This document shows, in pieces, positions 1 through 64,000 of a DNA stretch of 64,000 bases. The notes below the pieces were generated by a model. The model was given only the letters and a program-made list of their open reading frames with translations. It was not told the origin of the DNA and did not search any database. The stretch is from Streptomyces sp. NRRL S-1022 (GTDB lineage Bacteria > Actinomycetota > Actinomycetes > Streptomycetales > Streptomycetaceae). Position 1 is the stretch's first letter, and every line of letters starts with the position of its first letter. The position numbers and the translations under genes were made by a program. The stretch is from positions 248,001 through 312,000 of the forward strand of contig NZ_JOIU01000008.1 in NCBI RefSeq assembly GCF_000720135.1. Reading direction: 5' to 3'.

Positions 1-639
1 CACTTCGTTTGCATGGTTTTTCCGGACCCATGCATCGTGGATGTCATCGGCACCCAGAACGGTGACAGAGACCCGACCAAGAAAGCCAAGATTGTCGATC
101 TGTTCCGTGACGGTGGCGACTCTCTCCTTTACGGGGTCGGAGGAGATCGCATGCTTCGGCGCAGTTGTCGTGAAGTACAAGTAGACCGAAGGCGAACCTT
201 TAAGGCGACCCGCATAGTTCTCGAATACTGCGCCAAGCGCCTGCGCTAGTGCCTCCATGCGAGGATACGAAGGGAAACCGTCGTTCTGAAGGAACTTGCG
301 AACCGTGTCACCGAAGCTGAGAATTTCGGCACTCGACACAGAAGCGGACTGCTTCGCCTGAATGAAGTGCAAACTTACTTCAACCTTGGCGGCATTTTCG
401 CAGATTTCCCTCACGTCATCCGCGTCCCAGGCCAGCTGCCCATTCACGTCAAGTGCGATGACGTCGATACCGATCGCTCCTTGATCAAGGAGAAGGTCGG
501 ACTTTTGCACTTGCGCTATAAGGTCTTCGGGAAGGATGAGGCTAGCGGCGAAGAGTTCGAAAGCGTCAGCGTTGCTGATTTCGAGCAGTTCCTCTTCCTC
601 GCGGAACTTCTTGAACAGTCCCTGGATGAGGGGATTCAT
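1..639 (-). CDS. AIPR family abortive-infection protein, N-terminal part (runs off left edge)
   Basis: A minus-strand reading frame starts at ATG 639-637 and stays open for 213 codons to the window edge; GGGAG lies about 8 bases before the ATG. The N-terminus resembles AIPR (abortive infection phage resistance) proteins: an acidic helical start, then GIDVIALDVNGQLA around residues 57-70 and FIQAKQSASVSSAEI around 92-106. D59 and the QAK at 94-96 could be part of a PD-(D/E)XK-like nuclease fold, which is inference. GC is visibly lower than in the core genes, suggesting transfer. The family is linked to phage defence and this copy lies in tRNA-associated accessory DNA. The C-terminal two thirds are not visible, so intactness is unknown. 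Confidence 0.8.
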   Translation of the reverse strand, partial: MNPLIQGLFKKFREEEELLEISNADAFELFAASLILPEDLIAQVQKSDLLLDQGAIGIDVIALDVNGQLAWDADDVREICENAAKVEVSLHFIQAKQSASVSSAEILSFGDTVRKFLQNDGFPSYPRMEALAQALGAVFENYAGRLKGSPSVYLYFTTTAPKHAISSDPVKERVATVTEQIDNLGFLGRVSVTVLGADDIHDAWVRKNHANEV

Positions 640-1668
640 TCAAACTCCCAGCTGCTAGACGGCGCGTACCGAGTGCGTGTATCTCCTTAGGAGATTTGAC
701 GCACGCCGGCCCAGTCATGTTAGGGCCCGTACCTCCAACTTGGGTAGGGAGCCCACACTTTGAGCCGGTAGCGGCGAAGATGGGAGGCTTCCACGAGTCG
801 CCCCTCGATCTGGGGTAGGGGGTCGACGGCTGTGTCCGTGCCGGACGCGTGCCAGGGAAACCACGGGGGACAGCAGCGAACGAGACGGACGCCGATCAGG
901 ACCAGGCGCTACCTCGCCACCCTCGCGGATCACCGGGACTTCCACAGCTGAGGGCTCGGGCGCTGTGATCACGGTCTGGCCGTCGCAGCTTGCTCTGTTC
1001 AACGACAAAATCAGCGTGGCCGAGGCTGGTGGGGGTGCAGCGAGGCATACGCGTGCGTGGTCGGTCGGCGTTCTCACCGTCGTGGCGGACTGTCGTCGGT
1101 TGCGGTTCAGAGGGCGGCCCATCGAGCGTGCCAGCCGTCAGCCGAGTGCGGGAGAGCTGGGCCGTCCCTGGGCCGTCCGAGGTCGCTCGACAGTGGCCAA
1201 GGACGACAAACGATGACGACCAGGCGCACGAACCCACTAGTCCTGAGCAGGGTAAACGCAGTTCATCAAGATCTCCGCCAAGACCCAGGGCAAGAAGACA
1301 GGTCTTGACTGACCCATTGAGACGCCACCGACCTAGGACGCCACAGGTGAGATCCAGCCATAGATCCGCGCCCCATATGCCCCGATTAGCGTGAGTGCCA
1401 CAGCCGGAAAGTGCACATCACGTCCGAGCCGTACTGGATGTTTCCGCAGGCCCTGGCCCGTTATCGAGTCTGCGCAGATTAAAAAATGTTCCCGGTGAGC
1501 CATCCGAGAATCAACCCAGAGCTCATGGCCGATTGAAGTCCTGCGCTAGCGTTCCGACACGTCGAACGACAACACCCCGCAGCACGGATTACCGGTCCGC
1601 GCCGCGGGGTGCAGCAAATTCCGAGCTATTGGAGCAGCTCGTTAACAACCAGTCCTGGAGACTCACTG
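640..1668. other. Long stretch without a convincing gene
   Basis: About 1 kb of moderately GC-rich DNA between the AIPR gene and a small membrane ORF. Frames here are short, change composition along their length and match no family I recognise. It probably holds decayed mobile-element DNA. An inverted repeat CACCCCGC / GCGGGGTG at about 1575-1612 could be a terminator remnant. Confidence 0.5.
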
Positions 1669-1842
1669 ATGGACCAGTTGGGCACAGGGCCCTATACGGA
1701 GCAAGATATTCCGGATAGAGCCAACATCCAGACGCAGCCTACAGGCCAGCACTCCCGGGTCAACCTGGCGCTTGGGTGGACAACGGCAGCAGCAGCCGTG
1801 ATCAGTGCCGTGGCCGCACTGATCACTTCGCTCCGCGGCTAA
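1669..1842 (+). CDS. Small single-pass membrane protein (57 aa), unknown
   Basis: ATG 1669 has GGAG eight bases upstream. The product is 57 residues: a polar first half rich in Q, T and D, then one hydrophobic segment near the C-terminus (LALGWTTAAAAVISAVAALI) and a short basic tail. This looks like a small C-tail-anchored membrane protein. It lies about 500 bases before the HEPN-domain gene, inside accessory DNA between an AIPR gene and an attachment-site repeat, so it could be a cargo or effector peptide; that is speculation. I recognise no family. A second 57-residue membrane peptide of similar layout lies at 7105-7278, but the sequences do not clearly align. Confidence 0.45.
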   Translation: MDQLGTGPYTEQDIPDRANIQTQPTGQHSRVNLALGWTTAAAAVISAVAALITSLRG

Positions 1843-2345
1843 CCTCTGTCGGGAGCTGCGAGTTGGCGCTCAACACTAAGGAAGCGCTAGTGTCGTTGCA
1901 CCCGCCAAGACCCTGCCGGAAAATGCATCAGGGGTGCAGCAGGTGGAGTTGACCGCCAACGACTCGTGAGCCGCCGCCAACGGCTCCCGCTGCGGGGAAG
2001 GATCGGGGTCCGGCCCGGTCCTCCGCCACCCCTCCAGTTTCGCGGTGTGCTGTGCCCAAGCCGGCGCCTGTCATCCGAGCGCACCACAAGTGCACCAGAT
2101 CCGGCGGGGAACAGCGGGGAGCTACGGTGAAGGTGCCCGCGTCCGACAACGCTGTATCTCGGCCATTGGCTCAGCTCAGCGCCCGGTCCGGGCTCAATTG
2201 ATCGCAGCTTCCCAAGCTGAGAGCGCGAGGTCGATTCTCAGCACCCGCTCCAACACGAACGTCCACGTCACGGACCCGCGGGTTTAGAGCAGGGTTCCAG
2301 TAGTAGCCTGCGAGCAGTGCAGGCTCGGACGCTGGGGGACAGCAC
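1843..2345. other. Intergenic region, no gene seen
   Basis: About 500 bases between the small membrane ORF and the HEPN gene. Frames on both strands are arginine- or proline-rich noise. It presumably contains the promoter of the downstream gene; I see no clear -35/-10 pair. Confidence 0.5.
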
Positions 2346-3500
2346 GTGATCGTTCGGACCATAGCCCCGAAGGGGATGCCACGCCCCACCGGAGAGGACG
2401 GCCACGCCCTCCTTGACGTGATCTGGCGGCACTTCTGCAACGCTGGCCGCTGGCCGACGTTCGATGAGGTCGATCGGCGGCTGTATGCGTCTGGTGTGCA
2501 ATTCGAGGAGGCAGTAGCGCAGTTGTGTCCTGCGCTACTGCGGGGAGTTTCCACAGGCCGTCTCGTAGTGCCGCACGGTGCGGATGAGTTGTCCTTGACG
2601 ATCGCTGGCGCCGCGAACTGCACGGACACGGGGCAGGTCATCAGCGTGTTCCTCGCTATGGTGCGGACAGCGGGCACAATCGAGCCCCACTACCAGCCCA
2701 AGGAGCCCGGTCAGCTACCAGAGCTGCGGCCCTCCGATCTGCGTGGTGTGTACGGCGTCGACCCGCGCTCGCTGACGGACGAGGTGATGTACGGCGCATT
2801 CGCGCTCGGCCTGCACGAGGCCTGCTTCCGTGGTGGCAGCCACAGCCCCGACCCAGGTGTGTTCAACTGGTCGCTGAACTTCGACCGCGGCATTCGGCCG
2901 TACGCTGGCGTACATAACCTGCGCGACTACTGGAGCGTCCGCGCACGCGAAGTGGGGCCAGCTCGTACCGAGGCCGAGAGCCAGCCCTTCCAGAAAAGCC
3001 AGGAGCCGGAGCCCGACTTCGCTTCCATCCCAGCCACCCGACCTCCCATCACTACGCCCGACATGGAGCCGGCAGGCGCCCTGTCCGTCACCTGCAGCCT
3101 GCATCCACTGATCGCGGAGGTCGCCGCCGAGCGGTACAACGGCGGCTTCTACTACGACGCGGTCAGGAGTGCCTTCCAGGCTGTGGAGCACCGGGTGGCG
3201 GTCCTGGTCGGGGCTACCGAGGTCGGCGAGCGGCTGATGGGTATCGCCTTTGGCGCCAAGCCAGACCCCCCGAAGGTCACGGTGACCCGGTTCACGGGAA
3301 GCTCGCTGGAGAGCGAGCAGAACGGCATGCAGTTCCTGTTCAAGGGGGCGATGGGCGCGCTGCGTAACCCTCGCATGCACGGCCCGGACGAGAAGGACGC
3401 CCGCGACGAGGCTGACGAAATGCTGGTCTTCGCCAGCTTCCTGATGCGGCGCCTCGACATCGAAGACGAGAAGCGCAAGGCCGCCTCATCGGGCCCGTGA
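2346..3500 (+). CDS. HEPN-domain protein (TIGR02391/Ymh type) with N-terminal winged-helix-like region; candidate defence RNase
   Basis: GTG start at 2346, preceded by GGGGG; 384 residues. Residues about 20-115 (LLDVIWRHFCNAGRWPTFDE onward, ending in SLTIAG) look like a winged-helix-type module that I recall from Ymh-linked proteins. A linker rich in P and E covers about 195-245. The C-terminal 135 residues (LHPLIAEVAAERYNGGFYYD onward) match the TIGR02391/Hypoth_Ymh family, and R340-N-P-R-M-H345 is the HEPN RNxxxH motif, so catalytic residues are kept. HEPN proteins are often RNases in abortive-infection and toxin systems. Location between an AIPR gene and an att repeat supports a defence role, but the function of this two-domain form is unproven. 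Confidence 0.75.
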   Translation: MIVRTIAPKGMPRPTGEDGHALLDVIWRHFCNAGRWPTFDEVDRRLYASGVQFEEAVAQLCPALLRGVSTGRLVVPHGADELSLTIAGAANCTDTGQVISVFLAMVRTAGTIEPHYQPKEPGQLPELRPSDLRGVYGVDPRSLTDEVMYGAFALGLHEACFRGGSHSPDPGVFNWSLNFDRGIRPYAGVHNLRDYWSVRAREVGPARTEAESQPFQKSQEPEPDFASIPATRPPITTPDMEPAGALSVTCSLHPLIAEVAAERYNGGFYYDAVRSAFQAVEHRVAVLVGATEVGERLMGIAFGAKPDPPKVTVTRFTGSSLESEQNGMQFLFKGAMGALRNPRMHGPDEKDARDEADEMLVFASFLMRRLDIEDEKRKAASSGP

Positions 3501-3662
3501 TCGCGTGCTGCCTTGGCCGTGGCTCAACTACAAGCCCACGATGGCCGACACGAATCGACCAGGCCACCACGCCTTCCCCGAGCTGAACACCTCTGGGCGC
3601 CCGGCGAAGAGCTGCGCCGGCCCGGCGCCTAAACGGCGAGCAGGACGCCTCGTCGGCTGAGG

Positions 3663-3685
3663 TTCGTGCCACAACCGTGCCAGAA
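3663..3685. promoter_or_regulatory. Possible integrase arm-type sites
   Basis: Two close direct copies of GTGCCA (TCGTGCCACAACCGTGCCAG) lie about 100 bases before the first att repeat. Repeats like this are common in attachment-site arms of actinobacterial tyrosine-integrase elements. The identification rests only on sequence and position. Confidence 0.3.
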
Positions 3686-3787
3686 GCAAGGGTCAGCCAC
3701 GGTCAACACCGGTGCTCTGTGGTCGAGTATCGATTCGCTTCATCGGCCGACGACGCCGCAGCTCAGCCCGCAGTTCACCCAGCCTCT

Positions 3788-3833
3788 CTCCTAAAGCGGG
3801 TGTCGCAGGTTCGAATCCTGCCGGGGGCACCAG
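3788..3833 (+). repeat. att direct repeat, copy 1: 3' part of tRNA-Arg(CCT)
   Basis: 46 bases identical to 7397-7442. The repeat reads as the 3' part of a tRNA: anticodon loop CTCCTAA (anticodon CCT), anticodon-stem 3' arm AGCGG, variable loop, T-arm GCAGG TTCGAAT CCTGC, acceptor strand CGGGGGC and ACCA. No matching 5' half precedes it: a D-arm-like AGCTCAG occurs upstream, but there is no GCCCCCG acceptor strand. It is therefore an attachment-site duplicate left by integration into a tRNA-Arg(CCT) gene, whose intact copy should lie to the left of the window. Confidence 0.85.
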
Positions 3834-3835
3834 TT

Positions 3836-3879
3836 CAGAGGGGCCTCGCCTACCAATTTTGGTAGGTGAGGCCCCTCTG
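3836..3879 (+). terminator. Hairpin after att copy 1
   Basis: A 21-bp stem with one G-T wobble starts three bases after the tRNA fragment: CAGAGGGGCC... pairs with ...GGCCCCTCTG around a TT loop. It is placed like a tRNA terminator, but differs in sequence from the hairpin after att copy 2, so the two flanks came from different sources. Confidence 0.65.
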
Positions 3880-3969
3880 ACATCTAGAGGGCAACAAGAT
3901 CACCTGCAACAAGGCCACCGCCACCGTCACCGTGAAGGTCAAAAGGCACGGGGAGAACTGCCGCCACGA

Positions 3970-5475
3970 CTACGGCGACAATGGCGACTGCGGCAACTCC
4001 TTAGAGTCGGTGGGTACCCACTGACGCACACCGTGGTCGTTCGTGCCGTACCAGTAGTGGGGCAGGCCCCTGATGCTGCTGGTGCGGAACGGGTGACCGT
4101 GGTCGTCGATGCGGACCGTGCCGGTGCGGCCCTGGGATGACCAGTCCAGTTCCAGGTACCAGTTGCAGTCGTAGGCCTCGGTCGTCGCGGTGACCTGCAG
4201 CACCTCCGGGTCCTCGGCGGAGACGCGGTAGGGGAACTGAACCGCGGGGACGGGCTTTCCGCTGTCGTTGCCGGGGCGCGCGCGGGCGATCGGGCGGTCG
4301 ACGTCCAGGTTCACGGAGAAGTTGCGGGGCGGCAGATCACTGCCGCAGCCCTGGCCCATGGCGTACGCGTTGCCGGTGACCGGGGTGCCGCGGCTGACGA
4401 TACGGACTCGGAGGGCCGTGAGGACCACGGCCGTGGACGACTTCCCCTGCACCGAGATCTGCACCATCGTCTGCCGCCCAGGTACCGCCTGCTGCGTCGC
4501 TGCCCACACTCCGGCGTCCTGCTGTACCGGCGGCGGGGGCACCTGGGCCGGCTCCTTCCCGATGACGTAGTCGTGCCCGCAACCGCCGTCCCAGATCTGC
4601 GAGTCGGCGGTCCACGCGAGCGGCACACCGGTTGGCACGGGGGCGTCGCTCTTCGTCTCAGCCGACGATCCGCCCTTCGGCTCGGGGCTCCCTGAAGCCC
4701 GTACTCCTGTGGAGGGCGAGGCCGAAGAACGGCTGCGGGAAGGGCTGGCCGCAGTGGCCGAGGGGTGGTGTGACGTACCGGTTCCTGTCGTACGGGACTG
4801 ACCGGGGGCCTTGGCGGAGTTGTCGTGAGACCGGTCGGCCCACAGCGCCGACATACTGCCCAGCGTCACCAGCAGTACGGTCGCCGCGGCTGTGCCGACG
4901 ACGGTACGGCGACGGCGGTACCAGGGCCGTCCAGTTGAGCGGACCGCATCGCACTGGGCCGTCGACTCGCGACTGCCCGGTTCAGGAACGTCGGGAGCAG
5001 CCAGTGCGGCGTCGGGGGCGCCGGCATCGAGTCGCGGTGGTGAACCGCTCGTGCCGCCCCCGTCACCACCGATGCTGTCGGCACCGCCACCCACACTGCG
5101 CGTGCTGCCACCCGCACGCCCCGCTGTCCGGCTGTCCGGACCCGAAGCCCGCTCGTCCCCTGTCGGCTTCAGTGCCCCTTCGGTCTTTGTCGGCTCTGCT
5201 GCCTCCTCACCCGCCCTCGGCCTCTGTCGTGCTGTCACCGCGAGCAACCACAGGCGGTGCAGATCGAGGCGTTCCTCCGGTGTTGCTCCGCAGAAGGCAG
5301 CCAACCGCTCCACCGGGGCATAGTCCTGCGGGACCGCCTGTCCCGCGCAGTAGCGGTGCAGTGTGGAGGTGTTCATGTCGAGACGGCGGGCCAGGGAGCC
5401 GTAGCTCCGGTCCGTGCGGTCCTTCAGCCGGCGCAGCAACGCCGCGAACTGCTCGACGTCGTCCTCGGTCGACAC
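3970..5475 (-). CDS. Membrane-anchored XRE-type HTH protein with extracytoplasmic C-terminal domain
   Basis: About 501 residues from GTG 5475; a GGGGGAG lies just upstream and the HTH begins within ten residues. An ATG at 5520 is the alternative start. Residues about 5-75 form an XRE-like HTH (SYGSLARRLDMNTSTLHRYC). A long low-complexity linker rich in G, S and P follows, then one membrane segment (TVVGTAAATVLLVTLGSMSA), a second S/T/P-rich linker and a C-terminal domain of about 200 residues with several cysteines. This layout is common in Streptomyces; the role is unknown, perhaps signal-responsive regulation. It is the main gene between the two att repeats. GC resembles the host, so this segment may be an old or host-derived insertion. 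Confidence 0.75.
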   Translation of the reverse strand: MSTEDDVEQFAALLRRLKDRTDRSYGSLARRLDMNTSTLHRYCAGQAVPQDYAPVERLAAFCGATPEERLDLHRLWLLAVTARQRPRAGEEAAEPTKTEGALKPTGDERASGPDSRTAGRAGGSTRSVGGGADSIGGDGGGTSGSPPRLDAGAPDAALAAPDVPEPGSRESTAQCDAVRSTGRPWYRRRRTVVGTAAATVLLVTLGSMSALWADRSHDNSAKAPGQSRTTGTGTSHHPSATAASPSRSRSSASPSTGVRASGSPEPKGGSSAETKSDAPVPTGVPLAWTADSQIWDGGCGHDYVIGKEPAQVPPPPVQQDAGVWAATQQAVPGRQTMVQISVQGKSSTAVVLTALRVRIVSRGTPVTGNAYAMGQGCGSDLPPRNFSVNLDVDRPIARARPGNDSGKPVPAVQFPYRVSAEDPEVLQVTATTEAYDCNWYLELDWSSQGRTGTVRIDDHGHPFRTSSIRGLPHYWYGTNDHGVRQWVPTDSKELPQSPLSP

Positions 5476-5694
5476 CGCTCCCCCAGCCTCCCACGTGTCC
5501 CCGTATCTCAGGCGGTCCATATACCTGCACGTCAGATGGGCTGGGATGGTTCCACCCTCGCCGGGCGGGCGTCCGGCGTTGCGCGGGGCCGTCGTGACGG
5601 CTGATGCTCTTGGTGTCGCACCGACCAGGACCGGACCGACCAGTCGGCGACGGGCGACAAATAACACTCATCCACTCATCCACGGGGGACACCC

Positions 5695-6261
5695 ATGCCC
5701 CAGCGCACCCGAGCAGGCCCGCCCCTCGCACTCGCCGTCACGGGCTCGCCCTCGGCACGACGCTCGCCACACTGGCAAACGTCGCGGCCAAGGCGTCGGC
5801 TGCCTCACGGCGGCCCATCTCCCGTCGTATCCGAGCTCGTCCTGAACGGTCGGCAAGGTCACCGCCTGCCCGGAGGCGGTGGAACGGGACCGCTGTCTAC
5901 GCATGGCGCTGGGCGGCGACGGCCCAGACCTGGTACCGGGAGCTCCGTACCGAACTCGACAGGAGCGACCGTCCGTCAGGTCAGGGTGCAGTTGTCCAGG
6001 ACGGCTGTGGCGAAGGGGCGCTTCTCGCGGCTGAGCAACGACATCAAGTCCCGTGCGCACGCATCGAGAAGGCCGGTCCGGACACCGAGGCCACGCTGAA
6101 GGACTACGGCGCGCTGCCTGTCGAGGACAGCGGGCACGGCTACGGCCTGCACACGGTGACCTCCTGGGGCGTCTTTGACACCCCTCTGGCGACTTCCGGC
6201 ATGCGCCGGTGAAGGCCTTCAAGAAGACGGCCGTCACGGGCCGTGGACAAGCTCCGCTGAC
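5695..6261 (+). pseudogene. Decayed gene for a small exported protein
   Basis: ATG 5695 opens a signal-peptide-like stretch (MPQRTRAGPPLALAVTG), but the continuation (LALGTTLATLANVAAKASA) is in another frame. Later coding-like pieces (ATLKDYGALPVEDSGHGYGL, then APVKAFKKTAV, then AVDKLR before TGA 6259-6261) are again in shifted frames. The order signal peptide, body and basic C-terminus fits one ancestral secreted protein broken by at least two or three frameshifts. A strong hairpin follows directly. I do not recognise the family. Confidence 0.45.
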
Positions 6262-6272
6262 CGCATGACCGA

Positions 6273-6307
6273 GGCCGCCCTCCGCCACGGGGGTGGGGAG
6301 GGCGGCC
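6273..6307 (+). terminator. Rho-independent-type hairpin after the decayed gene
   Basis: GGCCGCCCTCC pairs perfectly with GGAGGGCGGCC around a 13-base loop, twelve bases after the TGA at 6259-6261. It supports the view that the broken gene was once a transcription unit. Confidence 0.6.
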
Positions 6308-6365
6308 AATCGACCGCTGACAGGGTCATTCGGCGCGATTCAGCAGGACTTGGTGTCGTCGATCG

Positions 6366-6390
6366 CCCCCCCCCCCCCCCCCCCCCCCCC
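6366..6390. repeat. 25-base run of C
   Basis: An uninterrupted C homopolymer of 25 bases, far longer than expected even in GC-rich DNA. It lies about 160 bases before the exported-protein gene at 6553, in its upstream region. It could be a slippage-prone switch or a sequencing/assembly artefact; its true length is uncertain. Confidence 0.8.
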
Positions 6391-6552
6391 GAGCCGCGGC
6401 AGGGAGGAGGGGAATGGGTCCGCGCAGCAGCAGATGTTCATGACTCCGGGGCAGCGCTCGCCGACCCGAAAAGGCGATAGCCACACGACGGCCCCGGCAC
6501 GAAGACACCGGGCCGTGAGCAACCACATATGGACCAGAAAAGGAAGATGCAC

Positions 6553-7077
6553 ATGAACAGGAAGTCCCCCGCACACCGCCGTCCGGGCCGCCGCGCGGCC
6601 GTCGCCGCCGGCCTCGTCCTGGCTGTCGGACTCGGTGTGTCGACACAGGCGTCGGCACAGGCATCCGTCCATGCCCCCGCAAAGTCGTCCGCCGCCGCAC
6701 CGCAGTCGGTCAGCGGCACGAGCGGCCAAGTGGTGACCCGGGTCGCCGACTTCTACGGCGCGTACATCGACGCGATCGGCGACTACACGGACCCGGACAC
6801 CACGCTGGAAACGGTGCTCCGCAAGCACTACCTGACGCCCGACTTCGCCAAGCGACTGGCGGCCTGGGAGAAGAAGCACGGGGCGGACGGTGTCCTGCGT
6901 GCCCAAAACGTCCCGCGGAAGTGGACGGTGACCGACAACGGCGCCGTGGGTAACGGCCATGAGGTCGTCGTCACCCTGACCTTCGGCAGCGGGGAGACGA
7001 CGCAGAAGATCAAGCTTTTCGTGCTGGTGGAGCGGTACAACCACATCGTCGACATCGGCACCACGAGCAACCGCTGA
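6553..7077 (+). CDS. Exported protein, unknown (about 174 aa)
   Basis: ATG 6553 is chosen because AAAAGGA lies about 8-10 bases upstream; ATG 6547 would be too close to it. The product starts with a basic, hydrophobic signal peptide (RRAAVAAGLVLAVGLGVSTQASAQA, likely cleaved after an A-x-A). The mature part (about 130 residues) has VVTRVADFYGAYIDAIGDY, a helical middle, then alternating strands ending IKLFVLVERYNHIVDIGTTS. It resembles small secreted NTF2/DUF3828-like domains, but that is only a guess. It lies between the two att repeats and downstream of the long C run. Confidence 0.7.
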   Translation: MNRKSPAHRRPGRRAAVAAGLVLAVGLGVSTQASAQASVHAPAKSSAAAPQSVSGTSGQVVTRVADFYGAYIDAIGDYTDPDTTLETVLRKHYLTPDFAKRLAAWEKKHGADGVLRAQNVPRKWTVTDNGAVGNGHEVVVTLTFGSGETTQKIKLFVLVERYNHIVDIGTTSNR

Positions 7078-7104
7078 CAGCAGAGCCGCTCCGCCCGGTC
7101 TGTC

Positions 7105-7278
7105 ATGGTCAACCTCACGACGGACGAGAACACACCCATCTGGCGAGTAACCTACTGGCACATAAGGGACGATCTCTTCACATCGAACGCCTTCACCATC
7201 CTTGCCGGCGTGAGCGGCATCCTGGCGATCACGTCAGGCATAGCGGCTGCGTTTCAACCACTGTTCGGTGGTTGGTGA
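7105..7278 (+). CDS. Small membrane protein (57 aa), unknown
   Basis: ATG 7105 to TGA 7276-7278. The first 28 residues are polar and aromatic (TPIWRVTYWHIRDDLF), followed by a hydrophobic segment AFTILAGVSGILAITSGIAAAF and a short C-tail ending GGW. GC is lower than in neighbouring genes. No good ribosome-binding site is visible, so translation is uncertain, perhaps coupled to the gene ending at 7077. It has the same length and layout as the small ORF at 1669-1842. It is the last possible gene before att copy 2. Confidence 0.4.
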   Translation: MVNLTTDENTPIWRVTYWHIRDDLFTSNAFTILAGVSGILAITSGIAAAFQPLFGGW

Positions 7279-7396
7279 CGGAGCTAGCTGACATCCACGT
7301 CTGACGTACAACGGCAGCAGACGTAGGCACCCCGTGGAGACCGTTCGTGGCCCGCCCCCACGTGAGCCGCCAGGAACTCCCTACCTGGTGATCGAA

Positions 7397-7442
7397 CTCC
7401 TAAAGCGGGTGTCGCAGGTTCGAATCCTGCCGGGGGCACCAG
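7397..7442 (+). repeat. att direct repeat, copy 2: 3' part of tRNA-Arg(CCT)
   Basis: Identical over 46 bases to 3788-3833, in the same orientation, 3609 bases apart. Sequence upstream of the core differs between copies and does not complete a tRNA. With copy 1 it bounds a 3.6-kb segment that could be excised or be a remnant element; ordinary chromosomal genes start to the right. Confidence 0.85.
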
Positions 7443-7446
7443 GCAG

Positions 7447-7478
7447 AAGGGCAGCTACCGAGTTCGGTAGCTGCCCTT
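7447..7478 (+). terminator. Hairpin after att copy 2
   Basis: A perfect 15-bp stem (AAGGGCAGCTACCGA with TCGGTAGCTGCCCTT) around a two-base loop, followed by T-rich sequence. It is probably the original terminator of the host tRNA-Arg gene. Confidence 0.65.
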
Positions 7479-7543
7479 TGACATCTGGGTCGGACGTCAA
7501 CAGCGGTGGCCGCAGACGTCCCGGATGATGTCGGAGTCTTGAG

Positions 7544-7657
7544 GTGCTTGCTGCCCTGTCCGAGGTGGTTTACCTGTTGGGCCAGGTGAACGCCGCCAGT
7601 GCCCGGGACGCCGCCGACGAACTGCGCGAGTACCTGCACGAACGGAGCGCCGCGTGA
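7544..7657 (+). CDS. Small protein (37 aa) coupled to the GNAT gene
   Basis: GTG 7544 has GGAG seven bases upstream. The frame encodes 37 residues (LAALSEVVYLLGQVNAASAR then DAADELREYLHERSAA), likely helical and amphipathic, and stops in a GTGA overlap with the next gene's start. Spacing and overlap suggest translational coupling. It could also be the C-terminal remnant of a longer gene cut by the integration next door. Confidence 0.5.
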   Translation: MLAALSEVVYLLGQVNAASARDAADELREYLHERSAA

Positions 7658-8208
7658 TTCCGGAGATCCGTTTCGAGCACCACGAGGGCCAGGACGCCGC
7701 CACTCAACTGGACGCGTTCCTCCCCGCGTACGAGGAGATCTACGCCGAGCCGCCTTACCTGGAGGGCCCCCGGGACGTCGCGGAGTTCATCGACCATTAC
7801 CAGGTGCACACCCGCCGCCCAGGCATGCGACTCGTCCTTGCCCAGGACGCTCAGGAGGTCGTCGGCTTCACCTACGGCTACTACCTGGCACCGGACACCC
7901 GCTGGTGGCGCAACCTGCAAGACGTCACCTTGCCGCAGGAGTTCGTAGAGGAAGACGGCCGTCGCACTTTCGCGGTCCTGGAACTCGCAGTACGCAAGCC
8001 GTGGCGCCGCCAAGGCGTGGCCGCCGGCCTCCACACCGTCCTCCTGAACGGCCTGGACGCCGAGCGCGTCACCCTCACCGTGCGACCGGAGCCGGAGGCT
8101 TCAGCGGCCCGCTCCGCCTACCTCTCCTGGGGCTACCGCAAGCTGGGGATCTCCCATCCCTGGGAAGACGCGCCCTTGTACGAGTGCATGGTGCGCGAGC
8201 TGCGGTGA
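7654..8208 (+). CDS. GNAT family N-acetyltransferase
   Basis: GTG 7654 overlaps the stop of the 37-residue ORF; 184 residues. The GNAT core is visible: LRLVL-type strand and VVGFTYGYYL near residues 65-80, then FAVLELAVRKPWRRQGVAAG (about 108-127), where RRQGVA is the acetyl-CoA-binding motif A, and a later AYLSWGYRKLG segment typical of the C-terminal half. The family moves an acetyl group from acetyl-CoA to amines; the substrate cannot be inferred. Confidence 0.85.
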   Translation: MIPEIRFEHHEGQDAATQLDAFLPAYEEIYAEPPYLEGPRDVAEFIDHYQVHTRRPGMRLVLAQDAQEVVGFTYGYYLAPDTRWWRNLQDVTLPQEFVEEDGRRTFAVLELAVRKPWRRQGVAAGLHTVLLNGLDAERVTLTVRPEPEASAARSAYLSWGYRKLGISHPWEDAPLYECMVRELR

Positions 8209-8350
8209 CGGGCCACACCTTGGAGCCCCGCCCGAGCCGAAAAGGTGAGAAGCACACCGACCCAAGGCAGCGTGGCTCCGGTGGGTGGGGACACGGCGCG
8301 GCACACGCTCTGCCCCCCAGACCTGGCCGTCGCCTCGATCCGCCACCCGC

Positions 8351-8599
8351 TTACGCGTCGTGCCCTTCGCCCGGAGCCGGGGCGTCGGTGCCGCTCCCGC
8401 TATCCGGCCCTGACACCGGCGCAGCGGTGGTGCCGCTGCCACGAGCGCGGACCTTGGAGTAGAGCTGGGTTCCGGCGAAGCTCACACCGGCGACGGCGGC
8501 GCCGATGAGGAGGCCCTGCCGACGATAGAAGGCCCGTAGTGCTGCGGGGCCGCCTCGCTTTGCAGCTTCCTTGGTCAATTCCGTATAGACGCTGGTCAC
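8351..8599 (-). CDS. Small membrane protein (82 aa), unknown
   Basis: GTG 8599 with GAGG six to seven bases upstream. The N-terminus is charged (TELTKEAAKRGGPAALRAFY), then one membrane segment (GLLIGAAVAGVSFAGTQLY), a basic stretch and a G/S/P/T-rich tail. Convergent with the GNAT gene. Small one-pass proteins like this are common in Streptomyces; no function is known to me. Confidence 0.6.
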   Translation of the reverse strand: MTSVYTELTKEAAKRGGPAALRAFYRRQGLLIGAAVAGVSFAGTQLYSKVRARGSGTTAAPVSGPDSGSGTDAPAPGEGHDA

Positions 8600-8848
8600 G
8601 CTTTGCCTCGCGTTGCTTCGCTCATCCAGGGACAGACCAATATTCGCAGCGCTGACCCTTAACTGTCGGGCAGTTCGGCAATTCCTGCCGGCTCACGGCG
8701 CACTCACCGCCCGACACGACGGCCGTACGGCGACGTACCGTGGAGGTACCGAGGGCATCACGCATTCCGGCCGCCACGCCGGGTCGTCCTCGGCGCGAGA
8801 GGAAACCCCGAGCCACCCCAGCGGTCGGCGCGGAGACGGGTCGGCATC

Positions 8849-9799
8849 ATGTCCGCCGTGGTCGAAGCAACTCCGGGCACGCTCGTCATGGCCGCCCGCG
8901 TACCGCGTGCCCGCACCGGCCCGCGTTTCTGCCGCGACGGCGTCACCGCCATCGACGTCGACCTGACCACGGTCGGCTCCTGCGACGCCGGGGGTCTGGA
9001 CGTCTTCCTGTCGATGTCGCAGCGTGCCGGCCGGGTGCACACGTCCCTGCGCTTGCACCACCCGTGCGCGCAGATCACCCGGCTCCTCGCCGTCACCGGC
9101 TCCACGCCCCTGCTCCTCGCGGCCCCCACGGATCCCGTGCCGCCCGCGCTGCCCCGCGACCTCTTGGAAGCGGCCTCCTCGGGTCGGTCGGCCGACGGGA
9201 CGCGGACGCCCGAGGACACCGCTCGCAAACCGGTCCTCAAGGACGGGATCCGCCTGCGTCGGCTGACCCGTTGGCAGACCGAAGGAGTGGAGCAGGACAT
9301 CGCGGACCTGGCCATGGCGTCCGTCGCGGACACTCCCGGTGCGTCGTTCCACGGCCGGGAAGAGTTCCTGCGCCACCTGGCCGTCAGTGCCAGGCGGCCC
9401 GGCTTCGCGCTGCTGGTCGCCGAGACGACGTCGCTGGTCGGTTGTGCCTACGGCTTTCCGCTCGGCCCGGACGGACCCGGCCGGCGGGGGTTCGACCGAC
9501 TGTTGCAGGAGAGCATCCAACGGCTCACCAGGTACGCACGGTTCGTCGTCCTCACTCAGGTCGTCGCCCATCCGCACGCTCAGCGCCGTGACATCGCCTG
9601 CCGGCTGCAACAGCGCCTGCTCACCGACCGGCACACGGCCCTCGGAGTCGCCCTGCTCCATCCGGCCGACCAGGCCGGACAGGCCGCGTTCGCGTCCTGG
9701 GGCTGGCAGAACATGGGACAGATCGTCGGGCTGCCCGTCCCCATAGCCCCCTGCGTGCTGACGCTGCCCCTGGAGAGCCCCTCACCGGCAGGCCGGTGA
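8849..9799 (+). CDS. STAS-GNAT fusion protein
   Basis: ATG 8849, 316 residues. Residues about 30-95 look like a STAS domain (VTAIDVDLTTVGSCDAGGLD, then LRLHHPCAQITRLLAVTGST), the anti-anti-sigma fold. The usual phosphorylated serine of the DSSG loop is replaced (C45-D-A-G-G), so classic kinase control is unlikely. After a linker, residues about 140-310 resemble a GNAT acetyltransferase (FALLVAETTSLVGCAYGFPL, then VVLTQVVAHPHAQRRDIACR, then AFASWGWQNMG). Neighbours (DUF5994 proteins, SpoIIE-type phosphatase, CsbD, anti-sigma-type ATPase) suggest a stress-signalling setting. The substrate is unknown. Confidence 0.7.
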   Translation: MSAVVEATPGTLVMAARVPRARTGPRFCRDGVTAIDVDLTTVGSCDAGGLDVFLSMSQRAGRVHTSLRLHHPCAQITRLLAVTGSTPLLLAAPTDPVPPALPRDLLEAASSGRSADGTRTPEDTARKPVLKDGIRLRRLTRWQTEGVEQDIADLAMASVADTPGASFHGREEFLRHLAVSARRPGFALLVAETTSLVGCAYGFPLGPDGPGRRGFDRLLQESIQRLTRYARFVVLTQVVAHPHAQRRDIACRLQQRLLTDRHTALGVALLHPADQAGQAAFASWGWQNMGQIVGLPVPIAPCVLTLPLESPSPAGR

Positions 9800-10030
9800 T
9801 CGGACCGCTGTCGTGGGTGATCCGGCAGGCCGTACCAGCCGCGGGAGTCATGCCACCCGCCATCCGCAGTACGGACGCGCCCTCCGCACGGCGGTCGCGC
9901 CCCGCGCCGTCCGCCACGGCCGGGCGTACTCTGACAGTAACCGAGAGCTTTTCGGCCGCACGACCACGGCGATGTCTTCCCGGCGAGTGACGCGGGCAGC
10001 CGAAGGCGCCGCCCGGGACGGGATCGCACG

Positions 10031-10543
10031 ATGGACACCATCAAAAAGCCCGCCGAAGGCGCACAACCAGGTGACGCGCATACCTACCGGATGCCCCCGC
10101 CCCGTCTGAGCCTCACGCCGGGCGTCAGCCACGGCCCGCTGGACGGAGCGTGGTGGCCGCGCTGCGACGCACTGGAACTGGAGCTGCCCGTGCTGGTCGG
10201 CTCCCTGGACCCGGCCGTCGGCACCGTCACCCGGGTCACCGTGGACCCCGCGTGCTGGCCCGACGCCCCGCGCGAAGTGATGGCACCCGGCCACGTGATC
10301 GAGGTGGTCCAGAGCAACCTCGCCGCCGAAGCGCATGCCATCACGCTGGACTGCAGCACCACGGGACGCTGGGAACTGCTGGTCATCCCGCCCGACGAGC
10401 CGGCCGGAGCAGCCACCCGGATGCTGACCGCCGCCGCCGACCCCGAAAACCCGCTGTCGGCTCCACGCATCCTGGCACTCGCCGAGAACGGCCTCGACGC
10501 AGAAGCCACATGGGAGTCGGAAGGAGGGCCCGGACTCAGGTGA
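10031..10543 (+). CDS. DUF5994 family protein (paralogue 1)
   Basis: ATG 10031; 170 residues, soluble. It carries the family pattern GPLDGAWWPRCDALELELP, then VTRVTVDPACWPDAPREVMA, then WELLVIPPDEPAGAATRML near the C-terminus. Function is unknown. A second copy (11935-12420) lies on the opposite strand on the other side of the SpoIIE-type phosphatase gene, sharing DGAWWPR, the LGPVTRV-type strand and LLVVPP. The pairing suggests a common role in the stress neighbourhood. Confidence 0.75.
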   Translation: MDTIKKPAEGAQPGDAHTYRMPPPRLSLTPGVSHGPLDGAWWPRCDALELELPVLVGSLDPAVGTVTRVTVDPACWPDAPREVMAPGHVIEVVQSNLAAEAHAITLDCSTTGRWELLVIPPDEPAGAATRMLTAAADPENPLSAPRILALAENGLDAEATWESEGGPGLR

Positions 10544-10678
10544 GAGACCCGACGCGGTCGGGCCCACGTGACCGGCCGGTCCGGTCGTCAACGTAGCCGG
10601 TGGAGCCATGACACGAACGATCTCTTCGTCGTCCCACACCGTCGCGGCCCCTCCGCGCGATTCACGGCGAGTGAGCGG

Positions 10679-11872
10679 ATGATGCCCGGACGGCGCGCGG
10701 ACCGCTCCGAGAGCTTCGGGGAAGCGCTGCTGGGAGCGGTTCTCGACCGCGCGCACGAGCTTCCTCCCCATCTCATCGGGCCCGTGGTCGCCGACGTGGC
10801 GGAGCGATTGGGGGGCCGCCGTCCACAGGTCCTGCTGCAGGACTACGGCCAGCTGATGCTCGTACCCCTGCCCGGCGAGGGCCTCGCGGGCGGGGTGCCG
10901 CAGCTGATCGACGACTCCGACGCGGGCCGTTGCTTCCTCGACGCGGTCTGCGTCGAGGTGTCCGACGACGACGGCGTACGGATCCACCTGCCGCTGCTGG
11001 ACGGCGGTGACCAGGTGGGTGTCATGGCGGTGACGCTGGACAGGGTCGACGACCACGACCGCCGCCTGCTGCACAGGATCTCCGGCCTGGTGGCCGACCT
11101 GCTGGTGACCAAGCACGGCTACTCCGACCTGTTCTTCGCCACCCGACGTGACGAGCCGATGAGTGTCGCCGCGGAGATCCAGTGGTCCCTGCTGCCACCG
11201 CTGGCGATGATCATGCCCAGGGTCGCCGTGGCCGGGATCCTGGAACCCGCCTACGACGTGGCGGGTGACAGCTTCGACTACGCGCTCAACGGGGACATCC
11301 TCCACGTGGTCATGATCGACGCGATGGGACACGGCCTGGACGCGGCCACGATGGCCACCGTGGCCATCGGCGCCTACCGCCACGCCCGCCGCGCCGGCAT
11401 CGGGCTGTCGGAGATCTACGACTTCATGGACCGCGCGGTGGCGAAGCAGTTCGGTCTCGAGCACTTCGTCACCGCGCAGATGATGCAGCTGGACACGACG
11501 ACAGGGCGGATCCAGTGGGTCAACGCGGGGCACCCGCCGGCGCTCCTCATCCGCAACCACCGCGTCGCGGGCCGCCTGGACGCCCCGACGACCCTCCCCG
11601 TCGGCCTGGGCGGTGCGGAGCCACGGATCAGCGAACTGGGACTGGAGCGCGGGGACCGCGTCCTCTGCTTCAGCGACGGACTGGTCGAGGAGCACAAGAT
11701 GAGCAGGGAGGAGTTCGGGGAGCACCAGCTGATCACCTGTGTCAACCAGTTGGAGAGAACCGGCCGCGGGGTCCGGGCGGTGACGCGCGCCCTGTCCCAC
11801 ACGCTCAAGCGGGCGCGGGGCGGACACACCACGGATGACGCGACGCTGCTCATGGTGGAGTGGCGTGGATGA
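10679..11872 (+). CDS. PP2C-type (SpoIIE/RsbU-like) serine phosphatase
   Basis: About 397 residues from ATG 10679; an in-frame GTG 10568 would add 37 residues of poor quality. The N-terminal half is a sensory-like domain without obvious family. The C-terminal half is a PP2C/SpoIIE phosphatase: EIQWSLLPP entry motif, GDSFDYALNGDILHVVMIDA, MGHGLDAA, WVNAGHPPALLI, LCFSDGLVE and the final TTDDATLLMV, so the metal-binding aspartates are present. Such enzymes dephosphorylate STAS anti-sigma antagonists. A STAS protein (8849) and an RsbW-like ATPase (12882) nearby fit a partner-switching circuit. Confidence 0.8.
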   Translation: MMPGRRADRSESFGEALLGAVLDRAHELPPHLIGPVVADVAERLGGRRPQVLLQDYGQLMLVPLPGEGLAGGVPQLIDDSDAGRCFLDAVCVEVSDDDGVRIHLPLLDGGDQVGVMAVTLDRVDDHDRRLLHRISGLVADLLVTKHGYSDLFFATRRDEPMSVAAEIQWSLLPPLAMIMPRVAVAGILEPAYDVAGDSFDYALNGDILHVVMIDAMGHGLDAATMATVAIGAYRHARRAGIGLSEIYDFMDRAVAKQFGLEHFVTAQMMQLDTTTGRIQWVNAGHPPALLIRNHRVAGRLDAPTTLPVGLGGAEPRISELGLERGDRVLCFSDGLVEEHKMSREEFGEHQLITCVNQLERTGRGVRAVTRALSHTLKRARGGHTTDDATLLMVEWRG

Positions 11873-11934
11873 CCTTCATCGCCGTCGTCCGTCGCTGTCG
11901 TCCGCCGGCCTCGGCCTGGGGACGGGACGGCGCG

Positions 11935-12420
11935 TCAGCCGGACGGCTCGTACCCGCTCCCGGTGTCGATGAGGATCTGTCCCGCCTGGCTGATGTTGTC
12001 GGCCCGGACGGCCTGGGCCATCGCGGCATGGGCGGCCTCGGGTGTCGCGTGCGGCGGGACCACCAGCAGTGAGAACACGTCCTGGTCGCCGCGGGTGATC
12101 AGGACGGTGTCGTCGCCCACCGGGAAGGAGTCGATGTGCACCACCCGGTCGTCCACGACGATCCGCGTCGGAAGCCCTTCCCAGGCAGCGGAGTCAAGCC
12201 CGACGCGCGTCACGGGGCCGAGATGGGCGATGAGAGCGCTCAGCAGCGCGGGCAGCTCGGCGCCGATGTCGCGTGACCGCGGCCACCACGCACCGTCCAG
12301 GACACCCTCACGGGACTCCGTGGTCTCCAGACGGAGCAGCGCACATCCCGGCCGCACGGCCGCGTGAACGCCACTCGGCAGATGCTGGGGGAAAACAGGG
12401 GGTGAATCGGAGCTGGTCAT
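11935..12420 (-). CDS. DUF5994 family protein (paralogue 2)
   Basis: ATG 12420 is preferred over upstream starts, whose translation is arginine-rich; 161 residues. Shared motifs with the 10031 gene are VLDGAWWPRSRDIGAELPAL, GPVTRVGLDSAAWEGLP and FSLLVVPP. Soluble, no signal peptide, function unknown. Converges on the phosphatase gene with a 62-base gap. Confidence 0.75.
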   Translation of the reverse strand: MTSSDSPPVFPQHLPSGVHAAVRPGCALLRLETTESREGVLDGAWWPRSRDIGAELPALLSALIAHLGPVTRVGLDSAAWEGLPTRIVVDDRVVHIDSFPVGDDTVLITRGDQDVFSLLVVPPHATPEAAHAAMAQAVRADNISQAGQILIDTGSGYEPSG

Positions 12421-12567
12421 CAGGGACCACCCGTCTTCCGGAACCGGTGCGAACACGGGACTCGCCTCGCCTGTCACGCTACTCCGTGGCGCCGGGGGCC
12501 GGAATCTCCGGGATCGGCCCGCCCCCGGTGCCCACCATCTGCGGGTCCAGCCCTGCCGGGCGCAGGG

Positions 12568-12606
12568 AGAAGGGGCCGTCCCGGTTCGTTCGGGGCGGCC
12601 CCTTCT
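12568..12606 (-). terminator. Terminator of the CsbD gene
   Basis: AGAAGGGGCCG pairs with CGGCCCCTTCT around a 17-base loop, about 20 bases past the CsbD stop. Confidence 0.65.
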
Positions 12607-12627
12607 GTGTGGCACAGGGGAGCGGTG

Positions 12628-12801
12628 TCAGTGCTTGAAGGCGTCCTTGGCCTTTTCCTTGGCCTCTCGCGCGTCACCCGCGCTCTTCTGGGCCTGGCCC
12701 TCCGCGGCCATGCGGTCGTTGCCGACGGCGTCGCCCAGGGCCTCCTTGGCCTTGCCCTCCGCCTGCTCGGTCTTCGCCTTGGCCTTCTCACCGGCAGTCA
12801 T
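12628..12801 (-). CDS. CsbD family stress protein (57 aa)
   Basis: ATG 12801 with GGAGG eight bases upstream. The product is 57 residues, highly charged and helical, with the CsbD repeat pattern: EKAKAKTEQAEGKAKEALGD, then MAAEGQAQKSAGDAREAKEK. CsbD-type proteins are small general-stress proteins (sigma-B dependent in Bacillus) of unknown biochemistry. A terminator hairpin follows. It lies next to an anti-sigma-type ATPase gene, consistent with a stress cluster. Confidence 0.85.
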   Translation of the reverse strand: MTAGEKAKAKTEQAEGKAKEALGDAVGNDRMAAEGQAQKSAGDAREAKEKAKDAFKH

Positions 12802-12881
12802 GGATCACGCCTCCTCGTAGCTTTTGTCGCTGTGAAGCACTCGTGCCCCCGGATCATCCGCACAAACGGGGGCGAACGAGG

Positions 12882-13304
12882 TCATGTCGCGGTCGACGGC
12901 GAGGGTGGCTGGAAGCAGGCGATGACGTCCTTGCCGTGCGGGCAACGGTGCGCCTCCCAGGTGTCGGCGAGGGCGTCGACCAGCATCAGGCCGCGGCCTC
13001 CCAGGGCGCCGGCGTCGGGACGGCGCTGCTCGGGCAGTTCGGGGGAGGAGTCGTGAACGGTCACGTGGAGGCACGACTCGTCCCACAGGAGGATCAGCTG
13101 CGCCGTGCTGCGGGCGTGTTTGTGGGCGTTGGTGACCAGCTCGGACACGGTCAGCAGCACCGAGTCCACCAGGTCCGGGGCGGTGCGGAGCCAGCCGAGC
13201 GAGGCCAGGTGGTCACGAGTCCAGTCCCTGGCCTCCTTCACCCCCCGGCTCACGGGCAGCGAGCGCGCCCAACCCACGGCTTTCAGCGACGAGTCCTCTC
13301 CCAC
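12882..13304 (-). CDS. Anti-sigma-factor-type histidine-kinase-like ATPase (RsbW-like)
   Basis: GTG 13304 follows GGAGG by five bases; 140 residues, a single HATPase_c domain. The N-box is SELVTNAHKHA (E-x3-N-x3-H), the G1 region is VHDSSPELPEQ and the G2 loop ALGGRGLMLVDALAD. In Streptomyces such proteins act as serine kinases or anti-sigma factors toward STAS proteins, or as conservon components. Nearby STAS and PP2C genes offer plausible partners, by inference only. Confidence 0.8.
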   Translation of the reverse strand: MGEDSSLKAVGWARSLPVSRGVKEARDWTRDHLASLGWLRTAPDLVDSVLLTVSELVTNAHKHARSTAQLILLWDESCLHVTVHDSSPELPEQRRPDAGALGGRGLMLVDALADTWEAHRCPHGKDVIACFQPPSPSTAT

Positions 13305-13675
13305 TGCTTCCTCCTTCACCGACCGGCCTGCTGTCTGTCCCCGTCTGCCCCGGATTCCCGTCTGCCCCGGATGGGCAGGACCAATTCCCGGGCCGTAGGG
13401 CACCCCCGGGGTTGTGGCGGTGTACTGCCGGCAGCGGAGGGCTCGTCCTGCTGCGTGCGGATGTGTGTTGCCCGGGGCGGCGGTGCCGGGTGCGCTGTCG
13501 GGCCGGTTCGCCTGGACCCGGGCGGCAGGGCTGGTCGGGCGCGTCGCGCGGACACCGGCCCAGCACGTCCTCCTCGTGGTGTGCTACGTCCCGCTGCCGG
13601 CCTGGGCGCCGCTCCTCGCCGCCACGACGCTCGCGTACTGCCGGGCGCGGGTCGGCTCCGGCGTAGTGCTCGCCC
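13305..13675. other. Intergenic region with one doubtful ORF
   Basis: About 370 bases between the divergently placed ATPase and anti-sigma-like genes. Apart from the doubtful plus-strand ORF starting at 13414 I see no gene. It contains a short tandem GTCTGCCCCGG-type repeat (about 13333-13370). Confidence 0.4.
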
Positions 13676-13728
13676 TCATCCGGCGGGATCCAGCCGGCCG
13701 GCGAGGTGGCGGGCGGTGGTGCCGGTGA
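13414..13728 (+). CDS. Possible small membrane protein (doubtful)
   Basis: GTG 13414; 104 residues with a plausible hydrophobic stretch (HVLLVVCYVPLPAWAPLLAA). The ends are arginine/cysteine-rich, no ribosome-binding site is clear, and the last 53 bases overlap the end of the convergent anti-sigma-like gene. It may be only a GC-rich open frame. Confidence 0.25.
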   Translation: MAVYCRQRRARPAACGCVLPGAAVPGALSGRFAWTRAAGLVGRVARTPAQHVLLVVCYVPLPAWAPLLAATTLAYCRARVGSGVVLALIRRDPAGRRGGGRWCR

Positions 13729-14383
13729 GGTCGCCGGCGTAGGCTCCGACGATTTCGAAGCGGCCGCCGGTGATCGAGGAGGTCACGGCGGGCCTGCCCC
13801 AGAGCTTGCCGTCGACGACGACGGCGAACTCGTTGCGCGGGGCCGGGGCCGGTGCGAGGGAGCCGGTGAGGGCGGCGAAGCGGGTCCGGTCGGCGGGGCC
13901 GAGGGTCACCTCGACCTGCCAGGTGCCGTCGGTGGTGCCTTTCTCCGCCTTCGCCGAGGTGACACGGACGCCGGTCATGCCCCTGGTCCGGTCGACGCGG
14001 ACGCAGAGCGCCGGCTGGGTCTCGGTCGCGTGCACGGTGTAGCCGCCGCTGCCCGGGGCGCAGGCGTGCTCGGTGGAGGAGGTGACCGCCAGGAGGGAGA
14101 CCGGGGCCGCCTTCGCGGTGTCGCCTCCCGCGGCGGGGTGGACCACGTGCGCGTGCTCGGTCGTGCCGGCCGCGACGGCCACCCAGGCGGTGACGGCCAC
14201 GGCCACCCCTGCGGCGCCGGCCCCGGCGCGGGCCAGCCGCTGCCGCCGCCGGGCGACCCGCAGCGCACCGTCGGCCAGGCCGGCCAGGTGGGCGCCGACG
14301 GCGTCGCCGTTCTCCCGGACATGGGCCCGCAGGGCATCGTGCAGCATCGTTTCGTGCCGCGGGTGCTCGGTCGAGTCGTTCAT
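13676..14383 (-). CDS. Membrane protein coupled to SigE-type sigma factor (probable anti-sigma partner)
   Basis: ATG 14383 overlaps the sigma-factor stop (ATGA), so the pair is translationally coupled. 235 residues: a helical N-terminal cytoplasmic part (HDALRAHVRENGDAVGAHLA), one membrane segment (AGAAGVAVAVTAWVAVAAG) near residues 60-80 and an extracytoplasmic domain of about 150 residues with two cysteines. The layout fits a cognate anti-sigma factor or membrane sensor. No zinc-binding HxxxCxxC motif is seen, so the mode of sigma binding is unclear. Confidence 0.7.
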   Translation of the reverse strand: MNDSTEHPRHETMLHDALRAHVRENGDAVGAHLAGLADGALRVARRRQRLARAGAGAAGVAVAVTAWVAVAAGTTEHAHVVHPAAGGDTAKAAPVSLLAVTSSTEHACAPGSGGYTVHATETQPALCVRVDRTRGMTGVRVTSAKAEKGTTDGTWQVEVTLGPADRTRFAALTGSLAPAPAPRNEFAVVVDGKLWGRPAVTSSITGGRFEIVGAYAGDLTGTTARHLAGRLDPAG

Positions 14384-14928
14384 GCGGTGACGCCCCTTCC
14401 GGAGGCAGTGGAGGAGGAGGCCGACGGCCCTGACCCGGCCAGGGCGGTGCGGAGCGAGGTGAGGGCCTTGTGGGTCTGGCTGCGGACCGTTCCCTGGGCG
14501 ACGCCCAGGATCGCGGCGATCTCGGCGTCGGGCCGGTCCTCGAAGTAGCGCAGCACGATCACGGCACGCTGGCGCTTGGGCAGCCGGCGCAGAGCGGTCA
14601 TGATGTCCTGCCGCTGGACCACCGTGTCGGCCCAGTCGGCGCCCTTCCCTGAGGGCTGGTCCGGCAGGGTGTCCGTGACCGTCTCCCGCCCCCAGCTGAG
14701 CAGCCGGAAGCGGTCCACCTGGGCGTGGTAGAGCGCCCGGCGCACATAGAGCTCCGGCTGCTCCCGGTCGCGCAGCTTGGACCAACGCCGAGCGGTGGAG
14801 GCGAGCGCGGTCTGGAGCAGGTCCCGGCCCTGCTCCCAGTCTCCGGTCAGCAGGTAGGCCGTGTGCAGCAGCGATCTCGACCGCGCCGCCACGAACTCGC
14901 GGAACTGGCGTTCCTCGTCGGCGTTCAA
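14380..14928 (-). CDS. SigE-family ECF RNA polymerase sigma factor
   Basis: ATG 14928, 182 residues. Region 2 (QFREFVAARSRSLLHTAYLL, TGDWEQGRDLLQTALAST) and region 4 (LPKRQRAVIVLRYFEDRPDA, EIAAILGVAQGTVRSQTHKA) are both present and match the actinobacterial SigE-family subgroup (TIGR02983). The tail is Ser/Gly-rich. It ends in an ATGA overlap with the membrane protein gene. Target genes are unknown. Confidence 0.85.
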   Translation of the reverse strand: MNADEERQFREFVAARSRSLLHTAYLLTGDWEQGRDLLQTALASTARRWSKLRDREQPELYVRRALYHAQVDRFRLLSWGRETVTDTLPDQPSGKGADWADTVVQRQDIMTALRRLPKRQRAVIVLRYFEDRPDAEIAAILGVAQGTVRSQTHKALTSLRTALAGSGPSASSSTASGRGVTA

Positions 14929-15020
14929 TGTGCCCTCCCTCGTTCCCCTGTGAAGACGGGTGCGGGAGGGGGTTCTACTGCCCTGCCGGCCGGACTTTCT
15001 CGATCACGACGAGCAGGTGG

Positions 15021-15074
15021 CGGGGAAAGCGGGCAGGCGCCGGGGAACGCGGGCAGGCGCCGGGGAGTGCGCGG
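15021..15074. repeat. Two tandem 20-bp units in the region upstream of the sigma-factor gene
   Basis: CGGGGAAAGCGGGCAGGCGC is followed directly by a copy with two or three changes and then a partial third unit. It lies in the 174-base gap upstream of the sigma-factor gene and downstream of the DUF2182 gene. Confidence 0.6.
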
Positions 15075-15102
15075 TGGTCCGGCCCGTGGTCCGAGAGTGG
15101 CT

Positions 15103-15861
15103 TCACATCCCGGCCGGGCCGCCGCCGGTGAGGCCGGGGGCCAGCTCCGGGACCCAGACGACGGCGACGGCCAGGGCGATCGAGGCGGCTCCCACGGCCC
15201 GGGCCACCAGGCGGCCGGCCGGGAGGAGTTTCTCGGCGGTGATCACGGCGGTCAGCACGACCATGGCCCACAGGTTCATCACGCCGAACGCCGCCAGCAG
15301 CACCATCAGCGACCAGCAGCAGCCCAGGCAGAAGGCCCCGTGGTGGGCTCCGGCCCGCAGGTCGCGCGAGGGCCTCGGGTACGAGGCGTAGCGCAGCATC
15401 AGGCCGATGGGCGAGCGGCACCTGGCCAGGCAGCGGTCCTTGAGGGGGGTGAGCTGGTAGACGCCGCTGATCGCGAACACGGCGGCGGCCACCGCGGTGC
15501 CGGCGGCGGCGGGGAGGTTCGCCGCCCTGCCCAGGCCGGCGGCCAGCGCGTACGCCGGCAGCCCGGCCGCGGCCCAGACCAGCAGGTAGGCGATCGTGAA
15601 GACGGCCATGCGCGGTGTCCGGTGCACGGTGAGGGTGCGTGCGTACAGCGCGGCGACGGGCGCCGTGGCGGGCAGCATCATCGCGGCCATCATCAGCGTC
15701 CACAGGGACAGGAACGCGGGCGGGCGCAGACCCATGGTGCCGGGCATCGCCTGCATGCCGCCCCAGCGGGTCACCGCCCAGACCCAGGCGGCGGACGCCG
15801 CGGCCAGCAGCAGTCCGGCGGGGGCCGCCCTGCGGCGGACGGTGACCAGCCGACCGGTCAC
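15103..15861 (-). CDS. DUF2182 membrane protein
   Basis: GTG 15861 overlaps the DUF1326 gene's TGA (GTGA). 252 residues with about six or seven membrane segments. Typical DUF2182 features are WTLMMAAMMLPATAPVAALY, YQLTPLKDRCLARCRSP and GAFCLGCCWSLM. Those conserved cysteine-containing loops have led to the proposal of metal (copper) handling for the family. It is regularly paired with DUF1326, as here. The actual substrate is unknown. Confidence 0.8.
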   Translation of the reverse strand: MTGRLVTVRRRAAPAGLLLAAASAAWVWAVTRWGGMQAMPGTMGLRPPAFLSLWTLMMAAMMLPATAPVAALYARTLTVHRTPRMAVFTIAYLLVWAAAGLPAYALAAGLGRAANLPAAAGTAVAAAVFAISGVYQLTPLKDRCLARCRSPIGLMLRYASYPRPSRDLRAGAHHGAFCLGCCWSLMVLLAAFGVMNLWAMVVLTAVITAEKLLPAGRLVARAVGAASIALAVAVVWVPELAPGLTGGGPAGM

Positions 15862-16472
15862 GCGGACCACGTGAAGGGCGCCGAGTGTCCGTTGCCACCG
15901 GAGAAGTCCCAGGACCGGCCGTACACGCCGTCGCCCTTCGCCCGGGTCGAACGGGCGATGGTCAGCGTGCTGCTCACCGGGTGGAACATGCCGGTCAGTC
16001 CCATGACCGGACCGTCCTCGCCGAACTGCGGGGCGATCTGGTCCTCGATCTCGATGTCGATGGCGCCGCCGACCCGCGCGCGGTGGCGGCGGCCGTCGTC
16101 GCGGTAGTCGATGGGGACGCGCTCCACGCCGAGGACCTCGCCGATGAGCGGAGCGAGCGCCGCCATCGGCCCGCCGGCCCGGCCGGAGAAGACGTTGGCC
16201 AGCGCCTCCGCCTGGCCGTCGTCGGCCGAGGCGTCGAGGTACAGCGCGACCTGCCAGCCGCCCTCGGCCATCACCCGGGGCGCGTCTATGAAGACGGCGA
16301 CGTTCCGGCCGGTGACGTCCGTGCCGTCCACGTTCCCGCTGTCCACGTGGAACGCGAAGGTCACCTGGCAGCGCTCGTGGTCGGCCGGTGCGGTGAGGCC
16401 CGAGGTGGTGCAGGGGCACACCACGTCGCAGTTGCAGCTCTCCAGATACGTGCCGTTGAGATTCCAGGGCAT
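15858..16472 (-). CDS. DUF1326 domain protein
   Basis: ATG 16472, 204 residues. It begins MPWNLNGTYLESCNCDVVCP with the clustered cysteines (ESCNCDVVCPC) that mark DUF1326, followed by a beta-rich body with no membrane segment. It forms an overlapping pair with the DUF2182 gene downstream, a widespread arrangement that suggests the two act together, perhaps in metal handling. Confidence 0.8.
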   Translation of the reverse strand: MPWNLNGTYLESCNCDVVCPCTTSGLTAPADHERCQVTFAFHVDSGNVDGTDVTGRNVAVFIDAPRVMAEGGWQVALYLDASADDGQAEALANVFSGRAGGPMAALAPLIGEVLGVERVPIDYRDDGRRHRARVGGAIDIEIEDQIAPQFGEDGPVMGLTGMFHPVSSTLTIARSTRAKGDGVYGRSWDFSGGNGHSAPFTWSA

Positions 16473-16769
16473 GGCTCTTCGCCTCCCTCTTCCGCGTCCC
16501 CCCTCGGTGACGGGGATGCAGAGGGAGAGTCCGCTTCCGTCCCGGTGCCGCTCCTCTCCAGGCTATTCCCGGTGGCCCGGCCTCGCAGGGCCGCGGGGCC
16601 GCCGCCGGTCCCGCGGACCGGACGGCGGTCCCGGAAACCCTTCGCCCCCGCTCGCCCCTCCCGGTACGGTCTCGGGCGTGTTCCCGCTGCGGGGAGTGCA
16701 AGGGCTCTGTGCGGCGCGGCAGTTGGCTGCGCCGGGAGCGGTTCCCCACGTTGAGAGAAGGTCTTGTCC

Positions 16770-17150
16770 ATGGCATGTCGGATCGGTGAGCTCGTACTCG
16801 GTTGCCGTGAACCGGAGGTGCTGGCGCGGTTCTGGTGCGAGGTCCTGGACTTCGTGGTGCTCGACCGGGAGGAGGACGGCAGCATCGAGATCGGGCCGCG
16901 CGAGGGGTTCGGCGGGCCGCAGCCGACGATCTTCCTCAGCCGCCGGGACGAGCCGGAGCCGGGGAAGTCGCGGCTGCACATCGACGTCAACCCCACCGAC
17001 CGCGATCAGGACGCCGAGCTCGAACGCCTGCTGGGGCTCGGGGCGCGCCCCGCCGACATCGGTCAGACCGGCGAGGAGCAGTGGCACGTCCTCGCCGACC
17101 CCGAGGGCAACGAGTTCTGCCTGCTCAAGGGCCGCCTCAGCCCGCTCTGA
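16770..17150 (+). CDS. VOC (glyoxalase/bleomycin-resistance fold) family protein
   Basis: ATG 16770 is chosen because GAAGG lies about eight bases upstream; a TTG two codons earlier is possible. 126 residues: IGELVLGCREPEVLARFWCE begins the first beta-alpha-beta-beta-beta unit, and RLHIDVNPTDRDQDAELERL with WHVLADPEGNEFCLL forms the second, with a likely metal or ligand site. Substrate unknown. Its last 14 bases overlap the convergent glutamate-cysteine ligase family gene. Confidence 0.8.
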   Translation: MACRIGELVLGCREPEVLARFWCEVLDFVVLDREEDGSIEIGPREGFGGPQPTIFLSRRDEPEPGKSRLHIDVNPTDRDQDAELERLLGLGARPADIGQTGEEQWHVLADPEGNEFCLLKGRLSPL

Positions 17151-18516
17151 CGGCCGACGGCACCCGGTGGGCGGCCACGTAGTCCCGCGGGAAGCGGGCC
17201 GGGTCCCGGTGGTACCTGTCCAGGGTGTGCTCGGCGAAGGTCCTGCCGGTTCGGGCCACCTCTTGGAGGGGGGCCAGGTAGGCCAGGGTTTCGGGGCGTT
17301 CCAGACCCGCGGTGACGCGGGCCCGGAGGCCGGTCTCGCTCAGGTGGAGGAGTTCGGCGGCCAGGTCGCGTACCGGGCGGCCGGCGAGGGTGGCGTCCAT
17401 GCCGCGCAGGGCGATGTCGTCCAGGGCTTCGAGGTGCTGCCGGGGGGTGATGCCGCGCAGGAGGTCCCGGACCGCCGCCCGGGCGGAGGCGTCGTACGTC
17501 AGGCCGCTCCAGAAGGCGGGGACCGCTGCCAGTGCCGGGTAGGGGAGGCCGTCCACGGCCCGCAGTTCCAGCGTGTCCCGGAGCCGGACGTCCGGGAAGA
17601 TCTGGGAGAGGTGGTCGCGCCAGTCCTGGAGGGTCGGCCTGGTGCCGTCCTCGAAGCCGTCGGTCAGCAGCGTGCCGAAGGGCACCGGCGGCACCCGCTT
17701 GCGGCTGCCGTCCGGTGTGCCCCGGTGGATCATCGGCAGGCCGAGCGCCCAGTCGATGAAGCGGTCGATGGTGAAGTCCTCCCGCAGGGTCACCGGGACG
17801 ACCCGGGTGCGGGCCGGGTCGGCCAGGCTCCAGAACTGCATGCGGCGGGAGAGCGCGCCGCACGGTTTCCCGTTCTCCAGCGGGGCGTTGACGAAGAGCG
17901 CGGCGGCCGGGGTGGAGGCCGCGGCCTGGACCCGGAGCTTCTCGGCGAGGTCGGCGGGTGAGGTGTAGTCGAAGGACACCTGGGTGGACAGGATCATGGA
18001 CATGATCCGGGGGCCCCACATGCCCTCCCGGCCCAGGCTCTCGAAGTGGTCGCGCATGATCGCCGTACGGGAGTGCGGCATCCACCGCACGTCCTCGAAG
18101 GCCGTGCACGGGTACTGCGCCCCCGGTACCAGCGCGAAGCCGAACCGGTCGGCCGCGGCGGCGAGTCGGCGCAGGGCGGCGTGCACGAGGTCCATCAGGT
18201 CGGCCACGCAGCGCGCGGGCGGCGACGAGTACTCCACCGCTCCCCCGTGCTCCAGCGAGACCTGTCCGCCGTCGGGGAGCCGGACACCGACCAGGGTGCC
18301 GTAGTCGTGGACGGCCTCGACGCCGGGTTCGGCGGCCAGGGCGGCCAGGTAGGCGCCGATGCCGGACTCTCCCGCGTAGGGGATGGCCGTACCGGTCTGC
18401 GGGTCCAGTGCGGCCGATTCGATCTCGATGCCGACCAACTCGTCCTGCGTGTTCCCCTCGAACACGCTGCGCAGTTCGGCCGGTGACAGCGATGGAGCGG
18501 CGGAAGCGATGGACAT
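17137..18516 (-). CDS. Glutamate-cysteine ligase family protein (EgtA-like)
   Basis: ATG 18516 preceded by AAGGTG; 459 residues. Family features are VGIEIESAALDPQTG near residue 30, VSLEHGGAVEYSSPP near 85-100 (metal/ATP-binding glutamates), and MSMILSTQVSFDYTSPADL near 170-190. Members of this ATP-dependent family join glutamate and cysteine (ergothioneine route in EgtA; otherwise unassigned). No egtB, C or D lies next to it, so the pathway cannot be fixed. A purine-rich tract lies just upstream (18541-18610). Confidence 0.75.
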   Translation of the reverse strand: MSIASAAPSLSPAELRSVFEGNTQDELVGIEIESAALDPQTGTAIPYAGESGIGAYLAALAAEPGVEAVHDYGTLVGVRLPDGGQVSLEHGGAVEYSSPPARCVADLMDLVHAALRRLAAAADRFGFALVPGAQYPCTAFEDVRWMPHSRTAIMRDHFESLGREGMWGPRIMSMILSTQVSFDYTSPADLAEKLRVQAAASTPAAALFVNAPLENGKPCGALSRRMQFWSLADPARTRVVPVTLREDFTIDRFIDWALGLPMIHRGTPDGSRKRVPPVPFGTLLTDGFEDGTRPTLQDWRDHLSQIFPDVRLRDTLELRAVDGLPYPALAAVPAFWSGLTYDASARAAVRDLLRGITPRQHLEALDDIALRGMDATLAGRPVRDLAAELLHLSETGLRARVTAGLERPETLAYLAPLQEVARTGRTFAEHTLDRYHRDPARFPRDYVAAHRVPSAVRAG

Positions 18517-18540
18517 GGCACACCTTGAGGTCGCGAGGGA

Positions 18541-18610
18541 TGGGGGCAAGCCCGCAAGGGAGCAAGGAGCGAGGGCGCGAGAGGGCGAGGGAGCGAGAGG
18601 GCGGTGAGGG
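18541..18610. repeat. GA-rich tract with GGGAGC/GAGGGC-type repeats
   Basis: A strongly purine-biased plus strand built of short units such as AGGGAGCAAGGAGCGAGGGC, just upstream of the ligase-family gene. It may influence its expression or be simple-sequence drift. Confidence 0.5.
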
Positions 18611-18757
18611 GGCGCTGGGGTCCTTCAGCGGGGACAGCGTGTCACGGGCGGGGCTGCCGTGCCGTCGGATATGCGGGGTTCTGTCGGGAAGTTGACGCGT
18701 ATTCGTCGGGTCGGCGGCCGTACGGCGTCCACCCTTACGAGGGACAGCACTGCCGTA

Positions 18758-19978
18758 TCAGTCGGTTGCCGTGGGTTCGGGCCGGGGGCCGGACTCCAGG
18801 CGTACGGGCATGCGCAGGGCGGCGAGGAGTTCGTACAGCGACAGGCCCAGTTCCGCGCTCACGTCCTGGGCGAGCCGCTCCGGGAGGCCGCCCGCCCGCT
18901 CCCTGCCGAGGAGCGTCATCCAGTCCCCCGGCCGCGCGCCCGGCACGTCCGTCACGTCGAACTGGGCGCAGTCCATGCCGGGGCGGCCCGCCATCGGGCA
19001 GTTCCGCCCGTGCAGCAGGCCGGTGAAGGCCGGCGCGGGGCCCCGCAGCCCGCGGGAGAAGCCGATGGCGACCGTGGCCAGGCGGCGGCCGGGGGCGACG
19101 GCGGCGGTCCGGTCGTAGCCGAGCCCCTCCGCGCGGGTGACGGTGACGAGGTCGAGGACCCGGGCGCGTACGGCGACCGCGGGCCGCAGCCGGCCCAGGC
19201 CGGAGTCCGCCCAGCCGGGCAGGTCGCGGCTGGACGGCTGGAGCAGCCCGTACAGGCCGATGCCGGGCCGTACCCAGTCCGTGCCGTGCAGCGCCGGGGG
19301 GTGCAGCAGGCCGTGGGTCGCGGCGAGCGAGGCCGCGAGGTGCCGGCCGAGCACCGCGCGCGCCCGGGCCACCCGCGACCGGAACGCGGCGGCCTGCTCC
19401 GCCGTCTCCCGCGCGTCCGCGGCGGAGCTGGACAGATGGGCGAAGACCCCGGCCACCCGGACGGCGGCGCGCGCCCGGTGCAGCCGGTCGAGCACGGTGT
19501 CGAAGTCCCGTTCCTCGCGCGGCCCGAACCGGTTGAAGCCGACGTTCGTGCGCAGCCACACGGTGACGGGCTCGGCGCGCCGGCGGGCCACGGCTTCGTG
19601 GCGGCCGATCTGTTCCGGGCCGGCGACGGCGGCCATCAGCCGGTACCGGGCGCAGGCCTCGGCGTTGCCGGCGACGTCGACGTCCATCACCAGGACCGGC
19701 ACGCCGATGCCGTGTTCGCGCAGCGCGGCGCCCTCCGCGACGGTGTCGACGGCCAGCGCGCCCACGCCCGACTCCAGCAGCAGGCCGGCCACGACCGGTG
19801 CACCGAGCCCGTACCCGTCACCCTTGAGGACGGGCATGATCCGCCGGCCGCCGGCCGCCGCGCGCAGCACCGCCAGGTTGTGGCGCACCGCGTCGGCGGA
19901 GACGGTCTTCTCCAGCCGGGCGGCGGTCAGGGAGGCGAGGGAGCGGTGTGCCGCCACCCCGGTCCCGGTCCCGGTCAT
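18758..19978 (-). CDS. Alanine racemase family protein (PLP-dependent)
   Basis: ATG 19978, 406 residues. The N-terminal barrel has VLKGDGYGLGAPVVAG, where the lysine (about residue 52) fits the PLP-binding lysine of alanine racemase (usual VVKANAYGHG). PGIGLYGLLQPSS and LGYDRTAAVAPGRRLATVAI belong to the C-terminal beta-domain and supply the second catalytic tyrosine. The lysine-motif context is divergent, so the substrate may be another amino acid. A 21-residue ORF with a good ribosome-binding site overlaps the start. Confidence 0.7.
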   Translation of the reverse strand: MTGTGTGVAAHRSLASLTAARLEKTVSADAVRHNLAVLRAAAGGRRIMPVLKGDGYGLGAPVVAGLLLESGVGALAVDTVAEGAALREHGIGVPVLVMDVDVAGNAEACARYRLMAAVAGPEQIGRHEAVARRRAEPVTVWLRTNVGFNRFGPREERDFDTVLDRLHRARAAVRVAGVFAHLSSSAADARETAEQAAAFRSRVARARAVLGRHLAASLAATHGLLHPPALHGTDWVRPGIGLYGLLQPSSRDLPGWADSGLGRLRPAVAVRARVLDLVTVTRAEGLGYDRTAAVAPGRRLATVAIGFSRGLRGPAPAFTGLLHGRNCPMAGRPGMDCAQFDVTDVPGARPGDWMTLLGRERAGGLPERLAQDVSAELGLSLYELLAALRMPVRLESGPRPEPTATD

Positions 19979-20040
19979 ACGGCGTCCGGGGCCGTCCGGT
20001 CGGTCCGGTCCGCGCTCCCGGCGGCAGTCGTCGCAGTCAT
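19975..20040 (-). CDS. Short leader ORF (21 aa) overlapping the alanine racemase start
   Basis: ATG 20040 is preceded by GGAG with six-base spacing, a better site than the racemase's own. The peptide (MTATTAAGSADRTDRTAPDA V) stops at TGA overlapping the racemase ATG (ATGA), in a different frame. It looks like a coupling leader; a sequencing frameshift joining it to the racemase is the alternative. Confidence 0.4.
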   Translation of the reverse strand: MTATTAAGSADRTDRTAPDAV

Positions 20041-20360
20041 CCAGCGCTCCTCTGGGTGGACGGCCGGCGGGGCCGCCCCCGCGGGCCCGCGCCGTCCAGT
20101 CATTGAAGACGCGGGGTGACGCCGGGACCAGATCCCATTCCGGCCCCGCGGCGGTGGCCGCCCCCGGCTCGTGCGCCCCACGCGCCCACCCGGTCCCGGG
20201 CGTCCGCCCGTACGCCTGGGCACCGCCGTCCCCGCACCCCGGGCCGCCGCCCCGGCAGCCCGCCGTTTCTTTACGTTTCCCTGACGCCGGGGCCGGATCC
20301 GCACTCCCTCCTCCCCGTGTCCTCCCCGGTGTCCGGATCGTGTCGGAGAAGGGGAGTGCC
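20041..20360. other. Intergenic region between racemase and SPFH genes
   Basis: About 320 bases carrying both divergent promoters. Beyond a short GC-rich inverted repeat (about 20060-20090) I see no feature and no gene. Confidence 0.5.
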
Positions 20361-21203
20361 ATGGAAGGCACCGTCGTCGCAGTGGTGGTCGTCGCCGTCC
20401 TCCTGCTGCTCGTGCTGAAGAGCGGGATGCGGGTCGTCAACCAGGTGGAGCGCGGGGTGGTGTTCCGGTGGGGCAAGGCGCTGGCCGGCTACCGGCAGCC
20501 GGGCGTCACCTTCCTGATCCCGTTCGCCGACCGGATGCGCAAGGTGAACGTGCAGGTGGCAACGATGCCGGTGCCCACCCAGGAGGGCATCACCCGGGAC
20601 AACGTGTCGGTGAAGGTCGACGCCGTCGTCTACTTCCGGGTCACCGACCCGGTGCGCGCGGCCATCGAGGTGCAGGACTACGTCTTCGCCGTCGGCCAGG
20701 TCGCCCAGTCCTCCCTGCGGTCCATCATCGGCAAGAGCGACCTGGACGACTTGCTGAGCGACCGCGAGCGGCTGCACGAGGGCCTGGCCCTGATGATCGA
20801 CAGCCCGGCCGCCGGGTGGGGCGTGCACATCGACCGGGTGGAGATCAAGGACGTCCAGCTGCCCGAGTCGCTGAAGCGGTCGATGTCGCGGCAGGCCGAG
20901 GCCGAGCGGGAGCGGCGGGCCCGGGTCATCACCGCGGACGGTGAGTTCCAGGCCGCGCAGCAGCTCGCCAACGCCTCCCGGATCATGTCGGACACCCCGG
21001 AGGCCATGCAGCTGCGCCTGCTGCAGACCGTGGTCGAGGTGGCCGCCGAGAAGAACTCCACGCTCGTCATGCCGTTCCCGGTGGAGCTGCTGCGCTACTT
21101 CGACCGGGCGGCGAAGAAGATCGGCGCCGAGGTCACGACGGAGTCCGCTGCGGCGCCGGCTCGGCCGGAGGCCGCACCGGAGCAGCCCGTCGAGCGGCCG
21201 TAG
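20361..21203 (+). CDS. SPFH/band-7 (stomatin/slipin-like) membrane protein
   Basis: ATG 20361 with GGGGAG upstream; 280 residues. One N-terminal membrane segment (VVAVVVVAVLLLLVLKSGM) is followed by the band-7 domain: VNQVERGVVFRWGKALAGYR, PGVTFLIPFADRMRKVNVQV, VDAVVYFRVTDP, then SSLRSIIGKSDLDDLLSDRE and the coiled-coil region with ARVITADGEFQAAQQLANAS. Slipin-type proteins organise membrane microdomains. No NfeD partner is adjacent. The 3' end overlaps the convergent MFS gene by 71 bases. Confidence 0.85.
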   Translation: MEGTVVAVVVVAVLLLLVLKSGMRVVNQVERGVVFRWGKALAGYRQPGVTFLIPFADRMRKVNVQVATMPVPTQEGITRDNVSVKVDAVVYFRVTDPVRAAIEVQDYVFAVGQVAQSSLRSIIGKSDLDDLLSDRERLHEGLALMIDSPAAGWGVHIDRVEIKDVQLPESLKRSMSRQAEAERERRARVITADGEFQAAQQLANASRIMSDTPEAMQLRLLQTVVEVAAEKNSTLVMPFPVELLRYFDRAAKKIGAEVTTESAAAPARPEAAPEQPVERP

Positions 21204-22338
21204 CCAGCGCCAGGGTCACGCAGACCGAGCCCGCCGCCATCGCGGTCATCGCGGCGGCGGGCGAGGTGAACTGGGCCAGCGTCCCCGCCGCCGTCGCGCC
21301 GACGCCCTGGAGGGTGAGCGTGCCGGCCGAGTGCAGGCCGAGTGCCTGGCCGGCCATGGCGTCGGGGGTCAGACGCATCAACCGCTCCTGCTGCACCAGG
21401 CTCGCCCCGAAGCCGACGGAGGCCACGGTCACACAGACCGCGGCCACCGGCACCGCCGGGTGCGCGGCGAACAGCAGGTACGGCGCCGCCAGCAGGAGCA
21501 GCAGCGGGGTGGCCAGACGGGTGCGGACGGCGGCGGGGAGCAGCCGGCCGACCGTCACGTCCCCGGCGAACATGCCCAGCGCCCCGCAGGCGAACAGGGT
21601 GCCGGCCGCGTGCGGGGCGTACGACACGTACAGCGACTCGCAGCCGACGACCATGCCGTTGGGCAGCCACAGGCCCAGGTAGGTCAGGCGGCGCGGCCGG
21701 GACGACCACAGCTCGGCGTTGGCGCGCCAGGTCGCCGAGGCCGAGGGCCGGCCGGTGGCGCGGGGCGGCCGGGCGGTCAGGCCGAGCCGCAGGACGAGCG
21801 CGGCCACCAGGTACAGGGCCGCCGCCAGCAGCAGGCAGGTGCGCGGGGAGAGCGCGGCGAGCAGGGCGCCGCCGGTGGCGAACCCGGTGACCTGCATCAG
21901 CCCGCTCGTCATGTTGAACAGCGAACGCCCGGGCAGGTAGCCGTCCTTGGCGAGGATCTCGTTGAGCAGCCCCCAGCGGACCCCGCCGCCGAGCGAGGCG
22001 ACCAGGCCCAGCAGGAGGACGACGGTGAGGAGCACGCCGGCCGGCAGGCCGGGCAGCGCCTGCACCGCCGTACCGGCCGCGAAGAGCAGCGCGATCGCGG
22101 TGAGGGCCGTACGCGGGGGCAGCCGGTCGGCGCCGGACAGCAGGAAGGTGGCGCCCAGCACCTGGGCGAGCGACGGGCCGAACATGCTGAGCGCCGACAG
22201 CAGCGGGGAGCCGGTGGCCCGGAACACGAGTGTGCCGAGGGCGAGACCACCGAGGGTCTGGGCCGCGGTGTTCGCGGCCGCGCCGAGGAGGAGCGGGGTG
22301 AACTCCGGGGTGCGGAACAGGGATCGATAGCTGGGCAT
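21133..22338 (-). CDS. MFS transporter
   Basis: ATG 22338; 401 residues with about 12 hydrophobic segments. The first half has FGPSLAQVLGATFLLSGADR and VRWGLLNEILAKDGYLPGRS; the second has MFAGDVTVGRLLP. It matches the exporter-type MFS group usually divergent from a DUF5937/ArsR regulator gene, as here. The substrate is unknown. Its C-terminus overlaps the SPFH gene on the opposite strand. Regulation by the neighbour through the 22453-22535 repeats is likely by inference. Confidence 0.85.
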   Translation of the reverse strand: MPSYRSLFRTPEFTPLLLGAAANTAAQTLGGLALGTLVFRATGSPLLSALSMFGPSLAQVLGATFLLSGADRLPPRTALTAIALLFAAGTAVQALPGLPAGVLLTVVLLLGLVASLGGGVRWGLLNEILAKDGYLPGRSLFNMTSGLMQVTGFATGGALLAALSPRTCLLLAAALYLVAALVLRLGLTARPPRATGRPSASATWRANAELWSSRPRRLTYLGLWLPNGMVVGCESLYVSYAPHAAGTLFACGALGMFAGDVTVGRLLPAAVRTRLATPLLLLLAAPYLLFAAHPAVPVAAVCVTVASVGFGASLVQQERLMRLTPDAMAGQALGLHSAGTLTLQGVGATAAGTLAQFTSPAAAMTAMAAGSVCVTLALATAARRAAPVRPPAEPAPQRTPS

Positions 22339-22452
22339 GCCCCGGAGTCTCGGCGGGGCCGCGAACGGCTCGTTATTGTTTCGCCGACACGCGAAAGGCC
22401 GCGGACGCGGAAGGTCGCCGGCGCGGTCCGGCCACGGGAAGTCGCCGACGCG

Positions 22453-22535
22453 GGCGCGAACGGTCGCGGTCGCGAACGGTGGCGGTCGCGAACGGTGGCG
22501 GTCGCGAACGGTGGCGGTCGCGGTCACGAACGGTC
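22453..22535. promoter_or_regulatory. Tandem 16-bp repeats between divergent MFS and ArsR-type genes (candidate operator array)
   Basis: Three perfect tandem copies of GTCGCGAACGGTGGCG (22469-22516) are flanked by imperfect copies keeping CGAACGGT. They lie 131 bases before the MFS start and 78 bases before the regulator start. The phasing (16 bp) and place suggest repeated binding sites for the neighbouring regulator. Simple tandem duplication is the alternative. Confidence 0.5.
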
Positions 22536-22593
22536 ATGGGGCCTGCGGGCCGCACGGGACGGGGGCCTACGGGCCGCACGGGAGGGGGGCCGC

Positions 22594-23604
22594 ATGGGGT
22601 GGTGGCAGCTCAACGCGGACACCCTCGCGCGCAGCCGGTTCGTCATCTCGCCGCTCGCCGAGACCTTCGCCTGCCTGAAGCTGCTGCACGCCGGGCACGG
22701 GTCGCATCCCGGTGAGCACGCCTGGCTGGGCGGCCACCTGCCCGGCTACCGCGCCCGGCTCGCGGCCGACCCCGTCACGGCCCGGCTGGTGCGGGCGGGA
22801 CTGGGCCGGGAGTGGATCGCCGACTTCCTCACCCCCGCGCCCCGTGCCGGGGAGGGCTTCGCCGAGGAGGTGGCCCGGGTGCGCGCGGCCGGTCCCGGCG
22901 CCGCCCGCGCCCAGCTGCGGCTCTCCCTCGCCGGGCCGCTGCCGGCCGAGCTGGACCGGGACGACCTGCCGGAGCGGGCGGCCGGGCTGCTGGAGTGGGT
23001 GTGGCAGGAGACCGTACGGCCGTACTGGGAGCGGCGCCGGCGGGTACTGGAGGCGGACGTGGTCGCACGGACCGCGCGGGTGAGCCGGGACGGCTGGGCG
23101 GGCGTGCTGGACTCGCTGCGGCCGGGCGGCACCCGGTGGCTCGGGGACAACCGGTTCCAGATCAATCTGCACGAGTACCCGCCGCGCGAGATCTCCGGCG
23201 CCGAGCTGGTGTTCGTGCCGGTGACCGCGCAGCGCACCGGCTGGGTGTCCTGGGAGGAGGGCCGGCGGTACGCCGTGGTCTATCCCTGCACCGGCGTACT
23301 GGCCGGGGACGGCGGGCGAGCGGTGCCCGCGGGGCTGGGCGCGCTGCTCGGGGCGGCCCGGGCCGGGGTGCTCGTGCTGCTCGGCTCCCCCATGAGCACC
23401 AGCCAGCTGACCGCCGTCACCGGGCAGGGCCTCGGCTCGGTCGGGCGGCATCTGCGGGTGCTGCGGGAGGCGGGGCTGGTGGAGCGGCAGCGGGCCGGGC
23501 GGTCGGTGCTGTACACACGGACGGCGGCCGGGGACGTGTTGGTCGAGGCCGGGCAGGGGCGCCGTGACCCGGCGGGGCTAGCATCCGGGCATGACGACTA
23601 CTGA
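22594..23604 (+). CDS. ArsR-type winged-helix regulator with DUF5937-like N-terminal domain
   Basis: ATG 22594 after GGGAGGGGGG; 336 residues. The first about 170 residues are helical and resemble DUF5937 (LAETFACLKLLHAGHG near 22-37). The C-terminal 90 residues are an ArsR winged helix: LVLLGSPMSTSQLTAVTGQG, VGRHLRVLREAGLVERQRAG, RSVLYTRT. It is probably the repressor of the divergent MFS gene. The last 14 bases overlap the glutathione peroxidase gene. Confidence 0.8.
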   Translation: MGWWQLNADTLARSRFVISPLAETFACLKLLHAGHGSHPGEHAWLGGHLPGYRARLAADPVTARLVRAGLGREWIADFLTPAPRAGEGFAEEVARVRAAGPGAARAQLRLSLAGPLPAELDRDDLPERAAGLLEWVWQETVRPYWERRRRVLEADVVARTARVSRDGWAGVLDSLRPGGTRWLGDNRFQINLHEYPPREISGAELVFVPVTAQRTGWVSWEEGRRYAVVYPCTGVLAGDGGRAVPAGLGALLGAARAGVLVLLGSPMSTSQLTAVTGQGLGSVGRHLRVLREAGLVERQRAGRSVLYTRTAAGDVLVEAGQGRRDPAGLASGHDDY

Positions 23605-24091
23605 CCACAACGTGCTGGATGTCGAGATCGGAGCGCTCACCGGCGGCTCCGCCAACCTGCCGCAGTACGCGGGCAAGGCCGTGCTCATCGTGAACGTGGC
23701 CTCCAAGTGCGGCCTGACCCCGCAGTACTCCGGGCTGGAGAAGCTCCAGGAGCGGTACGCCGAGCAGGGCTTCACCGTGCTGGGCGTGCCCTGCAACCAG
23801 TTCCTCGGGCAGGAGCCCGGCACCGCCGAGGAGATCGCGGAGTTCTGCTCGGCGACGTACGGCGTGACCTTCCCGCTGACCGAGAAGGTGGAGGTGAACG
23901 GGGAGGGCCGGCATCCGCTGTACGAGCGGCTCACCGGATTCGCGGACGCCGAGGGGCACAGCGGGGACATCCGCTGGAACTTCGAGAAGTTCCTGATCGG
24001 GCGGGACGGCCGGGTCGTCGCGCGGTTCTCCCCGCAGACCGAGCCGGAGTCGGACGAGGTGGTCTCCGCGATCGAGGCCCAGCTGGGCTGA
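23591..24091 (+). CDS. Glutathione peroxidase family protein (thiol peroxidase)
   Basis: ATG 23591, 166 residues, overlapping the regulator's end. The peroxidatic site is NVASKCGLTPQY, with Cys rather than selenocysteine. The catalytic Gln and Trp lie in VLGVPCNQFLGQEPG and IRWNFEKFLIGRDG. In bacteria without glutathione these enzymes usually use thioredoxin or mycothiol-linked reductants to remove hydroperoxides. A convergent terminator follows. Confidence 0.9.
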   Translation: MTTTDHNVLDVEIGALTGGSANLPQYAGKAVLIVNVASKCGLTPQYSGLEKLQERYAEQGFTVLGVPCNQFLGQEPGTAEEIAEFCSATYGVTFPLTEKVEVNGEGRHPLYERLTGFADAEGHSGDIRWNFEKFLIGRDGRVVARFSPQTEPESDEVVSAIEAQLG

Positions 24092-24131
24092 GCCTCGCGT
24101 ACCGCATCCTCCTGGTCCCGGACCGGGCGGT

Positions 24132-24171
24132 GAGCCCTCTCGGCAAGGACGGCGACTGGTCGAGAGGGCTC
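24132..24171. terminator. Bidirectional terminator hairpin
   Basis: GAGCCCTCTCG pairs perfectly with CGAGAGGGCTC around an 18-base loop, between the convergent peroxidase and DUF397 genes. Confidence 0.65.
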
Positions 24172-24223
24172 TCCTGGTGGAGCTTGTGCAGTTGTCGTCC
24201 GGGCCAGGGTCAGGGGGAACCCC

Positions 24224-24415
24224 TCACGCCTTGACCGAGGTCACGAAGGCGTTCCACGCGTCGGCGGGGAAGGCCAGGACCGGGCCCTCGGGGGTCTTGG
24301 AGTCGCGGACGGCGAGTTCGGCGGCGGTGGGCGACTTGACCTCGACGCAAGCGCCGTTGCCCGCGGAATAGGAGGACTTCATCCACGTCTCCGAAGCGCC
24401 CTGAATCAGTGCCAT
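24224..24415 (-). CDS. DUF397 small protein
   Basis: ATG 24415 with GGAG five bases upstream; 63 residues. It shows the DUF397 pattern: WMKSSYSAGNGACVEVKSPT, AVRDSKTPEGPVLAFPADAW, NAFVTSVK. Such proteins are nearly always paired with an XRE-DUF5753 regulator, here the next gene upstream. I recall the S. coelicolor pair at this locus (next to the glutathione peroxidase gene) being studied as Scr1/Scr2, positive regulators of antibiotic production; the orthology is from memory and position. Confidence 0.85.
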   Translation of the reverse strand: MALIQGASETWMKSSYSAGNGACVEVKSPTAAELAVRDSKTPEGPVLAFPADAWNAFVTSVKA

Positions 24416-24604
24416 GTCCACTCCTGTTGCGAGTTGCGGTAGTGCGGTTCACGCCAACCATGTCGACTGATTGGCGTGATCGACGCTACCGGGCAACTGC
24501 CTCTGCCGGAGTAGTCGTTCACTCAACCGGATGGCATATTCCAGGTGAGCCTTCCACTGGAACCGATCGACGGTGTACGATCCCGCGCTCCTCATGGCAC
24601 CGGC

Positions 24605-25462
24605 TCAATCCGCGTACAGTTTCGCCATATCCGCGATGAATTGCCGGGAAGCTTCCACATTGAGGGACTGTGCCCGCAGGTGCTCGTACATCACGGCGTA
24701 CTTCTGCACGTCCTGCGCCTTCTCCAGGTACAGGTCGCTGGTGACGCCCTCCAGGTACACCACGCTGGAGTCGGCCGCGTCGGCGAACTCCAGGATCGCG
24801 TACTGACCGTTGAGCCCGGGGTGCGCGCCCACCTCGAACGGCAGCACCTGCACGGTGACGTGCGGCAGCTGGGACATCTCGATCAGGTGCTCCAGCTGTT
24901 CCCGCATCACCGGCTTGCTGCCCACGAGCCGGCGCAGGGCCGCCTCGTCCAGCACCACCCAGAGCCGGAGCGGGTTGCTCTCGGCGGTGATACGTTCCTG
25001 TCGGCGCATCCGGACCTGGACGCGCTTCTCGATCTCGGCCGTCGACGTCTCCGGCAACGCGCCCTGCACCAGGGCCTCGGCATAGGCGCGGGTCTGCAAC
25101 AGACCGGTCACCAGCTGGGGTTCGTACACCCGCAGCGACTCCGCGTCCGTCTCCAGCCCGATGTACACGCTGTACGGGATGTCCCCGAAGGTGTGCCACC
25201 ACCCCTGCTGTCTGGAGTCCCGGGCCATCTCCATCAGGGAGTCGACGATCCGCTGGTCCTCGACCTCGTACACCCCGCACAGGTCGCGCACATCGCGCTG
25301 GCTGATGCTCCTGCGGCCGTTCTCCAGCCTGCTGATCTTCGACTGCGACACCAGCAGCCGCTCCGCCACCTCTTCGGCCGTCATGCCCTTGAGCTCGCGC
25401 AGCCTGCGCAGCTCCTGGCCCAGCCGGCGCCGCCGGACGGTGGGATTGACATTGGACGCCAC
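24605..25462 (-). CDS. XRE-family HTH regulator with DUF5753 domain
   Basis: GTG 25462 with GGAGG about ten bases upstream; 285 residues. The N-terminal HTH reads LRRLRELKGMTAEEVAERLL, VSQSKISRLENGRRSISQRD. The rest is DUF5753: QLVTGLLQTRAYAEALVQGA, VDEAALRR-type VVLDEAALRRLVGSKPVMRE, VTVQVLPFEVGAHPGLNGQY, VVYLEG. Likely binds DNA and is modulated by the adjacent DUF397 protein. Probably the Scr1-type member of the pair. Confidence 0.85.
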   Translation of the reverse strand: MASNVNPTVRRRRLGQELRRLRELKGMTAEEVAERLLVSQSKISRLENGRRSISQRDVRDLCGVYEVEDQRIVDSLMEMARDSRQQGWWHTFGDIPYSVYIGLETDAESLRVYEPQLVTGLLQTRAYAEALVQGALPETSTAEIEKRVQVRMRRQERITAESNPLRLWVVLDEAALRRLVGSKPVMREQLEHLIEMSQLPHVTVQVLPFEVGAHPGLNGQYAILEFADAADSSVVYLEGVTSDLYLEKAQDVQKYAVMYEHLRAQSLNVEASRQFIADMAKLYAD

Positions 25463-25597
25463 GGGACGTGCACCTCCGGCTGCCTGCCTGTACTTGACAC
25501 TTTGCGTATCTGCTGTTGAGCAGACTGCCACCAAGGTGCTTTCTACCGCTGGGAAACGAGGGATATGCGGCGCCGCCTCGAACTCGTGGACGCAGTC

Positions 25598-25638
25598 GAG
25601 CGGGGCGGCGAGACCACGAAGGTCTCGCCGCCCCGCTC
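25598..25638 (-). terminator. Terminator of the GPP34 gene
   Basis: A perfect 18-bp stem (GAGCGGGGCGGCGAGACC with its complement) around ACGAA, about 47 bases past the GPP34 stop. Confidence 0.7.
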
Positions 25639-25684
25639 GGACCAGCGGCTCCCGAACCGGGTCTGTGGGGGCCGGGACGGCGGA

Positions 25685-26440
25685 TCAGTGGGCCACGGCG
25701 CGCGCCATGGACCCGCGGTGCGGCTGCATCGGAACCCCGCGTGCGGGTTCCGGCGCGGGCCTGGCGCCGGGCGCGGCCGGGCGGCCGCCCGCGGCCGGGC
25801 CCCGGCGCGGCTGGGCGGCCGCACCGTTCTGCACGTCCATCACGGCGTGGGCGACCAGCCCGCCCATGGGGTCGTGCCGGATCAGGTCCCGCAGCCGGGA
25901 CCGGGACGAGCGCCCCTCGTTCCCCGGGTACAGGTGCTTGCCGAGCCCGACGGCGTGCGCCAGGGCGGCGAGCGCCGCGGTCCGCGGGTCCGGCGGTACG
26001 CCGGTGCGGATCGCGGAGTCCAGCCGGGCACGGATCTCCCGGCTGATGTCGTTGTCCGTCGCCTGATAGCGAGTCGTCGGCAACACCCCGCACATCTGGC
26101 CCGCTACGGCGGCGACCATGCCGCACCGCTCCAGATGCGACAGGTAGGTCTGGCGCAGCCCGAGTCGGGGCCCGCCGATCCAATGGACGGCACGCACGGG
26201 AGCGCCACGCCTTCGCAGCAACTCCAATGCGCAGTCCAGAGTCGGATCTCCTGTCGGCCGTGGTACCACCACGGCGATACGATCCCCGTCTGGGGCTATC
26301 CGTCCGGCCAGCGCCAGCTCCACTAGCTGTGCACCGGCCAGACCGAGGTCGAGCGACTGCGGCTGTGCAGTGGTACCCGTGGCCGGGTCCAGTGCCAGCA
26401 GCAGAAGCTCCTCCGGAAGTGTTCTGCGGCTCCTGCCCAT
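25685..26440 (-). CDS. GPP34 (GOLPH3/VPS74-like) family protein
   Basis: ATG 26440, 251 residues. It opens with the family signature RTLPEELLLLALDPATGTTA, LDLGLAGAQLVELALAGRIA, then YLSHLERCGMVAAV and a helical core to about residue 185. The tail is P/A/R-rich low complexity. In eukaryotes the family binds PI4P in the Golgi; in Actinobacteria it is common and of unknown function, possibly membrane-lipid binding. Confidence 0.75.
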   Translation of the reverse strand: MGRSRRTLPEELLLLALDPATGTTAQPQSLDLGLAGAQLVELALAGRIAPDGDRIAVVVPRPTGDPTLDCALELLRRRGAPVRAVHWIGGPRLGLRQTYLSHLERCGMVAAVAGQMCGVLPTTRYQATDNDISREIRARLDSAIRTGVPPDPRTAALAALAHAVGLGKHLYPGNEGRSSRSRLRDLIRHDPMGGLVAHAVMDVQNGAAAQPRRGPAAGGRPAAPGARPAPEPARGVPMQPHRGSMARAVAH

Positions 26441-26636
26441 CCATGCCTCCCCGCGTGGATGAATGACAGGGTGACCCCTCTCACATTGGTCTGTCGAGGG
26501 TGCGTGACCGGTTCGTGAGGGAACCGGCAGGTATGTCGTTCTCGTCTACCGCAGGGGCCAAGCCCTCACACAGGACACTGGTACATGGTTCGGACAGAGC
26601 GCGCGGGTTGAGCGCGCGGCGCATGAGGAGGCATCG

Positions 26637-29549
26637 GTGGCGGGCGAGTCCCCCGACAGGTCGAAGCAGCGCGAGTCGTCGGCGGAACCGACGTCGGGGA
26701 GCGCGGATTCGGTTCCCGAGGCGCGTGATCCGCGTCTGGCCGTGTCCCGCGAAAAGGATTCCTCGGGCGCGGGCGGGGACACGGCGACGAAGATCCTGAC
26801 GGTACGGCCCGACACCGCCCTGCACGAGGCGGTGTCTTCCTGGGTACGCGCCCCTCACCCCGACACGACTGCAAAGTCCTCCACCTCGGACACCGACCCT
26901 GAGGGGTCGTCTGAGGCGGGTCGCGGGGCGGGCGTTCCGTCAGGGACGAAGGACGCGGAAACGGAGGACTCGTCTGCCGCCGGGGTGGAGGCAGAGGGGT
27001 CGTCCGACGCGCGGGCCGAGGCCGAGGCCGAGGGTTCGCCTTCCGCGAAGGCGAAGACCGAGGGCTCCACGGCCGGGTCCGAGGCAGCGTCCGGCACGCA
27101 GCCGCAAGCGGACACCGACGCCGACGCGAACGCGAAGGCCGAGTCCGGGAACAGCGGGACCGGATCGAACGCCGGGACTGCGGACGGCAAGGCTGCCGCG
27201 GGCGGCAAGACCGGCGCTACGGCCAAGCCCAAGGCGGCCGGCAGGGCCGGCAGGGCAAGCGCGACTGACGGCAAGGCTGCCGCAGGCGACAAGACCGGTG
27301 CCGAGGCCGACACGGCCCGCAAGGCAGGCACGGCTGACGGCAAGGCTGCCGCGGGCGGCAAGACCCTCGCGGGCAGCAAGGCCGAGGCAGGCGCCAAGTC
27401 CGAGGCGGACTCCGAGGCCGGCGCGGGCGATGAGGCCGGCACTGGCGGCGAGGATGTCGCGGCGGGCAAGACTCCCGCCGGGGCCGGCGCGGGCGCCAAG
27501 CGTGCCGCCGGCGGCAAGGCCCTGCCGGGCGGCAAGACCGGTGCCGGGGCCAAGGCCGACGCGGCCGGAAAGGCAAGCGCGGCTGACGGCAAGGCTGCCG
27601 CCGACGACAAGGCCCTGCCGGGCGGCCAGACGGCCCCGGGAGCCAAGGCTGTCGTGGACAGCAAGGCCGACGCCGGAGTCAAGGGCGACGCCGGGGTCGA
27701 GGCCGACGCGGGTGCCGAGGCCGACGCGGGTGCCAAGGCCGACGCGGGCAGCAAGGCCGACGCGGGCAGCAAGGCCGGTGCCGGGGTCAAGGGTGGCGCA
27801 GCCGAGGCGGTCGAGGACGGGTCCGAGGACGCCGATGGCGGGGACGCCCCTCAGGGGCCACCCGCGGACGACGACGAGAGCCGCACGGGTGGTGCGGGTG
27901 GGAACACGGACGCCGACGGCGAAGCCGAGGCGGAAGGCGACGCGCCGCAGACGACCCGCGACGCCGAGGCGGAAGGCGACGCGTCCGACGCGATAGAGCC
28001 CCCCGTCGATCAGCCGACCGCTGTGTTCAAGGCGCCCCGGCCCAAGAAGCCCGAGGTCGACCAGCCGACGACCATGCTGAAGCTCGGCGGCAAGCCGAAC
28101 GCGCCCGAGTCCGACGCCGAGCGCACCAGCAAGTTCGTCGCGCTCAGGGACGACCTCCGCAAGCCGCCCGCCACCCCCGAACCGGCGACCACCCCCAAGC
28201 CGGCCGCTCCCGACGCCACCACCCCCGTCCCCCAGGTCGGACCCGAGCGCACCACCCAGCAGCCGCTCCCGCCCAAGCCCCCGCTGGACCTGCTGGCGGA
28301 GCTGACGAACACGCCGCCGCCCCCGGAGACCCCGGTCCGCACGCTGGTGCGGAGGGTCAAGATCTGGACCCCCCTGGTCGCGCTCCTGGCGGTCGTCTTC
28401 GCTGTCGTCCAGGCCGTGCGCCCCCTGCCGGCCCCCACCCTCGCGCTCACCGGCGAGGAGACCTACACGTTCGACGGCGGCCGCACGACCCTGCCGTGGC
28501 CCGGCGAGGGCCAGGGCTGGATCGACGCGGACGGCATCGGCACGATGGGCCACTTCGGCAAGCAGACCCCGGTCGCGATCGGCTCGGTCGCCAAGACGAT
28601 GACCGCGTACATCATCCTCAAGCACCACCCGCTGAAGCCGGGGCAGGAGGGTCCGAAGATCGAGGTGGACGCGAAGGCGGAGAAGGAGGGCGGCTACGAC
28701 AAGGCGGGCGAGTCCACCCTCAACACCGTCAAGGCCGGCGACCACCTCACCGAGAAGCAGGCCCTGTCGGCCGTCCTGATCCCCTCCGCGAACAACATCG
28801 CCCGGCTGCTCGCGCGCTGGGACGTGGGTTCGGAGACGGCGTTCGTGAAGGAGATGAACGCCACCGCCAGGGAACTGGGGATGACGCACACGAGGTACAC
28901 CGACCCCTCGGGCCTGAAGGAGACCACCGTCTCCACGGCCGAGGACCAGGTGAAGCTGGGCCGCGCGTTCGTGAAGGTGCCGGCTCTGGTCTCGATCAGC
29001 AGCGCGGCCAGCTGGACGGACCCCTCCGGCCACTTCTGGCCGAACTACAACGAGCTGCCGTACCGCATCGGCGCGATCGGCATCAAGACCGGCTCCACCA
29101 CCGCGGCCGGCGGCAACCTGCTCTTCGCCTCGCGCAAGCAGGTCGGCGGCCGGACGGTCACCCTGGTCGGCGCGATCCTCGGCCAGCACAAGCCGAAGAT
29201 CCTGGAGACGGTCAACGCGGTCAGCAAGACCGCGCTGCTCGCCGCCCAGGACGCGCTGACCTCGTCGAAGATCCTGAAGAAGGGCGCCGTGGTCGGCTAT
29301 GTGGACGACCGGCTCGGCGGTCACACCCCGGTCGTGGTCACGCGGGACGTCACGGCGGCCGGCTGGGCCGGCATGAAGGTGCGGCTGTCCTTCACCCGGG
29401 GGACCGTGCCGCACACCGCGAAGGCCGGCACCCGGGTCGGCACGCTCACCGTGGGTGACGGCACCTCCGGTGCGGTGAAGGTTCCGGTGGCCCTCCAGAA
29501 GGATCTGGCCGAGCCCGGTTTCGGCGCCAAGCTCACCCGGCTGGGCTGA
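26637..29549 (+). CDS. D-alanyl-D-alanine carboxypeptidase (peptidase S11) with very long repetitive N-terminal region
   Basis: GTG 26637 after GAGGAGG; 970 residues. Residues about 1-570 are low-complexity A/G/K/E/D sequence with many copies of ADGKAAAGGKT-like units. One membrane segment lies at about 575-595 (WTPLVALLAVVFAVVQAV), so the repeats are cytoplasmic. The extracellular S11 domain has S650-V-A-K, S717-A-N and K817-T-G, all catalytic motifs intact. DD-carboxypeptidases trim the terminal D-Ala of peptidoglycan stems; I recall the S. coelicolor gene at this locus (SCO4439) being linked to spore wall maturation. The long cytoplasmic tail is far beyond the family norm. Confidence 0.9.
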   Translation: MAGESPDRSKQRESSAEPTSGSADSVPEARDPRLAVSREKDSSGAGGDTATKILTVRPDTALHEAVSSWVRAPHPDTTAKSSTSDTDPEGSSEAGRGAGVPSGTKDAETEDSSAAGVEAEGSSDARAEAEAEGSPSAKAKTEGSTAGSEAASGTQPQADTDADANAKAESGNSGTGSNAGTADGKAAAGGKTGATAKPKAAGRAGRASATDGKAAAGDKTGAEADTARKAGTADGKAAAGGKTLAGSKAEAGAKSEADSEAGAGDEAGTGGEDVAAGKTPAGAGAGAKRAAGGKALPGGKTGAGAKADAAGKASAADGKAAADDKALPGGQTAPGAKAVVDSKADAGVKGDAGVEADAGAEADAGAKADAGSKADAGSKAGAGVKGGAAEAVEDGSEDADGGDAPQGPPADDDESRTGGAGGNTDADGEAEAEGDAPQTTRDAEAEGDASDAIEPPVDQPTAVFKAPRPKKPEVDQPTTMLKLGGKPNAPESDAERTSKFVALRDDLRKPPATPEPATTPKPAAPDATTPVPQVGPERTTQQPLPPKPPLDLLAELTNTPPPPETPVRTLVRRVKIWTPLVALLAVVFAVVQAVRPLPAPTLALTGEETYTFDGGRTTLPWPGEGQGWIDADGIGTMGHFGKQTPVAIGSVAKTMTAYIILKHHPLKPGQEGPKIEVDAKAEKEGGYDKAGESTLNTVKAGDHLTEKQALSAVLIPSANNIARLLARWDVGSETAFVKEMNATARELGMTHTRYTDPSGLKETTVSTAEDQVKLGRAFVKVPALVSISSAASWTDPSGHFWPNYNELPYRIGAIGIKTGSTTAAGGNLLFASRKQVGGRTVTLVGAILGQHKPKILETVNAVSKTALLAAQDALTSSKILKKGAVVGYVDDRLGGHTPVVVTRDVTAAGWAGMKVRLSFTRGTVPHTAKAGTRVGTLTVGDGTSGAVKVPVALQKDLAEPGFGAKLTRLG
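27170..27810 (+). repeat. In-frame degenerate repeats in the carboxypeptidase gene
   Basis: Imperfect units such as GACGGCAAGGCTGCCGCG and GGCAAGACCG recur many times, encoding ADGKAAAGGKT-like and ADAGAKADAG-like motifs. Length variation between strains is likely. Confidence 0.75.
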
Positions 29550-29575
29550 CCGCCCCGCCTCCGGCCCGCCGCGCA

Positions 29576-29617
29576 CCCCGCCCCGGGGAGCCCCCGCCCG
29601 GGGGCCCCGGGGCGGGG
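29576..29617 (+). terminator. Terminator of the carboxypeptidase gene
   Basis: CCCCGCCCCGGGG pairs with CCCCGGGGCGGGG around a GC-rich loop, 27 bases past the stop. Confidence 0.65.
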
Positions 29618-29746
29618 TGCGTGCTAGCGTCACGAATCGGGGCAGGTCGCCGGTTCCGTGACAGGGCCGTGGACCGGACGGTAAGCGGCCGGACCACCGA
29701 GGGACGCGGCCGAGAAGAGAAGACGGGACACGGGGAGTGCCTTCAG

Positions 29747-31579
29747 GTGGCCACAGCGGAGCCGACACGCGCCGACAACGCAGATCCGGACCCGGGAGCG
29801 GGCTCGCGAATACGCCTGCCCGCGACTGACGCGGACAGCCGTGCTCCGGCGGCACGCCCCGGGGCCCGCACGCGTCTGCTCACCGCGCTGGAGCCCCTCC
29901 GGCAGCGGATGCTCCGGCATCCCGTGCTGTCGGTCACGGTGCTCGCCGGTGTGCTGCACATCATCTGGTTCTTCACGTTCGCGAACAGCGGCGGCGACCT
30001 CGCGGCGCAGGACGCCTGGGCGGAGTTCGTCGGCCGGCACCCGGACTCGGCGTACAACCTCGCCTGGTACGGGGGCATGCACCCGGTGTCGTACAGCGTG
30101 GTGTCGCCGTACCTGATGTCGGTCCTCGGTGTCCGGACGACGATGATGATCGCCGGGACGGTGTCGGCGGGCCTGCTGACGCTGGTCCTGATCCGCAGCC
30201 GGGCGGTGAGGAACCCGCTGTGGGCCTCGCTCGGCGGGGTCGCCGCGTTCCTGGCCAACGCGATCTCCGGGCGGGTGACCTTCGGGCTCGGCACGATGTT
30301 CGCGCTCGGCGCGGTCGCGGCGGTGTTCTGCTGGCCGTACCGGTGGCGGTACAAACGCTGGGCGAAGGCCCTGGCCGCCGCCCCGCTGGCCGCCCTCGCC
30401 ACGATGGCCTCGCCGGTCGCGGGGCTGTTCGTGGGCCTGGTGGCGGTCGCGCTGTTCCTGCAGAAACGGCGGCCGGGCGCGTGGGCTCTGGGTCTGGCGC
30501 CGACGGCGGTGGTCGCGGTGTCGGCCTGGCTGTTCCCGTTCTCCGGCACCCAGCCGATGGGTTTCGGCTCGGTGGTCATGCCGCTGCTGTACGGACTGTT
30601 CTGCCTGTACCTGGCGCCGAAGGAGTGGGTGACGGTCCGGCTGACGGCCGCCGTCTACAGCCTCGCGGTCGTCCTGGTGTGGCTGATCAGCTCGCAGATC
30701 GGGTCCAACATCTCGCGGCTGCCGATGATGTTCGCGGGTGCGGCGCTGGTCGCGGTCCTGCCGTACACGGTGCCGAAGACCCGCAAGTGGTACGTGGCCG
30801 TGCTGGCCCTGCTCGGCTTCGCCGGCTGGATCGGCTTCAAGTCGGTGGACGACATCATCCACACCACCCCGGCCGCGTCCTGGGCCCGTGAGCTGGCGCC
30901 GCTGATCAACCAGCTGCAGAAGCAGGGCGCGGAGCAGGGCAGGGTCGAGGTGGTCCCGGCCCGCTCCCACCGGGAGGCCTCGGCGCTGGCGCCGGACTTC
31001 AACCTGGCCCGCGGCTGGAACCGGCAGGCCGACATGGAACGCAATCCGCTCTTCTACGACGACACGCTCAACTCGGCGAACTACCACGAGTGGCTCCAGC
31101 GGTGGGCCGTGCACTACGTGGTGCTGCCCAAGGACGACCCGGACGGGGACGGTGGCGAGCGGGAGCGGGCGCTGCTGCAGCGCGGGATGCCGTATCTGAA
31201 GCAGGTCTGGGGCGACGCCAACTGGCAGCTGTTCAAGGTGACCGATCCGGCGCCGATGGCCGAGCCGAACGCGGTGGTGGACCGGGCCGAGCAGGGCGAG
31301 ATGATCCTGCGGGTGCGCAAGCCGGGCCGGATCCTGATCCGGATCCCGTACTCGCCCTGGCTGAGCGTCGTCGACGAGCGCGGCGACAAGGTGAAGCCGC
31401 CGCAGCCGTCCGGCACGCCGAAGTCGTACCGCAACGTCGACGGGTGTCTGACGCAGACACCGGAGGACGCGGACGGGGACCGCTGGACGGTGCTGCTGGC
31501 GCCGAAGGCCGGGACGTACCGGTTGGCCGCGCCGTACCAGCTGCCGCGCGGTACTCCGTGCCCCGACGGGCTGAAGTGA
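29747..31579 (+). CDS. Integral membrane protein with C-terminal soluble domain, unknown
   Basis: GTG 29747 with GGGGAG upstream; 610 residues. After a polar N-terminus there are about ten membrane segments between residues 60 and 370 (for example VLSVTVLAGVLHIIWFFTFA). A soluble domain of about 230 residues follows (PDFNLARGWNRQADMERNPL, HYVVLPKDDPDGDG). The topology resembles glycosyltransferase-C-like or other wall-related membrane proteins of Streptomyces. The start follows the carboxypeptidase gene by 197 bases with a terminator between. No specific function can be given. Confidence 0.65.
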   Translation: MATAEPTRADNADPDPGAGSRIRLPATDADSRAPAARPGARTRLLTALEPLRQRMLRHPVLSVTVLAGVLHIIWFFTFANSGGDLAAQDAWAEFVGRHPDSAYNLAWYGGMHPVSYSVVSPYLMSVLGVRTTMMIAGTVSAGLLTLVLIRSRAVRNPLWASLGGVAAFLANAISGRVTFGLGTMFALGAVAAVFCWPYRWRYKRWAKALAAAPLAALATMASPVAGLFVGLVAVALFLQKRRPGAWALGLAPTAVVAVSAWLFPFSGTQPMGFGSVVMPLLYGLFCLYLAPKEWVTVRLTAAVYSLAVVLVWLISSQIGSNISRLPMMFAGAALVAVLPYTVPKTRKWYVAVLALLGFAGWIGFKSVDDIIHTTPAASWARELAPLINQLQKQGAEQGRVEVVPARSHREASALAPDFNLARGWNRQADMERNPLFYDDTLNSANYHEWLQRWAVHYVVLPKDDPDGDGGERERALLQRGMPYLKQVWGDANWQLFKVTDPAPMAEPNAVVDRAEQGEMILRVRKPGRILIRIPYSPWLSVVDERGDKVKPPQPSGTPKSYRNVDGCLTQTPEDADGDRWTVLLAPKAGTYRLAAPYQLPRGTPCPDGLK

Positions 31580-31589
31580 GGGTCCGCGC

Positions 31590-32429
31590 TCAGCGCAGCT
31601 CGGCCACGTAACGGTCCGTGCCCGGCACCGTCGGGATGAACGGGGCCGCGAGTTCCACCCGGCCCAGACCGGACTCGGCCACCTGATCGTCCAGGCCCCG
31701 GAAGTGCTCCTCCCAGCACTCCCGGGGGTCCCGTTCCAGGAACCACAGCAGGGTCAGCCGGGTGTCCACGCCCTCGACCTGCTTGACGTAGGTCATGCGG
31801 TCGCCCGGCAGCGGGGTCGGCCGGAACACGGTGACCAGGGCGGACGGGGAGCCGGTGAGGCGGCGCGGGAGGTGGCGGTCGCGCAGCCACCGGAGCAGTT
31901 CGGCGCGCTGTCCGGGCGAGTCGGTGTCGACGACCTCCAGCACCAGGCCGGCGTAGGGGTGGTCGAGGGCGTGCACGTCCCGGGGCCCGGCGGCGCCGTC
32001 CCGGTACACCGTCGTCTCGTGGTCGTGGAAGGCGGTGAGGACGTGGGTGCGGTCGTGGTAGACGCGGGCGTCCCGGTTGAGGCGCCTGTTGATGGCGACC
32101 GTCCACTTCATGTGGTCGTCGTAGCGGCCGGCGGTGATCCAGTAGGTGCAGAGGTAGCAGCCGGCGGTGACCGGCCGGGCGACCGCCGACTTCTCCGGGT
32201 AGCGCAGGAACTGGAGCTCCCGGGTCGCCACCCAGCGGCGGCCCGCGTGCATCCAGGGCATGGCCATCGCGCCGGCGTAGTAGTGGTCGTCCTCGTACCA
32301 GCGGTTGTAGGCGTACTCGTGGCCGGGGTGCGGTTCGACCAGGGTGATCAGGGCGTGGCCGGGGCGGACGCCGTACGGGCCGACGGCGGCCAGTTCGGCG
32401 TACCGCTCGCTGCGGGTGTCGTCGCTCAT
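31590..32429 (-). CDS. Conserved protein of unknown function linked to the CTGAC-palindrome regulon
   Basis: ATG 32429, 279 residues, soluble. It contains two similar-looking halves, each with a strand-helix pattern as in dimeric alpha/beta-barrel (EthD/antibiotic-monooxygenase-like) proteins: HALITLVEPHPGHEYAYNRW with YEDDHYYAGAMAMPWMHAGR, and AGLVLEVVDTDSPGQRAELL. The fold reading is inference. It is divergent from the SDR gene, with the palindrome at 32461 between them, so both are probably part of the catabolic regulon. Confidence 0.6.
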   Translation of the reverse strand: MSDDTRSERYAELAAVGPYGVRPGHALITLVEPHPGHEYAYNRWYEDDHYYAGAMAMPWMHAGRRWVATRELQFLRYPEKSAVARPVTAGCYLCTYWITAGRYDDHMKWTVAINRRLNRDARVYHDRTHVLTAFHDHETTVYRDGAAGPRDVHALDHPYAGLVLEVVDTDSPGQRAELLRWLRDRHLPRRLTGSPSALVTVFRPTPLPGDRMTYVKQVEGVDTRLTLLWFLERDPRECWEEHFRGLDDQVAESGLGRVELAAPFIPTVPGTDRYVAELR

Positions 32430-32460
32430 GCGGTTCCCCTTTCCTGCGGTCGCCCATACT

Positions 32461-32475
32461 CTGACGCCCCGTCAG
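32461..32475. promoter_or_regulatory. Operator-like palindrome, site 1 (CTGACGCCCCGTCAG)
   Basis: Arms CTGAC and GTCAG separated by five bases, midway between divergent starts at 32429 and 32503. Same element as at 47186, 47250, 50212, 58022 and 58049. Confidence 0.7.
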
Positions 32476-32502
32476 GTGAAGCGCCATACCGAAGGAGGGG
32501 CC

Positions 32503-33291
32503 ATGTCCCTGCTCGCGGGCAAGACCGTCGTCGTCTCGGGCGTCGGGGCCGGGCTCGGTCACCAGGTCGCGGCGGCCGTCGTACGGGACGGCGGGAACGC
32601 CGTGCTCGGGGCGCGCACGGAGGCGAACCTGGCCCGGAGTGCGGCCGGGATCGATCCGGACGGCTCGCGCACGGCGTTCCGGGCGGCCGACATCACCGAC
32701 GAGGGGCAGTGCGAGGCGCTGGCGGGACTGGCGCGGGAGCGGTTCGGCGGGATCGACGCGGTGGTGCACGTGGCCGCCTGGGACTCGTACTTCGGCGGGC
32801 TGGAGGACGCGGACTTCGCGACCTGGCGGGCGGTCGTCGACGTGAACCTGCTGGGGACGCTGCGGATGACCCGGGCCTGTCTGCCGGGGCTGCGGGCGCG
32901 CGGGGGCGGGTCGGTGGTGTTCATCGGCACGCAGTCGGCCGTGGCCGCGCCCTCGCAGGTGAGGCAGGCCGCGTACGCCGCGTCGAAGGGGGCGCTGACC
33001 AGTGCGATGTACTCGCTGGCGCGGGAGCTGGGGCCGGACCGGATCCGGGTCAACTCGGTGCTGCCCGGGTGGATGTGGGGGCCGCCGGTGCAGGCGTACG
33101 TCCGGTTCACCGCGCACACGGAGGGGGTGCCGGAGGACGAGGTGCTGGCGCGCCTGACCGAGCGGACGGCGCTGCCGGAGCTGGCCACCGACGGGGATGT
33201 GGCGGACGCGGTGGTGTTCCTCGCCTCGGACCGGGCGCGGGCCATCACCGGGCAGTCGCTGCTGGTCAACGCGGGTGAGCTGATGCGTTGA
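32503..33291 (+). CDS. Short-chain dehydrogenase/reductase (SDR)
   Basis: ATG 32503 after GAAGGAGGGG; 262 residues. The nucleotide loop is VVVSGVGAGLGHQVAAAVVR (Ser in place of the usual Thr). NLLGTLRMTR, FIGTQSA (catalytic Ser) and the catalytic YAASK are present, with VNSVLPGWMWGP after it. A classical NAD(P)-dependent alcohol/ketone oxidoreductase with no substrate implied by sequence. Shares operator site 1 with the divergent hypothetical gene. Confidence 0.85.
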   Translation: MSLLAGKTVVVSGVGAGLGHQVAAAVVRDGGNAVLGARTEANLARSAAGIDPDGSRTAFRAADITDEGQCEALAGLARERFGGIDAVVHVAAWDSYFGGLEDADFATWRAVVDVNLLGTLRMTRACLPGLRARGGGSVVFIGTQSAVAAPSQVRQAAYAASKGALTSAMYSLARELGPDRIRVNSVLPGWMWGPPVQAYVRFTAHTEGVPEDEVLARLTERTALPELATDGDVADAVVFLASDRARAITGQSLLVNAGELMR

Positions 33292-33315
33292 CGAGGGGTG
33301 GGGCCGATGTACGCG

Positions 33316-33333
33316 TGTTCATATGAGTGAACA
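33316..33333. promoter_or_regulatory. Inverted repeat TGTTCA-N6-TGAACA upstream of the symporter gene
   Basis: TGTTCATATGAGTGAACA lies 86 bases before the symporter start. The same half-site recurs in the longer inverted repeat at 33388-33425, which suggests a dimeric regulator. Confidence 0.45.
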
Positions 33334-33387
33334 GAGGTCAGTTAGCGGAACATTTTTACCGTGACTTGACCTTCCTCTTGCTTGTCG

Positions 33388-33425
33388 TGTTCATGTGCTC
33401 GCACCCACGATCGGGCACATGAACA
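33388..33425. promoter_or_regulatory. 11-bp inverted repeat covering the symporter start codon
   Basis: TGTTCATGTGC and GCACATGAACA are perfect complements with a 16-base loop. The right arm includes the ATG at 33419. As RNA it could hide the start; as DNA it extends the TGTTCA element seen at 33316. Confidence 0.5.
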
Positions 33426-34984
33426 GTCTCGACTGGGCCGTGCTCATCGGCTACTTCGGTGTGATGGTCGCGATCGGCGTCTGGTCGCACAAGCGCGTGG
33501 ACAACGTCTCCGACTTCTTCACGGCCGGCGGCAAGATGCCCTGGTGGCTCTCCGGCATCTCGCACCACATGTCGGGCTACAGCGCCGTGATGTTCACCGG
33601 GTACGCGGGCATCGCCTACACCTACGGCGTCACCTCCTTCATCACCTGGTCCTTCCCCATCGCGCTCGGCATCGCCATCGGGTCGAAGCTGTTCGCACCC
33701 CGCATCAACCGGCTGCGCTCCCGGCTCCACGTGGCCTCCCCGCTGGAGTACCTGAAGAACCGCTACAACCTGCCCACCCAGCAGGCGCTCGCCTGGTCGG
33801 GCATGCTGCTGAAGATCGTGGACGTGGGCGCCAAGTGGGCGGCGATCGCCACCCTGTTGTCGGTGTTCACCGGGATCTCGCTGAACCAGGGCATCCTCAT
33901 CACCGGCGCCATCACGGCCGTGTACTGCACGATCGGCGGCCTGTGGGCGGACGCGCTGACCGAACTCGGCCAGTTCGTCATCCAGTTGCTGGCCGGCATC
34001 TCGATGTTCGTCGCGGTCGTGCTGAAGCTGGACGACAAGAACATCGGCTTCCTCGGCGCCTGGGACGAGCCCGCGCTGCACGGCCACGGCAAGCCGCTGG
34101 TCGGCCCCTACGGCACGGTGTTCCTGCTGGCGTTCCTGTTCATCAAGCTCTTCGAGTACAACGGCGGCATGCTCAACCAGGCCCAGCGGTACATGGCCAC
34201 CGGCAGCGCCCGCCAGGCCGAGCGCTCGGCCCGGCTGTCCGCGATCCTCTGGCTGGTCTGGCCGGTGGTCCTGTTCTTCCCGATGTGGATGTCCCCGCTG
34301 CTGGTGCACGCGCAGAAGCCGGACGGCTCCGACTCCTACGCCCTGATGACCGAACAGCTGCTGCCGCACGGCCTGCTGGGCCTGGTCATCGTCGGCTTCT
34401 TCTCGCACACCATGGCCATGTGCTCCTCCGACGCGAACGCGATCGCCGCCGTGTTCACCCGGGACGTGGCGCCGGTGCTGTCGGCCGGCGCCCGGGGCTG
34501 GAACGACCGGTCGGGACTGATCGCGGCCCGCGTCACGACGGTCGTCTTCCTCGGCCTGTCCATGGCGGTCGCGACCCAGGTCAACTCCCCCGCCTTCAAG
34601 GACATCATCACCGTCGTCATCAAGTGGGTGGCCGGTCTCATGGGCCCGATCGCGATCCCGATGATGCTCGGCCTGCTCCGCCCGTTCCGCCGCTCCGGCC
34701 CGACGGCGGCGCTCACCAGCTGGGCGGCGGGCCTGCTGGCCTTCTGGCTGGTCAACTACCCCGTCAACTGGAACGTCGACGGCGGCGTCCCGCTCCAGTA
34801 CCAGGTCTCGATCCCGCTCGCGGTCTCCCTGGTCCTCTACGTCCTCATCGGCTACCTCAAGCCGGAGGACACCCCGGCCCGCCTGGCCGTCATCGAGCGG
34901 GTCAACACCGACGGCGACGAGGGCGCCGCCGCGGCCGTGCCGGTTCCCGCGGGGGCCGGGGACGACGTGGTGGGAGCGCCGTAG
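33419..34984 (+). CDS. Sodium:solute symporter (SSS family)
   Basis: ATG 33419 is used (MNSLDWAVLIGYFGVMVAIG); an in-frame GTG at 33395 is the alternative. No good ribosome-binding site is visible, and the start lies within an inverted repeat. 521 residues with about 13-14 membrane segments. Typical SSS features are SDFFTAGGKMPWWLSGISHH, GGLWADALTELGQF and SHTMAMCSSDANAIAA. The SGLT-like sequence suggests uptake of a sugar or sugar acid, but the substrate is not determined. Confidence 0.85.
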   Translation: MNSLDWAVLIGYFGVMVAIGVWSHKRVDNVSDFFTAGGKMPWWLSGISHHMSGYSAVMFTGYAGIAYTYGVTSFITWSFPIALGIAIGSKLFAPRINRLRSRLHVASPLEYLKNRYNLPTQQALAWSGMLLKIVDVGAKWAAIATLLSVFTGISLNQGILITGAITAVYCTIGGLWADALTELGQFVIQLLAGISMFVAVVLKLDDKNIGFLGAWDEPALHGHGKPLVGPYGTVFLLAFLFIKLFEYNGGMLNQAQRYMATGSARQAERSARLSAILWLVWPVVLFFPMWMSPLLVHAQKPDGSDSYALMTEQLLPHGLLGLVIVGFFSHTMAMCSSDANAIAAVFTRDVAPVLSAGARGWNDRSGLIAARVTTVVFLGLSMAVATQVNSPAFKDIITVVIKWVAGLMGPIAIPMMLGLLRPFRRSGPTAALTSWAAGLLAFWLVNYPVNWNVDGGVPLQYQVSIPLAVSLVLYVLIGYLKPEDTPARLAVIERVNTDGDEGAAAAVPVPAGAGDDVVGAP

Positions 34985-34992
34985 CTCCCCCC

Positions 34993-36108
34993 TCAGGCCC
35001 GCGGGTACCTCGCCAGCCAACCCGGTGACGAACCGGCCGGGCCGTGCAGTGCCGGGCCCTGGGTCATCTCCATGGCGAAGTCGTCGGCCAGTTCCAGGAT
35101 CGTGGGGCGGCCCTCCAGTTCGGCCAGCCAGGCCGGCGGGAGGGCCGTTTCGCCGTGCAGGGCGCCGAGGAGGCCGCCGGTGAGGGCGCCCGCGGCGGCG
35201 GAGGGGCCGCTCTGGTTCACCGCCAGGCACAGCCCGTGCCGTACGTCCTCCCCGACCAGCGCGCAGTACACGGACGCGGCCAGCAGCCCGTCCGCCGTGC
35301 CGTCGCCGGCCAGCTCCTCCACCCGCGCCGGGGTGGGCATGCCCTGGCGTACGGCGCCGAGGGCGTGCTGGAGGGCGTCGGAGACGGGCTGGTGGCCGGG
35401 GCGGACCGCGAGCAGGGCGAGGGCCCGCTGCACGGCGCCGTCGAGACTGTCGCCGCGGGCCAGGGCGTGCACGACGACGGCGTACGCGCCCGCCGACAGG
35501 TAGGCGATGGGGTGGCCGTGGGTCTGGGCCGCGCACTCCACGGCCAGCTGGACGACCAGTTGGGGCTCCCAGCCGACGAGCAGGCCGAAGGGTGCCGAGC
35601 GGGCGACCGCCTCCGGGCCCAGCTCCCCCGGGTTCTTCGGGGACTCCAGCGTGCCCATCGTCTCGTCGCCGAAGCCGATGAGCAGCGCGCGGGTCGGGTC
35701 CCGGCGGGCGTACAGCCACTCCTCGCGGGCCAGCCAGCCGTCGTCCTTGCGGCGCTCGTCGGGGCCCCAGTCCCGCTGGGTGGCCGCCCAGCGCAGGTAG
35801 GCCCGGTGCAGATCGGTCGGCGGGTGCCAGGCGCCGGTGTCCCGGCGCACCTGGGCGCGTATCAGCCCGTCCACGGTGAACAGGGTCAGCTGGGTGTGGT
35901 GGGTGACCGTGCCGCGCCGCCCGTGCCCGAAGGCCAGGTCGAGCAGCCCCTCGCCGCCGTACGCGGCCCGGATCTCCTCCAGGGACAGCGGGTCGGCCGG
36001 CCCGCCCAGGGCGTCGCCGACGGCGGCCCCGAGCAGGGTGCCGCGCACCCGGCTGCGGAAGTCCTGCTGCTCGGCACGGCCCCAGACGGCACCGGATGTC
36101 ACGCCCAC
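34993..36108 (-). CDS. ADP-ribosylglycohydrolase (ARH/DraG-like) family protein
   Basis: GTG 36108 after GGGGAGG; 371 residues. The N-terminal motif RGTLLGAAVGDALGGPADPL matches the family, as do VTHHTQLTLFTVDGLIRAQV (TQLT replaces the usual TDDT metal site) and the C-terminal LAVNQSGPSAAAGALTGGLL (usual GGDSDTIA replaced by NQSGPSAA). Several metal-binding aspartates are therefore changed, so hydrolase activity is doubtful. It ends nine bases from the convergent symporter gene. Confidence 0.75.
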   Translation of the reverse strand: MGVTSGAVWGRAEQQDFRSRVRGTLLGAAVGDALGGPADPLSLEEIRAAYGGEGLLDLAFGHGRRGTVTHHTQLTLFTVDGLIRAQVRRDTGAWHPPTDLHRAYLRWAATQRDWGPDERRKDDGWLAREEWLYARRDPTRALLIGFGDETMGTLESPKNPGELGPEAVARSAPFGLLVGWEPQLVVQLAVECAAQTHGHPIAYLSAGAYAVVVHALARGDSLDGAVQRALALLAVRPGHQPVSDALQHALGAVRQGMPTPARVEELAGDGTADGLLAASVYCALVGEDVRHGLCLAVNQSGPSAAAGALTGGLLGALHGETALPPAWLAELEGRPTILELADDFAMEMTQGPALHGPAGSSPGWLARYPRA

Positions 36109-36247
36109 CAGACCTCCCCGCGGCACCGTCCGCCTGTACGACGCCCAGCACTGTAATCGACCGGGAACGGTCCGTTCAGTCGTGCCCTGCCGGATTCTGG
36201 CTCAATGCCCGTGGGAGAAGCCGGTGTTGATCGGGGAGAATCCAGCC

Positions 36248-36769
36248 ATGACCACCACCCCCACCCACCCCACCGGGCTCAGGCTCGCCGCCGGAGTGCT
36301 CACCGGCATACTCGCCCTCTACATCGCCCTGGTCGCGCTCGGGAACATCACCGACTTCGGGACCAACCAGCAGTTCGTCCGGCACGTGCTGGCGATGGAC
36401 ACGACGTTCAAGGACGACGACCTGATGTGGCGGGCCGTGACCAGTACCACCCTGGAGGACACGGCGTACGTCCTCATCATCGTCTGGGAGACCGTGGCGG
36501 CCGCGGTGCTGGTGTGGGGGACGTTCCTCTGGGCGCGGGGCCGGGACGACCTCGCCCGGCGCTGGTCGACGTACGGGCTGCTGATGCTGCTGCTGCTCTT
36601 CGGTGCCGGGTTCATCGCGATCGGCGGCGAGTGGTTCGCGATGTGGCAGTCGAAGACGTGGAACGGGCTGGACGCGGCGACCCGGGTGTTCCTGCTGAGC
36701 GGGGTCGCCCTGATCGTCAACCTGCTGCCGTCCGGCCGGTACGGGCGCGGCGGCGAGGGGATCGGCTAG
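36248..36769 (+). CDS. DUF2165 family membrane protein
   Basis: ATG 36248 with GGGGAGA upstream; 173 residues, four membrane segments. Family features are VALGNITDFGTNQQFVRHVL, MDTTFKDDDLMWRAVTS and AIGGEWFAMWQSKTWNGLDA. DUF2165 proteins are small inner-membrane proteins of unknown role. The stop overlaps the convergent YkuD-like gene by four bases. Confidence 0.85.
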   Translation: MTTTPTHPTGLRLAAGVLTGILALYIALVALGNITDFGTNQQFVRHVLAMDTTFKDDDLMWRAVTSTTLEDTAYVLIIVWETVAAAVLVWGTFLWARGRDDLARRWSTYGLLMLLLLFGAGFIAIGGEWFAMWQSKTWNGLDAATRVFLLSGVALIVNLLPSGRYGRGGEGIG

Positions 36770-37338
36770 CCGACGACCGCGACCCGGGTGCCCTGGTCGC
36801 CGAAGGCCCACAGCGCGGCCCCGTCCTCCTTGTGCAGGCGGATGCCGCCCAGTTTCTGGCCGTTCGCGGGCGGGGGCGAGGCGCCGTCCAGGGCGTTGGA
36901 GAAGGCCACGTTCACGCCGTCCACCTTGGTGAAGTACATGACGTGTTCGATCTCCACGCCGTCCGAGCCCTTGAGCGACTGGGTGCGCAGGGTGACCGAG
37001 TAGCGGCCGGGCCGCGGGCTCACCGTGCCCGGCCAGACCGTGAACGTGCGGGTCGCCCGGCCGGTCGCGTCGACCAGCCAGACCCGCTTCTCGGCGAGCG
37101 AGTACACGATCCGCCGGCCCTCGCCGGACCCGTCCGGCAGGGCGGGCGCCGACGGGGCCCGCGGGCTCAGCGTCGCGTGCGGGCTCGCGGACGCCGACGC
37201 GCCGGGCCTGGCCACGGCGGCCGTGGGATGCGGCGCGTGGTTCGCCTGTACGGCGAGGACGACGACGACCGCGGTCGCCCCCGCCGTCAGACCGGTGACC
37301 CAGGCCCACGAGGGCAGTCGGGCAGCCACGGGACGCAT
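36766..37338 (-). CDS. Membrane-anchored YkuD-like (L,D-transpeptidase fold) protein lacking the catalytic cysteine
   Basis: ATG 37338 follows GGAGGAG closely; a GTG at 37329 would have wider spacing. 190 residues: an N-terminal membrane anchor (WVTGLTAGATAVVVVLAVQA), a P/A/S-rich linker, then a YkuD-like domain starting RRIVYSLAEKRVWLVDATGR with FTVWPGTVSPRPGRYSV. In place of the active-site HGC(I/V)R is KLGGIRLHKEDGAALWAF: the Cys is absent, so it is probably not an active transpeptidase. It may bind peptidoglycan. Confidence 0.7.
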   Translation of the reverse strand: MRPVAARLPSWAWVTGLTAGATAVVVVLAVQANHAPHPTAAVARPGASASASPHATLSPRAPSAPALPDGSGEGRRIVYSLAEKRVWLVDATGRATRTFTVWPGTVSPRPGRYSVTLRTQSLKGSDGVEIEHVMYFTKVDGVNVAFSNALDGASPPPANGQKLGGIRLHKEDGAALWAFGDQGTRVAVVG

Positions 37339-37424
37339 CTCCTCCGGTACGGGTCCCCCTTCTCGGCACAGGGGTCGGATCATCGTACTCAGTTCGCGGA
37401 GACGGTTCGGTCCGGGGAGAGGGC

Positions 37425-40010
37425 TCAGTCCAGGACCGGCAGCAGTTCCGGCAGGTGACCGTCGGACGCCTCGGCCGCCCGCCGCCGCTCCTCGGGGACC
37501 TCGCCGTACAGCGTGGTGCGCGGCTTCGCGGGCCGGCCGGCCGCCTCCGCCACCGCGATCAGGTCGCGGACCGACTTGTACGAGCCGTAGGAGGACCCCG
37601 CCATGCGGGAGATCGTCTCCTCCATGAGCGTCCCGCCCAGGTCGTTGGCGCCGGAGCGGAGCATCTCCGCCGCCCCCTCGGTGCCCAGTTTGACCCAGCT
37701 CGTCTGGATGTTGGGGATCCAGGGGTGCAGGAGCAGGCGGGCCATCGCCGTGACCGCCCGGTTGTCCCGCATCGTCGGGCCGGGGCGCGCGATGCCGGCC
37801 AGGTACACCGGCGCGTTCGTGTGGATGAACGGCAGCGTCACGAACTCGGTGAAGCCGCCCGTCTCCCGCTGGATCCGGGCCAGCGTGCGCAGGTGGCCGA
37901 GCCAGTGCCGGGGCTGGTCCACGTGCCCGTACATCATCGTGGACGACGAGCGGATGCCCAGCTCGTGCGCGGTCGTGACCACCTCGATCCAGGTGGCCGC
38001 GGGCAGCTTGCCCTTGGTCAGCACCCAGCGGACCTCGTCGTCGAGGATCTCCGCCGCCGTACCGGGGACGGAGTCCAGGCCCGCCTCCTTGGCGGCGGAG
38101 AGCCACTCGCGGACGGACATGCCGGTCCGGGTCGCGCCGTTCACCACCTCCATCGGGGAGAAGGCGTGCACGTGCATGCCCGGGACGCGCTCCTTCACCG
38201 CCTTCGCGATGTCGAAGTACGCCGTCCCCGGCAGGTCCGGGTGGATGCCGCCCTGCATGCACACCTCGACCGCGCCCACGTCCCACGCCTGCTGCGCGCG
38301 GTCCGCCACCTGCTCCAGCGAGAGCGTGTACGCGTCGGCGTCCGTGCGGCGCTGCGCGAAGGCGCAGAACCGGCAGCCGGTGTAGCAGACGTTGGTGAAG
38401 TTGATATTCCGGGTGACGATGTACGTCACGTCGTCACCGACCGCCGACCTGCGCACGTCGTCCGCGACCCGGCACAGCGCGTCCAGCGCCGGCCCGTCCG
38501 CGTGCAGCAGGGCGAGGGCCTCGGCGTCGGTCAGCCGGGTCGGGTCGTCGGCGGCCGCGCGCAGCGCCTCGCGGACGTCGGCGTCGATGCGCTCCGGCAC
38601 CATCCCGGGGGCCGCCGCCTCGCGCAGCGCGTCCCAGTCGCCGTACACCTCGTCGAAGTCGGCGCGCCGGTCGCCCGTGCGGCCCTCGGTGTCGACGGCG
38701 GTGTGCAGGTCGGTGCGGCCGGTGGCGGTGAACACCTCCTCCGGCTCCTGCCAGGGCAGGCCCGCCACGACCGCGTCCGCACGGGCGAGGCCGGTCTCCG
38801 GGTCGGCCAGGGCCGACACGTGCGGGCGCAGCCGCGGGTCCAGCCAGGGCTCGCCCCGGCGCACGAACTCCGGGTATACGCAGAGGCGTTCGCGCAGCTC
38901 GAAACCGGCCGCGCGGGACCGCTCGGTGAGTTCCTCGATCTGCGGCCAGGGGCGCTCGGGGTTGACGTGGTCGATGGTCAGCGGGGAGACCCCGCCCCAG
39001 TCGTCGATGCCGGCGCCGATCAGCCGCTCGTACTCGGCGTCGACCAGGTTCGGCGGGGCCTGGAGGCAGGCCCCCGGGCCCATGATGTGCCGGGCGACGG
39101 CCACCGTGGCGACCAAGTCGTCCAGTTCGGCGTCCGGCATGCCGCGCATCGCCGTGTCCGGCTTGGCGCGGAAGTTCTGGATGATCAGCTCCTGGATGCC
39201 GTGGTAGGCCCGGGAGATCTTCCGGAGCGCGAACAGCGACTCCGCGCGCTCCTCGTACGTCTCGCCGATGCCGATGAGCAGGCCGGAGGTGAACGGCACG
39301 GAGGAGCGGCCGGCGTCCTCCAGCACCCGCAGCCGGACGGCCGGCTCCTTGTCCGGGGAGCCGTGGTGCGGGCCGCCCGGCTCCGACCACAGCCGCTCCG
39401 CGGTCGTCTCCAGCATCATGCCCATGCTCGGCGCGACCGGCTTCAGCCGCTGGAAGTCCGTCCACGTCATGACACCCGGGTTGAGGTGGGGCAGCAGGCC
39501 CGTCTCCTCCAGGATGCGGATGGAGATCGCGCGGACGTAGGCGATGGTGTCGTCGTAGCCGTGCGCGTCGAGCCACTCGCGCGCTTCCGGCCAGCGGTCC
39601 TCCGGCTTGTCGCCGAGGGTGATGAGGGCTTCCTTGCAGCCGAGGGCGGCACCCTTGCGGGCGATGTCCAGCACCTCGTCGGGGGACATGAACATCCCGT
39701 GCCCGGCGCGCCGCAGCTTGCCGGGCACGGTGGCGAAGGTGCAGTAGTGGCACTTGTCCCGGCACAGCCGGGTCAGCGGGACGAAGACGCTCTTCGAGTA
39801 CGTGATGACGCCGGGCCTGCCCGCCGCCTCCAGGCCCGCGTCCCGCACCCGGGCGGCGGAGGCGGCGAGGTCGGTCAGGTCCTCACCGCGCGCCTGGAGC
39901 AGCACCGCCGCCTCGGTGACGTCTAGGGCGACGCCGTCCCGGGCGCGTTTGAGCGCGCGACGCATGGAGTTCTCGGTCGGTCCGGTTCCGGAGGTCGCGG
40001 AAGTCGTCAT
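37425..40010 (-). CDS. fbiC: FO synthase, bifunctional radical SAM enzyme FbiC
   Basis: ATG 40010, 861 residues, the full fused CofG-CofH length. Two radical SAM clusters are visible: C83-RDK-C87-HY-C90 in the N-terminal (CofG) half and C542-YTG-C546-RF-C549 in the C-terminal (CofH) half. FbiC makes the deazaflavin FO, the chromophore of coenzyme F420, from the flavin precursor 5-amino-6-ribitylamino-uracil and tyrosine. The next gene upstream encodes a likely F420-dependent enzyme, and further LLM proteins follow at 46-49 kb. Confidence 0.95.
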
Positions 40011-40034
40011 TCCTTGAGCATACGTTCGCGTTGA

Positions 40035-40901
40035 TCACGCTTGCGCCGTACCGCCGGGCAGCAGGGCGGTGTAGTCGTCGAGGGCGCGCAGCACCTCCGT
40101 ACCGCCGGCCGGCGGCAGCTGCACCACGACCTCCTCGATGCCGAGTTCGGCGTAGTGGGCGAGCTTTCCGGGGGTGGGCCGGACCGCGTACGGGACGACC
40201 TGGAGGGCGGCCGGGTCGCGGCCCGCGTCCGCCCACACCGCACGCAGCGCGGGCAGCGCCTCGGTGAGCCCACGGCCGCCGATCGGCAGCCAGCCGTCGG
40301 CGAACTCGGCGATGTGCGCGAACAGCCCGGGCCCCGCCGCCCCGCCGACGAGCGTGCGGGGGCCGACGATCCGGCCGCGCGGTTTCTGCACGGGCTTGGG
40401 ATGGGCGAGGCTGGCCCGGACGCCGCCGAAGCGCCCCGTGTACTCCGTCGGCTCCTCGCTCCACAGCGCGCGCATCAGCGCCATCCGGTCCCGGACCAGT
40501 TCCCGCCGGGTCCGCCAGGTCACGCCGTGGTCGGCGGCCTCCTCCACGTTCCAGCCGTAACCGACGCCGAGCGTGAACCGGCCGCCGGAGAGGTGGTCCA
40601 GCGTGGCGATCCGCTTGGCCAGGTCGATGGGGTCGTGCTGGGCGACCAGGGTGATCCCGGTGCCGAGCGCCAGCCGCTCGGTCACGGCGGCGGCCTGGGC
40701 CAGGGCGACGAAGGGGTCGAGGGTGCGGCCGTACTCGGGGGGCAGGTCGCCGCCGGCGGGGTAGGGGGTCGCGCGGTCCACCGGGATGTGCGTGTGTTCC
40801 GGGAGGTAGAGGCCGTGGAAGCCGCGTTGTTCCAGTTCACGGGCCAGGTGGGTGGGGGTGGTCGTCTCGTCGGTCAGGAAGATCGTGACGGAGATGCGCA
40901 T
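40035..40901 (-). CDS. LLM-class F420-dependent oxidoreductase
   Basis: ATG 40901, 288 residues. Luciferase-like monooxygenase fold: RGFHGLYLPEHTHIPVDRAT near the N-terminus, LGTGITLVAQHDPIDLAKRI, TLDHLSGGRFTLGVGYGWNV and the C-terminal GIEEVVVQLPPAG. This subgroup usually binds F420. It lies 24 bases upstream of fbiC on the same strand and is probably co-transcribed. Substrate unknown. Confidence 0.85.
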   Translation of the reverse strand: MRISVTIFLTDETTTPTHLARELEQRGFHGLYLPEHTHIPVDRATPYPAGGDLPPEYGRTLDPFVALAQAAAVTERLALGTGITLVAQHDPIDLAKRIATLDHLSGGRFTLGVGYGWNVEEAADHGVTWRTRRELVRDRMALMRALWSEEPTEYTGRFGGVRASLAHPKPVQKPRGRIVGPRTLVGGAAGPGLFAHIAEFADGWLPIGGRGLTEALPALRAVWADAGRDPAALQVVPYAVRPTPGKLAHYAELGIEEVVVQLPPAGGTEVLRALDDYTALLPGGTAQA

Positions 40902-41008
40902 GGGCCATCGTACCGACTGGTTGGTCGCCCGCCAGGGGGCGTGCGCGGGTCCGTCGTGGCTTGTCCCGCCGTTCCCCGCGCCCCTCGGTGGCGCCTACCG
41001 TGGCCCGT

Positions 41009-42427
41009 GTGACGACCTTGCGCGGCACCTTCGCACCGGGCTCCCCGGACTTCGCGTACCTCCCTTTCGACGTTCCGCACGGAATCGCCGAACTGCGGGT
41101 CTCCTACACCTACGACAGACCCTCCGTCCCGCCCGGCACCCCGGGCAACGCCCTCGACATCGGGCTCTTCGACCCGCGCGGCACCGAGCCGGGCGGGCGG
41201 GGGTTCCGCGGGTGGTCGGGGGGCGCGAGGAGCGAGTTCTTCGTGCGGGGCGACGAGGCCACGCCGGGCTATCTGCCGGGGCCGCTGACGCCCGGCACCT
41301 GGTACATCGCCCTCGGCCCCTACACCGTGGCACCGCAGGGGCTGTCGTACGAGGTGACCGTCACGCTGACCCGGGGGCCGGCCGGGGAGACGCCCCGGGC
41401 GGTGTATCCGCCGGACCGGGCCTCCGGGCGCGGCCGGGACTGGTACCGGGGCGACTGCCACCTGCACTCCTGGCACTCCGACGGGCGCCGCACCCCGGCG
41501 CAGATCGCGGCGCTGGCCCGGGCGGCCGGGCTGGACTTCGTCAACAGCTCCGACCACAACACGAACGCCTCGCACGCCCACTGGGCCGACGCGGCCGGTG
41601 ACGACCTGCTGGTGCTGCTCGGCGAGGAGATCACCACCCGCAACGGGCACGTCCTGGCGCTCGGCACCGCGCCGGGCACCTTCGTCGACTGGCGCTACCG
41701 GGCCCGGGACGGCCGCTGGGCCCACTTCGCCCGGGAGATCCGCCGGGCCGGCGGCCTGGTCGTACCGGCCCATCCGCACGCCGACTGCGTGGGCTGCGGC
41801 TGGCGGTTCGGGTTCGCGGAGGCGGACGCCGTGGAGGTGTGGAACGGAGCCTGGACGCCGGACGACGAGATGGCCCTGGCGGCCTGGGACGCCCGGCTGG
41901 CCGCGGCGGTGCGGGACGGGCGGGGGTGGCTGCCCGCGATGGGCGACAGCGACGCCCACCGGGATCCGGACGTGGTCGGACTGCCCCAGACCGTCGTCCT
42001 CGCCGACGCCCTGACCAGGGAGGCGATCCAGGAGGGGCTGCGCGCCGGACGGTCGTACGTGGCCGAGTCGCGACAGGTGTCGCTGGCGTTCACCGTGACC
42101 GCCGACGGGGGTGAACGGGCCGGCATCGGGGAGCGGTTGGCGGCCGGGCCGGACACCCCGGTGACGGTCCGGCTGGAGGCGTCCGGTGTGCCGCGCTGCT
42201 CGGTCCGGTTCGTCACCGACCAGGGCGTGCTGTTCACCGGCGGTCCGCTGCCGGTGTCCGGAGCGGGGACCGTGGAGTGGCGGACGAGCCCGGCCCGCGC
42301 CGCCTACGTCCGGGCCGAGGTACGGCACGAGACGGCGCTGGGACCGGTGCCGGGGGCGATGGCCGCGTTCACCAACCCGGTGTTCCTGGGGCGGGCTGGC
42401 GACGGGCGGTCCGCGCAGGAGGCATGA
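41009..42427 (+). CDS. CehA/McbA-type PHP-domain metallohydrolase
   Basis: GTG 41009; 472 residues. The first about 130 residues are beta-rich (a pre-peptidase-like sandwich). The PHP domain starts at WYRGDCHLHSWHSDGRRTPA (HxH metal site), continues with LDFVNSSDHNTNASHAHW and VLLGEEITTRNGHVLAL, VVPAHPHADC, and ends with MGDSDAHRDP, giving a full set of metal ligands. Members hydrolyse phosphoesters or carbamates; no signal peptide is obvious. Divergent from the LLM gene. Confidence 0.8.
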   Translation: MTTLRGTFAPGSPDFAYLPFDVPHGIAELRVSYTYDRPSVPPGTPGNALDIGLFDPRGTEPGGRGFRGWSGGARSEFFVRGDEATPGYLPGPLTPGTWYIALGPYTVAPQGLSYEVTVTLTRGPAGETPRAVYPPDRASGRGRDWYRGDCHLHSWHSDGRRTPAQIAALARAAGLDFVNSSDHNTNASHAHWADAAGDDLLVLLGEEITTRNGHVLALGTAPGTFVDWRYRARDGRWAHFAREIRRAGGLVVPAHPHADCVGCGWRFGFAEADAVEVWNGAWTPDDEMALAAWDARLAAAVRDGRGWLPAMGDSDAHRDPDVVGLPQTVVLADALTREAIQEGLRAGRSYVAESRQVSLAFTVTADGGERAGIGERLAAGPDTPVTVRLEASGVPRCSVRFVTDQGVLFTGGPLPVSGAGTVEWRTSPARAAYVRAEVRHETALGPVPGAMAAFTNPVFLGRAGDGRSAQEA

Positions 42428-42452
42428 TGGCCTCGGCACCGGGAGGGACGAC

Positions 42453-42848
42453 ATGTCAGGCAGCAGCGACCGCAAGCAGCGCATCATGACCCGCTTCCAG
42501 CGCCACCTCGCCAATCCGGTCAACCGGCGCCTGCCGTTCCAGACCCTCCTGGAGACGACCGGCCGCACCTCCGGCCTGCCCCGGACGACCCCGGTGGGCG
42601 GACGCCGGGTCGGCGACTCCTTCTGGCTCGTCTCGGAGTTCGGCTACCGGTCGCAGTACGTCCGCAACATCCAGGCCGACCCACGGGTGCGGGTCCGCAT
42701 CGCGGGGCGCTGGCACCGCGGCACCGCCCGCCTCCTGCCCGACGACGACCCCGTGGCCCGCCTGCGCGGCCTGCCCCGGTTCAACAGCATGGCGGTACGG
42801 GCATTCGGCACCGGCCTGCTGACGGTGCGCGTCGACCTGGAGGAGTGA
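42453..42848 (+). CDS. Deazaflavin (F420)-dependent nitroreductase-family protein
   Basis: ATG 42453 after GGGAGG; 131 residues. Ddn/FDOR-like split-barrel pattern: VNRRLPFQTLLETTGRTSGL, PRTTPVGGRRVGDSFWLVSE, then SQYVRNIQADPRVRVRIAGR. These enzymes use F420H2 or bind flavins. It fits the F420-related neighbourhood with fbiC. Ends four bases from the convergent aldehyde dehydrogenase gene. Confidence 0.85.
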   Translation: MSGSSDRKQRIMTRFQRHLANPVNRRLPFQTLLETTGRTSGLPRTTPVGGRRVGDSFWLVSEFGYRSQYVRNIQADPRVRVRIAGRWHRGTARLLPDDDPVARLRGLPRFNSMAVRAFGTGLLTVRVDLEE

Positions 42849-42852
42849 CGGT

Positions 42853-44304
42853 TCACCCCGGCCACACGATCGACTGCACCTCGCTGTAGGCGTGCAGGGC
42901 GTACACCCCGACGTCCCGGCCGACCCCGCTCCTGCGGAACCCGCCGAACGGGGCCTCCATGTTGCGGCCGACCGTGTTGACGCCGACGCCCCCGGCCCGC
43001 AGCCGCCGCGCCACCCGGAAGGCCCGGGCGACGTCGCCGGACCAGACGTAGTCGACGAGCCCGTACTCGCAGTCGCCGGCGAGGGCCACCGCCTCGTCCT
43101 CCTCTTCGAACGGGATCACCGTCACCACGGGCCCGAAGATCTCCTCCCGGGCCACCCGCATGTCGTTCGTACCGTCGGCGAGCAGGGTGGGCGCGACGAA
43201 GAACCCCCGCTCCAGCGGCGGCCGGCCACCGCCCGTCACGACCACCGCGCCCTCCTTGCGCCCGAGTTCGACATACGACTCCACGCGCGCCCGGTGCTCG
43301 GCGGAGATCACCGGCCCCACCACCGTGTCCGGCTCCCGCGGGTCCCCCACCTTCAGCCGGCGCGCGTACCGGGCGAGTTGCTCGACCAGTCGCTCGTACA
43401 CCCCGCGCTGGGCCAGCACCCGGGTCGGTGCCGTGCAGATCTGCCCGCTGTAGAAGGAGAAGGTGGTGCCGATGCCCGCGACGGCCGAGTCCAGGTCGGC
43501 GTCGTCGAAGACGAGCGCGGCCCCCTTGCCGCCCAGCTCCATCAGCTGGCGTTTCATGTCCCGCCCGCACACCTCGGCGATGCGCCGCCCGACCGCCGTG
43601 GACCCGGTGAAGCTCACCATGTCGACGTCACCGGAGGCGACCACGGCCTCGCCCACCGCGACATCCCGCCCGGAGACGACGTTCACCACGCCCGGCGGCA
43701 CCCCGGCCGCCTGAAGCGCCTCGGCCATCCGGTACACGGACAGCGGATCCTGCGGGGCGGGCTTCACCACCACCGTGTTGCCCATGGCCAGCGCAGGCGC
43801 GATCTTGCCGGCCGGGTTGGCCCACGGATTGTTGTACGAGGTCACGCAGGTGACGACCCCGACGGGCTGCCGTACCGCCAGCGCCCCCAGCACGGCGGCC
43901 CGGCCCATCGGGCCGGCCTCGCTGACCTGCGGGGCGATCGCCCACTCGGCGGGCTCCACGCGCGCGTACCGGCGGAAGCGGGCCGCGGCCACCCCGACCT
44001 GCATCGCGCGGGCCGTCCCGGTGGTCGCGCCGGTCTCGGCCCGGGCCAGGTCGGCGTACGGCACCAGCCGCTCCCGGATGATCCCCGCGGCCCGCCCGAG
44101 CACCGCCGCCCGCTCCTCGGGCAGGGTCCGCGACCACGTCCCGAACGCCTCCCGGGCCGCCGCGCAGGCCGCCCGGGCCTGCTCCGGCGAGGCCTCCGGC
44201 GCCCAGCCGACGGTCTCCTCGGTGGCCGGGTCGGTCACCGGGTAGTGCCCGCCGTCCGGCGCCACCCACCGTCCGCCGACGAACAGCGGCTGCCCCTCGC
44301 TCAC
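42853..44304 (-). CDS. Aldehyde dehydrogenase
   Basis: GTG 44304 overlaps the upstream gene's TGA (GTGA); 483 residues. ALDH motifs are VTSYNNPWANPAGKIAPALA, VKPAPQDPLSVYRMAEAL, SFTGSTAVGRRIAE, MELGGKGA (general-base Glu) and FYSGQICTAPTRV (catalytic Cys), with EEIFGPVVTVIPFEEEDEA near the C-terminus. NAD(P)-dependent oxidation of an aldehyde. Last gene of the minus-strand operon starting at 47162, so it probably acts on an aldehyde released in this pathway. Confidence 0.9.
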   Translation of the reverse strand: MSEGQPLFVGGRWVAPDGGHYPVTDPATEETVGWAPEASPEQARAACAAAREAFGTWSRTLPEERAAVLGRAAGIIRERLVPYADLARAETGATTGTARAMQVGVAAARFRRYARVEPAEWAIAPQVSEAGPMGRAAVLGALAVRQPVGVVTCVTSYNNPWANPAGKIAPALAMGNTVVVKPAPQDPLSVYRMAEALQAAGVPPGVVNVVSGRDVAVGEAVVASGDVDMVSFTGSTAVGRRIAEVCGRDMKRQLMELGGKGAALVFDDADLDSAVAGIGTTFSFYSGQICTAPTRVLAQRGVYERLVEQLARYARRLKVGDPREPDTVVGPVISAEHRARVESYVELGRKEGAVVVTGGGRPPLERGFFVAPTLLADGTNDMRVAREEIFGPVVTVIPFEEEDEAVALAGDCEYGLVDYVWSGDVARAFRVARRLRAGGVGVNTVGRNMEAPFGGFRRSGVGRDVGVYALHAYSEVQSIVWPG

Positions 44305-46031
44305 CGGGTGCCCACCGTCCGCGTGTCCCGCCCGGACCGCAGCACCCTGCCCGGTACGGCCCCGGTCACCACGTCGTCGCGGATCGCCGCCACCCCGTTG
44401 ACCCACACGGCCCGCACCCCGAGCGCCCGGGAGTCCAGCCGGGGACTGTCCCCCGGCAGGTCGTGCACCAGCCGGGCCGGGCCGGCGTCGATCCGCTCCG
44501 GGTCGAACAGCACCAGGTCGGCGTGCCAGCCCTCCTGCACCCGTCCGCGCTCCCGCAGCCCGAACAGCCGCGCCGGGTCGTCGGTCAGCATCCGCACCGC
44601 CTGCTCCAGGCCGACCAGTTGCCGGCCGCGCAGACAGTCCCCGAGGAACCGGGTGGTGTACGGCGCCCCGCACATCCGGTCCAGGTGGGCGCCCGCGTCC
44701 GAGCCGCCGAGCAGGACGTCCTCGTGCTGCCAGGTCTCGGCGCGCAGCGCCCAGGAGGCCGGGTCGTTGTCGCTCGGCATGGGCCACAGCACGGTCCGCA
44801 GGCCGTCCTGGGCGCAGATCTCCACCAGGCAGGCGAACGGGTCCTGCCCGCGCTCCGCGGCGATGTCCCGCACGACCCGCCCGGTCAGGCCCCGGTTGGC
44901 CGCGCTGTAGGTGTCCCCGATGACGTACCGGCCGAAGTCCGTGAGCCGCCGGAAGACACCGGCCTCCTTCGACCGGGCCCGGCGCAGCAGTTCCTCCCGG
45001 ACGGCCGGGTCCCGCAGGCGGGCGATGCGCTCGGGCACGGGCAGCCCCAGGACCGGCCCCCAGCCCGGGATGAGGTTGAGGGCGCAGAAGGTGCCCAGCG
45101 ACATGTTCATCGGGGTCAGGATCGGCATGGTGAGCGCGACCACCCGGCCGCCGGCCTTCCGGGCCCGCTCGCTCGCGCTCAGCTGCCTCGGCACGCGGTC
45201 CGGCACGGCCGCGTCGATGGTGAGCACGTTCCAGTTCAGCGGCCGGCCGGCCGCCGCGCTCATCTCCACCAGCAGGTCGATCTCGTCGTCGTCGAACCGG
45301 TCCAGGCAGCCGGCGACGATCGCCTCGATCTGGGTGCCCTCGTGCTCGCCGACGGCGCGGGAGAGGGCCAGCAGCTCGGCCGGCCCCGCGTGCCGGGAGG
45401 CGACCGGCTGCCCGTCGCCGTCGGAGTGCGTACCGGACTGGGTGGTGGACAGCCCCCAGGCACCGGCGTCCATGGCCTCGTGCAACAGCCGGACCATCGC
45501 GTCGAGCTGTCCGGCCGTCGGCTGGCCGCCGATCGCCTCCGGTCCCATCACGTACCGCCGCAGCGCGCAGTGCCCCACCATGAACCCGGCGTTCACGGCG
45601 ATCCGCCCCTCCAGGGCGTCCAGGTACTCCCCGAAGGCGTGCCAGGTCCAGGGCGCCCCCTCCTCCAGCGCCACCAGGGACATCCCCTCCACCTTGGACA
45701 TCATCCGCCGGGTGTAGTCGGCGTCCTCGGGGCGGTCCGGGTGCAGCGGGGCCAGGGTGAACCCGCAGTTCCCGGCGGCCACGGTGGTCACCCCGTGGCC
45801 GAGGGAGGGCGTGGCGTACGGGTCCCAGAAGAGCTGGGCGTCGTAGTGGGTGTGCGGATCGACGAAGCCGGGGGTGAGGACCAGCCCGGTGGCGTCCTCG
45901 GTGGTGCGGGCCGCGTCCGTGATCCTTCCGACGGCGGCGATACGGCCGTCACGGATGCCGACGTCGGCGGTGCGGGCGGGCGCACCGGTGCCGTCCACGA
46001 CGGTGGCGCCCTTGACGAGGTGGTCCAGCAT
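44301..46031 (-). CDS. N-acyl-D-amino-acid deacylase-like amidohydrolase
   Basis: ATG 46031, 576 residues, 12 bases after the LLM gene. D-aminoacylase-type amidohydrolase: GFVDPHTHYDAQLFWDPYAT (HxH), FMVGHCALRRYVMG, then SDAGAHLDRMCGAPYTTRFL (catalytic Asp) and VNGVAAIRDDVVTGAVPGRV at the end. Such enzymes hydrolyse amide or cyclic amide bonds using zinc. In this operon the substrate may be an amide or lactam intermediate rather than a D-amino acid; this is inference. Confidence 0.8.
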   Translation of the reverse strand: MLDHLVKGATVVDGTGAPARTADVGIRDGRIAAVGRITDAARTTEDATGLVLTPGFVDPHTHYDAQLFWDPYATPSLGHGVTTVAAGNCGFTLAPLHPDRPEDADYTRRMMSKVEGMSLVALEEGAPWTWHAFGEYLDALEGRIAVNAGFMVGHCALRRYVMGPEAIGGQPTAGQLDAMVRLLHEAMDAGAWGLSTTQSGTHSDGDGQPVASRHAGPAELLALSRAVGEHEGTQIEAIVAGCLDRFDDDEIDLLVEMSAAAGRPLNWNVLTIDAAVPDRVPRQLSASERARKAGGRVVALTMPILTPMNMSLGTFCALNLIPGWGPVLGLPVPERIARLRDPAVREELLRRARSKEAGVFRRLTDFGRYVIGDTYSAANRGLTGRVVRDIAAERGQDPFACLVEICAQDGLRTVLWPMPSDNDPASWALRAETWQHEDVLLGGSDAGAHLDRMCGAPYTTRFLGDCLRGRQLVGLEQAVRMLTDDPARLFGLRERGRVQEGWHADLVLFDPERIDAGPARLVHDLPGDSPRLDSRALGVRAVWVNGVAAIRDDVVTGAVPGRVLRSGRDTRTVGTR

Positions 46032-46043
46032 GCCGGGCCCCCC

Positions 46044-47162
46044 TTACACAGCCTGCCGGAACCGGGTGGTCCGGTGCACCGGGTCCGTGTCGATCTTCGG
46101 GATCACGTGCTCGCCGATGAGCCGGATCGTCCGCAGCGTCTCCTCCTTCGGCACCCCCACCGGCAGCCCGAAGCTCAGCTGGTCGGCCCCGGCCTGCTCC
46201 CACCGCTTGCACTGGCGCAGCACCTCGTCCGGGTCCCCGCAGATCAGCAGCTCCTCCTCGATCAGCAGCTCCACGAACTCGGGGGTGTACGGGGGCAGCG
46301 TCTCGGGCCACACCGGGAAGCCCTCGGGGCGCGGGAAGGTGTCGTGGTACCGGAAGACGAGGGAGGGCAGGTAGTGCAGGCCGCCGCGCACGGCGGTCTC
46401 GATCGCCTCCGCGTGGGTGGGCGCGCAGATGGCGGTCGTCGTGACCATCACGTTGTCGTTGACGAAGTCCCCCACCGGCTCCGCGTCCACGATCGCCGTC
46501 TTGTACTGCTCCAGCACCCATTCCATGTCGGAGACCTTCTGGATGCTGAAGCCGAGCACGCCGAGGCCCTTCTTCGCGGCCATGGCGTACGACGGCGGGG
46601 ACCCGGCCGCGTACCACATCGCCGGGTGCGAGGCGCCGTACGGCTTCGGCAGGACCTTGCGCGGCGGCAGCTGCCAGTGCTTGCCCTGGAAGCCGGCGTA
46701 CTCGTCCTGGAGCCACATCTTGGGGAACTCGGCGATGGTCTCCTCCCAGATCTCCTTCGTGAAGTTCATGTCGGTGACTCCCGGTATGAACCCGAGGATC
46801 TCGTGCGAGCCGGCGCCGCGTCCGCTGCCGAACTCGAAGCGGCCCTCGCTGAGGTGGTCGAGCATGGCGACCTTCTCGGCGACCTTCACCGGGTGGTTGA
46901 CCTGGGCGAGCGGGTTGAAGATCCCGGAGCCGAGGTGGATGCGCTCGGTGGCGTGCGCCAGATAGCCCAGGAACACGTCGTTGGCGGACAGGTGCGAGTA
47001 CTCCTCCAGGAAGTGGTGCTCGGAGGCCCAGGCGTACTTGAAGCCTGACTTGTCCGCCTGGATGACGTACTCGGTCTCCTCCATCAGCGCCTTGTGCTCG
47101 GCCAGCGGGTCGGTCTCGGCGCGCTTGCCCACGTATCCCTGTACGAAGAGCCCGAATTCCAC
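46044..47162 (-). CDS. LLM-class flavin-dependent oxidoreductase (bacterial luciferase-like)
   Basis: ATG 47162, 372 residues. Luciferase-like features: MEFGLFVQGYVGKRAETDPL, KSGFKYAWASEHHFLEEYSH (the EHHF typical of group members), LGSGIFNPLAQVNHPVKVAE, GRFEFGSGRGAGSHE. Probably a monooxygenase using reduced flavin or F420. It starts a three-gene operon (46044, 44301, 42853) whose promoter region has two palindromes at 47186 and 47250. Confidence 0.85.
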   Translation of the reverse strand: MEFGLFVQGYVGKRAETDPLAEHKALMEETEYVIQADKSGFKYAWASEHHFLEEYSHLSANDVFLGYLAHATERIHLGSGIFNPLAQVNHPVKVAEKVAMLDHLSEGRFEFGSGRGAGSHEILGFIPGVTDMNFTKEIWEETIAEFPKMWLQDEYAGFQGKHWQLPPRKVLPKPYGASHPAMWYAAGSPPSYAMAAKKGLGVLGFSIQKVSDMEWVLEQYKTAIVDAEPVGDFVNDNVMVTTTAICAPTHAEAIETAVRGGLHYLPSLVFRYHDTFPRPEGFPVWPETLPPYTPEFVELLIEEELLICGDPDEVLRQCKRWEQAGADQLSFGLPVGVPKEETLRTIRLIGEHVIPKIDTDPVHRTTRFRQAV

Positions 47163-47185
47163 GGCGGTTCACCGTCCTCACCGTA

Positions 47186-47200
47186 TCTGACGATCCGTCA
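47186..47200. promoter_or_regulatory. Operator-like palindrome, site 2 (CTGACGATCCGTCAG)
   Basis: Perfect CTGAC/GTCAG arms, 24 bases upstream of the LLM gene start at 47162. Confidence 0.75.
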
Positions 47201-47249
47201 GTTGTGTGTGTCGGCCGACTGTCGCACCGGCCGCCGCGACCGTCAATAG

Positions 47250-47264
47250 CCGACGGACCGTCAG
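47250..47264. promoter_or_regulatory. Operator-like palindrome, site 3 (CCGACGGACCGTCAG)
   Basis: One mismatch to the arms; overlaps the stop codon of the upstream SDR gene and lies 88 bases before the LLM start. Centre-to-centre distance to site 2 is 64 bases. Confidence 0.65.
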
Positions 47265-48031
47265 ATGACGCCGACGCCCGCCAGCCAGCCGCCGTCGATC
47301 ACGAACGGCTGCCCGGTGATGTACGAGGAGTCGTCCGAGGTGAGGAAGAGGGCGAGCCGCGCCACCTCCTCCGGCCGGCCGATCCGGCCGAGCGGCACGA
47401 GCCTGCGGTACAGCTCGTCCAGGGCCCGGCTCATCTCCTCGGGGTCGGCGTCCGGGTCCAGCCGGGCCGGGTTCGCCATCGCGGTGTCGACGGCGCCCGG
47501 ACAGATGGCGTTGACCCGGATCCGCCGGCCCGCCAGCTCCAGCGCGGCCACCCGGGTCAGCCCGAGCACCGCGTGCTTGGTGGCGGCGTACGTGCCCACC
47601 GCCGCCATGCCGGTCAGGGCCGTGTAGGAGGCGGTGTTCACGATCGTGCCCCCGTCGGCCATCTCCGGTGCCACCGCCTTCATCCCCAGGAAGCAGCCGA
47701 CCTGGTTGACCTGCACGACCTGCATGAACTCGTCCAGCGGGGTGTCCACCAGGGCGTTGAAGCGCAGGATGCCCGCGTTGTTGACCAGCCCGTCGATCCG
47801 CCCGTACGCCTCCTTGACGGCCCCGACGGCCTCCCGCCAGCCGTCCTCCGTGCCCACGTCCAGGTGGACGTACAGCGCCCCTATCTCCTTGGCGAGCGCC
47901 TCCCCGCGGTCGTCCAGCACATCGGTGACGGCCACCCGCGCGCCCTCCGCCCGGAACAGCCGCGCCTCCTGCTCGCCCTGACCGCGCGCCGCCCCGGTGA
48001 CGAGGACGACCCGCCCGTCCAGCTTGCCCAT
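47261..48031 (-). CDS. Short-chain dehydrogenase/reductase (SDR)
   Basis: ATG 48031, 256 residues. The nucleotide motif VLVTGAARGQGEQEARLFRA is followed by LVNNAGILRFNALVDTPLDE (NNAG), IVNTASYTALTG (Ser) and the catalytic YAATK, then VNAICPGAVDTAM. Similar to steroid/alcohol dehydrogenases of actinobacterial catabolic clusters. Third gene of the minus-strand operon from 50190. Confidence 0.9.
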   Translation of the reverse strand: MGKLDGRVVLVTGAARGQGEQEARLFRAEGARVAVTDVLDDRGEALAKEIGALYVHLDVGTEDGWREAVGAVKEAYGRIDGLVNNAGILRFNALVDTPLDEFMQVVQVNQVGCFLGMKAVAPEMADGGTIVNTASYTALTGMAAVGTYAATKHAVLGLTRVAALELAGRRIRVNAICPGAVDTAMANPARLDPDADPEEMSRALDELYRRLVPLGRIGRPEEVARLALFLTSDDSSYITGQPFVIDGGWLAGVGVI

Positions 48032-48040
48032 ACCGTCTCC

Positions 48041-48967
48041 TCAGTCCAGCCGGGGCGCGACCTCCGCCCCGAAACAGCGGATCTGCTCGATGAGTTCGGC
48101 CCGGCTCCGGCTGCGGAACCGCACCTGGATCTGGTCCACGCCCATCGCGCGGTACGCCCGCAGCGACGCGGCGATCTCCTCCGGTGCCCCGGCGAGCGTG
48201 CGCCGCCCCACGTCCCAGCCGGGCCGGCCGACGTACAGCGGTTCGGTGAGGGCGCCGACGGTGTACGGCCCGGCGAGCCCGGCCTCCTCGCGCAGCCGCC
48301 GGATCCGGGCGATCCGCCCCGGCAGCCGGTCGCGCGGGTCCCCCTGCGGGAGCCAGCCGTCGCCCTTCAGCGCGGCCCGGCGGACGGCGGCCGGCGAGGA
48401 GCCGCCGACCCAGAACGGCACGTGCGGCTGGGCGGGCCGGGGCCGCTGCCCCAGGCCGGCGAAGTCGTAGTGCTTTCCGTGGTGCTCGGGGAACTCGTCG
48501 GGCCCCAGGGCGGCGCGCAGCGCGTCCATCGCCTCGTCCAGCACGGCCCCGCGCCGCTCGAAGTCCACCCGGAGGGCCTCGAACTCCTCCCGTACGTGCC
48601 CGGCCCCGACCCCGAGGAGCAGCCGCCCGCCGGAGAGGTGGTCGAGGGTGGCGTACTGCTTGGCGGTCAGGAGCGGGTGCCGGAGCCCGACGACGGCCAC
48701 GTGGCTGAGCAGCCGCACCCGCTCGGTGACGGCGGCGAGGTGGGCGAGGGTGGCCACGGGGTCGTACCAGACGGTGCTCATGGCCGGGGCGAGGCGGCGC
48801 GGGACGGCCACGTGGTCGCAGCAGGCGACGTACGCGAACCCCGCCGCGTCGGCCGCCCGCGCCACGGCGACCAGGTCCTGCGGCCCGGCCGCGGTCTCCC
48901 ACGGCTCGGTGTAGAGGGTGCTCTGCGACTGCACGGGCAGCTGGATGCCGTACGCCAGGGCACTCAC
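48041..48967 (-). CDS. LLM-class F420-dependent oxidoreductase (TIGR03619-like)
   Basis: GTG 48967 overlaps the amidohydrolase stop (GTGA); 308 residues. YGIQLPVQSQSTLYTEPWET, AADAAGFAYVACCDHVAVPR, LLSHVAVVGLRHPLLTAKQY, TLDHLSGGRLLLGVGAGHVR and VGGSSPAAVRRAALKGDGWL fit the F420-using LLM subgroup. Probably catalyses a hydride transfer in the same pathway as the neighbouring amidohydrolase and SDR. Confidence 0.85.
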   Translation of the reverse strand: MSALAYGIQLPVQSQSTLYTEPWETAAGPQDLVAVARAADAAGFAYVACCDHVAVPRRLAPAMSTVWYDPVATLAHLAAVTERVRLLSHVAVVGLRHPLLTAKQYATLDHLSGGRLLLGVGAGHVREEFEALRVDFERRGAVLDEAMDALRAALGPDEFPEHHGKHYDFAGLGQRPRPAQPHVPFWVGGSSPAAVRRAALKGDGWLPQGDPRDRLPGRIARIRRLREEAGLAGPYTVGALTEPLYVGRPGWDVGRRTLAGAPEEIAASLRAYRAMGVDQIQVRFRSRSRAELIEQIRCFGAEVAPRLD

Positions 48968-50190
48968 CCCCGCCACAGCCCCTCCGGGGTGAGCCCGAGC
49001 AGCTCGATGGCGTTGCCCCGGACGATCCGCTCGACCACGCCGGCCGGCAGATGTCCCATCTGGGCCTCGCCGACCTCGCGGGACTTCGGCCAGGTCGAGT
49101 CGGAGTGCGGGTAGTCCGTCTCGTACAGGACGTTGCCGACCCCGATGGCGTCGAGGTTCCTCAGCCCGAACGCGTCGTCGAAGAAGCAGCCGAACACGTG
49201 CCCGGCGAACAGCTCGGACGGCGGCCGGCGCACCTTGTCGGCGACCCCGCCCCACCCGCGGTTCTCCTCCCAGACCACGTCGGCGCGCTCAAGGATGTAC
49301 GGGATCCAGCCGATCTGCCCCTCCGCGTACATGACCCGGAGGTTCGGGAAGCGCTCGAACTTGCCGCTCATCAGCCAGTCGACCATCGAGAAGCAGCAGT
49401 TGGCGAAGGTGATCGTGGACCCGACGGCGGGCGGCGCGTCGGCGGAGGTGGACGGCATCCGGCTCGACGAGCCGATGTGCATGGCGACGACGGTGCCGGT
49501 CTCGTCGCAGGCGGCGAGGAAGGGGTCCCAGTCGTCGGTGTGCACGGACGGCAGGCCCAGGTGCGGGGGTATCTCGGAGAAGGCGACGGCCCGGACGCCC
49601 CGTGCGGCGTTGCGCCGCACCTCCCGCGCGGCCAGTTCCGCGTCCCACAGGGGGACGAGCGTGAGCGGCACCAGCCGCCCGTGCGCCCCGGGCCCGCACC
49701 ACTCCTCCACCATCCAGTCGTTGTAGGCGCGCACGCACAGCAGGGCCAGCTCCTTGTCGGCGGCCTCGGTGAAGGTCTGCCCGCAGAAGCGGGGGAAGGT
49801 GGGGAAGCAGACGGCGGACTGCACGTGGTTGACGTCCATGTCGGCGAGCCGGGCGGGCACGTCGTACGATCCCGGCCGCATCTGCTCGTACGTGATCACC
49901 TCCAGCCTGACCTCGTCCCTGGCGCACCCGACGGCGGTGTCCAGGCGGGTGAGCGGCCGGTGCAGGTCCTCGTACACCCACCAGTCGCCGAGCGGCCCCT
50001 CGTCGGAGCCCGGGGTGCCCATGACGGGCTTGAACCGCCCGCCCAGGAAGCTCATCTCCTTCAGCGGGGCGCGCACGATCCGGGGGCCGGCCTCCCGGTA
50101 CTTCCTCGGCAGGCGGTCCTGCCACACGCCGGCGGGCTCGACGGTGTGGTCGTCGACGGAGATGATCAGCGGGAACTGTGTGGTCTCCAT
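48964..50190 (-). CDS. Amidohydrolase family 2 protein (ACMSD/LigJ-like TIM barrel)
   Basis: ATG 50190 (METTQFPLIIS); a GTG three codons upstream is possible. 408 residues. The opening ISVDDHTVEPAGVWQDRLPR is typical of the amidohydrolase_2 group common in actinobacterial aromatic/steroid clusters. VVAMHIGSSSRMPST supplies a central histidine and LYETDYPHSDSTWPKSREV the catalytic Asp-His region. Members act as hydrolases or decarboxylases. First gene of an operon with the LLM and SDR genes; palindrome site 4 lies 22 bases upstream. Confidence 0.85.
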   Translation of the reverse strand: METTQFPLIISVDDHTVEPAGVWQDRLPRKYREAGPRIVRAPLKEMSFLGGRFKPVMGTPGSDEGPLGDWWVYEDLHRPLTRLDTAVGCARDEVRLEVITYEQMRPGSYDVPARLADMDVNHVQSAVCFPTFPRFCGQTFTEAADKELALLCVRAYNDWMVEEWCGPGAHGRLVPLTLVPLWDAELAAREVRRNAARGVRAVAFSEIPPHLGLPSVHTDDWDPFLAACDETGTVVAMHIGSSSRMPSTSADAPPAVGSTITFANCCFSMVDWLMSGKFERFPNLRVMYAEGQIGWIPYILERADVVWEENRGWGGVADKVRRPPSELFAGHVFGCFFDDAFGLRNLDAIGVGNVLYETDYPHSDSTWPKSREVGEAQMGHLPAGVVERIVRGNAIELLGLTPEGLWRG

Positions 50191-50211
50191 AGCGTGCACC
50201 GTAGCGCCGAT

Positions 50212-50226
50212 CTGACGGTCCGTCAG
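50212..50226. promoter_or_regulatory. Operator-like palindrome, site 4 (CTGACGGTCCGTCAG)
   Basis: The best copy, with seven-base arms CTGACGG and CCGTCAG, 22 bases upstream of the amidohydrolase ATG and in the intergenic region shared with afsR (start 50381). Confidence 0.8.
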
Positions 50227-50380
50227 CTATCGGTGTCCGGCGGCCGGCATGCGGAGAGGTTGTGAGGGCTTCGTGCACCCAGGTGCGGCCCTCTGTGATC
50301 GGCGTCTCCCACGGCTGACGCAACCGCCCGTTACAAGGCAAACTGACGGGGTTGTTCGTGATGCCGAGGGGGGCGAACGC

Positions 50381-53344
50381 ATGGACGGTGGGCCGCGAGT
50401 ACCCGAGCAGCGGCGTGCCGGGTCCGGTCCCGTCGCGGAGCCCGGCCCGCTGCGCTTCGGCGTGCTCGGACCGGTGCGGGCCTGGCGCGGCGAGGAGGCG
50501 CTCCCCACGGGCTCCCCGCAGCAGCGCGCCCTGCTGGCCGCACTGCTGCTGCGGGAGGGCCGTACGGCCACGGCGGCCGAGCTGATCGACGCGCTGTGGG
50601 GATCCGAACCGCCGTCCCAGGCCCTCGCGGCGGTCCGCACCTACGCCTCCCGGCTCCGCAAGATCCTCGACCCCGGCGTCCTGGCCAGCGAGTCCGGCGG
50701 CTACGCCGTCCGCGGCTTGGGCGAGGGCGCCCTGGACCTGGCGGTCGCGCAGGACCTGGCGGCCGAGGCGGAGAAGTCCCGCGGGACCGGTGACCTGGGC
50801 CGGGCCCGTGGCCTGCTGAACCAGGCCCTGGCGCGCTGGGACGGCGAGACCCTGGCCGGCGTCCCCGGCCCCTACGCCGAGGCCCAGCGGGCCCGCCTGG
50901 AGGAGTGGCGCCTCGGCCTGCTGGAGACCCGCCTGGACCTGGATCTGGAACAGGGCGGCCACGCCGAGGCGGTCTCCGAGCTGACCGCCCTGACGGCGGC
51001 GCACCCCCTCCGGGAACGGCTCCGCGAACTGCTGATGCTGGCCCTGTACCGCAGCGGCCGCCAGGCGGAGGCCCTGGCGGTGTACGCCGACACGCGCCGC
51101 CTGCTCGCCGAGGAACTGGGCGTGGACCCGCGCCCCGGCCTGAGCGAGCTCCAGCAGCGCATCCTCCAGGCGGACCCGGCCCTGGCGGAACCCCCGGCCC
51201 CGGCGACGGAGCCCACCGCGAACCCGGTCCGCCCGGCACAGCTGCCCGCCTCCGTCCCCGACTTCACCGGCCGCTCCTCCTTCGTGTCGGAACTGAGCGA
51301 GGTGCTGTCCTCGGCGTCCGAGGCGGAGGGCCGGGTGATGGCGGTCTCGGCCCTGGCCGGCATCGGCGGCGTGGGCAAGACCACCCTGGCGGTGCACGTC
51401 GCCCACCGGGCGCGGGGCGCGTTCCCGGACGGCCAGCTGTACGTCGACCTCCAGGGCACCGGCCCCCGCCCGGCGGAACCGGAGACCGTCCTGGGCTCCT
51501 TCCTGCGAGCCCTGGGCACGCCGGACACGGCCATCCCCGACTCCCTGGAGGAACGCTCGGCCCTCTACCGCTCGGTGCTGGACGGCCGCCGGGTCCTGCT
51601 CCTGCTGGACAACGCGAAGGACGCGGCCCAGGTACGGCCGCTGCTGCCCGGCACGGAGGGCTGCGCCGCCCTCGTCACCTCCCGCGTCCGCATGCTCGAC
51701 CTCGCCGGCGCCCACCTGGTCGACCTCGACGTCATGTCCCCGGACGAGGCCCTGTCCCTGTTCACCAGGATCGTGGGCGAGGAACGGGTGGCGGCGGAAC
51801 GCGAGGCGGCCCTGGACGTGGTGGCCGCCTGCGGCTTCCTCCCCCTGGCCATCCGCATCGCGGCGTCCCGCCTGGCGGCGCGCCGCACCTGGACGGTCTC
51901 GGTCCTGGCGGCCAAGCTGGCCGACGAACGCCGCCGCCTGGACGAACTCCAGGCCGGCGACCTGGCGGTCAAGGCCACCTTCGAACTGGGCTACGGCCAG
52001 CTGGAACCCGCCCAGGCCCGCGCCTTCCGCCTCCTCGGCCTGGCCGACGGCCCCGACATCTCCCTGGCCGCCGCGGCAGCGGTCCTGGACCTCCCCCCGG
52101 AGGACACCGAGGACCTGCTGGAGTCCCTGGTCGACACGTCGCTGCTCGAATCGGCGGCCCCCGGCCGCTACCGCTTCCACGACCTGGTCCGCCTGTACGC
52201 CCGAGCCTGCGCGGAGAGGGACGAGTGGCCGCCGAGCGACCGGGAGGCGGCGATGTCGCGGTTGCTGGACTTCTATCTGGCTACGGCGGCGCGGGTTTAT
52301 GCCATTGAGCGACCGGGTGACCGGACTGTCGCCCACTTGACGCCGACGTCGTACAAGGGCCTTTCCTTCACCGCACGGCCCGAGGCGCTCGACTGGCTCT
52401 TCGCGGAGGCACAGTGCCTGTTGGCTTGTGCGAGTCAGCAAAGCACCGGAAGCGGGCTCGGCCGAGCCGTCGATCTGTTGTGGGCCGCCAAGGACCTGGC
52501 GGAATCGGGAGCGAACGCCAAGCAGTACGAAATCGCGGCCAGGACTCTGCGGGACGCCGCGCAGAAGGACGCCGACGTACGTGCCGAAAGCCGGGCCAGA
52601 ACGGCCCTTTCCAACGTCCACCTGGCAGCCGGACGGTACTCCGAGGCTGACGAGGAGGCTCGGCACGCCGTCGCGCTCGCCTCCGCGGCGGGAGATGCGG
52701 CCCCCATCAGCTGGGCCTCCACCGACCGGGGGATCATCGCGCTCAGTCAGGGCCGCTACGAAGAAGCCGAGAAGTTCCTCACCACCGCCAAGAACGGTTA
52801 CCGAGCCGACGGCAACCGGCCCGGTGAGGCCAACTCGCTATGCAACCTGTCGCGGCTCTACGAGCGCATGAACCGCACCTCCGAGGCCGTGAGCCTGGCC
52901 CAGCAGGGTGTCGACATCTTTCAGCAACTCGGCATGACCCTGCGCCTCGCCAACGGCCGTTATGCGCTGGGGGTCGCACTGATCCGGGCCGGCCGGCATG
53001 CCGAGGGACTGGAACAACTGTCGGAAGCGCTGGTCATGTTCGGCACCAACAGGCAGCGGCTGTGGGAAGGAACGACGCACTTCCGTATCGCACAGTTGCA
53101 TCTGACTGCCGACCGCCCGGCTCAGGCGGCGCAGCACGCCGAACAGGCTCTGGCCATCGGTTTCATCGGCGGTGATCTGATTCGCGGAGGCGTGTTGAGC
53201 ACGCTCGGCAAGAGCCTTCACGCTCTGGGCCAGTCGGACAGGGCACGGACCTGCTGGCAGGAGGCCCTCCTCCTACTGGAACAATCGGGGGCGCCGGAGG
53301 CCGCCGAGGTGCGAGGACTGCTGGCGCCGCTGGAGGCTCCCTGA
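50381..53344 (+). CDS. afsR: AfsR: SARP/BTAD-NB-ARC-TPR transcriptional regulator
   Basis: ATG 50381 after GAGGGGGG; 987 residues, close to the 993 I recall for S. coelicolor AfsR. Order: winged-helix OmpR-type DNA-binding domain (about 25-110), BTAD domain (to about 270), NB-ARC ATPase with P-loop GIGGVGKTT around K333 and LLLLDNAKD Walker B, then TPR repeats to the C-terminus (GRYSEADEEARHAVALA, GRYEEAEKFLTTAKNGY). AfsR is phosphorylated by AfsK and activates afsS, raising antibiotic production. Here afsS lies 206 bases downstream, supporting the assignment. The last third is less GC-biased than the first. Confidence 0.92.
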   Translation: MDGGPRVPEQRRAGSGPVAEPGPLRFGVLGPVRAWRGEEALPTGSPQQRALLAALLLREGRTATAAELIDALWGSEPPSQALAAVRTYASRLRKILDPGVLASESGGYAVRGLGEGALDLAVAQDLAAEAEKSRGTGDLGRARGLLNQALARWDGETLAGVPGPYAEAQRARLEEWRLGLLETRLDLDLEQGGHAEAVSELTALTAAHPLRERLRELLMLALYRSGRQAEALAVYADTRRLLAEELGVDPRPGLSELQQRILQADPALAEPPAPATEPTANPVRPAQLPASVPDFTGRSSFVSELSEVLSSASEAEGRVMAVSALAGIGGVGKTTLAVHVAHRARGAFPDGQLYVDLQGTGPRPAEPETVLGSFLRALGTPDTAIPDSLEERSALYRSVLDGRRVLLLLDNAKDAAQVRPLLPGTEGCAALVTSRVRMLDLAGAHLVDLDVMSPDEALSLFTRIVGEERVAAEREAALDVVAACGFLPLAIRIAASRLAARRTWTVSVLAAKLADERRRLDELQAGDLAVKATFELGYGQLEPAQARAFRLLGLADGPDISLAAAAAVLDLPPEDTEDLLESLVDTSLLESAAPGRYRFHDLVRLYARACAERDEWPPSDREAAMSRLLDFYLATAARVYAIERPGDRTVAHLTPTSYKGLSFTARPEALDWLFAEAQCLLACASQQSTGSGLGRAVDLLWAAKDLAESGANAKQYEIAARTLRDAAQKDADVRAESRARTALSNVHLAAGRYSEADEEARHAVALASAAGDAAPISWASTDRGIIALSQGRYEEAEKFLTTAKNGYRADGNRPGEANSLCNLSRLYERMNRTSEAVSLAQQGVDIFQQLGMTLRLANGRYALGVALIRAGRHAEGLEQLSEALVMFGTNRQRLWEGTTHFRIAQLHLTADRPAQAAQHAEQALAIGFIGGDLIRGGVLSTLGKSLHALGQSDRARTCWQEALLLLEQSGAPEAAEVRGLLAPLEAP

Positions 53345-53360
53345 GCCGGCTGTCGTCGAC

Positions 53361-53382
53361 GTTCATCGAACGTTTATGACGA
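53361..53382 (+). promoter_or_regulatory. Direct repeats in the afsS promoter (AfsR/PhoP-type site)
   Basis: Two adjacent 11-base units, GTTCATCGAAC and GTTTATGACGA, start 17 bases after the afsR stop. In S. coelicolor AfsR binds direct repeats overlapping the afsS -35 region, and PhoP binds 11-base GTTCA-type repeats there. The same arrangement is inferred here, with a CAGTGT-like -10 at about 53388. Confidence 0.6.
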
Positions 53383-53470
53383 CCTGGCAGTGTCGATGCA
53401 ACGGCCCATCGCGTCGGGGGACGACCGGGTCGGACCGAGCCCACCGGGGGGAGGGCTCCAACCGAGTGCT

Positions 53471-53506
53471 TCTGTCCGGCGATACTCGGGGGAATCGCCG
53501 GACAGA
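53471..53506 (+). terminator. Hairpin in the afsS leader
   Basis: TCTGTCCGGCGAT pairs perfectly with ATCGCCGGACAGA around a ten-base loop, ending 45 bases before the afsS ATG. It could end afsR transcripts, attenuate afsS or stabilise its 5' end. Confidence 0.55.
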
Positions 53507-53550
53507 GGCGCCTGACTCACGTGATCACCACTCCCAGGGGGAGCCTGAAC

Positions 53551-53736
53551 ATGAGCAACACCGAGAAGCAGACGACGGACGTCACCACGATGGAGAACCA
53601 CGCTCCCGTTCCGCCGGCTCTCCAGGAGGACCCGAAGCCGAGCACCCAGAAGCCCGCACCGTCGGCCGACGAGCAGATCACCACCCTGGAGAACCACGCG
53701 CCCGTCCCGCCGGCCCTGGACCTGGGCAACAAGTAA
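53551..53736 (+). CDS. afsS: AfsS: small repeat-containing regulator of secondary metabolism
   Basis: ATG 53551 with GGGAG seven bases upstream; 61 residues. The motif TTMENHAPVPPAL occurs twice (VTTMENHAPVPPALQEDPKP and ITTLENHAPVPPALDLGNK), separated by a P/S-rich spacer. AfsS of S. coelicolor is, as I recall, a 63-residue protein with TTMENH-type repeats, located just after afsR and transcribed from an AfsR-activated promoter. Its molecular action is not settled. This copy has two clear repeats. Confidence 0.88.
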   Translation: MSNTEKQTTDVTTMENHAPVPPALQEDPKPSTQKPAPSADEQITTLENHAPVPPALDLGNK

Positions 53737-53898
53737 GCCACCGCCCCGACGGGGGATCGGCCGCGGCGGCGCGGAGGGGGAGCCGTCGCGGCCGAGGTGT
53801 GTTCGGGACCAGATCCCCGTGGAAGTCCGGCCCCGTCCCACCCCGCCCGGTTATCCACAGGGCAAGCGGCGGGGGACGATCTCTGCGATCTTGCCCGT

Positions 53899-54834
53899 GT
53901 GGAGCGGACCGACTTGAGGGCGCTGGCGGACAGAGGCGTCCTCCTCACCTCACGTGCCGTCGAGGCCGGCTGGCCCAGGCGCAGCCTGACGCGGGTGCTG
54001 CGCGGGGAAGGCTGGAAGCAGCTCCGGCACGGCGCCTGGGCCGAACCGGGGCGCGATCCGGACCTGTTCACCCACCTCAGGGCCGTCCAGCTCCGCGTAC
54101 CGCAGCTCGTCGTGAGCCATGGTTCGGCGGCTGCTCTCTGGCGGGTCGAGTTGCTCGGCGGTGACCGCCAGGCACTGCTGGACTTCATCGACCCGCACCT
54201 CAGCATGCACCGGCTGGGCAGGGGCGTGCGCGTGCACCGGATGACGCTCGGTGGAGGTGACGTGGTGGAGAGGCAGGGGCTACGGCTCACCACCCCGACC
54301 CGCACCTGCGCCGACCTCCTCCGCCGCGGTCCCAGGGACGAGGCGGTCGTCGCCGTCGACTCCGCCCTCACGTACCGCAGGGTCGGGCGGGTCCGACGCG
54401 CACCGCTGGTCCGGAAAGAGGAGATCGCCACCGCGCTGGGGAAGGCTTCGCTGGGGTCGGCCCGGGCCCGGGAGTGGCTCCGGATGACCGATCCGCTCGC
54501 CGGCTCCCCTGCCGAGACGGTTGCCCGACTGCGCATGTACGACGCCGGTCTGCACCCCGAGAGCCAGGCGGAGCTGCGCACGCCGGACGGCAGTCGCCGC
54601 GTCGTCGACTTCCTCTTCCGGGCGGCAGGGCTCGGGGTGGAGATCGAGGGGTACGCCTACCACGGCACCCGTGAAGCCCACCGCCGGGACGTCCACCGTT
54701 TCAACCAGCTCCTCCGCTGCCCCGAGATCCGCGGCCTCCTCCGCTTCAGCGCCGAGGACGTCTTCCGGCGGCCCGCGTACATGATCGCGGAGATCAGGGC
54801 CACGCTGGTTTCCCTGACCGGCGATTCCGAGTGA
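53899..54834 (+). CDS. AbiEi/DUF559-type protein: winged-helix N-terminus with restriction-endonuclease-like C-terminus
   Basis: GTG 53899 (MERTDLRALADRGVLLTSRA) fits the usual start of the family; no ribosome-binding site is visible, so the message may be leaderless. 311 residues. The N-terminal part resembles AbiEi-like winged-helix proteins (WKQLRHGAWAEPG, VVSHGSAAALWRVELLG, TTPTRTCADLLRRG). The C-terminal part resembles DUF559/Vsr-like nucleases: RVVDFLFRAAGLGVEIEGYA, then RDVHRFNQLL. Such single-gene forms are frequent in Actinobacteria and of unknown function; the link to toxin-antitoxin systems is uncertain. Confidence 0.65.
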   Translation: MERTDLRALADRGVLLTSRAVEAGWPRRSLTRVLRGEGWKQLRHGAWAEPGRDPDLFTHLRAVQLRVPQLVVSHGSAAALWRVELLGGDRQALLDFIDPHLSMHRLGRGVRVHRMTLGGGDVVERQGLRLTTPTRTCADLLRRGPRDEAVVAVDSALTYRRVGRVRRAPLVRKEEIATALGKASLGSARAREWLRMTDPLAGSPAETVARLRMYDAGLHPESQAELRTPDGSRRVVDFLFRAAGLGVEIEGYAYHGTREAHRRDVHRFNQLLRCPEIRGLLRFSAEDVFRRPAYMIAEIRATLVSLTGDSE

Positions 54835-54908
54835 CCGTGGGGCCGCTCGCTTCTCGGCCAGTGTCGGGCTTCCGCGGTCCGCCTCAAGGGCGCGTTCCGC
54901 GTCGCCTT
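54834..54908 (+). repeat. Inverted intergenic repeat, copy A
   Basis: About 70 bases beginning at the end of the AbiEi/DUF559 gene (GTGACCGTGGGGCCGCTCGC, then CGGCCAGTGTCGGGCTTCCG, then TCAAGGGCG and CGTTCCGC). A closely similar copy lies in opposite orientation at about 56311-56387. Confidence 0.65.
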
Positions 54909-55285
54909 CGGCGATGGTCCTACGGCCCACCCTTGACCCGGCCCGCTCCAGCCCGGCGAAGAAGCGAGCGAGCGGCCCGGAAAGGCAGTGGCCCCAGCCG
55001 GTACCGGGCCCTCAGGCCGACCGCGTTCACGCCGTCGGCAAGGGCCGCGCGAACGCACCTCGCACGCACGCCGGGTGAGCTGAGCGGCGAACGGTGGGGG
55101 GGAATGCGCGGTCGCGCCTCGCATGCGCGCCGGGTGGGCTAAGACGTCGTTTCCTTCAAGGAAACGACGTCTTAGCGTGCAACATGCCGTACGAAGTACG
55201 TGCTCGGGCCGAAGCGCTGGTGCCACAGATCCCCCGTTGCCGCCCTCCGCAGCCGGTTTGCGGACTGTGCCGTGGGGCGCATCGG
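54835..55285. other. Repeat-rich intergenic region
   Basis: About 450 bases without a gene. It holds repeat copy A, two diverged copies of a CGCACGCCGGGTGAGCT-like unit (about 55060 and 55120) and the long palindrome at 55138-55176. Confidence 0.6.
55138..55176. repeat. Near-perfect 39-bp palindrome
   Basis: GCTAAGACGTCGTTTCC and GGAAACGACGTCTTAGC are perfect 17-base complements around TTCAA. The AT content is higher than the surroundings. It may be a terminator for the rhomboid-like gene 110 bases away, or the end of a small mobile repeat. Confidence 0.7.
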
Positions 55286-56023
55286 CTATGACCGGTCCAC
55301 GGTCACCCGCCCACGCCGTACTTTCGGCCGGGACGGCTCCGCCGCCAACAGCGATGAATCGGGGGCGACCCGGTGCGGCAGCCGGCGGGCGACCGGCAGG
55401 ACGGCCAAGCCGAGGGCGAATCCGTAACCGGCCACGAGACCGTGCCCGTTGTCTTGGGCCAGCCACATCGCGAGGCCGGCCGCCGGAACGCTCACGGCGA
55501 GCAGCCGCTCTCGGGGGGCTGTGCTGGTCAGTACGAGGCCCGCTGCGAGGGTGGCGGCGAGGAAGTACGTCGCGCCCGAGCTGCCGGCAAAATTACGGGG
55601 GTCGGTGCTGCGGGCGGTTTCGCCGAACAAAGCGTCGATGTGCTGGGGCAGTAGGATGCCGGCGGCGAACAGCGTGAGCGTCAGGGGCCAGCGCCAGAAC
55701 CACTGTGCCAGCGCTGAGACCACTGCCAGGGTGGCGATGTTCCAGAGGGCACCGAAGATTCCGCCGTTCTGCATGAACACCGAGGTCACCACACGCCACC
55801 ATCCGGTCCTGCGTGGATCGCTGTCCAGTGCGTCCATCGCACCCGGCCAGGCCTTCTGGAGGAGCACCGCGCCGACGGCCAGGGCGGTGAGGACGACCGC
55901 ACCCCAGGGAACAGGACGACGACGGATCGTCCTCTCGCCTACGAGCAGTACGCCCGTCCGGAACATCAGCACCAACAGTGCCGCGGTCGTTATGTTGAAC
56001 AAAATTGCGCTCAAGCAGCTCAT
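55286..56023 (-). CDS. Rhomboid-like membrane protein
   Basis: ATG 56023 is used; GGGGG lies directly before it, so a slightly downstream TTG is possible. 245 residues, six to seven membrane segments. FAGSSGATYFLAATLAAGLV carries a GxSG-type motif where rhomboid proteases have their serine, and AQDNGHGLVAGYGFALG supplies the histidine in the last helix. W(W)RVVTSVFMQNGG recalls the rhomboid L1-loop region. Probably an intramembrane serine protease or an inactive relative. It is flanked by inverted repeat copies A and B. Confidence 0.6.
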   Translation of the reverse strand: MSCLSAILFNITTAALLVLMFRTGVLLVGERTIRRRPVPWGAVVLTALAVGAVLLQKAWPGAMDALDSDPRRTGWWRVVTSVFMQNGGIFGALWNIATLAVVSALAQWFWRWPLTLTLFAAGILLPQHIDALFGETARSTDPRNFAGSSGATYFLAATLAAGLVLTSTAPRERLLAVSVPAAGLAMWLAQDNGHGLVAGYGFALGLAVLPVARRLPHRVAPDSSLLAAEPSRPKVRRGRVTVDRS

Positions 56024-56408
56024 CCCCCGTAATGAGTCTCGTCAGGTCGGTGATCACCGTAGCCCTTGAGGGGTTGATGTCCCGCTGCTGGACGTCGTCG
56101 CGGGTCTCGCCGCTGCTTCGCTGCTCCACTTGCCTTGGCTCACGTCGTCCGTGCGGTGGGGAGGTGGAACCGGCCTGCTCGTTTCGGTGCGAGGGCTGGG
56201 GTGTGGGGCCCTTCGCACGGTGGTTGGCGGAGTTGGGCCAAGAGGTGGGGAGGCCTGCCGGCGGGAGGGCCCGTGGGGGTGACCCGAATCCGCCAATCAC
56301 CGGTTCCGAGGCGCAGCGGAACGGGAGCGCCCTTGACTCACCTCGCGGAAGCCCGACACTGGCCGGGAAGCGGGCGGCCCAACGGTCACTTCGAAGCGCC
56401 GGGCCCGG
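56024..56408. other. Intergenic region upstream of the rhomboid-like gene
   Basis: About 385 bases between the rhomboid-like gene start and the CoA ligase stop. It holds inverted repeat copy B at its right end; frames here are not gene-like. Confidence 0.5.
56311..56387 (-). repeat. Inverted intergenic repeat, copy B
   Basis: Reverse complement of this stretch aligns with 54834-54908 over about 70 bases with few changes and a small indel, sharing GGCCAGTGTCGGGCTTCCGC exactly. The pair encloses the rhomboid-like gene. Confidence 0.65.
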
Positions 56409-57992
56409 TCATCCCCTCCCCCTCAGCTCCCCCTTCAGTACCTTTCCGCCGGCGTTGCGCGGAAGGGACCGTACGAACTCCACCGACCTCGGCACCTTGT
56501 AGTTCGCCATCTCGCGGCGGGACCAGGTGATGAGGTCGTCCGAGGTGAGGTGGGAGTGGGGGCGGCGGACGACGTAGGCCTTGGCCACCTCGCCCAGGCG
56601 GGGGTCGGGGACGCCGACGACCGCCGCGTCCAGGACGTCGGGGTGGGTGAGGAGGAGCTGCTCTATCTCCGCCGGGTACGCGTTGAAGCCGCCGACGATG
56701 AACATGTCCTTCAGGCGGTCCGTGATGCGCAGGTTGCCCGCCGCGTCCAGGACGCCCACGTCGCCCGTGCGCAGCCAGCCGTCCGGGGTGATCGCCTCGG
56801 AGGTGGCCCCGGGGTCGTCGTAGTAGCCCCGCATGACGTTGAAGCCGCGGACCAGCACCTCCCCGGGGGTGCCGGTGGGGCCGGCCACTCTCACCTCCGT
56901 GCCGGGGATCGCGCGGCCGGACGTGGAGGCGATCAGTGCCGGGTCGTCGCCGCGGCGGCACATCGTGACGATGCCGGCCGCCTCCGAGAGTCCGTAGGCG
57001 GTCAGGACGGTGCCGACGCCGAGTTCCTCGCGCAGGCGTTCCACCAGACGGAGGGGGACCACCGCGGCGCCCGTCACCACCAGGCGGAGGGTCGACAGGT
57101 CGTGGGCGTCCCGGGCGGGGTGGTCCAGGAGCTGCTGGTGCAGGGTGGGCGGGCCCGGGAGGACGGAGATCCGTTCCGCCGCGATGTTGGCCAGGGCCGT
57201 GTCCACGTTGAACACCGGCTGCGGGATCATCGTGGCCCCTCGCATCAGGCAGGCGAGCACCCCGGCCTTGTAGCCGAAGGTGTGGAAGAAGGGGTTGACG
57301 ATCAGGTAGCGGTCGGACGGCCGGAGACCGGCCAGGTCCGCCCAGGTCGCGTAGGCGCGCAGGGTCTGGCCGTGGGTGATCATCGCGCCCTTGGGGCGGC
57401 CCGTCGTACCGGATGTGAAGACGATGTCCGAGAGGGCCGAGCCGGTCACTTCACGGGCGCGGGCCCGTACGTCCCCCGGCGGCACGCCGTCGCCCGCCGC
57501 CAGGAAGTCCTTCCACGTCTCGAAGTCGGGCGGGGCGTCGTCCGAGAGGACCACCACCCGGTCGAGGGCGGGCAGGGCGGGGAGGGGTCGCCTCGCGGCC
57601 GGTGTTCCGGCGCCGGCCGCTCGCCGCAGCGACGCCACGTAGGAGGTGCCCAGGAACGTTCCCGTCACGAACAGCAGCCTCGCCCCGCTGCGGCGCAGCA
57701 CGTCCGCCGCCTCCGCGCCCTTGAAGCGGGTGTTGAGCGGTACCAGGACCGCGCCCGCGGACACCGCGCCGAGGGACGCGGTGATCCAGTCCAGGGTGTT
57801 GGGGGCCCAGACGGCCACCCGGTCGCCCGCCTCCACCCCGCGGGCCAGGCAGGCCGCGGCCGCCCGCTCGATCCGGGCGCCCAGTTCGGCGTAGGTGATC
57901 CGCGTACGGCCGTCGGCCACGGCCTCGGTGTCCGCGAACCGTCCGGCCGCCCACCGCACCAGTTCCGGGATGGTCTCCCACGACGCCGTCAC
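56409..57992 (-). CDS. Acyl-CoA synthetase (AMP-dependent, FadD-type)
   Basis: ATG 57992, 527 residues. Adenylate-forming motifs: IVFTSGTTGRPKGAMITHGQ (P-loop-like A3), TAYGLSEAAGIVTM (A5), WLRTGDVGVLDAAGNLRITD (A7) and RLKDMFIVGGFNAYPAEIEQ (A8), with the C-terminal lysine in NAGGKVLKGEL. It activates a carboxylic acid as an acyl-CoA through an acyl-AMP. Divergent from the Ltp-DUF35-crotonase operon with two palindromes between, so it probably loads the substrate of that pathway (FadD3/FadD17-like steroid or isoprenoid acids are one option). Confidence 0.9.
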   Translation of the reverse strand: MTASWETIPELVRWAAGRFADTEAVADGRTRITYAELGARIERAAAACLARGVEAGDRVAVWAPNTLDWITASLGAVSAGAVLVPLNTRFKGAEAADVLRRSGARLLFVTGTFLGTSYVASLRRAAGAGTPAARRPLPALPALDRVVVLSDDAPPDFETWKDFLAAGDGVPPGDVRARAREVTGSALSDIVFTSGTTGRPKGAMITHGQTLRAYATWADLAGLRPSDRYLIVNPFFHTFGYKAGVLACLMRGATMIPQPVFNVDTALANIAAERISVLPGPPTLHQQLLDHPARDAHDLSTLRLVVTGAAVVPLRLVERLREELGVGTVLTAYGLSEAAGIVTMCRRGDDPALIASTSGRAIPGTEVRVAGPTGTPGEVLVRGFNVMRGYYDDPGATSEAITPDGWLRTGDVGVLDAAGNLRITDRLKDMFIVGGFNAYPAEIEQLLLTHPDVLDAAVVGVPDPRLGEVAKAYVVRRPHSHLTSDDLITWSRREMANYKVPRSVEFVRSLPRNAGGKVLKGELRGRG

Positions 57993-58021
57993 GGACCGGC
58001 CTCCCCCCGCCGCACAGGTAG

Positions 58022-58036
58022 CTGACTGACCGTCAG
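58022..58036. promoter_or_regulatory. Operator-like palindrome, site 5 (CTGACTGACCGTCAG)
   Basis: Perfect CTGAC/GTCAG arms, 30 bases upstream of the CoA ligase start at 57992. Confidence 0.75.
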
Positions 58037-58048
58037 ATTAGCGGTAAT

Positions 58049-58063
58049 CTGACGGCCTGTCAG
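58049..58063. promoter_or_regulatory. Operator-like palindrome, site 6 (CTGACGGCCTGTCAG)
   Basis: Perfect CTGAC/GTCAG arms, directly before the AGGAGAGGGGG ribosome-binding site of the Ltp gene at 58079. Centre-to-centre distance to site 5 is 27 bases, so each divergent start has its own site. Confidence 0.75.
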
Positions 58064-58078
58064 GAGAGGGGGCCGTAC

Positions 58079-59233
58079 ATGGCAGGAGCAGGGCTCAAGG
58101 ACGCCACCGCCATCGTCGGGATCGGACAGACCGCGTTCGCCCGGCACTTGGCCGAGGACGAGCGGACGCTCGCCTGCCGGGCCGTGCTCGCCGCGCTCGA
58201 CGACGCGGGCATCGCACCCGGCGAGGTGGACGCGCTCGCCTCCTACACGATGGAGGCGACCGACGAGGTGGAGCTGGCGAAGGCCGTCGGGTTCGGGGAC
58301 CTGACCTTCTTCGGCAAGGTCGGGTACGGGGGCGGCGGTTCCTGTGCGACCGTCGCGCACCTCGCCGCCGCCATCGCCTCCGGGCAGGCCACGGTGGGGG
58401 TCGCGTGGCGGTCGAGGAAGCGGGGCAGCGGGCCCCGGCCGTGGACCGACACGGCCGTGCAGCTGCCGACACCGGGACAGTGGACCCGGCCCTTCGGGCT
58501 GCTCCGGCCCGTCGACGAGATCGCCATGCTGGCCCGGCGGTACATGCACGAGTACGGCGTGACGCGGGACCACCTCTTCAACGTCGCGCTGGCCTGCCGC
58601 AACCGGGCCAACCAGAACCCGGCCGCCGTGATGTACGAACGGCCGCTGACCCGCGAGATGTACATGACCTCCCGCTGGATCAGCGAGCCGCTGTGCCTGT
58701 ACGACAACTGCCTGGAGACGGACGGCGCGCTCGCCTGTGTGGTGGTGGGCAGCGAACGCGCCCGGGACTGCAGGCAGCGGCCCGTGTACGTCCACGCCGC
58801 CGCGCAGGGCCTGCCCGCCCAGCACCACGGCATGGTCAACTACTGGAACGACGACCCGCTGACCGGCCCCGCCTGGACCGCCGCCCGGCACCTGTGGAAG
58901 CACGCCGACCTCACGCCGGAGGACGTCGACGTGGCGCAGATCTACGACGCGTTCACCGCGCTGGTCCCGCTGTCCCTGGAGGGCTACGGCTTCTGCGCGC
59001 GCGGCGAGGGCGGCGCCTTCACCGAGCAGGGCGCCCTGGAGACCGGCGGGCGGCTGCCGGTCAACACCGGCGGCGGCGGGCTGAGCGAGGCCTACGTGCA
59101 CGGCTTCAACCTCGTCAACGAGGGCGTCAAGCAGCTTCGCGGGACCAGTACCGCCCAGGTTCCGGGCGCCGCGGCCTGCCTGGTCACGGCCGGTGAAGGC
59201 GTCCCCACCTCCGCCCTCCTCCTCAGGAGCTGA
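58079..59233 (+). CDS. Thiolase-fold lipid-transfer protein, Ltp2-like (probable acyl-CoA retro-aldolase)
   Basis: ATG 58079 after AGGAG; 384 residues. Thiolase-superfamily fold (IVGIGQTAFARHLAEDERTL, VGYGGGGSCATVAHLAAAIA). The thiolase signature GHPxGA is absent; the equivalent loop is LPVNTGGGGLSEAYVHGFN (Y339), and another conserved Tyr lies in VAQIYDAFTALVP (Y289). In Ltp2-type aldolases two tyrosines at matching places replace thiolase chemistry and cleave a C-C bond in steroid side-chain CoA esters, together with a DUF35 partner, which is the next gene here. The substrate is inferred only by analogy. Confidence 0.8.
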   Translation: MAGAGLKDATAIVGIGQTAFARHLAEDERTLACRAVLAALDDAGIAPGEVDALASYTMEATDEVELAKAVGFGDLTFFGKVGYGGGGSCATVAHLAAAIASGQATVGVAWRSRKRGSGPRPWTDTAVQLPTPGQWTRPFGLLRPVDEIAMLARRYMHEYGVTRDHLFNVALACRNRANQNPAAVMYERPLTREMYMTSRWISEPLCLYDNCLETDGALACVVVGSERARDCRQRPVYVHAAAQGLPAQHHGMVNYWNDDPLTGPAWTAARHLWKHADLTPEDVDVAQIYDAFTALVPLSLEGYGFCARGEGGAFTEQGALETGGRLPVNTGGGGLSEAYVHGFNLVNEGVKQLRGTSTAQVPGAAACLVTAGEGVPTSALLLRS

Positions 59234-59239
59234 TCCGTC

Positions 59240-59647
59240 ATGCTCGATCCCGTCACCGACAACGACGGCGCGCCCTTCTGGGAGTACGCGGCCCGCGGCG
59301 AGCTGCGGGTCCAGGCGTGCGGCGACTGCGGGGAACTCCGCTTCCCGCCCCGGCCCTGCTGCCCGCACTGCCAGTCCTTCGCGGCCGGGTGGCGGGCGGT
59401 GTCGGGGCGCGGGCGGGTGTGGTCGTACGTCGTGCCGCATCCGCCGCTGCTGCCCGGTTACGCGGAGCAGGCGCCGTACAACGTGGTCGTCGTGGAGCTG
59501 GAGGAGGCCCCGCGGATACGGCTCGTGGGGAACGTGGTCGCGCACGCCGGGGCGCCGCTGAACTCCCTCGACCCGGCCCGGCTGAGGATCGGCGCCCGGG
59601 TGCGGGCGGTCTTCTCCGGCGGGCTGCCGCAGTGGGTGCCGGCGTGA
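59240..59647 (+). CDS. Zn-ribbon/OB-fold DUF35 protein (Ltp partner)
   Basis: ATG 59240, six bases after the Ltp gene; 135 residues. The rubredoxin-like zinc ribbon has C27-GD-C30 and C40/C41-PH-C44, followed by an OB-fold (GRGRVWSYVVPHPPLLPGY, VVVELEEAPRIRLVGNVV). DUF35 proteins dock on thiolase-fold enzymes and bind acyl-CoA; in ChsH2-Ltp2 they are required for retro-aldol cleavage. The stop overlaps the crotonase start. Confidence 0.9.
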   Translation: MLDPVTDNDGAPFWEYAARGELRVQACGDCGELRFPPRPCCPHCQSFAAGWRAVSGRGRVWSYVVPHPPLLPGYAEQAPYNVVVVELEEAPRIRLVGNVVAHAGAPLNSLDPARLRIGARVRAVFSGGLPQWVPA

Positions 59648-60417
59648 ACACCGTCCGCCTCGACGTGGGCGAGGGCGCCGGCGTCGCCGTGGTCACCCTG
59701 GACCGGCCCGGGCGGCTCAACGCCGTCGACCTCGCCATGGTCCGGGAACTGTCGGACCTCTGGCGGGAGTTGCGGTTCGACGACTCCGTGCGGGCCGTCG
59801 TGCTCACCGGGAGCGGGGAGCGGGCGTTCTGTACGGGCATCGACCGGGACGCCGTCGTACCGCAGCCCTCGTCGCCGTACATGCAGGACGATCCGCTGCT
59901 GGGCATCGGGCCGAAGGCGAACGGCCTGTGGAAGCCGGTGATCGCCGCGGTGTGCGGGATGGCGTGCGGCGGGGCCTTCTACCTGCTGGGGGAGAGCGAG
60001 TTCGTCGTCGCGGACCCGACGGCCGTGTTCTTCGACCCGCACACCACGTACGGCATGGTCAGCGCCTACGAGTCGGTGCTGATGGCCGAGCGGATGCCGT
60101 TCGGGGAGGCCGCGCGGATGATGCTGATGGGGACGGCCGAGCGGATGTCGGCGCGGCGGGCGCACGAGATCGGGCTGGTGTCCGAGATCGCGGAGGAGGG
60201 GCGGGCGGTGGAGGCCGCCGTGCGCTGCGCCCAGGTCGTCGCCGGGTATCCGCCTCAGGCGGTGCAGGGGACGGTGCGGGCGCTGTGGGCGGCGAAGGAG
60301 GCGGCGCGGGCGCAGGCGTTCGCCCAGGCGCCGCACCTGATCACGCTGGGCAGTCTGCCGGCCGGGCGGCAGGCGGAGCTGTTCGCCGCCCGCCGCCGGG
60401 AGTTCCGGGTGCGCTAG
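59644..60417 (+). CDS. Enoyl-CoA hydratase/isomerase (crotonase) family protein
   Basis: GTG 59644 in a GTGA overlap with the DUF35 gene; 257 residues. Crotonase motifs: VVTLDRPGRLNAVDLAMVRE, VVLTGSGERAFCTGIDRDAV (CoA/oxyanion loop), KPVIAAVCGMACGGAFYLLG (second oxyanion Gly) and MMLMGTAERMSARRAHEIGL. Probably hydrates an enoyl-CoA to give the beta-hydroxyacyl-CoA needed for the following aldol cleavage. Last gene of the operon. Confidence 0.88.
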   Translation: MNTVRLDVGEGAGVAVVTLDRPGRLNAVDLAMVRELSDLWRELRFDDSVRAVVLTGSGERAFCTGIDRDAVVPQPSSPYMQDDPLLGIGPKANGLWKPVIAAVCGMACGGAFYLLGESEFVVADPTAVFFDPHTTYGMVSAYESVLMAERMPFGEAARMMLMGTAERMSARRAHEIGLVSEIAEEGRAVEAAVRCAQVVAGYPPQAVQGTVRALWAAKEAARAQAFAQAPHLITLGSLPAGRQAELFAARRREFRVR

Positions 60418-60420
60418 CGG

Positions 60421-61038
60421 TCAGTGCGCGAGGCGCGCCGTCCCGTCCACCTCGCAGTGGTCGAGCAGGTCGGTGTGGGCCTGCTGCGTGAAGGGGACCC
60501 GGACCGTCCTGGTGCCGTGGGCGGGGACGGAGACCTGCGTGCGGCCCGAGTCGATGGCGGGCGGGCTCTCCGGCAGGAAGAGCACCTCGACGGTGAAGGC
60601 GGCCTTGCGGCTGTTGGGGTTGGTGACCTCGACCGTGGCGTACGGCTTCCCGGCGGTCGCGCAGGCGATCAGCCTGGCCGTCCCCTCCTTCAGCGGGGCG
60701 CCGCTGCCGCCGCCGGACGGGGTGGAGGTGGGGCGGTGGGTGCGCCGGTAGGAGCCGCCGCCCGTGCTGCCGGTGCTGCCGTAGTCGTCGTCCGAGCCGT
60801 ACGAGGAACCGCCCGAGCCGCCCGAGGAACCGCCCGAGCCGCCCGAGGAGCCGTACGATCCGCCGCCCGAGGTGGACGACGAACCGTCGTGGTCCTGGTG
60901 CGAGCTGCTGCACCCGCCCCCGCCGCCGCTCCCCCGGCTGCCGTGGTGCCGGCCGGACGAGAAGCCGGTCAGGCTGAGCACCACCAGGGTCAGTACGGCC
61001 GTGAACCTGAGCGCGCGCGTCCGTGTAGGCATGTGCAT
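60421..61038 (-). CDS. Exported Gly/Ser-rich protein, unknown
   Basis: ATG 61038; 205 residues, convergent with the crotonase gene (3-base gap). A signal peptide (ALRFTAVLTLVVLSLTGFSS) is followed by about 85 residues of G/S/D/Y-rich low complexity (repeated GGSGGSSY) and a beta-rich C-terminal domain with VTNPNSRKAAFTVEVLFLPE and two cysteines (IACATAGKP, LLDHCEVDG). It resembles secreted domains of Streptomyces that may bind the wall; function unknown. Confidence 0.7.
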   Translation of the reverse strand: MHMPTRTRALRFTAVLTLVVLSLTGFSSGRHHGSRGSGGGGGCSSSHQDHDGSSSTSGGGSYGSSGGSGGSSGGSGGSSYGSDDDYGSTGSTGGGSYRRTHRPTSTPSGGGSGAPLKEGTARLIACATAGKPYATVEVTNPNSRKAAFTVEVLFLPESPPAIDSGRTQVSVPAHGTRTVRVPFTQQAHTDLLDHCEVDGTARLAH

Positions 61039-61163
61039 GCCCGCACCCTAGCCGCCGGGCGCACCGCATGGCGTCCACCGGGCGCCAGGGGTAGCGTCAG
61101 CCGTGGACGGCCGCCGTCTGGAGCCCTTCCGTGCAGACCCGGTACGACGGCCGTCGCGCGAAC

Positions 61164-63524
61164 TCACGCGGTCCGCGCGGTCCCCGTCCCCTTCTCCGCG
61201 TCCAGCGCGTACACGCACCGGTCCTTGCTGCACGCGTACACCACGCCGTCCTTGACCACCGGGGAGCCGGTGATCTCGCCGCCGGTGGCGAGCTTCCAGC
61301 GCAGCCGGCCGTCGTCGGCCTTCAGCGTGTACAGGAGGTGGTCGGTGGAGCCGAAGTGGATACGGCCCTCCGCCACCGCGGGCGCGCCCACGACGTCGCC
61401 GCCCGCCTGGAACCGCCACTTGGGGGTGCCGGTGACCGCGTCCAGGGTGTACAGGCCCTTGCCGCTGCCGACGTGCACGTGCCCGGCGGCCACCAGGACC
61501 GGCTCGATGGAGGCGCGGGCCTCGGTGGCGATGCGCCAGCGGTCGCGGCCGTCGGCGGCGTCGAGGGCGTAGACCGTGCCGAGGTAGTCGGCGAGGTAGA
61601 CACCGCCGCCGGTGACGGCCGGCCCCGGGGCGAAGGCGGGCGGGCTGAGGAAGACCGCCGGGGCCTCGAAGTGCCAGCGGACCCGGCCGCTGACCGCCTC
61701 GACGGCGAGCACGCGGGTGCCGGCGGAGATGTAGACGTGCCCGTCGGGCGCCGGGGCGAGGCGCACCGGGACGCCGCCGCAGGAGGCCGCGTCGCCGATG
61801 GGGTACGACCAGCGCTCCTCGCCGGTGCGGGCCTCCAGGGCGCGCAGCCGGGCGTCCTGCCAGACGTACACCGTGCCGTCGTGCACGACCGGGCCGGCCT
61901 CCGGGGACTCGAAGTCGGTCTGGCAGCCGGTGATCTCCCACAGCTTCTGGCCGCCCACGGCCTCCCAGGCCTGGACGCCGCCGCCGCGGGTGCCGGTGAC
62001 GACCGTGCCGCGGTCGGCCTGGAGGGAGTACACCCAGGCGTCCGTGGACAGCCGCCACAGGTCGGTGCCCTCGCGGGCGTCCAGGGCGAACAGGGTGGGG
62101 CCGTCGGAGGCGTGGATACGGCCGTCCGCCACCGCCATGGACCAGGCGACGTCCCGGGTCTTGAAGCGGCGGCGGCCGGTGCCCACGTCCAGGGCGTGCA
62201 CCTCGAAGGAGGTGACGTAGACCAGGTCGCCGTCGACGGACGGGGTGCCCCAGACGTCGTTGGACATGCGGAACCGCCAGGGGCGCCAGCCGCTCGCCGT
62301 CTCCGGAGGCGCCGGCGGTACGGGCGGTACCGCGGGGTCGGCGCCGGCCAGGCCGGGGCGGGGCCGGGACCAGCCGGCCACCAGGCCGGCCTCGGGCGGG
62401 GGTGCCTTGACGGCGGCGGCGCGGGCGTCGGCGACCCGGGGGCCGGGGCCGATGGGCACCTGGGCGCCGGCCAGCCGGACCGGGCCGGTGTCGGGGGCGC
62501 CGACCGGGACGGGCACGGGTGCGGGGGCCGGGACGGGCGGGTCGTAGGGCGGCGGCGGGGGCACGGCGGCCTGCCGGTCGCCGCTGCGCGGGCCGCCGGT
62601 CGGGACCGGGGCGGGCTTGGCGGCGGGACGGCCGCCGCGGCGGGACTCGATGAGCGCGACGGCCTTCTCGGGCAGCCAGGCGGAGGCGGTGCCGCTGTCG
62701 TCGGAGCCGGAGCCGAACAGGTGCGGGGCGAGCTGGGCCTGGAGGTCGGCCGGGGTGGGGCGGGCGGTGGCCTCCATCTGCATGCAGACCTCGATGAGCG
62801 GGCGCAGCTCGTCGGGCAGGCCGGTGAGGTCCGGGCCCTCCCGGAGCAGCATGAAGACGGTCTCGACCGGGTTGGCGCCGTGGAAGGGCGGGTGGCCGGT
62901 GGCCGCGAAGACCAGCATGGAGCCGAGCGAGAAGACGTCACTGGCGCCGGTGACGCTGCGGGAGTCCTTGGCCTGCTCGGGGGACATGTAGGCGGGGGTG
63001 CCGACGGCGACGTTCGTCATCGTCAGGCGGGTGTTCGAGACACCGGAGGCGATACCGAAGTCGATCACCCGGGGGCCGTCCTCGACCACCAGCACGTTGG
63101 AGGGCTTGAGGTCGCGGTGGACCAGTCCGGCGCCGTGGATGGACTGGAGGGCCTCCGCGACGCCCGCGGCGAGCCAGCGCACGGCCTGGGCCGGGAGCGG
63201 CCCGCACTCGTTCACTATCTCTTCCAGCGAGGGCGCGGGCACGTAGGCGGTGGCCAGCCAGGGCACGGCGGCGCGCGGGTCGGCGTCGACCACGGCCGCG
63301 GTGTAGAAGCCGGAGACCGCGCGGGCCGCCTCCACCTCGCGGGTGAAGCGGACGCGGAAGAGCTGGTCCTCGGCCAGCTCGGTGCGCACCGTCTTGATCG
63401 CCACGCGCCGGCCGGACGCCGAGCGCGCGAGATAGACCAGCCCCATGCCGCCGGCCCCCAGCCGGCCCAGCACCTCGAACGGCCCGATCCGCCGCGGATC
63501 GTGCTGCGTCAGCTGATCCACCAC
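61164..63524 (-). CDS. afsK: AfsK: serine/threonine protein kinase with C-terminal PQQ-type beta-propeller
   Basis: GTG 63524 ([20 protein letters not shown]) is chosen; 786 residues, near the 799 I recall for S. coelicolor AfsK. Kinase domain: glycine loop LGAGGMG (22-28), K44 in VAIKTVR, H136-RDLKPSN, D155-FG. T168 falls exactly where AfsK autophosphorylates in the literature, supporting this start. A P/A-rich linker covers about 270-415, then PQQ-like repeats form a propeller ([40 protein letters not shown]). AfsK phosphorylates AfsR. It lies 8 kb from afsR with catabolic genes between. Confidence 0.92.
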
Positions 63525-63703
63525 TTGCCTGCCACCTCCCCGTACGAGCCGCGCCACTCTCCATATGTACGCGACCGGAGTGCAGCGTCTCACCACCGCA
63601 CCGCCGTGGCGGTACGCACCCCGATTCTTCCTGGCCGGGCGGCTGGTTGCGAACCCGGTGACAATCGGGGTGTCTCATGCTGTAGTGACCCAAAGCGGAC
63701 CCG

Positions 63704-64000
63704 TCAGCGCTGCAGCAGTGCGAACGATGCCCCCTGATTGTCGGTGACGACGGCCACTCGTCCGTACGACGTCTCGAAGGGTGGCGCCTGGACGCGCCCG
63801 TCGAGCCGCTGTACGGTCCCCAGCGCGTCCGCCAGGTCCGCGACCCGGAAGTGGACGAGGAAGTGCGGGGGCATCTCGGCCGGGAAGACGTCGGTGACGT
63901 CCGCGCGGCCGAAGTCGGGCGCGGCGCCGGTGCCGAACAGGGCGTCGTGGAAGAGGCCGCCGTAGAAGGCGTTGGCGGCGGCGGTGTCCCGGGTGTACAG
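63704..64000 (-). CDS. VOC/glyoxalase-family protein, C-terminal part (runs off right edge)
   Basis: The frame is open from the window edge to TGA 63706-63704, giving the last 98 residues. It begins LYTRDTAAANAFYGGLFHDA and ends ETSYGRVAVVTDNQGASFAL with LQR, the beta-alpha-beta-beta-beta pattern and C-terminal phrase (VVTDNQGASFAL) of vicinal-oxygen-chelate proteins, often two-domain in Streptomyces. The start and any first domain lie outside the window. Confidence 0.8.
   Translation of the reverse strand: MYTRDTAAANAFYGGLFHDALFGTGAAPDFGRADVTDVFPAEMPPHFLVHFRVADLADALGTVQRLDGRVQAPPFETSYGRVAVVTDNQGASFALLQR

Follow-up and report, generated by a model that had tools for sequence, protein, structure and literature searches.

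Near-perfect palindromes as probable operators of a dispersed Streptomyces catabolic regulon, with the TetR-family gene g053 as candidate regulator

Palindromes upstream of catabolic genes in Streptomyces sp. NRRL S-1022 are, with good probability, the operators of a dispersed regulon in which occlusion of the promoters would bring about repression. A TetR-family gene lying between two blocks of target genes, g053, is the most likely regulator. On this reading, dozens of Streptomyces genes with no annotation beyond LLM oxidoreductase, amidohydrolase, SDR, CoA ligase or lipid-transfer protein would form a single pathway open to test, and its switch, for which a candidate can be named, could be used as a sensor or deleted to reveal the substrate. 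The network is apparently undescribed: no account of it was found by title or abstract in a search outside which most subscription papers lie.

Candidate operator sites and target genes

The window, that is the whole stretch analysed, comprises 64,000 nt of contig NZ_JOIU01000008.1 (248,001-312,000; the contig is termed C8 below, window position 1 being C8:248001). A sequence-only reading had placed six palindromes in it, at 32461, 47186, 47250, 50212, 58022 and 58049; all are present, the second in fact beginning at 47187 (Table 1). One is perfect and five carry a single mismatch, the full 19-bp form being ATCTGACGGnCCGTCAGAT; no other match in the window comes within one mismatch, and each of the six lies 15-87 bp upstream of a start codon, the targets being catabolic genes as that reading had proposed. 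At up to three mismatches the window holds 18 matches against a shuffle mean of 12.2 (8 of 100 shuffles reach 18), an unremarkable count, so that the signal resides in the near-perfect sites.

Table 1. Candidate operators, likely -10 elements and genes of the window (window coordinates)
Feature	Position	Strand	Remarks
Operator CTGACGCCCCGTCAG	32461..32475		between divergent g026 (start 31 bp away) and g027 (27 bp); 21.6 bits
Operator CTGACGATCCGTCAG	47187..47201		24 bp upstream of g038; 30.8 bits
Second g038 operator CCGACGGACCGTCAG	47250..47264		87 bp upstream of g038, running into the final 4 bases of g039; 27.4 bits
Operator CTGACGGTCCGTCAG	50212..50226		21 bp upstream of g041; the sole perfect palindrome
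Operator CTGACTGACCGTCAG	58022..58036		g046/g047 gap; CTGACT = likely -35 of g047; 31.5 bits
Operator CTGACGGCCTGTCAG	58049..58063		g046/g047 gap; minus-strand CTGACA = likely -35 of g046; 25.2 bits
Likely -10 of g046, TAATCT	58035..58040	-	17 bp after half-site; 33/61 orthologues
Likely -10 of g047, TAATCT	58045..58050	+	17 bp after half-site; TANNNT at spacer 16-18 in 62/62 orthologues
Likely -10 of g041, TACGGT	50198..50203	-	17 bp after half-site, 7 bp before ATG
g026	31590..32429	-	target, 279 aa; no Pfam or NCBIfam match
g027	32503..33291	+	target, short-chain dehydrogenase
g036	42853..44304	-	aldehyde dehydrogenase; no own site in 61 orthologues
g037	44301..46031	-	amidohydrolase (PF07969); no own site in 68 orthologues
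g038	46044..47162	-	luciferase-like (LLM) oxidoreductase; first of presumed operon g038-g037-g036
g039	47261..48031	-	short-chain dehydrogenase
g040	48041..48976	-	LLM oxidoreductase of F420 type (TIGR03619, 236 bits, cut-off 167)
g041	48964..50190	-	amidohydrolase_2 (PF04909); first of presumed operon g041-g040-g039
g042	50249..53344	+	SARP/AfsR-like regulator (BTAD, NB-ARC, TPR), divergent from g041; either 50249 or 50474 may be the start
g046	56409..57992	-	acyl-CoA ligase (NCBIfam FadD3 family, 802 bits, cut-off 657)
g047	58079..59233	+	lipid-transfer protein, thiolase fold (NCBIfam PRK07855, 573 bits, cut-off 469)
g048	59240..59647	+	ChsH2/DUF35-type zinc-ribbon OB-fold protein
g049	59632..60417	+	enoyl-CoA hydratase

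The motif stands far above background in the genome. CTGACN5GTCAG occurs 31 times against once in the reversed control, the 15-mer palindrome with at most one mismatch 32 times against 3, and the 19-bp form with at most three mismatches 28 times against none; a chance origin is ruled out by the reversed and shuffled controls. With up to two mismatches the 15-mer yields 209 matches against 100, and at such laxity most are background. Twelve of the 28 19-bp copies lie within 57 kb (binomial 1.3e-19). The single regulon that the sequence-only reading saw across 28 kb does join distant genes, but its extent had been set too small: the run continues past the window to C8:337622 (89622 in window numbering), giving 15 sites in 57 kb, and promoter sites recur on eight further contigs, so that among the sites examined 26 promoter sites were seen over nine contigs, 11 of them outside the C8 run. 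Locus context covers 22 of the 31 CTGACN5GTCAG copies and a minority of the 209 looser matches, among the first 50. A weight matrix derived from 14 C8-cluster sites, whose scores are thus partly circular on C8 and not elsewhere, finds only 15 matches of at least 18 bits in the 102 kb of C8:248001-350000, all of them regulon sites, in keeping with the earlier remark that neighbouring genes have none; outside these 102 kb, in the stretches of the genome examined, 3 of 14 such matches fall outside promoters, two of them within genes (C4:238852 and C7:126030) and the third at C39:47449. Gene starts were called with a home-made program, and some may be misplaced; the site at C12:9060 sits 297 bp from a called start that was probably called too late.

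The sites are also conserved upstream of orthologues, so that neither outcome named by the sequence-only reading as refuting it, background frequency in the genome or missing conservation, was observed. The 80 named Streptomyces loci contain 370 sites of at least 18 bits, and 369 of these lie upstream of relatives of g038-g042, g046 or g047, with none in 1.57 Mb of reversed control. Counting orthologues with at least 260 bp of upstream sequence and sites of at least 16 bits, the site precedes g041 in 80/80, g038 in 71/71, g047 in 62/62 and g046 in 61/62; it is found at none of the operon-internal orthologues (g036 0/61, g037 0/68, g048 0/47, g049 0/51) nor of the flanking ones (g034 0/12, g035 0/33, g043 0/2, g044 0/9, g050 0/5, g051 0/2). 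Control of g042 by the operator is uncertain: 35 of 78 orthologues have a site within 260 bp, at a median distance of 193 bp.

Promoter geometry

At g041, g046 and g047 an operator half, CTGACN, doubles as the likely -35, with the -10 17 bp further on; operator binding there should block RNA polymerase, and the geometry offers a clear repression mechanism to test. For g041 the -35 is the minus-strand CTGACG and the -10 keeps its spacer of 17 in 79/79 orthologues; its transcript is possibly leaderless. The operator at 58049 extends, in addition, over the point where g047 transcription is expected to start. Among 431 oriented site-gene pairs no more than 120 bp apart, TANNNT falls at spacer 17 in 173 and at spacer 18 in 17, against a background of 0.3% per position; since it is orthologous pairs that are counted, the number of independent promoters behind the geometry is about four. 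In the strain's own cluster 24 site-gene pairs are no more than 150 bp apart, and just 3 of them show it; in relatives it is absent at g038 (0/70) and g040 (0/19).

We propose that a dimer seated on the core promoter would exclude RNA polymerase and so repress by occlusion. By analogy with KstR2 and the FadR-type TetR regulators, the ligand most likely to cause release would be a pathway intermediate, a CoA thioester or something similarly hydrophobic.

The candidate regulator g053

The symmetry of the sites had been taken to fit a TetR-type repressor, and the comparisons support an operator of this kind. That no TetR gene is encoded is true of the window; one, g053, nevertheless starts at C8:312561, 561 bp past its end, which is why it was missed. 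Its ATG is conserved, its product has a TetR_N helix-turn-helix (PF00440, 27 bits, cut-off 24) and a C-terminal TetR_C_38 domain (PF19352, 242 bits), and helix-turn-helix residues A54, T55, F56, Y57, Y59 and F60 are invariant among 52 homologues. The AF2 model of a 99% identical protein (P0001, pLDDT 91.2) shows an all-helical TetR fold.

Distribution points to g053 as the protein that probably binds the operator. Among 354 genomes outside the genus, with at most 7 candidates scored in each, 23 of the 24 with a g053 orthologue have sites, compared with 22 of the 330 that lack one (Fisher 1e-22, or 3e-18 when family f13 is left out); three genomes with two or more sites have no detected orthologue (G150, which is 68% complete, G152 and G353). 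The sequence-only reading had advised looking for a TetR gene with a site of its own. In distant genomes, 14 of 21 orthologues (24 less G012, G035 and G069) have a palindrome of at least 14 bits at the start or in the 260 bp before it, including 7/7 of family f14, against chance levels of 1 in 1.57 Mb reversed and 2 in 1.28 Mb shuffled; 7 of the 21 have none, and 16 of 122 other genes in their loci have one too. In Streptomyces there is only a weak site straddling the ATG, of 13.3-14.1 bits in 29 of 30 leaders, which are nearly identical and so count as about one event. A homologue 48-49% identical, in the genome of another family, is surrounded by regulon-type genes, and its start has a site of 20.4 bits. 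We picture g053 as a dimeric repressor, rather than an activator, that probably controls its own gene.

The possibility most deserving of attention, unlikely in our estimation yet not negligible, is that the operator is real and read by another regulator encoded elsewhere, g053 being a conserved neighbour of coincident distribution. All 40 genus genomes sampled have g053, and 8 of them lack sites with at most two mismatches; these eight contain 35 three-mismatch sites, of which 15 were examined, 12 lying inside called genes and none having a regulon relative directly downstream, so that g053 there has another job or is a leftover. Other TetR genes also lie near sites (C12:59175; family f18 stretches L191, L198, L202, L203, L204 and L209), and the genome has at least 127 TetR matches among the 150 of 330 candidates scored. 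Against this, g053 tracks the sites over several families and has the upstream palindrome in most distant orthologues, and of 16 TetR-like ORFs in 40 f14/f18 stretches only that of L216 pairs with a near-site TetR of the strain itself at E<1e-15: g053. The local f18 TetR genes were rejected as regulator, having no counterpart among the strain's two own TetR genes near sites; in the family f13 genome G085 no TetR gene lies within 300 bp upstream of the 50 sites listed of its 58.

Readings that deny the palindrome an operator role fare far worse. CTGACN with TANNNT 17 bp on makes a good promoter, and the sites might be -35 halves, symmetric by chance, that one particular sigma factor reads; this is very improbable, since the alignment of 80 g041 promoters conserves both palindrome halves along with the -10, many sites are off the -35 spacing (including 21 of the 24 own pairs), and in five gaps sites are paired 16-63 bp apart. 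A dispersed palindromic repeat of no regulatory role is suggested by G085, where most of the 15 copies with loci lie inside called, unrelated genes; the near-exclusive placement of the Streptomyces sites before one orthologue set, with an empty reversed control, leaves this idea almost no credence. Nor do we see more than the slimmest chance that the regulon is the mycobacterial KstR or KstR2 sterol regulon in Streptomyces form. The target types do overlap (FadD3-family ligase, CYP125-like P450, ChsH1/ChsH2- and lipid-transfer-type aldolase, and cholesterol oxidase in f18), but the operator here (CTGACGGnCCGTCAG) differs from the motifs published for KstR2 (AnCAAGnnCTTGnT; PMC3068626) and KstR (TnnAACnnGTTnnA; PMC1995591), neither of which is matched anywhere in the regulon's 102 kb region or in 10 further target loci of the strain. 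Searches of the PDB retrieve EthR and other TetR chains, with none shown named KstR or KstR2 among 23 matches at E<=0.01 for g053 and 19 at E<=1e-4 for its profile, several being labelled just "TetR family".

Known regulators and the likely pathway

EthR of Mycobacterium tuberculosis, which controls a single neighbouring monooxygenase gene, is the nearest solved structure to the g053 model among the 50 Foldseek matches listed, filling the first 23 (18-20% identity, with a TM of about 0.75-0.79 by query length); in sequence the relation is weak (30 bits single, 35 bits profile). FadR-type TetR regulators of Thermus, Bacillus and Sulfolobus, which exert acyl-CoA-responsive control of CoA-dependent degradation through operators different from that described here, share the TetR fold at lower structural similarity, and the listed structures hold acyl-CoA. 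The KstR regulon holds cyp125-, fadA5- and chsH/ltp2-type genes, types also found here. According to PMC1995591, it is likewise a large TetR regulon of lipid and sterol degradation with operators overlapping promoter elements, but its operator, TAGAACnnGTTCTA, is unlike ours; the same paper gives SCO2319 of S. coelicolor as a possible KstR orthologue (32%). The KstR2 regulon of Mycobacterium and Rhodococcus, according to PMC3068626 and PMC5380842, also has a TetR-family repressor, short divergent-gap palindromes mostly 22-82 bp from starts, FadD3, acyl-CoA dehydrogenases and an SDR, with HIP-CoA as effector; it differs in its operator and in its three sites and 15 genes, against the 26 promoter sites and the LLM, amidohydrolase, ChsH2 and lipid-transfer genes here.

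The pathway has the appearance of a CoA-dependent route that degrades a sterol- or isoprenoid-like compound. Regulon targets include a CYP125-like P450 (499.6 bits to CYP125 5dqn), a lipid-transfer protein (557.8 bits to 6ok1_A, which we take to be Ltp2), proteins of ChsH2 type (160.9 bits to 6ok1_B) and ChsH1 type (114 bits to 4w78) and FadD3-type genes, as well as cholesterol oxidase in four genomes of family f18; together these suggest sterol-like catabolism. The CYP125, ChsH and FadD3 types here share one operator, although a published survey reports no steroid pathway in 55 of 57 Streptomyces genomes (PMC4810484). The strain's genome has no match to KshA, the ring-opening 3-ketosteroid 9alpha-hydroxylase (KshA_C, PF19298), a domain found in 8 of 40 genus genomes (two marginally) but in 8/8 g64 genomes of f18. 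KshA was rejected as a regulon target, no site of at least 16 bits being found at 30 KshA loci (one has 15.2).

More tentatively, and inclining slightly to doubt, we suggest that g053 could be the master repressor of an undescribed, KstR-independent sterol- or isoprenoid-like regulon in Streptomyces and several other actinobacterial families, governing cholesterol oxidase in f18 and, in Streptomyces, the CYP125, ChsH and FadD3 types without KshA, which would make the route there a partial or different one. Were this true, most Streptomyces would carry a controlled lipid-degradation network, with the regulator retained where the network has been lost. A search for the operator motif in the literature, outside which most subscription papers again lie, gave nothing relevant among the matches listed; the string occurs in a primer in a coelicolor paper (PMC5539140). 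The one KstR motif match seen is in the f14 locus L215, at the cyp125/thiolase gap, where it stands beside the operator, and two sterol-type regulators may meet on this one promoter.

Operator sites within and beyond the window

The sequence-only reading had described six palindromes of the CTGACN5GTCAG type in the window as the operators of one split catabolic regulon. All six are present in the sequence, five at the positions assigned to them and the one placed at 47186 in fact at 47187; the site at 50212 is perfect and each of the remaining five carries one mismatch. The 64-kb window holds no further match to the 15-mer with at most one mismatch, and at up to three mismatches its 18 matches, vs 12.2 expected, are unremarkable. 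Genome-wide (8,915,148 bases in 235 contigs), the motif is above background: 32 matches at up to one mismatch vs 3 in a reversed control, 31 vs 1 for CTGACN5GTCAG, 28 vs 0 once the motif is extended to 19 bp with up to three mismatches allowed, and 209 vs 100 for the 15-mer at two mismatches. Both perfect 15-mers of the genome lie within the cluster on contig C8, of which the window covers positions 248001-312000. The logo drawn from 26 promoter sites, ATCTGACGGnCCGTCAGAT, has almost invariant CTGAC and GTCAG; it is symmetric by construction, because sites were counted on both strands.

The regulon as first described proved real but too small. Reading of a further 38 kb showed that the run continues past the window, giving 15 sites between C8:280461 and C8:337622; the nine beyond the window lie 4-69 bp from the nearest start (Table). 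In other fetched stretches of the genome, a weight matrix built from 14 cluster sites gave 14 hits of at least 18 bits, 11 of them upstream of genes; the three non-promoter hits are C4:238852 and C7:126030, inside genes, and C39:47449. The two C15 sites (29.3 and 24.8 bits, at 2766 and 3419 of fetched locus L033) lie upstream of a pair of genes whose products look secreted; the larger product has no Pfam or NCBIfam match.

Operator sites outside the window and the candidate regulator gene (window-based coordinates where no contig is named)
Feature	Position	Genes or domains
Site	68590	acyl-CoA dehydrogenase + F420-type reductase / lipid-transfer thiolase
Site	71980	DoxX-like + ChsH2-like / FMO-type monooxygenase
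Sites	73351, 73375	ADP-forming acyl-CoA ligase + enoyl-CoA hydratase
Site	76458	flavin reductase
Sites	84054, 84070	SDR + acyl-CoA dehydrogenase + alcohol dehydrogenase / cyclase-type hydrolase
Sites	89595, 89622	amidohydrolase_2 + two acyl-CoA dehydrogenases / CoA ligase
Gene-upstream sites, C7	C7:200646	
Gene-upstream sites, C12	C12:9060, C12:55651	
Gene-upstream sites, C13	C13:88809	
Gene-upstream sites, C15	C15:22265, C15:22918	
Gene-upstream sites, C39	C39:16001	
Gene-upstream sites, C4	C4:142209, C4:129024	
Gene-upstream sites, C19	C19:160644	
Gene-upstream sites, C34	C34:42004	
g053	C8:312561-313208 (L016:561-1208)	TetR_N + PF19352

Conservation and promoter geometry in Streptomyces

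The best 80 of 588 relatives of g041, one of the catabolic-type targets, supplied 80 named Streptomyces loci (94% for S. tricolor and S. cinerochromogenes). In these loci 369 of 370 sites of at least 18 bits lie no more than 260 bp upstream of relatives of g038-g042, g046 or g047, and the reversed control yielded no site in 1,573,462 bases. At 16 bits, a site precedes all orthologues of g041 (80/80), g038 (71/71) and g047 (62/62), 61 of the 62 of g046, and part of those of g042 (35/78), g039 (21/72) and g040 (20/78); at the same threshold none precedes the operon-internal genes g036 (0/61), g037 (0/68), g048 (0/47) and g049 (0/51), or the flanking genes g034 (0/12), g035 (0/33), g043 (0/2), g044 (0/9), g050 (0/5) and g051 (0/2). 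The conserved blocks of the 80-row g041 promoter alignment are the palindrome and the -10. The SARP/AfsR-like gene g042 (window 50249-53344) shares its upstream gap with g041, and could possibly be under operator control; the gene after it (53995-54834) has a weak MTES_1575 restriction-endonuclease-like match, below the cut-off (E 1.3e-4).

Among 431 oriented site-gene pairs of these loci, TANNNT follows the CTGACN half-site at a spacer of 17 bp in 173 and of 18 bp in 17, against a background of 0.3% per position, other spacers accounting for 0-5 each. The rows are orthologues, and therefore represent about four independent promoters: at spacers of 16-18 bp the element is found for g041 (79/79), g047 (62/62), g046 (33/61) and g039 (16/21), and is absent for g038 (0/70) and g040 (0/19). 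The strain itself has this -35/-10 geometry in 3 of 24 site-gene pairs, namely g041, laid out as CTGACG-17-TACGGT-7-ATG, plus g046 and g047, whose divergent gap holds two operators, each providing the likely -35 of one promoter. A regulator bound at these operators would cover the -35 and the spacer. Transcription is expected to begin at the g041 ATG or close to it and, for g047, around 58057. The remaining operators lie near the start codon, without -35 geometry.

Wider distribution and the candidate regulator

The 19-bp form, at up to two mismatches, occurs in 77 of 394 genomes of the class: 32 of the 40 from the genus (13 copies in our strain, 17 at most) and 45 of 354 others. The latter include 8/12 genomes of family f14 (4-11 copies), 7/8 of genus g64 in family f18 (2-6) and 5/5 of family f13 (9-58); nearly all the rest have single matches. 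Sites in f14 and f18 precede relatives of g036, g037, g038, g040, g041, g070, g072, g076 and g077, as well as of the lipid-transfer operon on contig C12. The f13 genome G085 has 58 palindromes at up to two mismatches vs 0 in the control; most of 15 copies (loci L066-L080) lie inside called, unrelated genes, some of which, to judge from the N-termini, resemble parA, pheT or helicase genes.

A search of these 394 genomes with g053, the TetR-family gene just past the window end, gave strong hits in every one of the 40 from the genus and, at 42-58% identity, in 24 of the rest. Outside the genus, at least one site is found in 23 of the 24 genomes with g053 vs 22 of 330 without it, in the latter mostly singly (Fisher 1.2e-22; 3.4e-18 without f13), and at least four in 18/24 vs 1/330; these tests take no account of shared ancestry. 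The co-occurrence is repeated in f12, f13, f14, two f18 genera and one f4 genome. Distant orthologues often carry a site of their own (at least 14 bits, at the start or up to 260 bp before it): 14/21 of those examined, including 7/7 in f14, compared with 16/122 other genes of the same loci, some themselves regulon-like. In the f14 genome G036 a TetR gene 48-49% identical to g053 is surrounded by regulon-type genes and has a 20.4-bit site at its start, and in 29/30 Streptomyces a weak palindrome (13.3-14.1 bits) spans the g053 start codon. The HTH residues are unchanged among 52 homologues, and the AF2 model is confident, with EthR the nearest structure.

Counting against g053 as regulator, 8 of the 40 Streptomyces (G089, G133, G153, G234, G243, G277, G285 and G309; 68-89% identity) retain it without sites at up to two mismatches; in these it therefore likely has a second target or role. 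By sequence comparison, the large, conserved regulon is real, and g053 a strong candidate for its regulator. The g053 start is preceded by about 60 bp that are nearly identical over 30 Streptomyces (L231-L260), far more so than the sequence further up; the transcript is possibly leaderless.

Pathway and relation to KstR systems

The products of g046 and g047 score above the NCBIfam FadD3 and lipid-transfer cut-offs respectively, g076 is similar to Tcur3483, and C39:16001 is followed by a ChsH1/ChsH2-like fusion, a MaoC protein and a lipid-transfer protein (557.8 bits to 6ok1_A). In f18, every one of the five scanned long ORFs that follow a site (two loci of G111, and G347, G324 and G198) belongs to the PF09129-type cholesterol oxidases, and KshA_C matches occur in 8/8 g64 genomes. 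KshA, the 3-ketosteroid 9alpha-hydroxylase, has no match in our strain and is present in 8/40 genus genomes, two of them marginal; none of 30 KshA loci, those of f18 among them, has a site of at least 16 bits. These absences therefore disfavour a full steroid pathway in this strain, and canonical ring catabolism in it is unlikely; that the regulon serves sterol- or isoprenoid-like CoA-dependent degradation has about an even chance.

KstR and KstR2, according to excerpts of PMC1995591, PMC3068626 and PMC5380842, are repressors of the TetR family whose palindromes lie at the promoters of genes for CoA-dependent sterol breakdown. The present regulon is like theirs in its predicted TetR repressor, promoter palindromes and CoA-dependent sterol-type genes, but differs in its operators: the KstR and KstR2 motifs gave no match in the 102 kb around the regulon or in ten further target loci of the strain. 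It would therefore work like the KstR/KstR2 systems, membership of them being unsupported. Site C7:200646 (19.2 bits) separates a CYP125-like P450 gene (499.6 bits) from a thiolase gene, and the gap also holds a near match to the KstR-type box, TAGAACGCGTACTA (L024:3809-3822). The f14 locus L215 has a related P450/thiolase pair with a 16.9-bit site and a perfect box, TAAAACACGTTCTA (L215:13218-13231). Double control of the cyp125/thiolase gap is possible.
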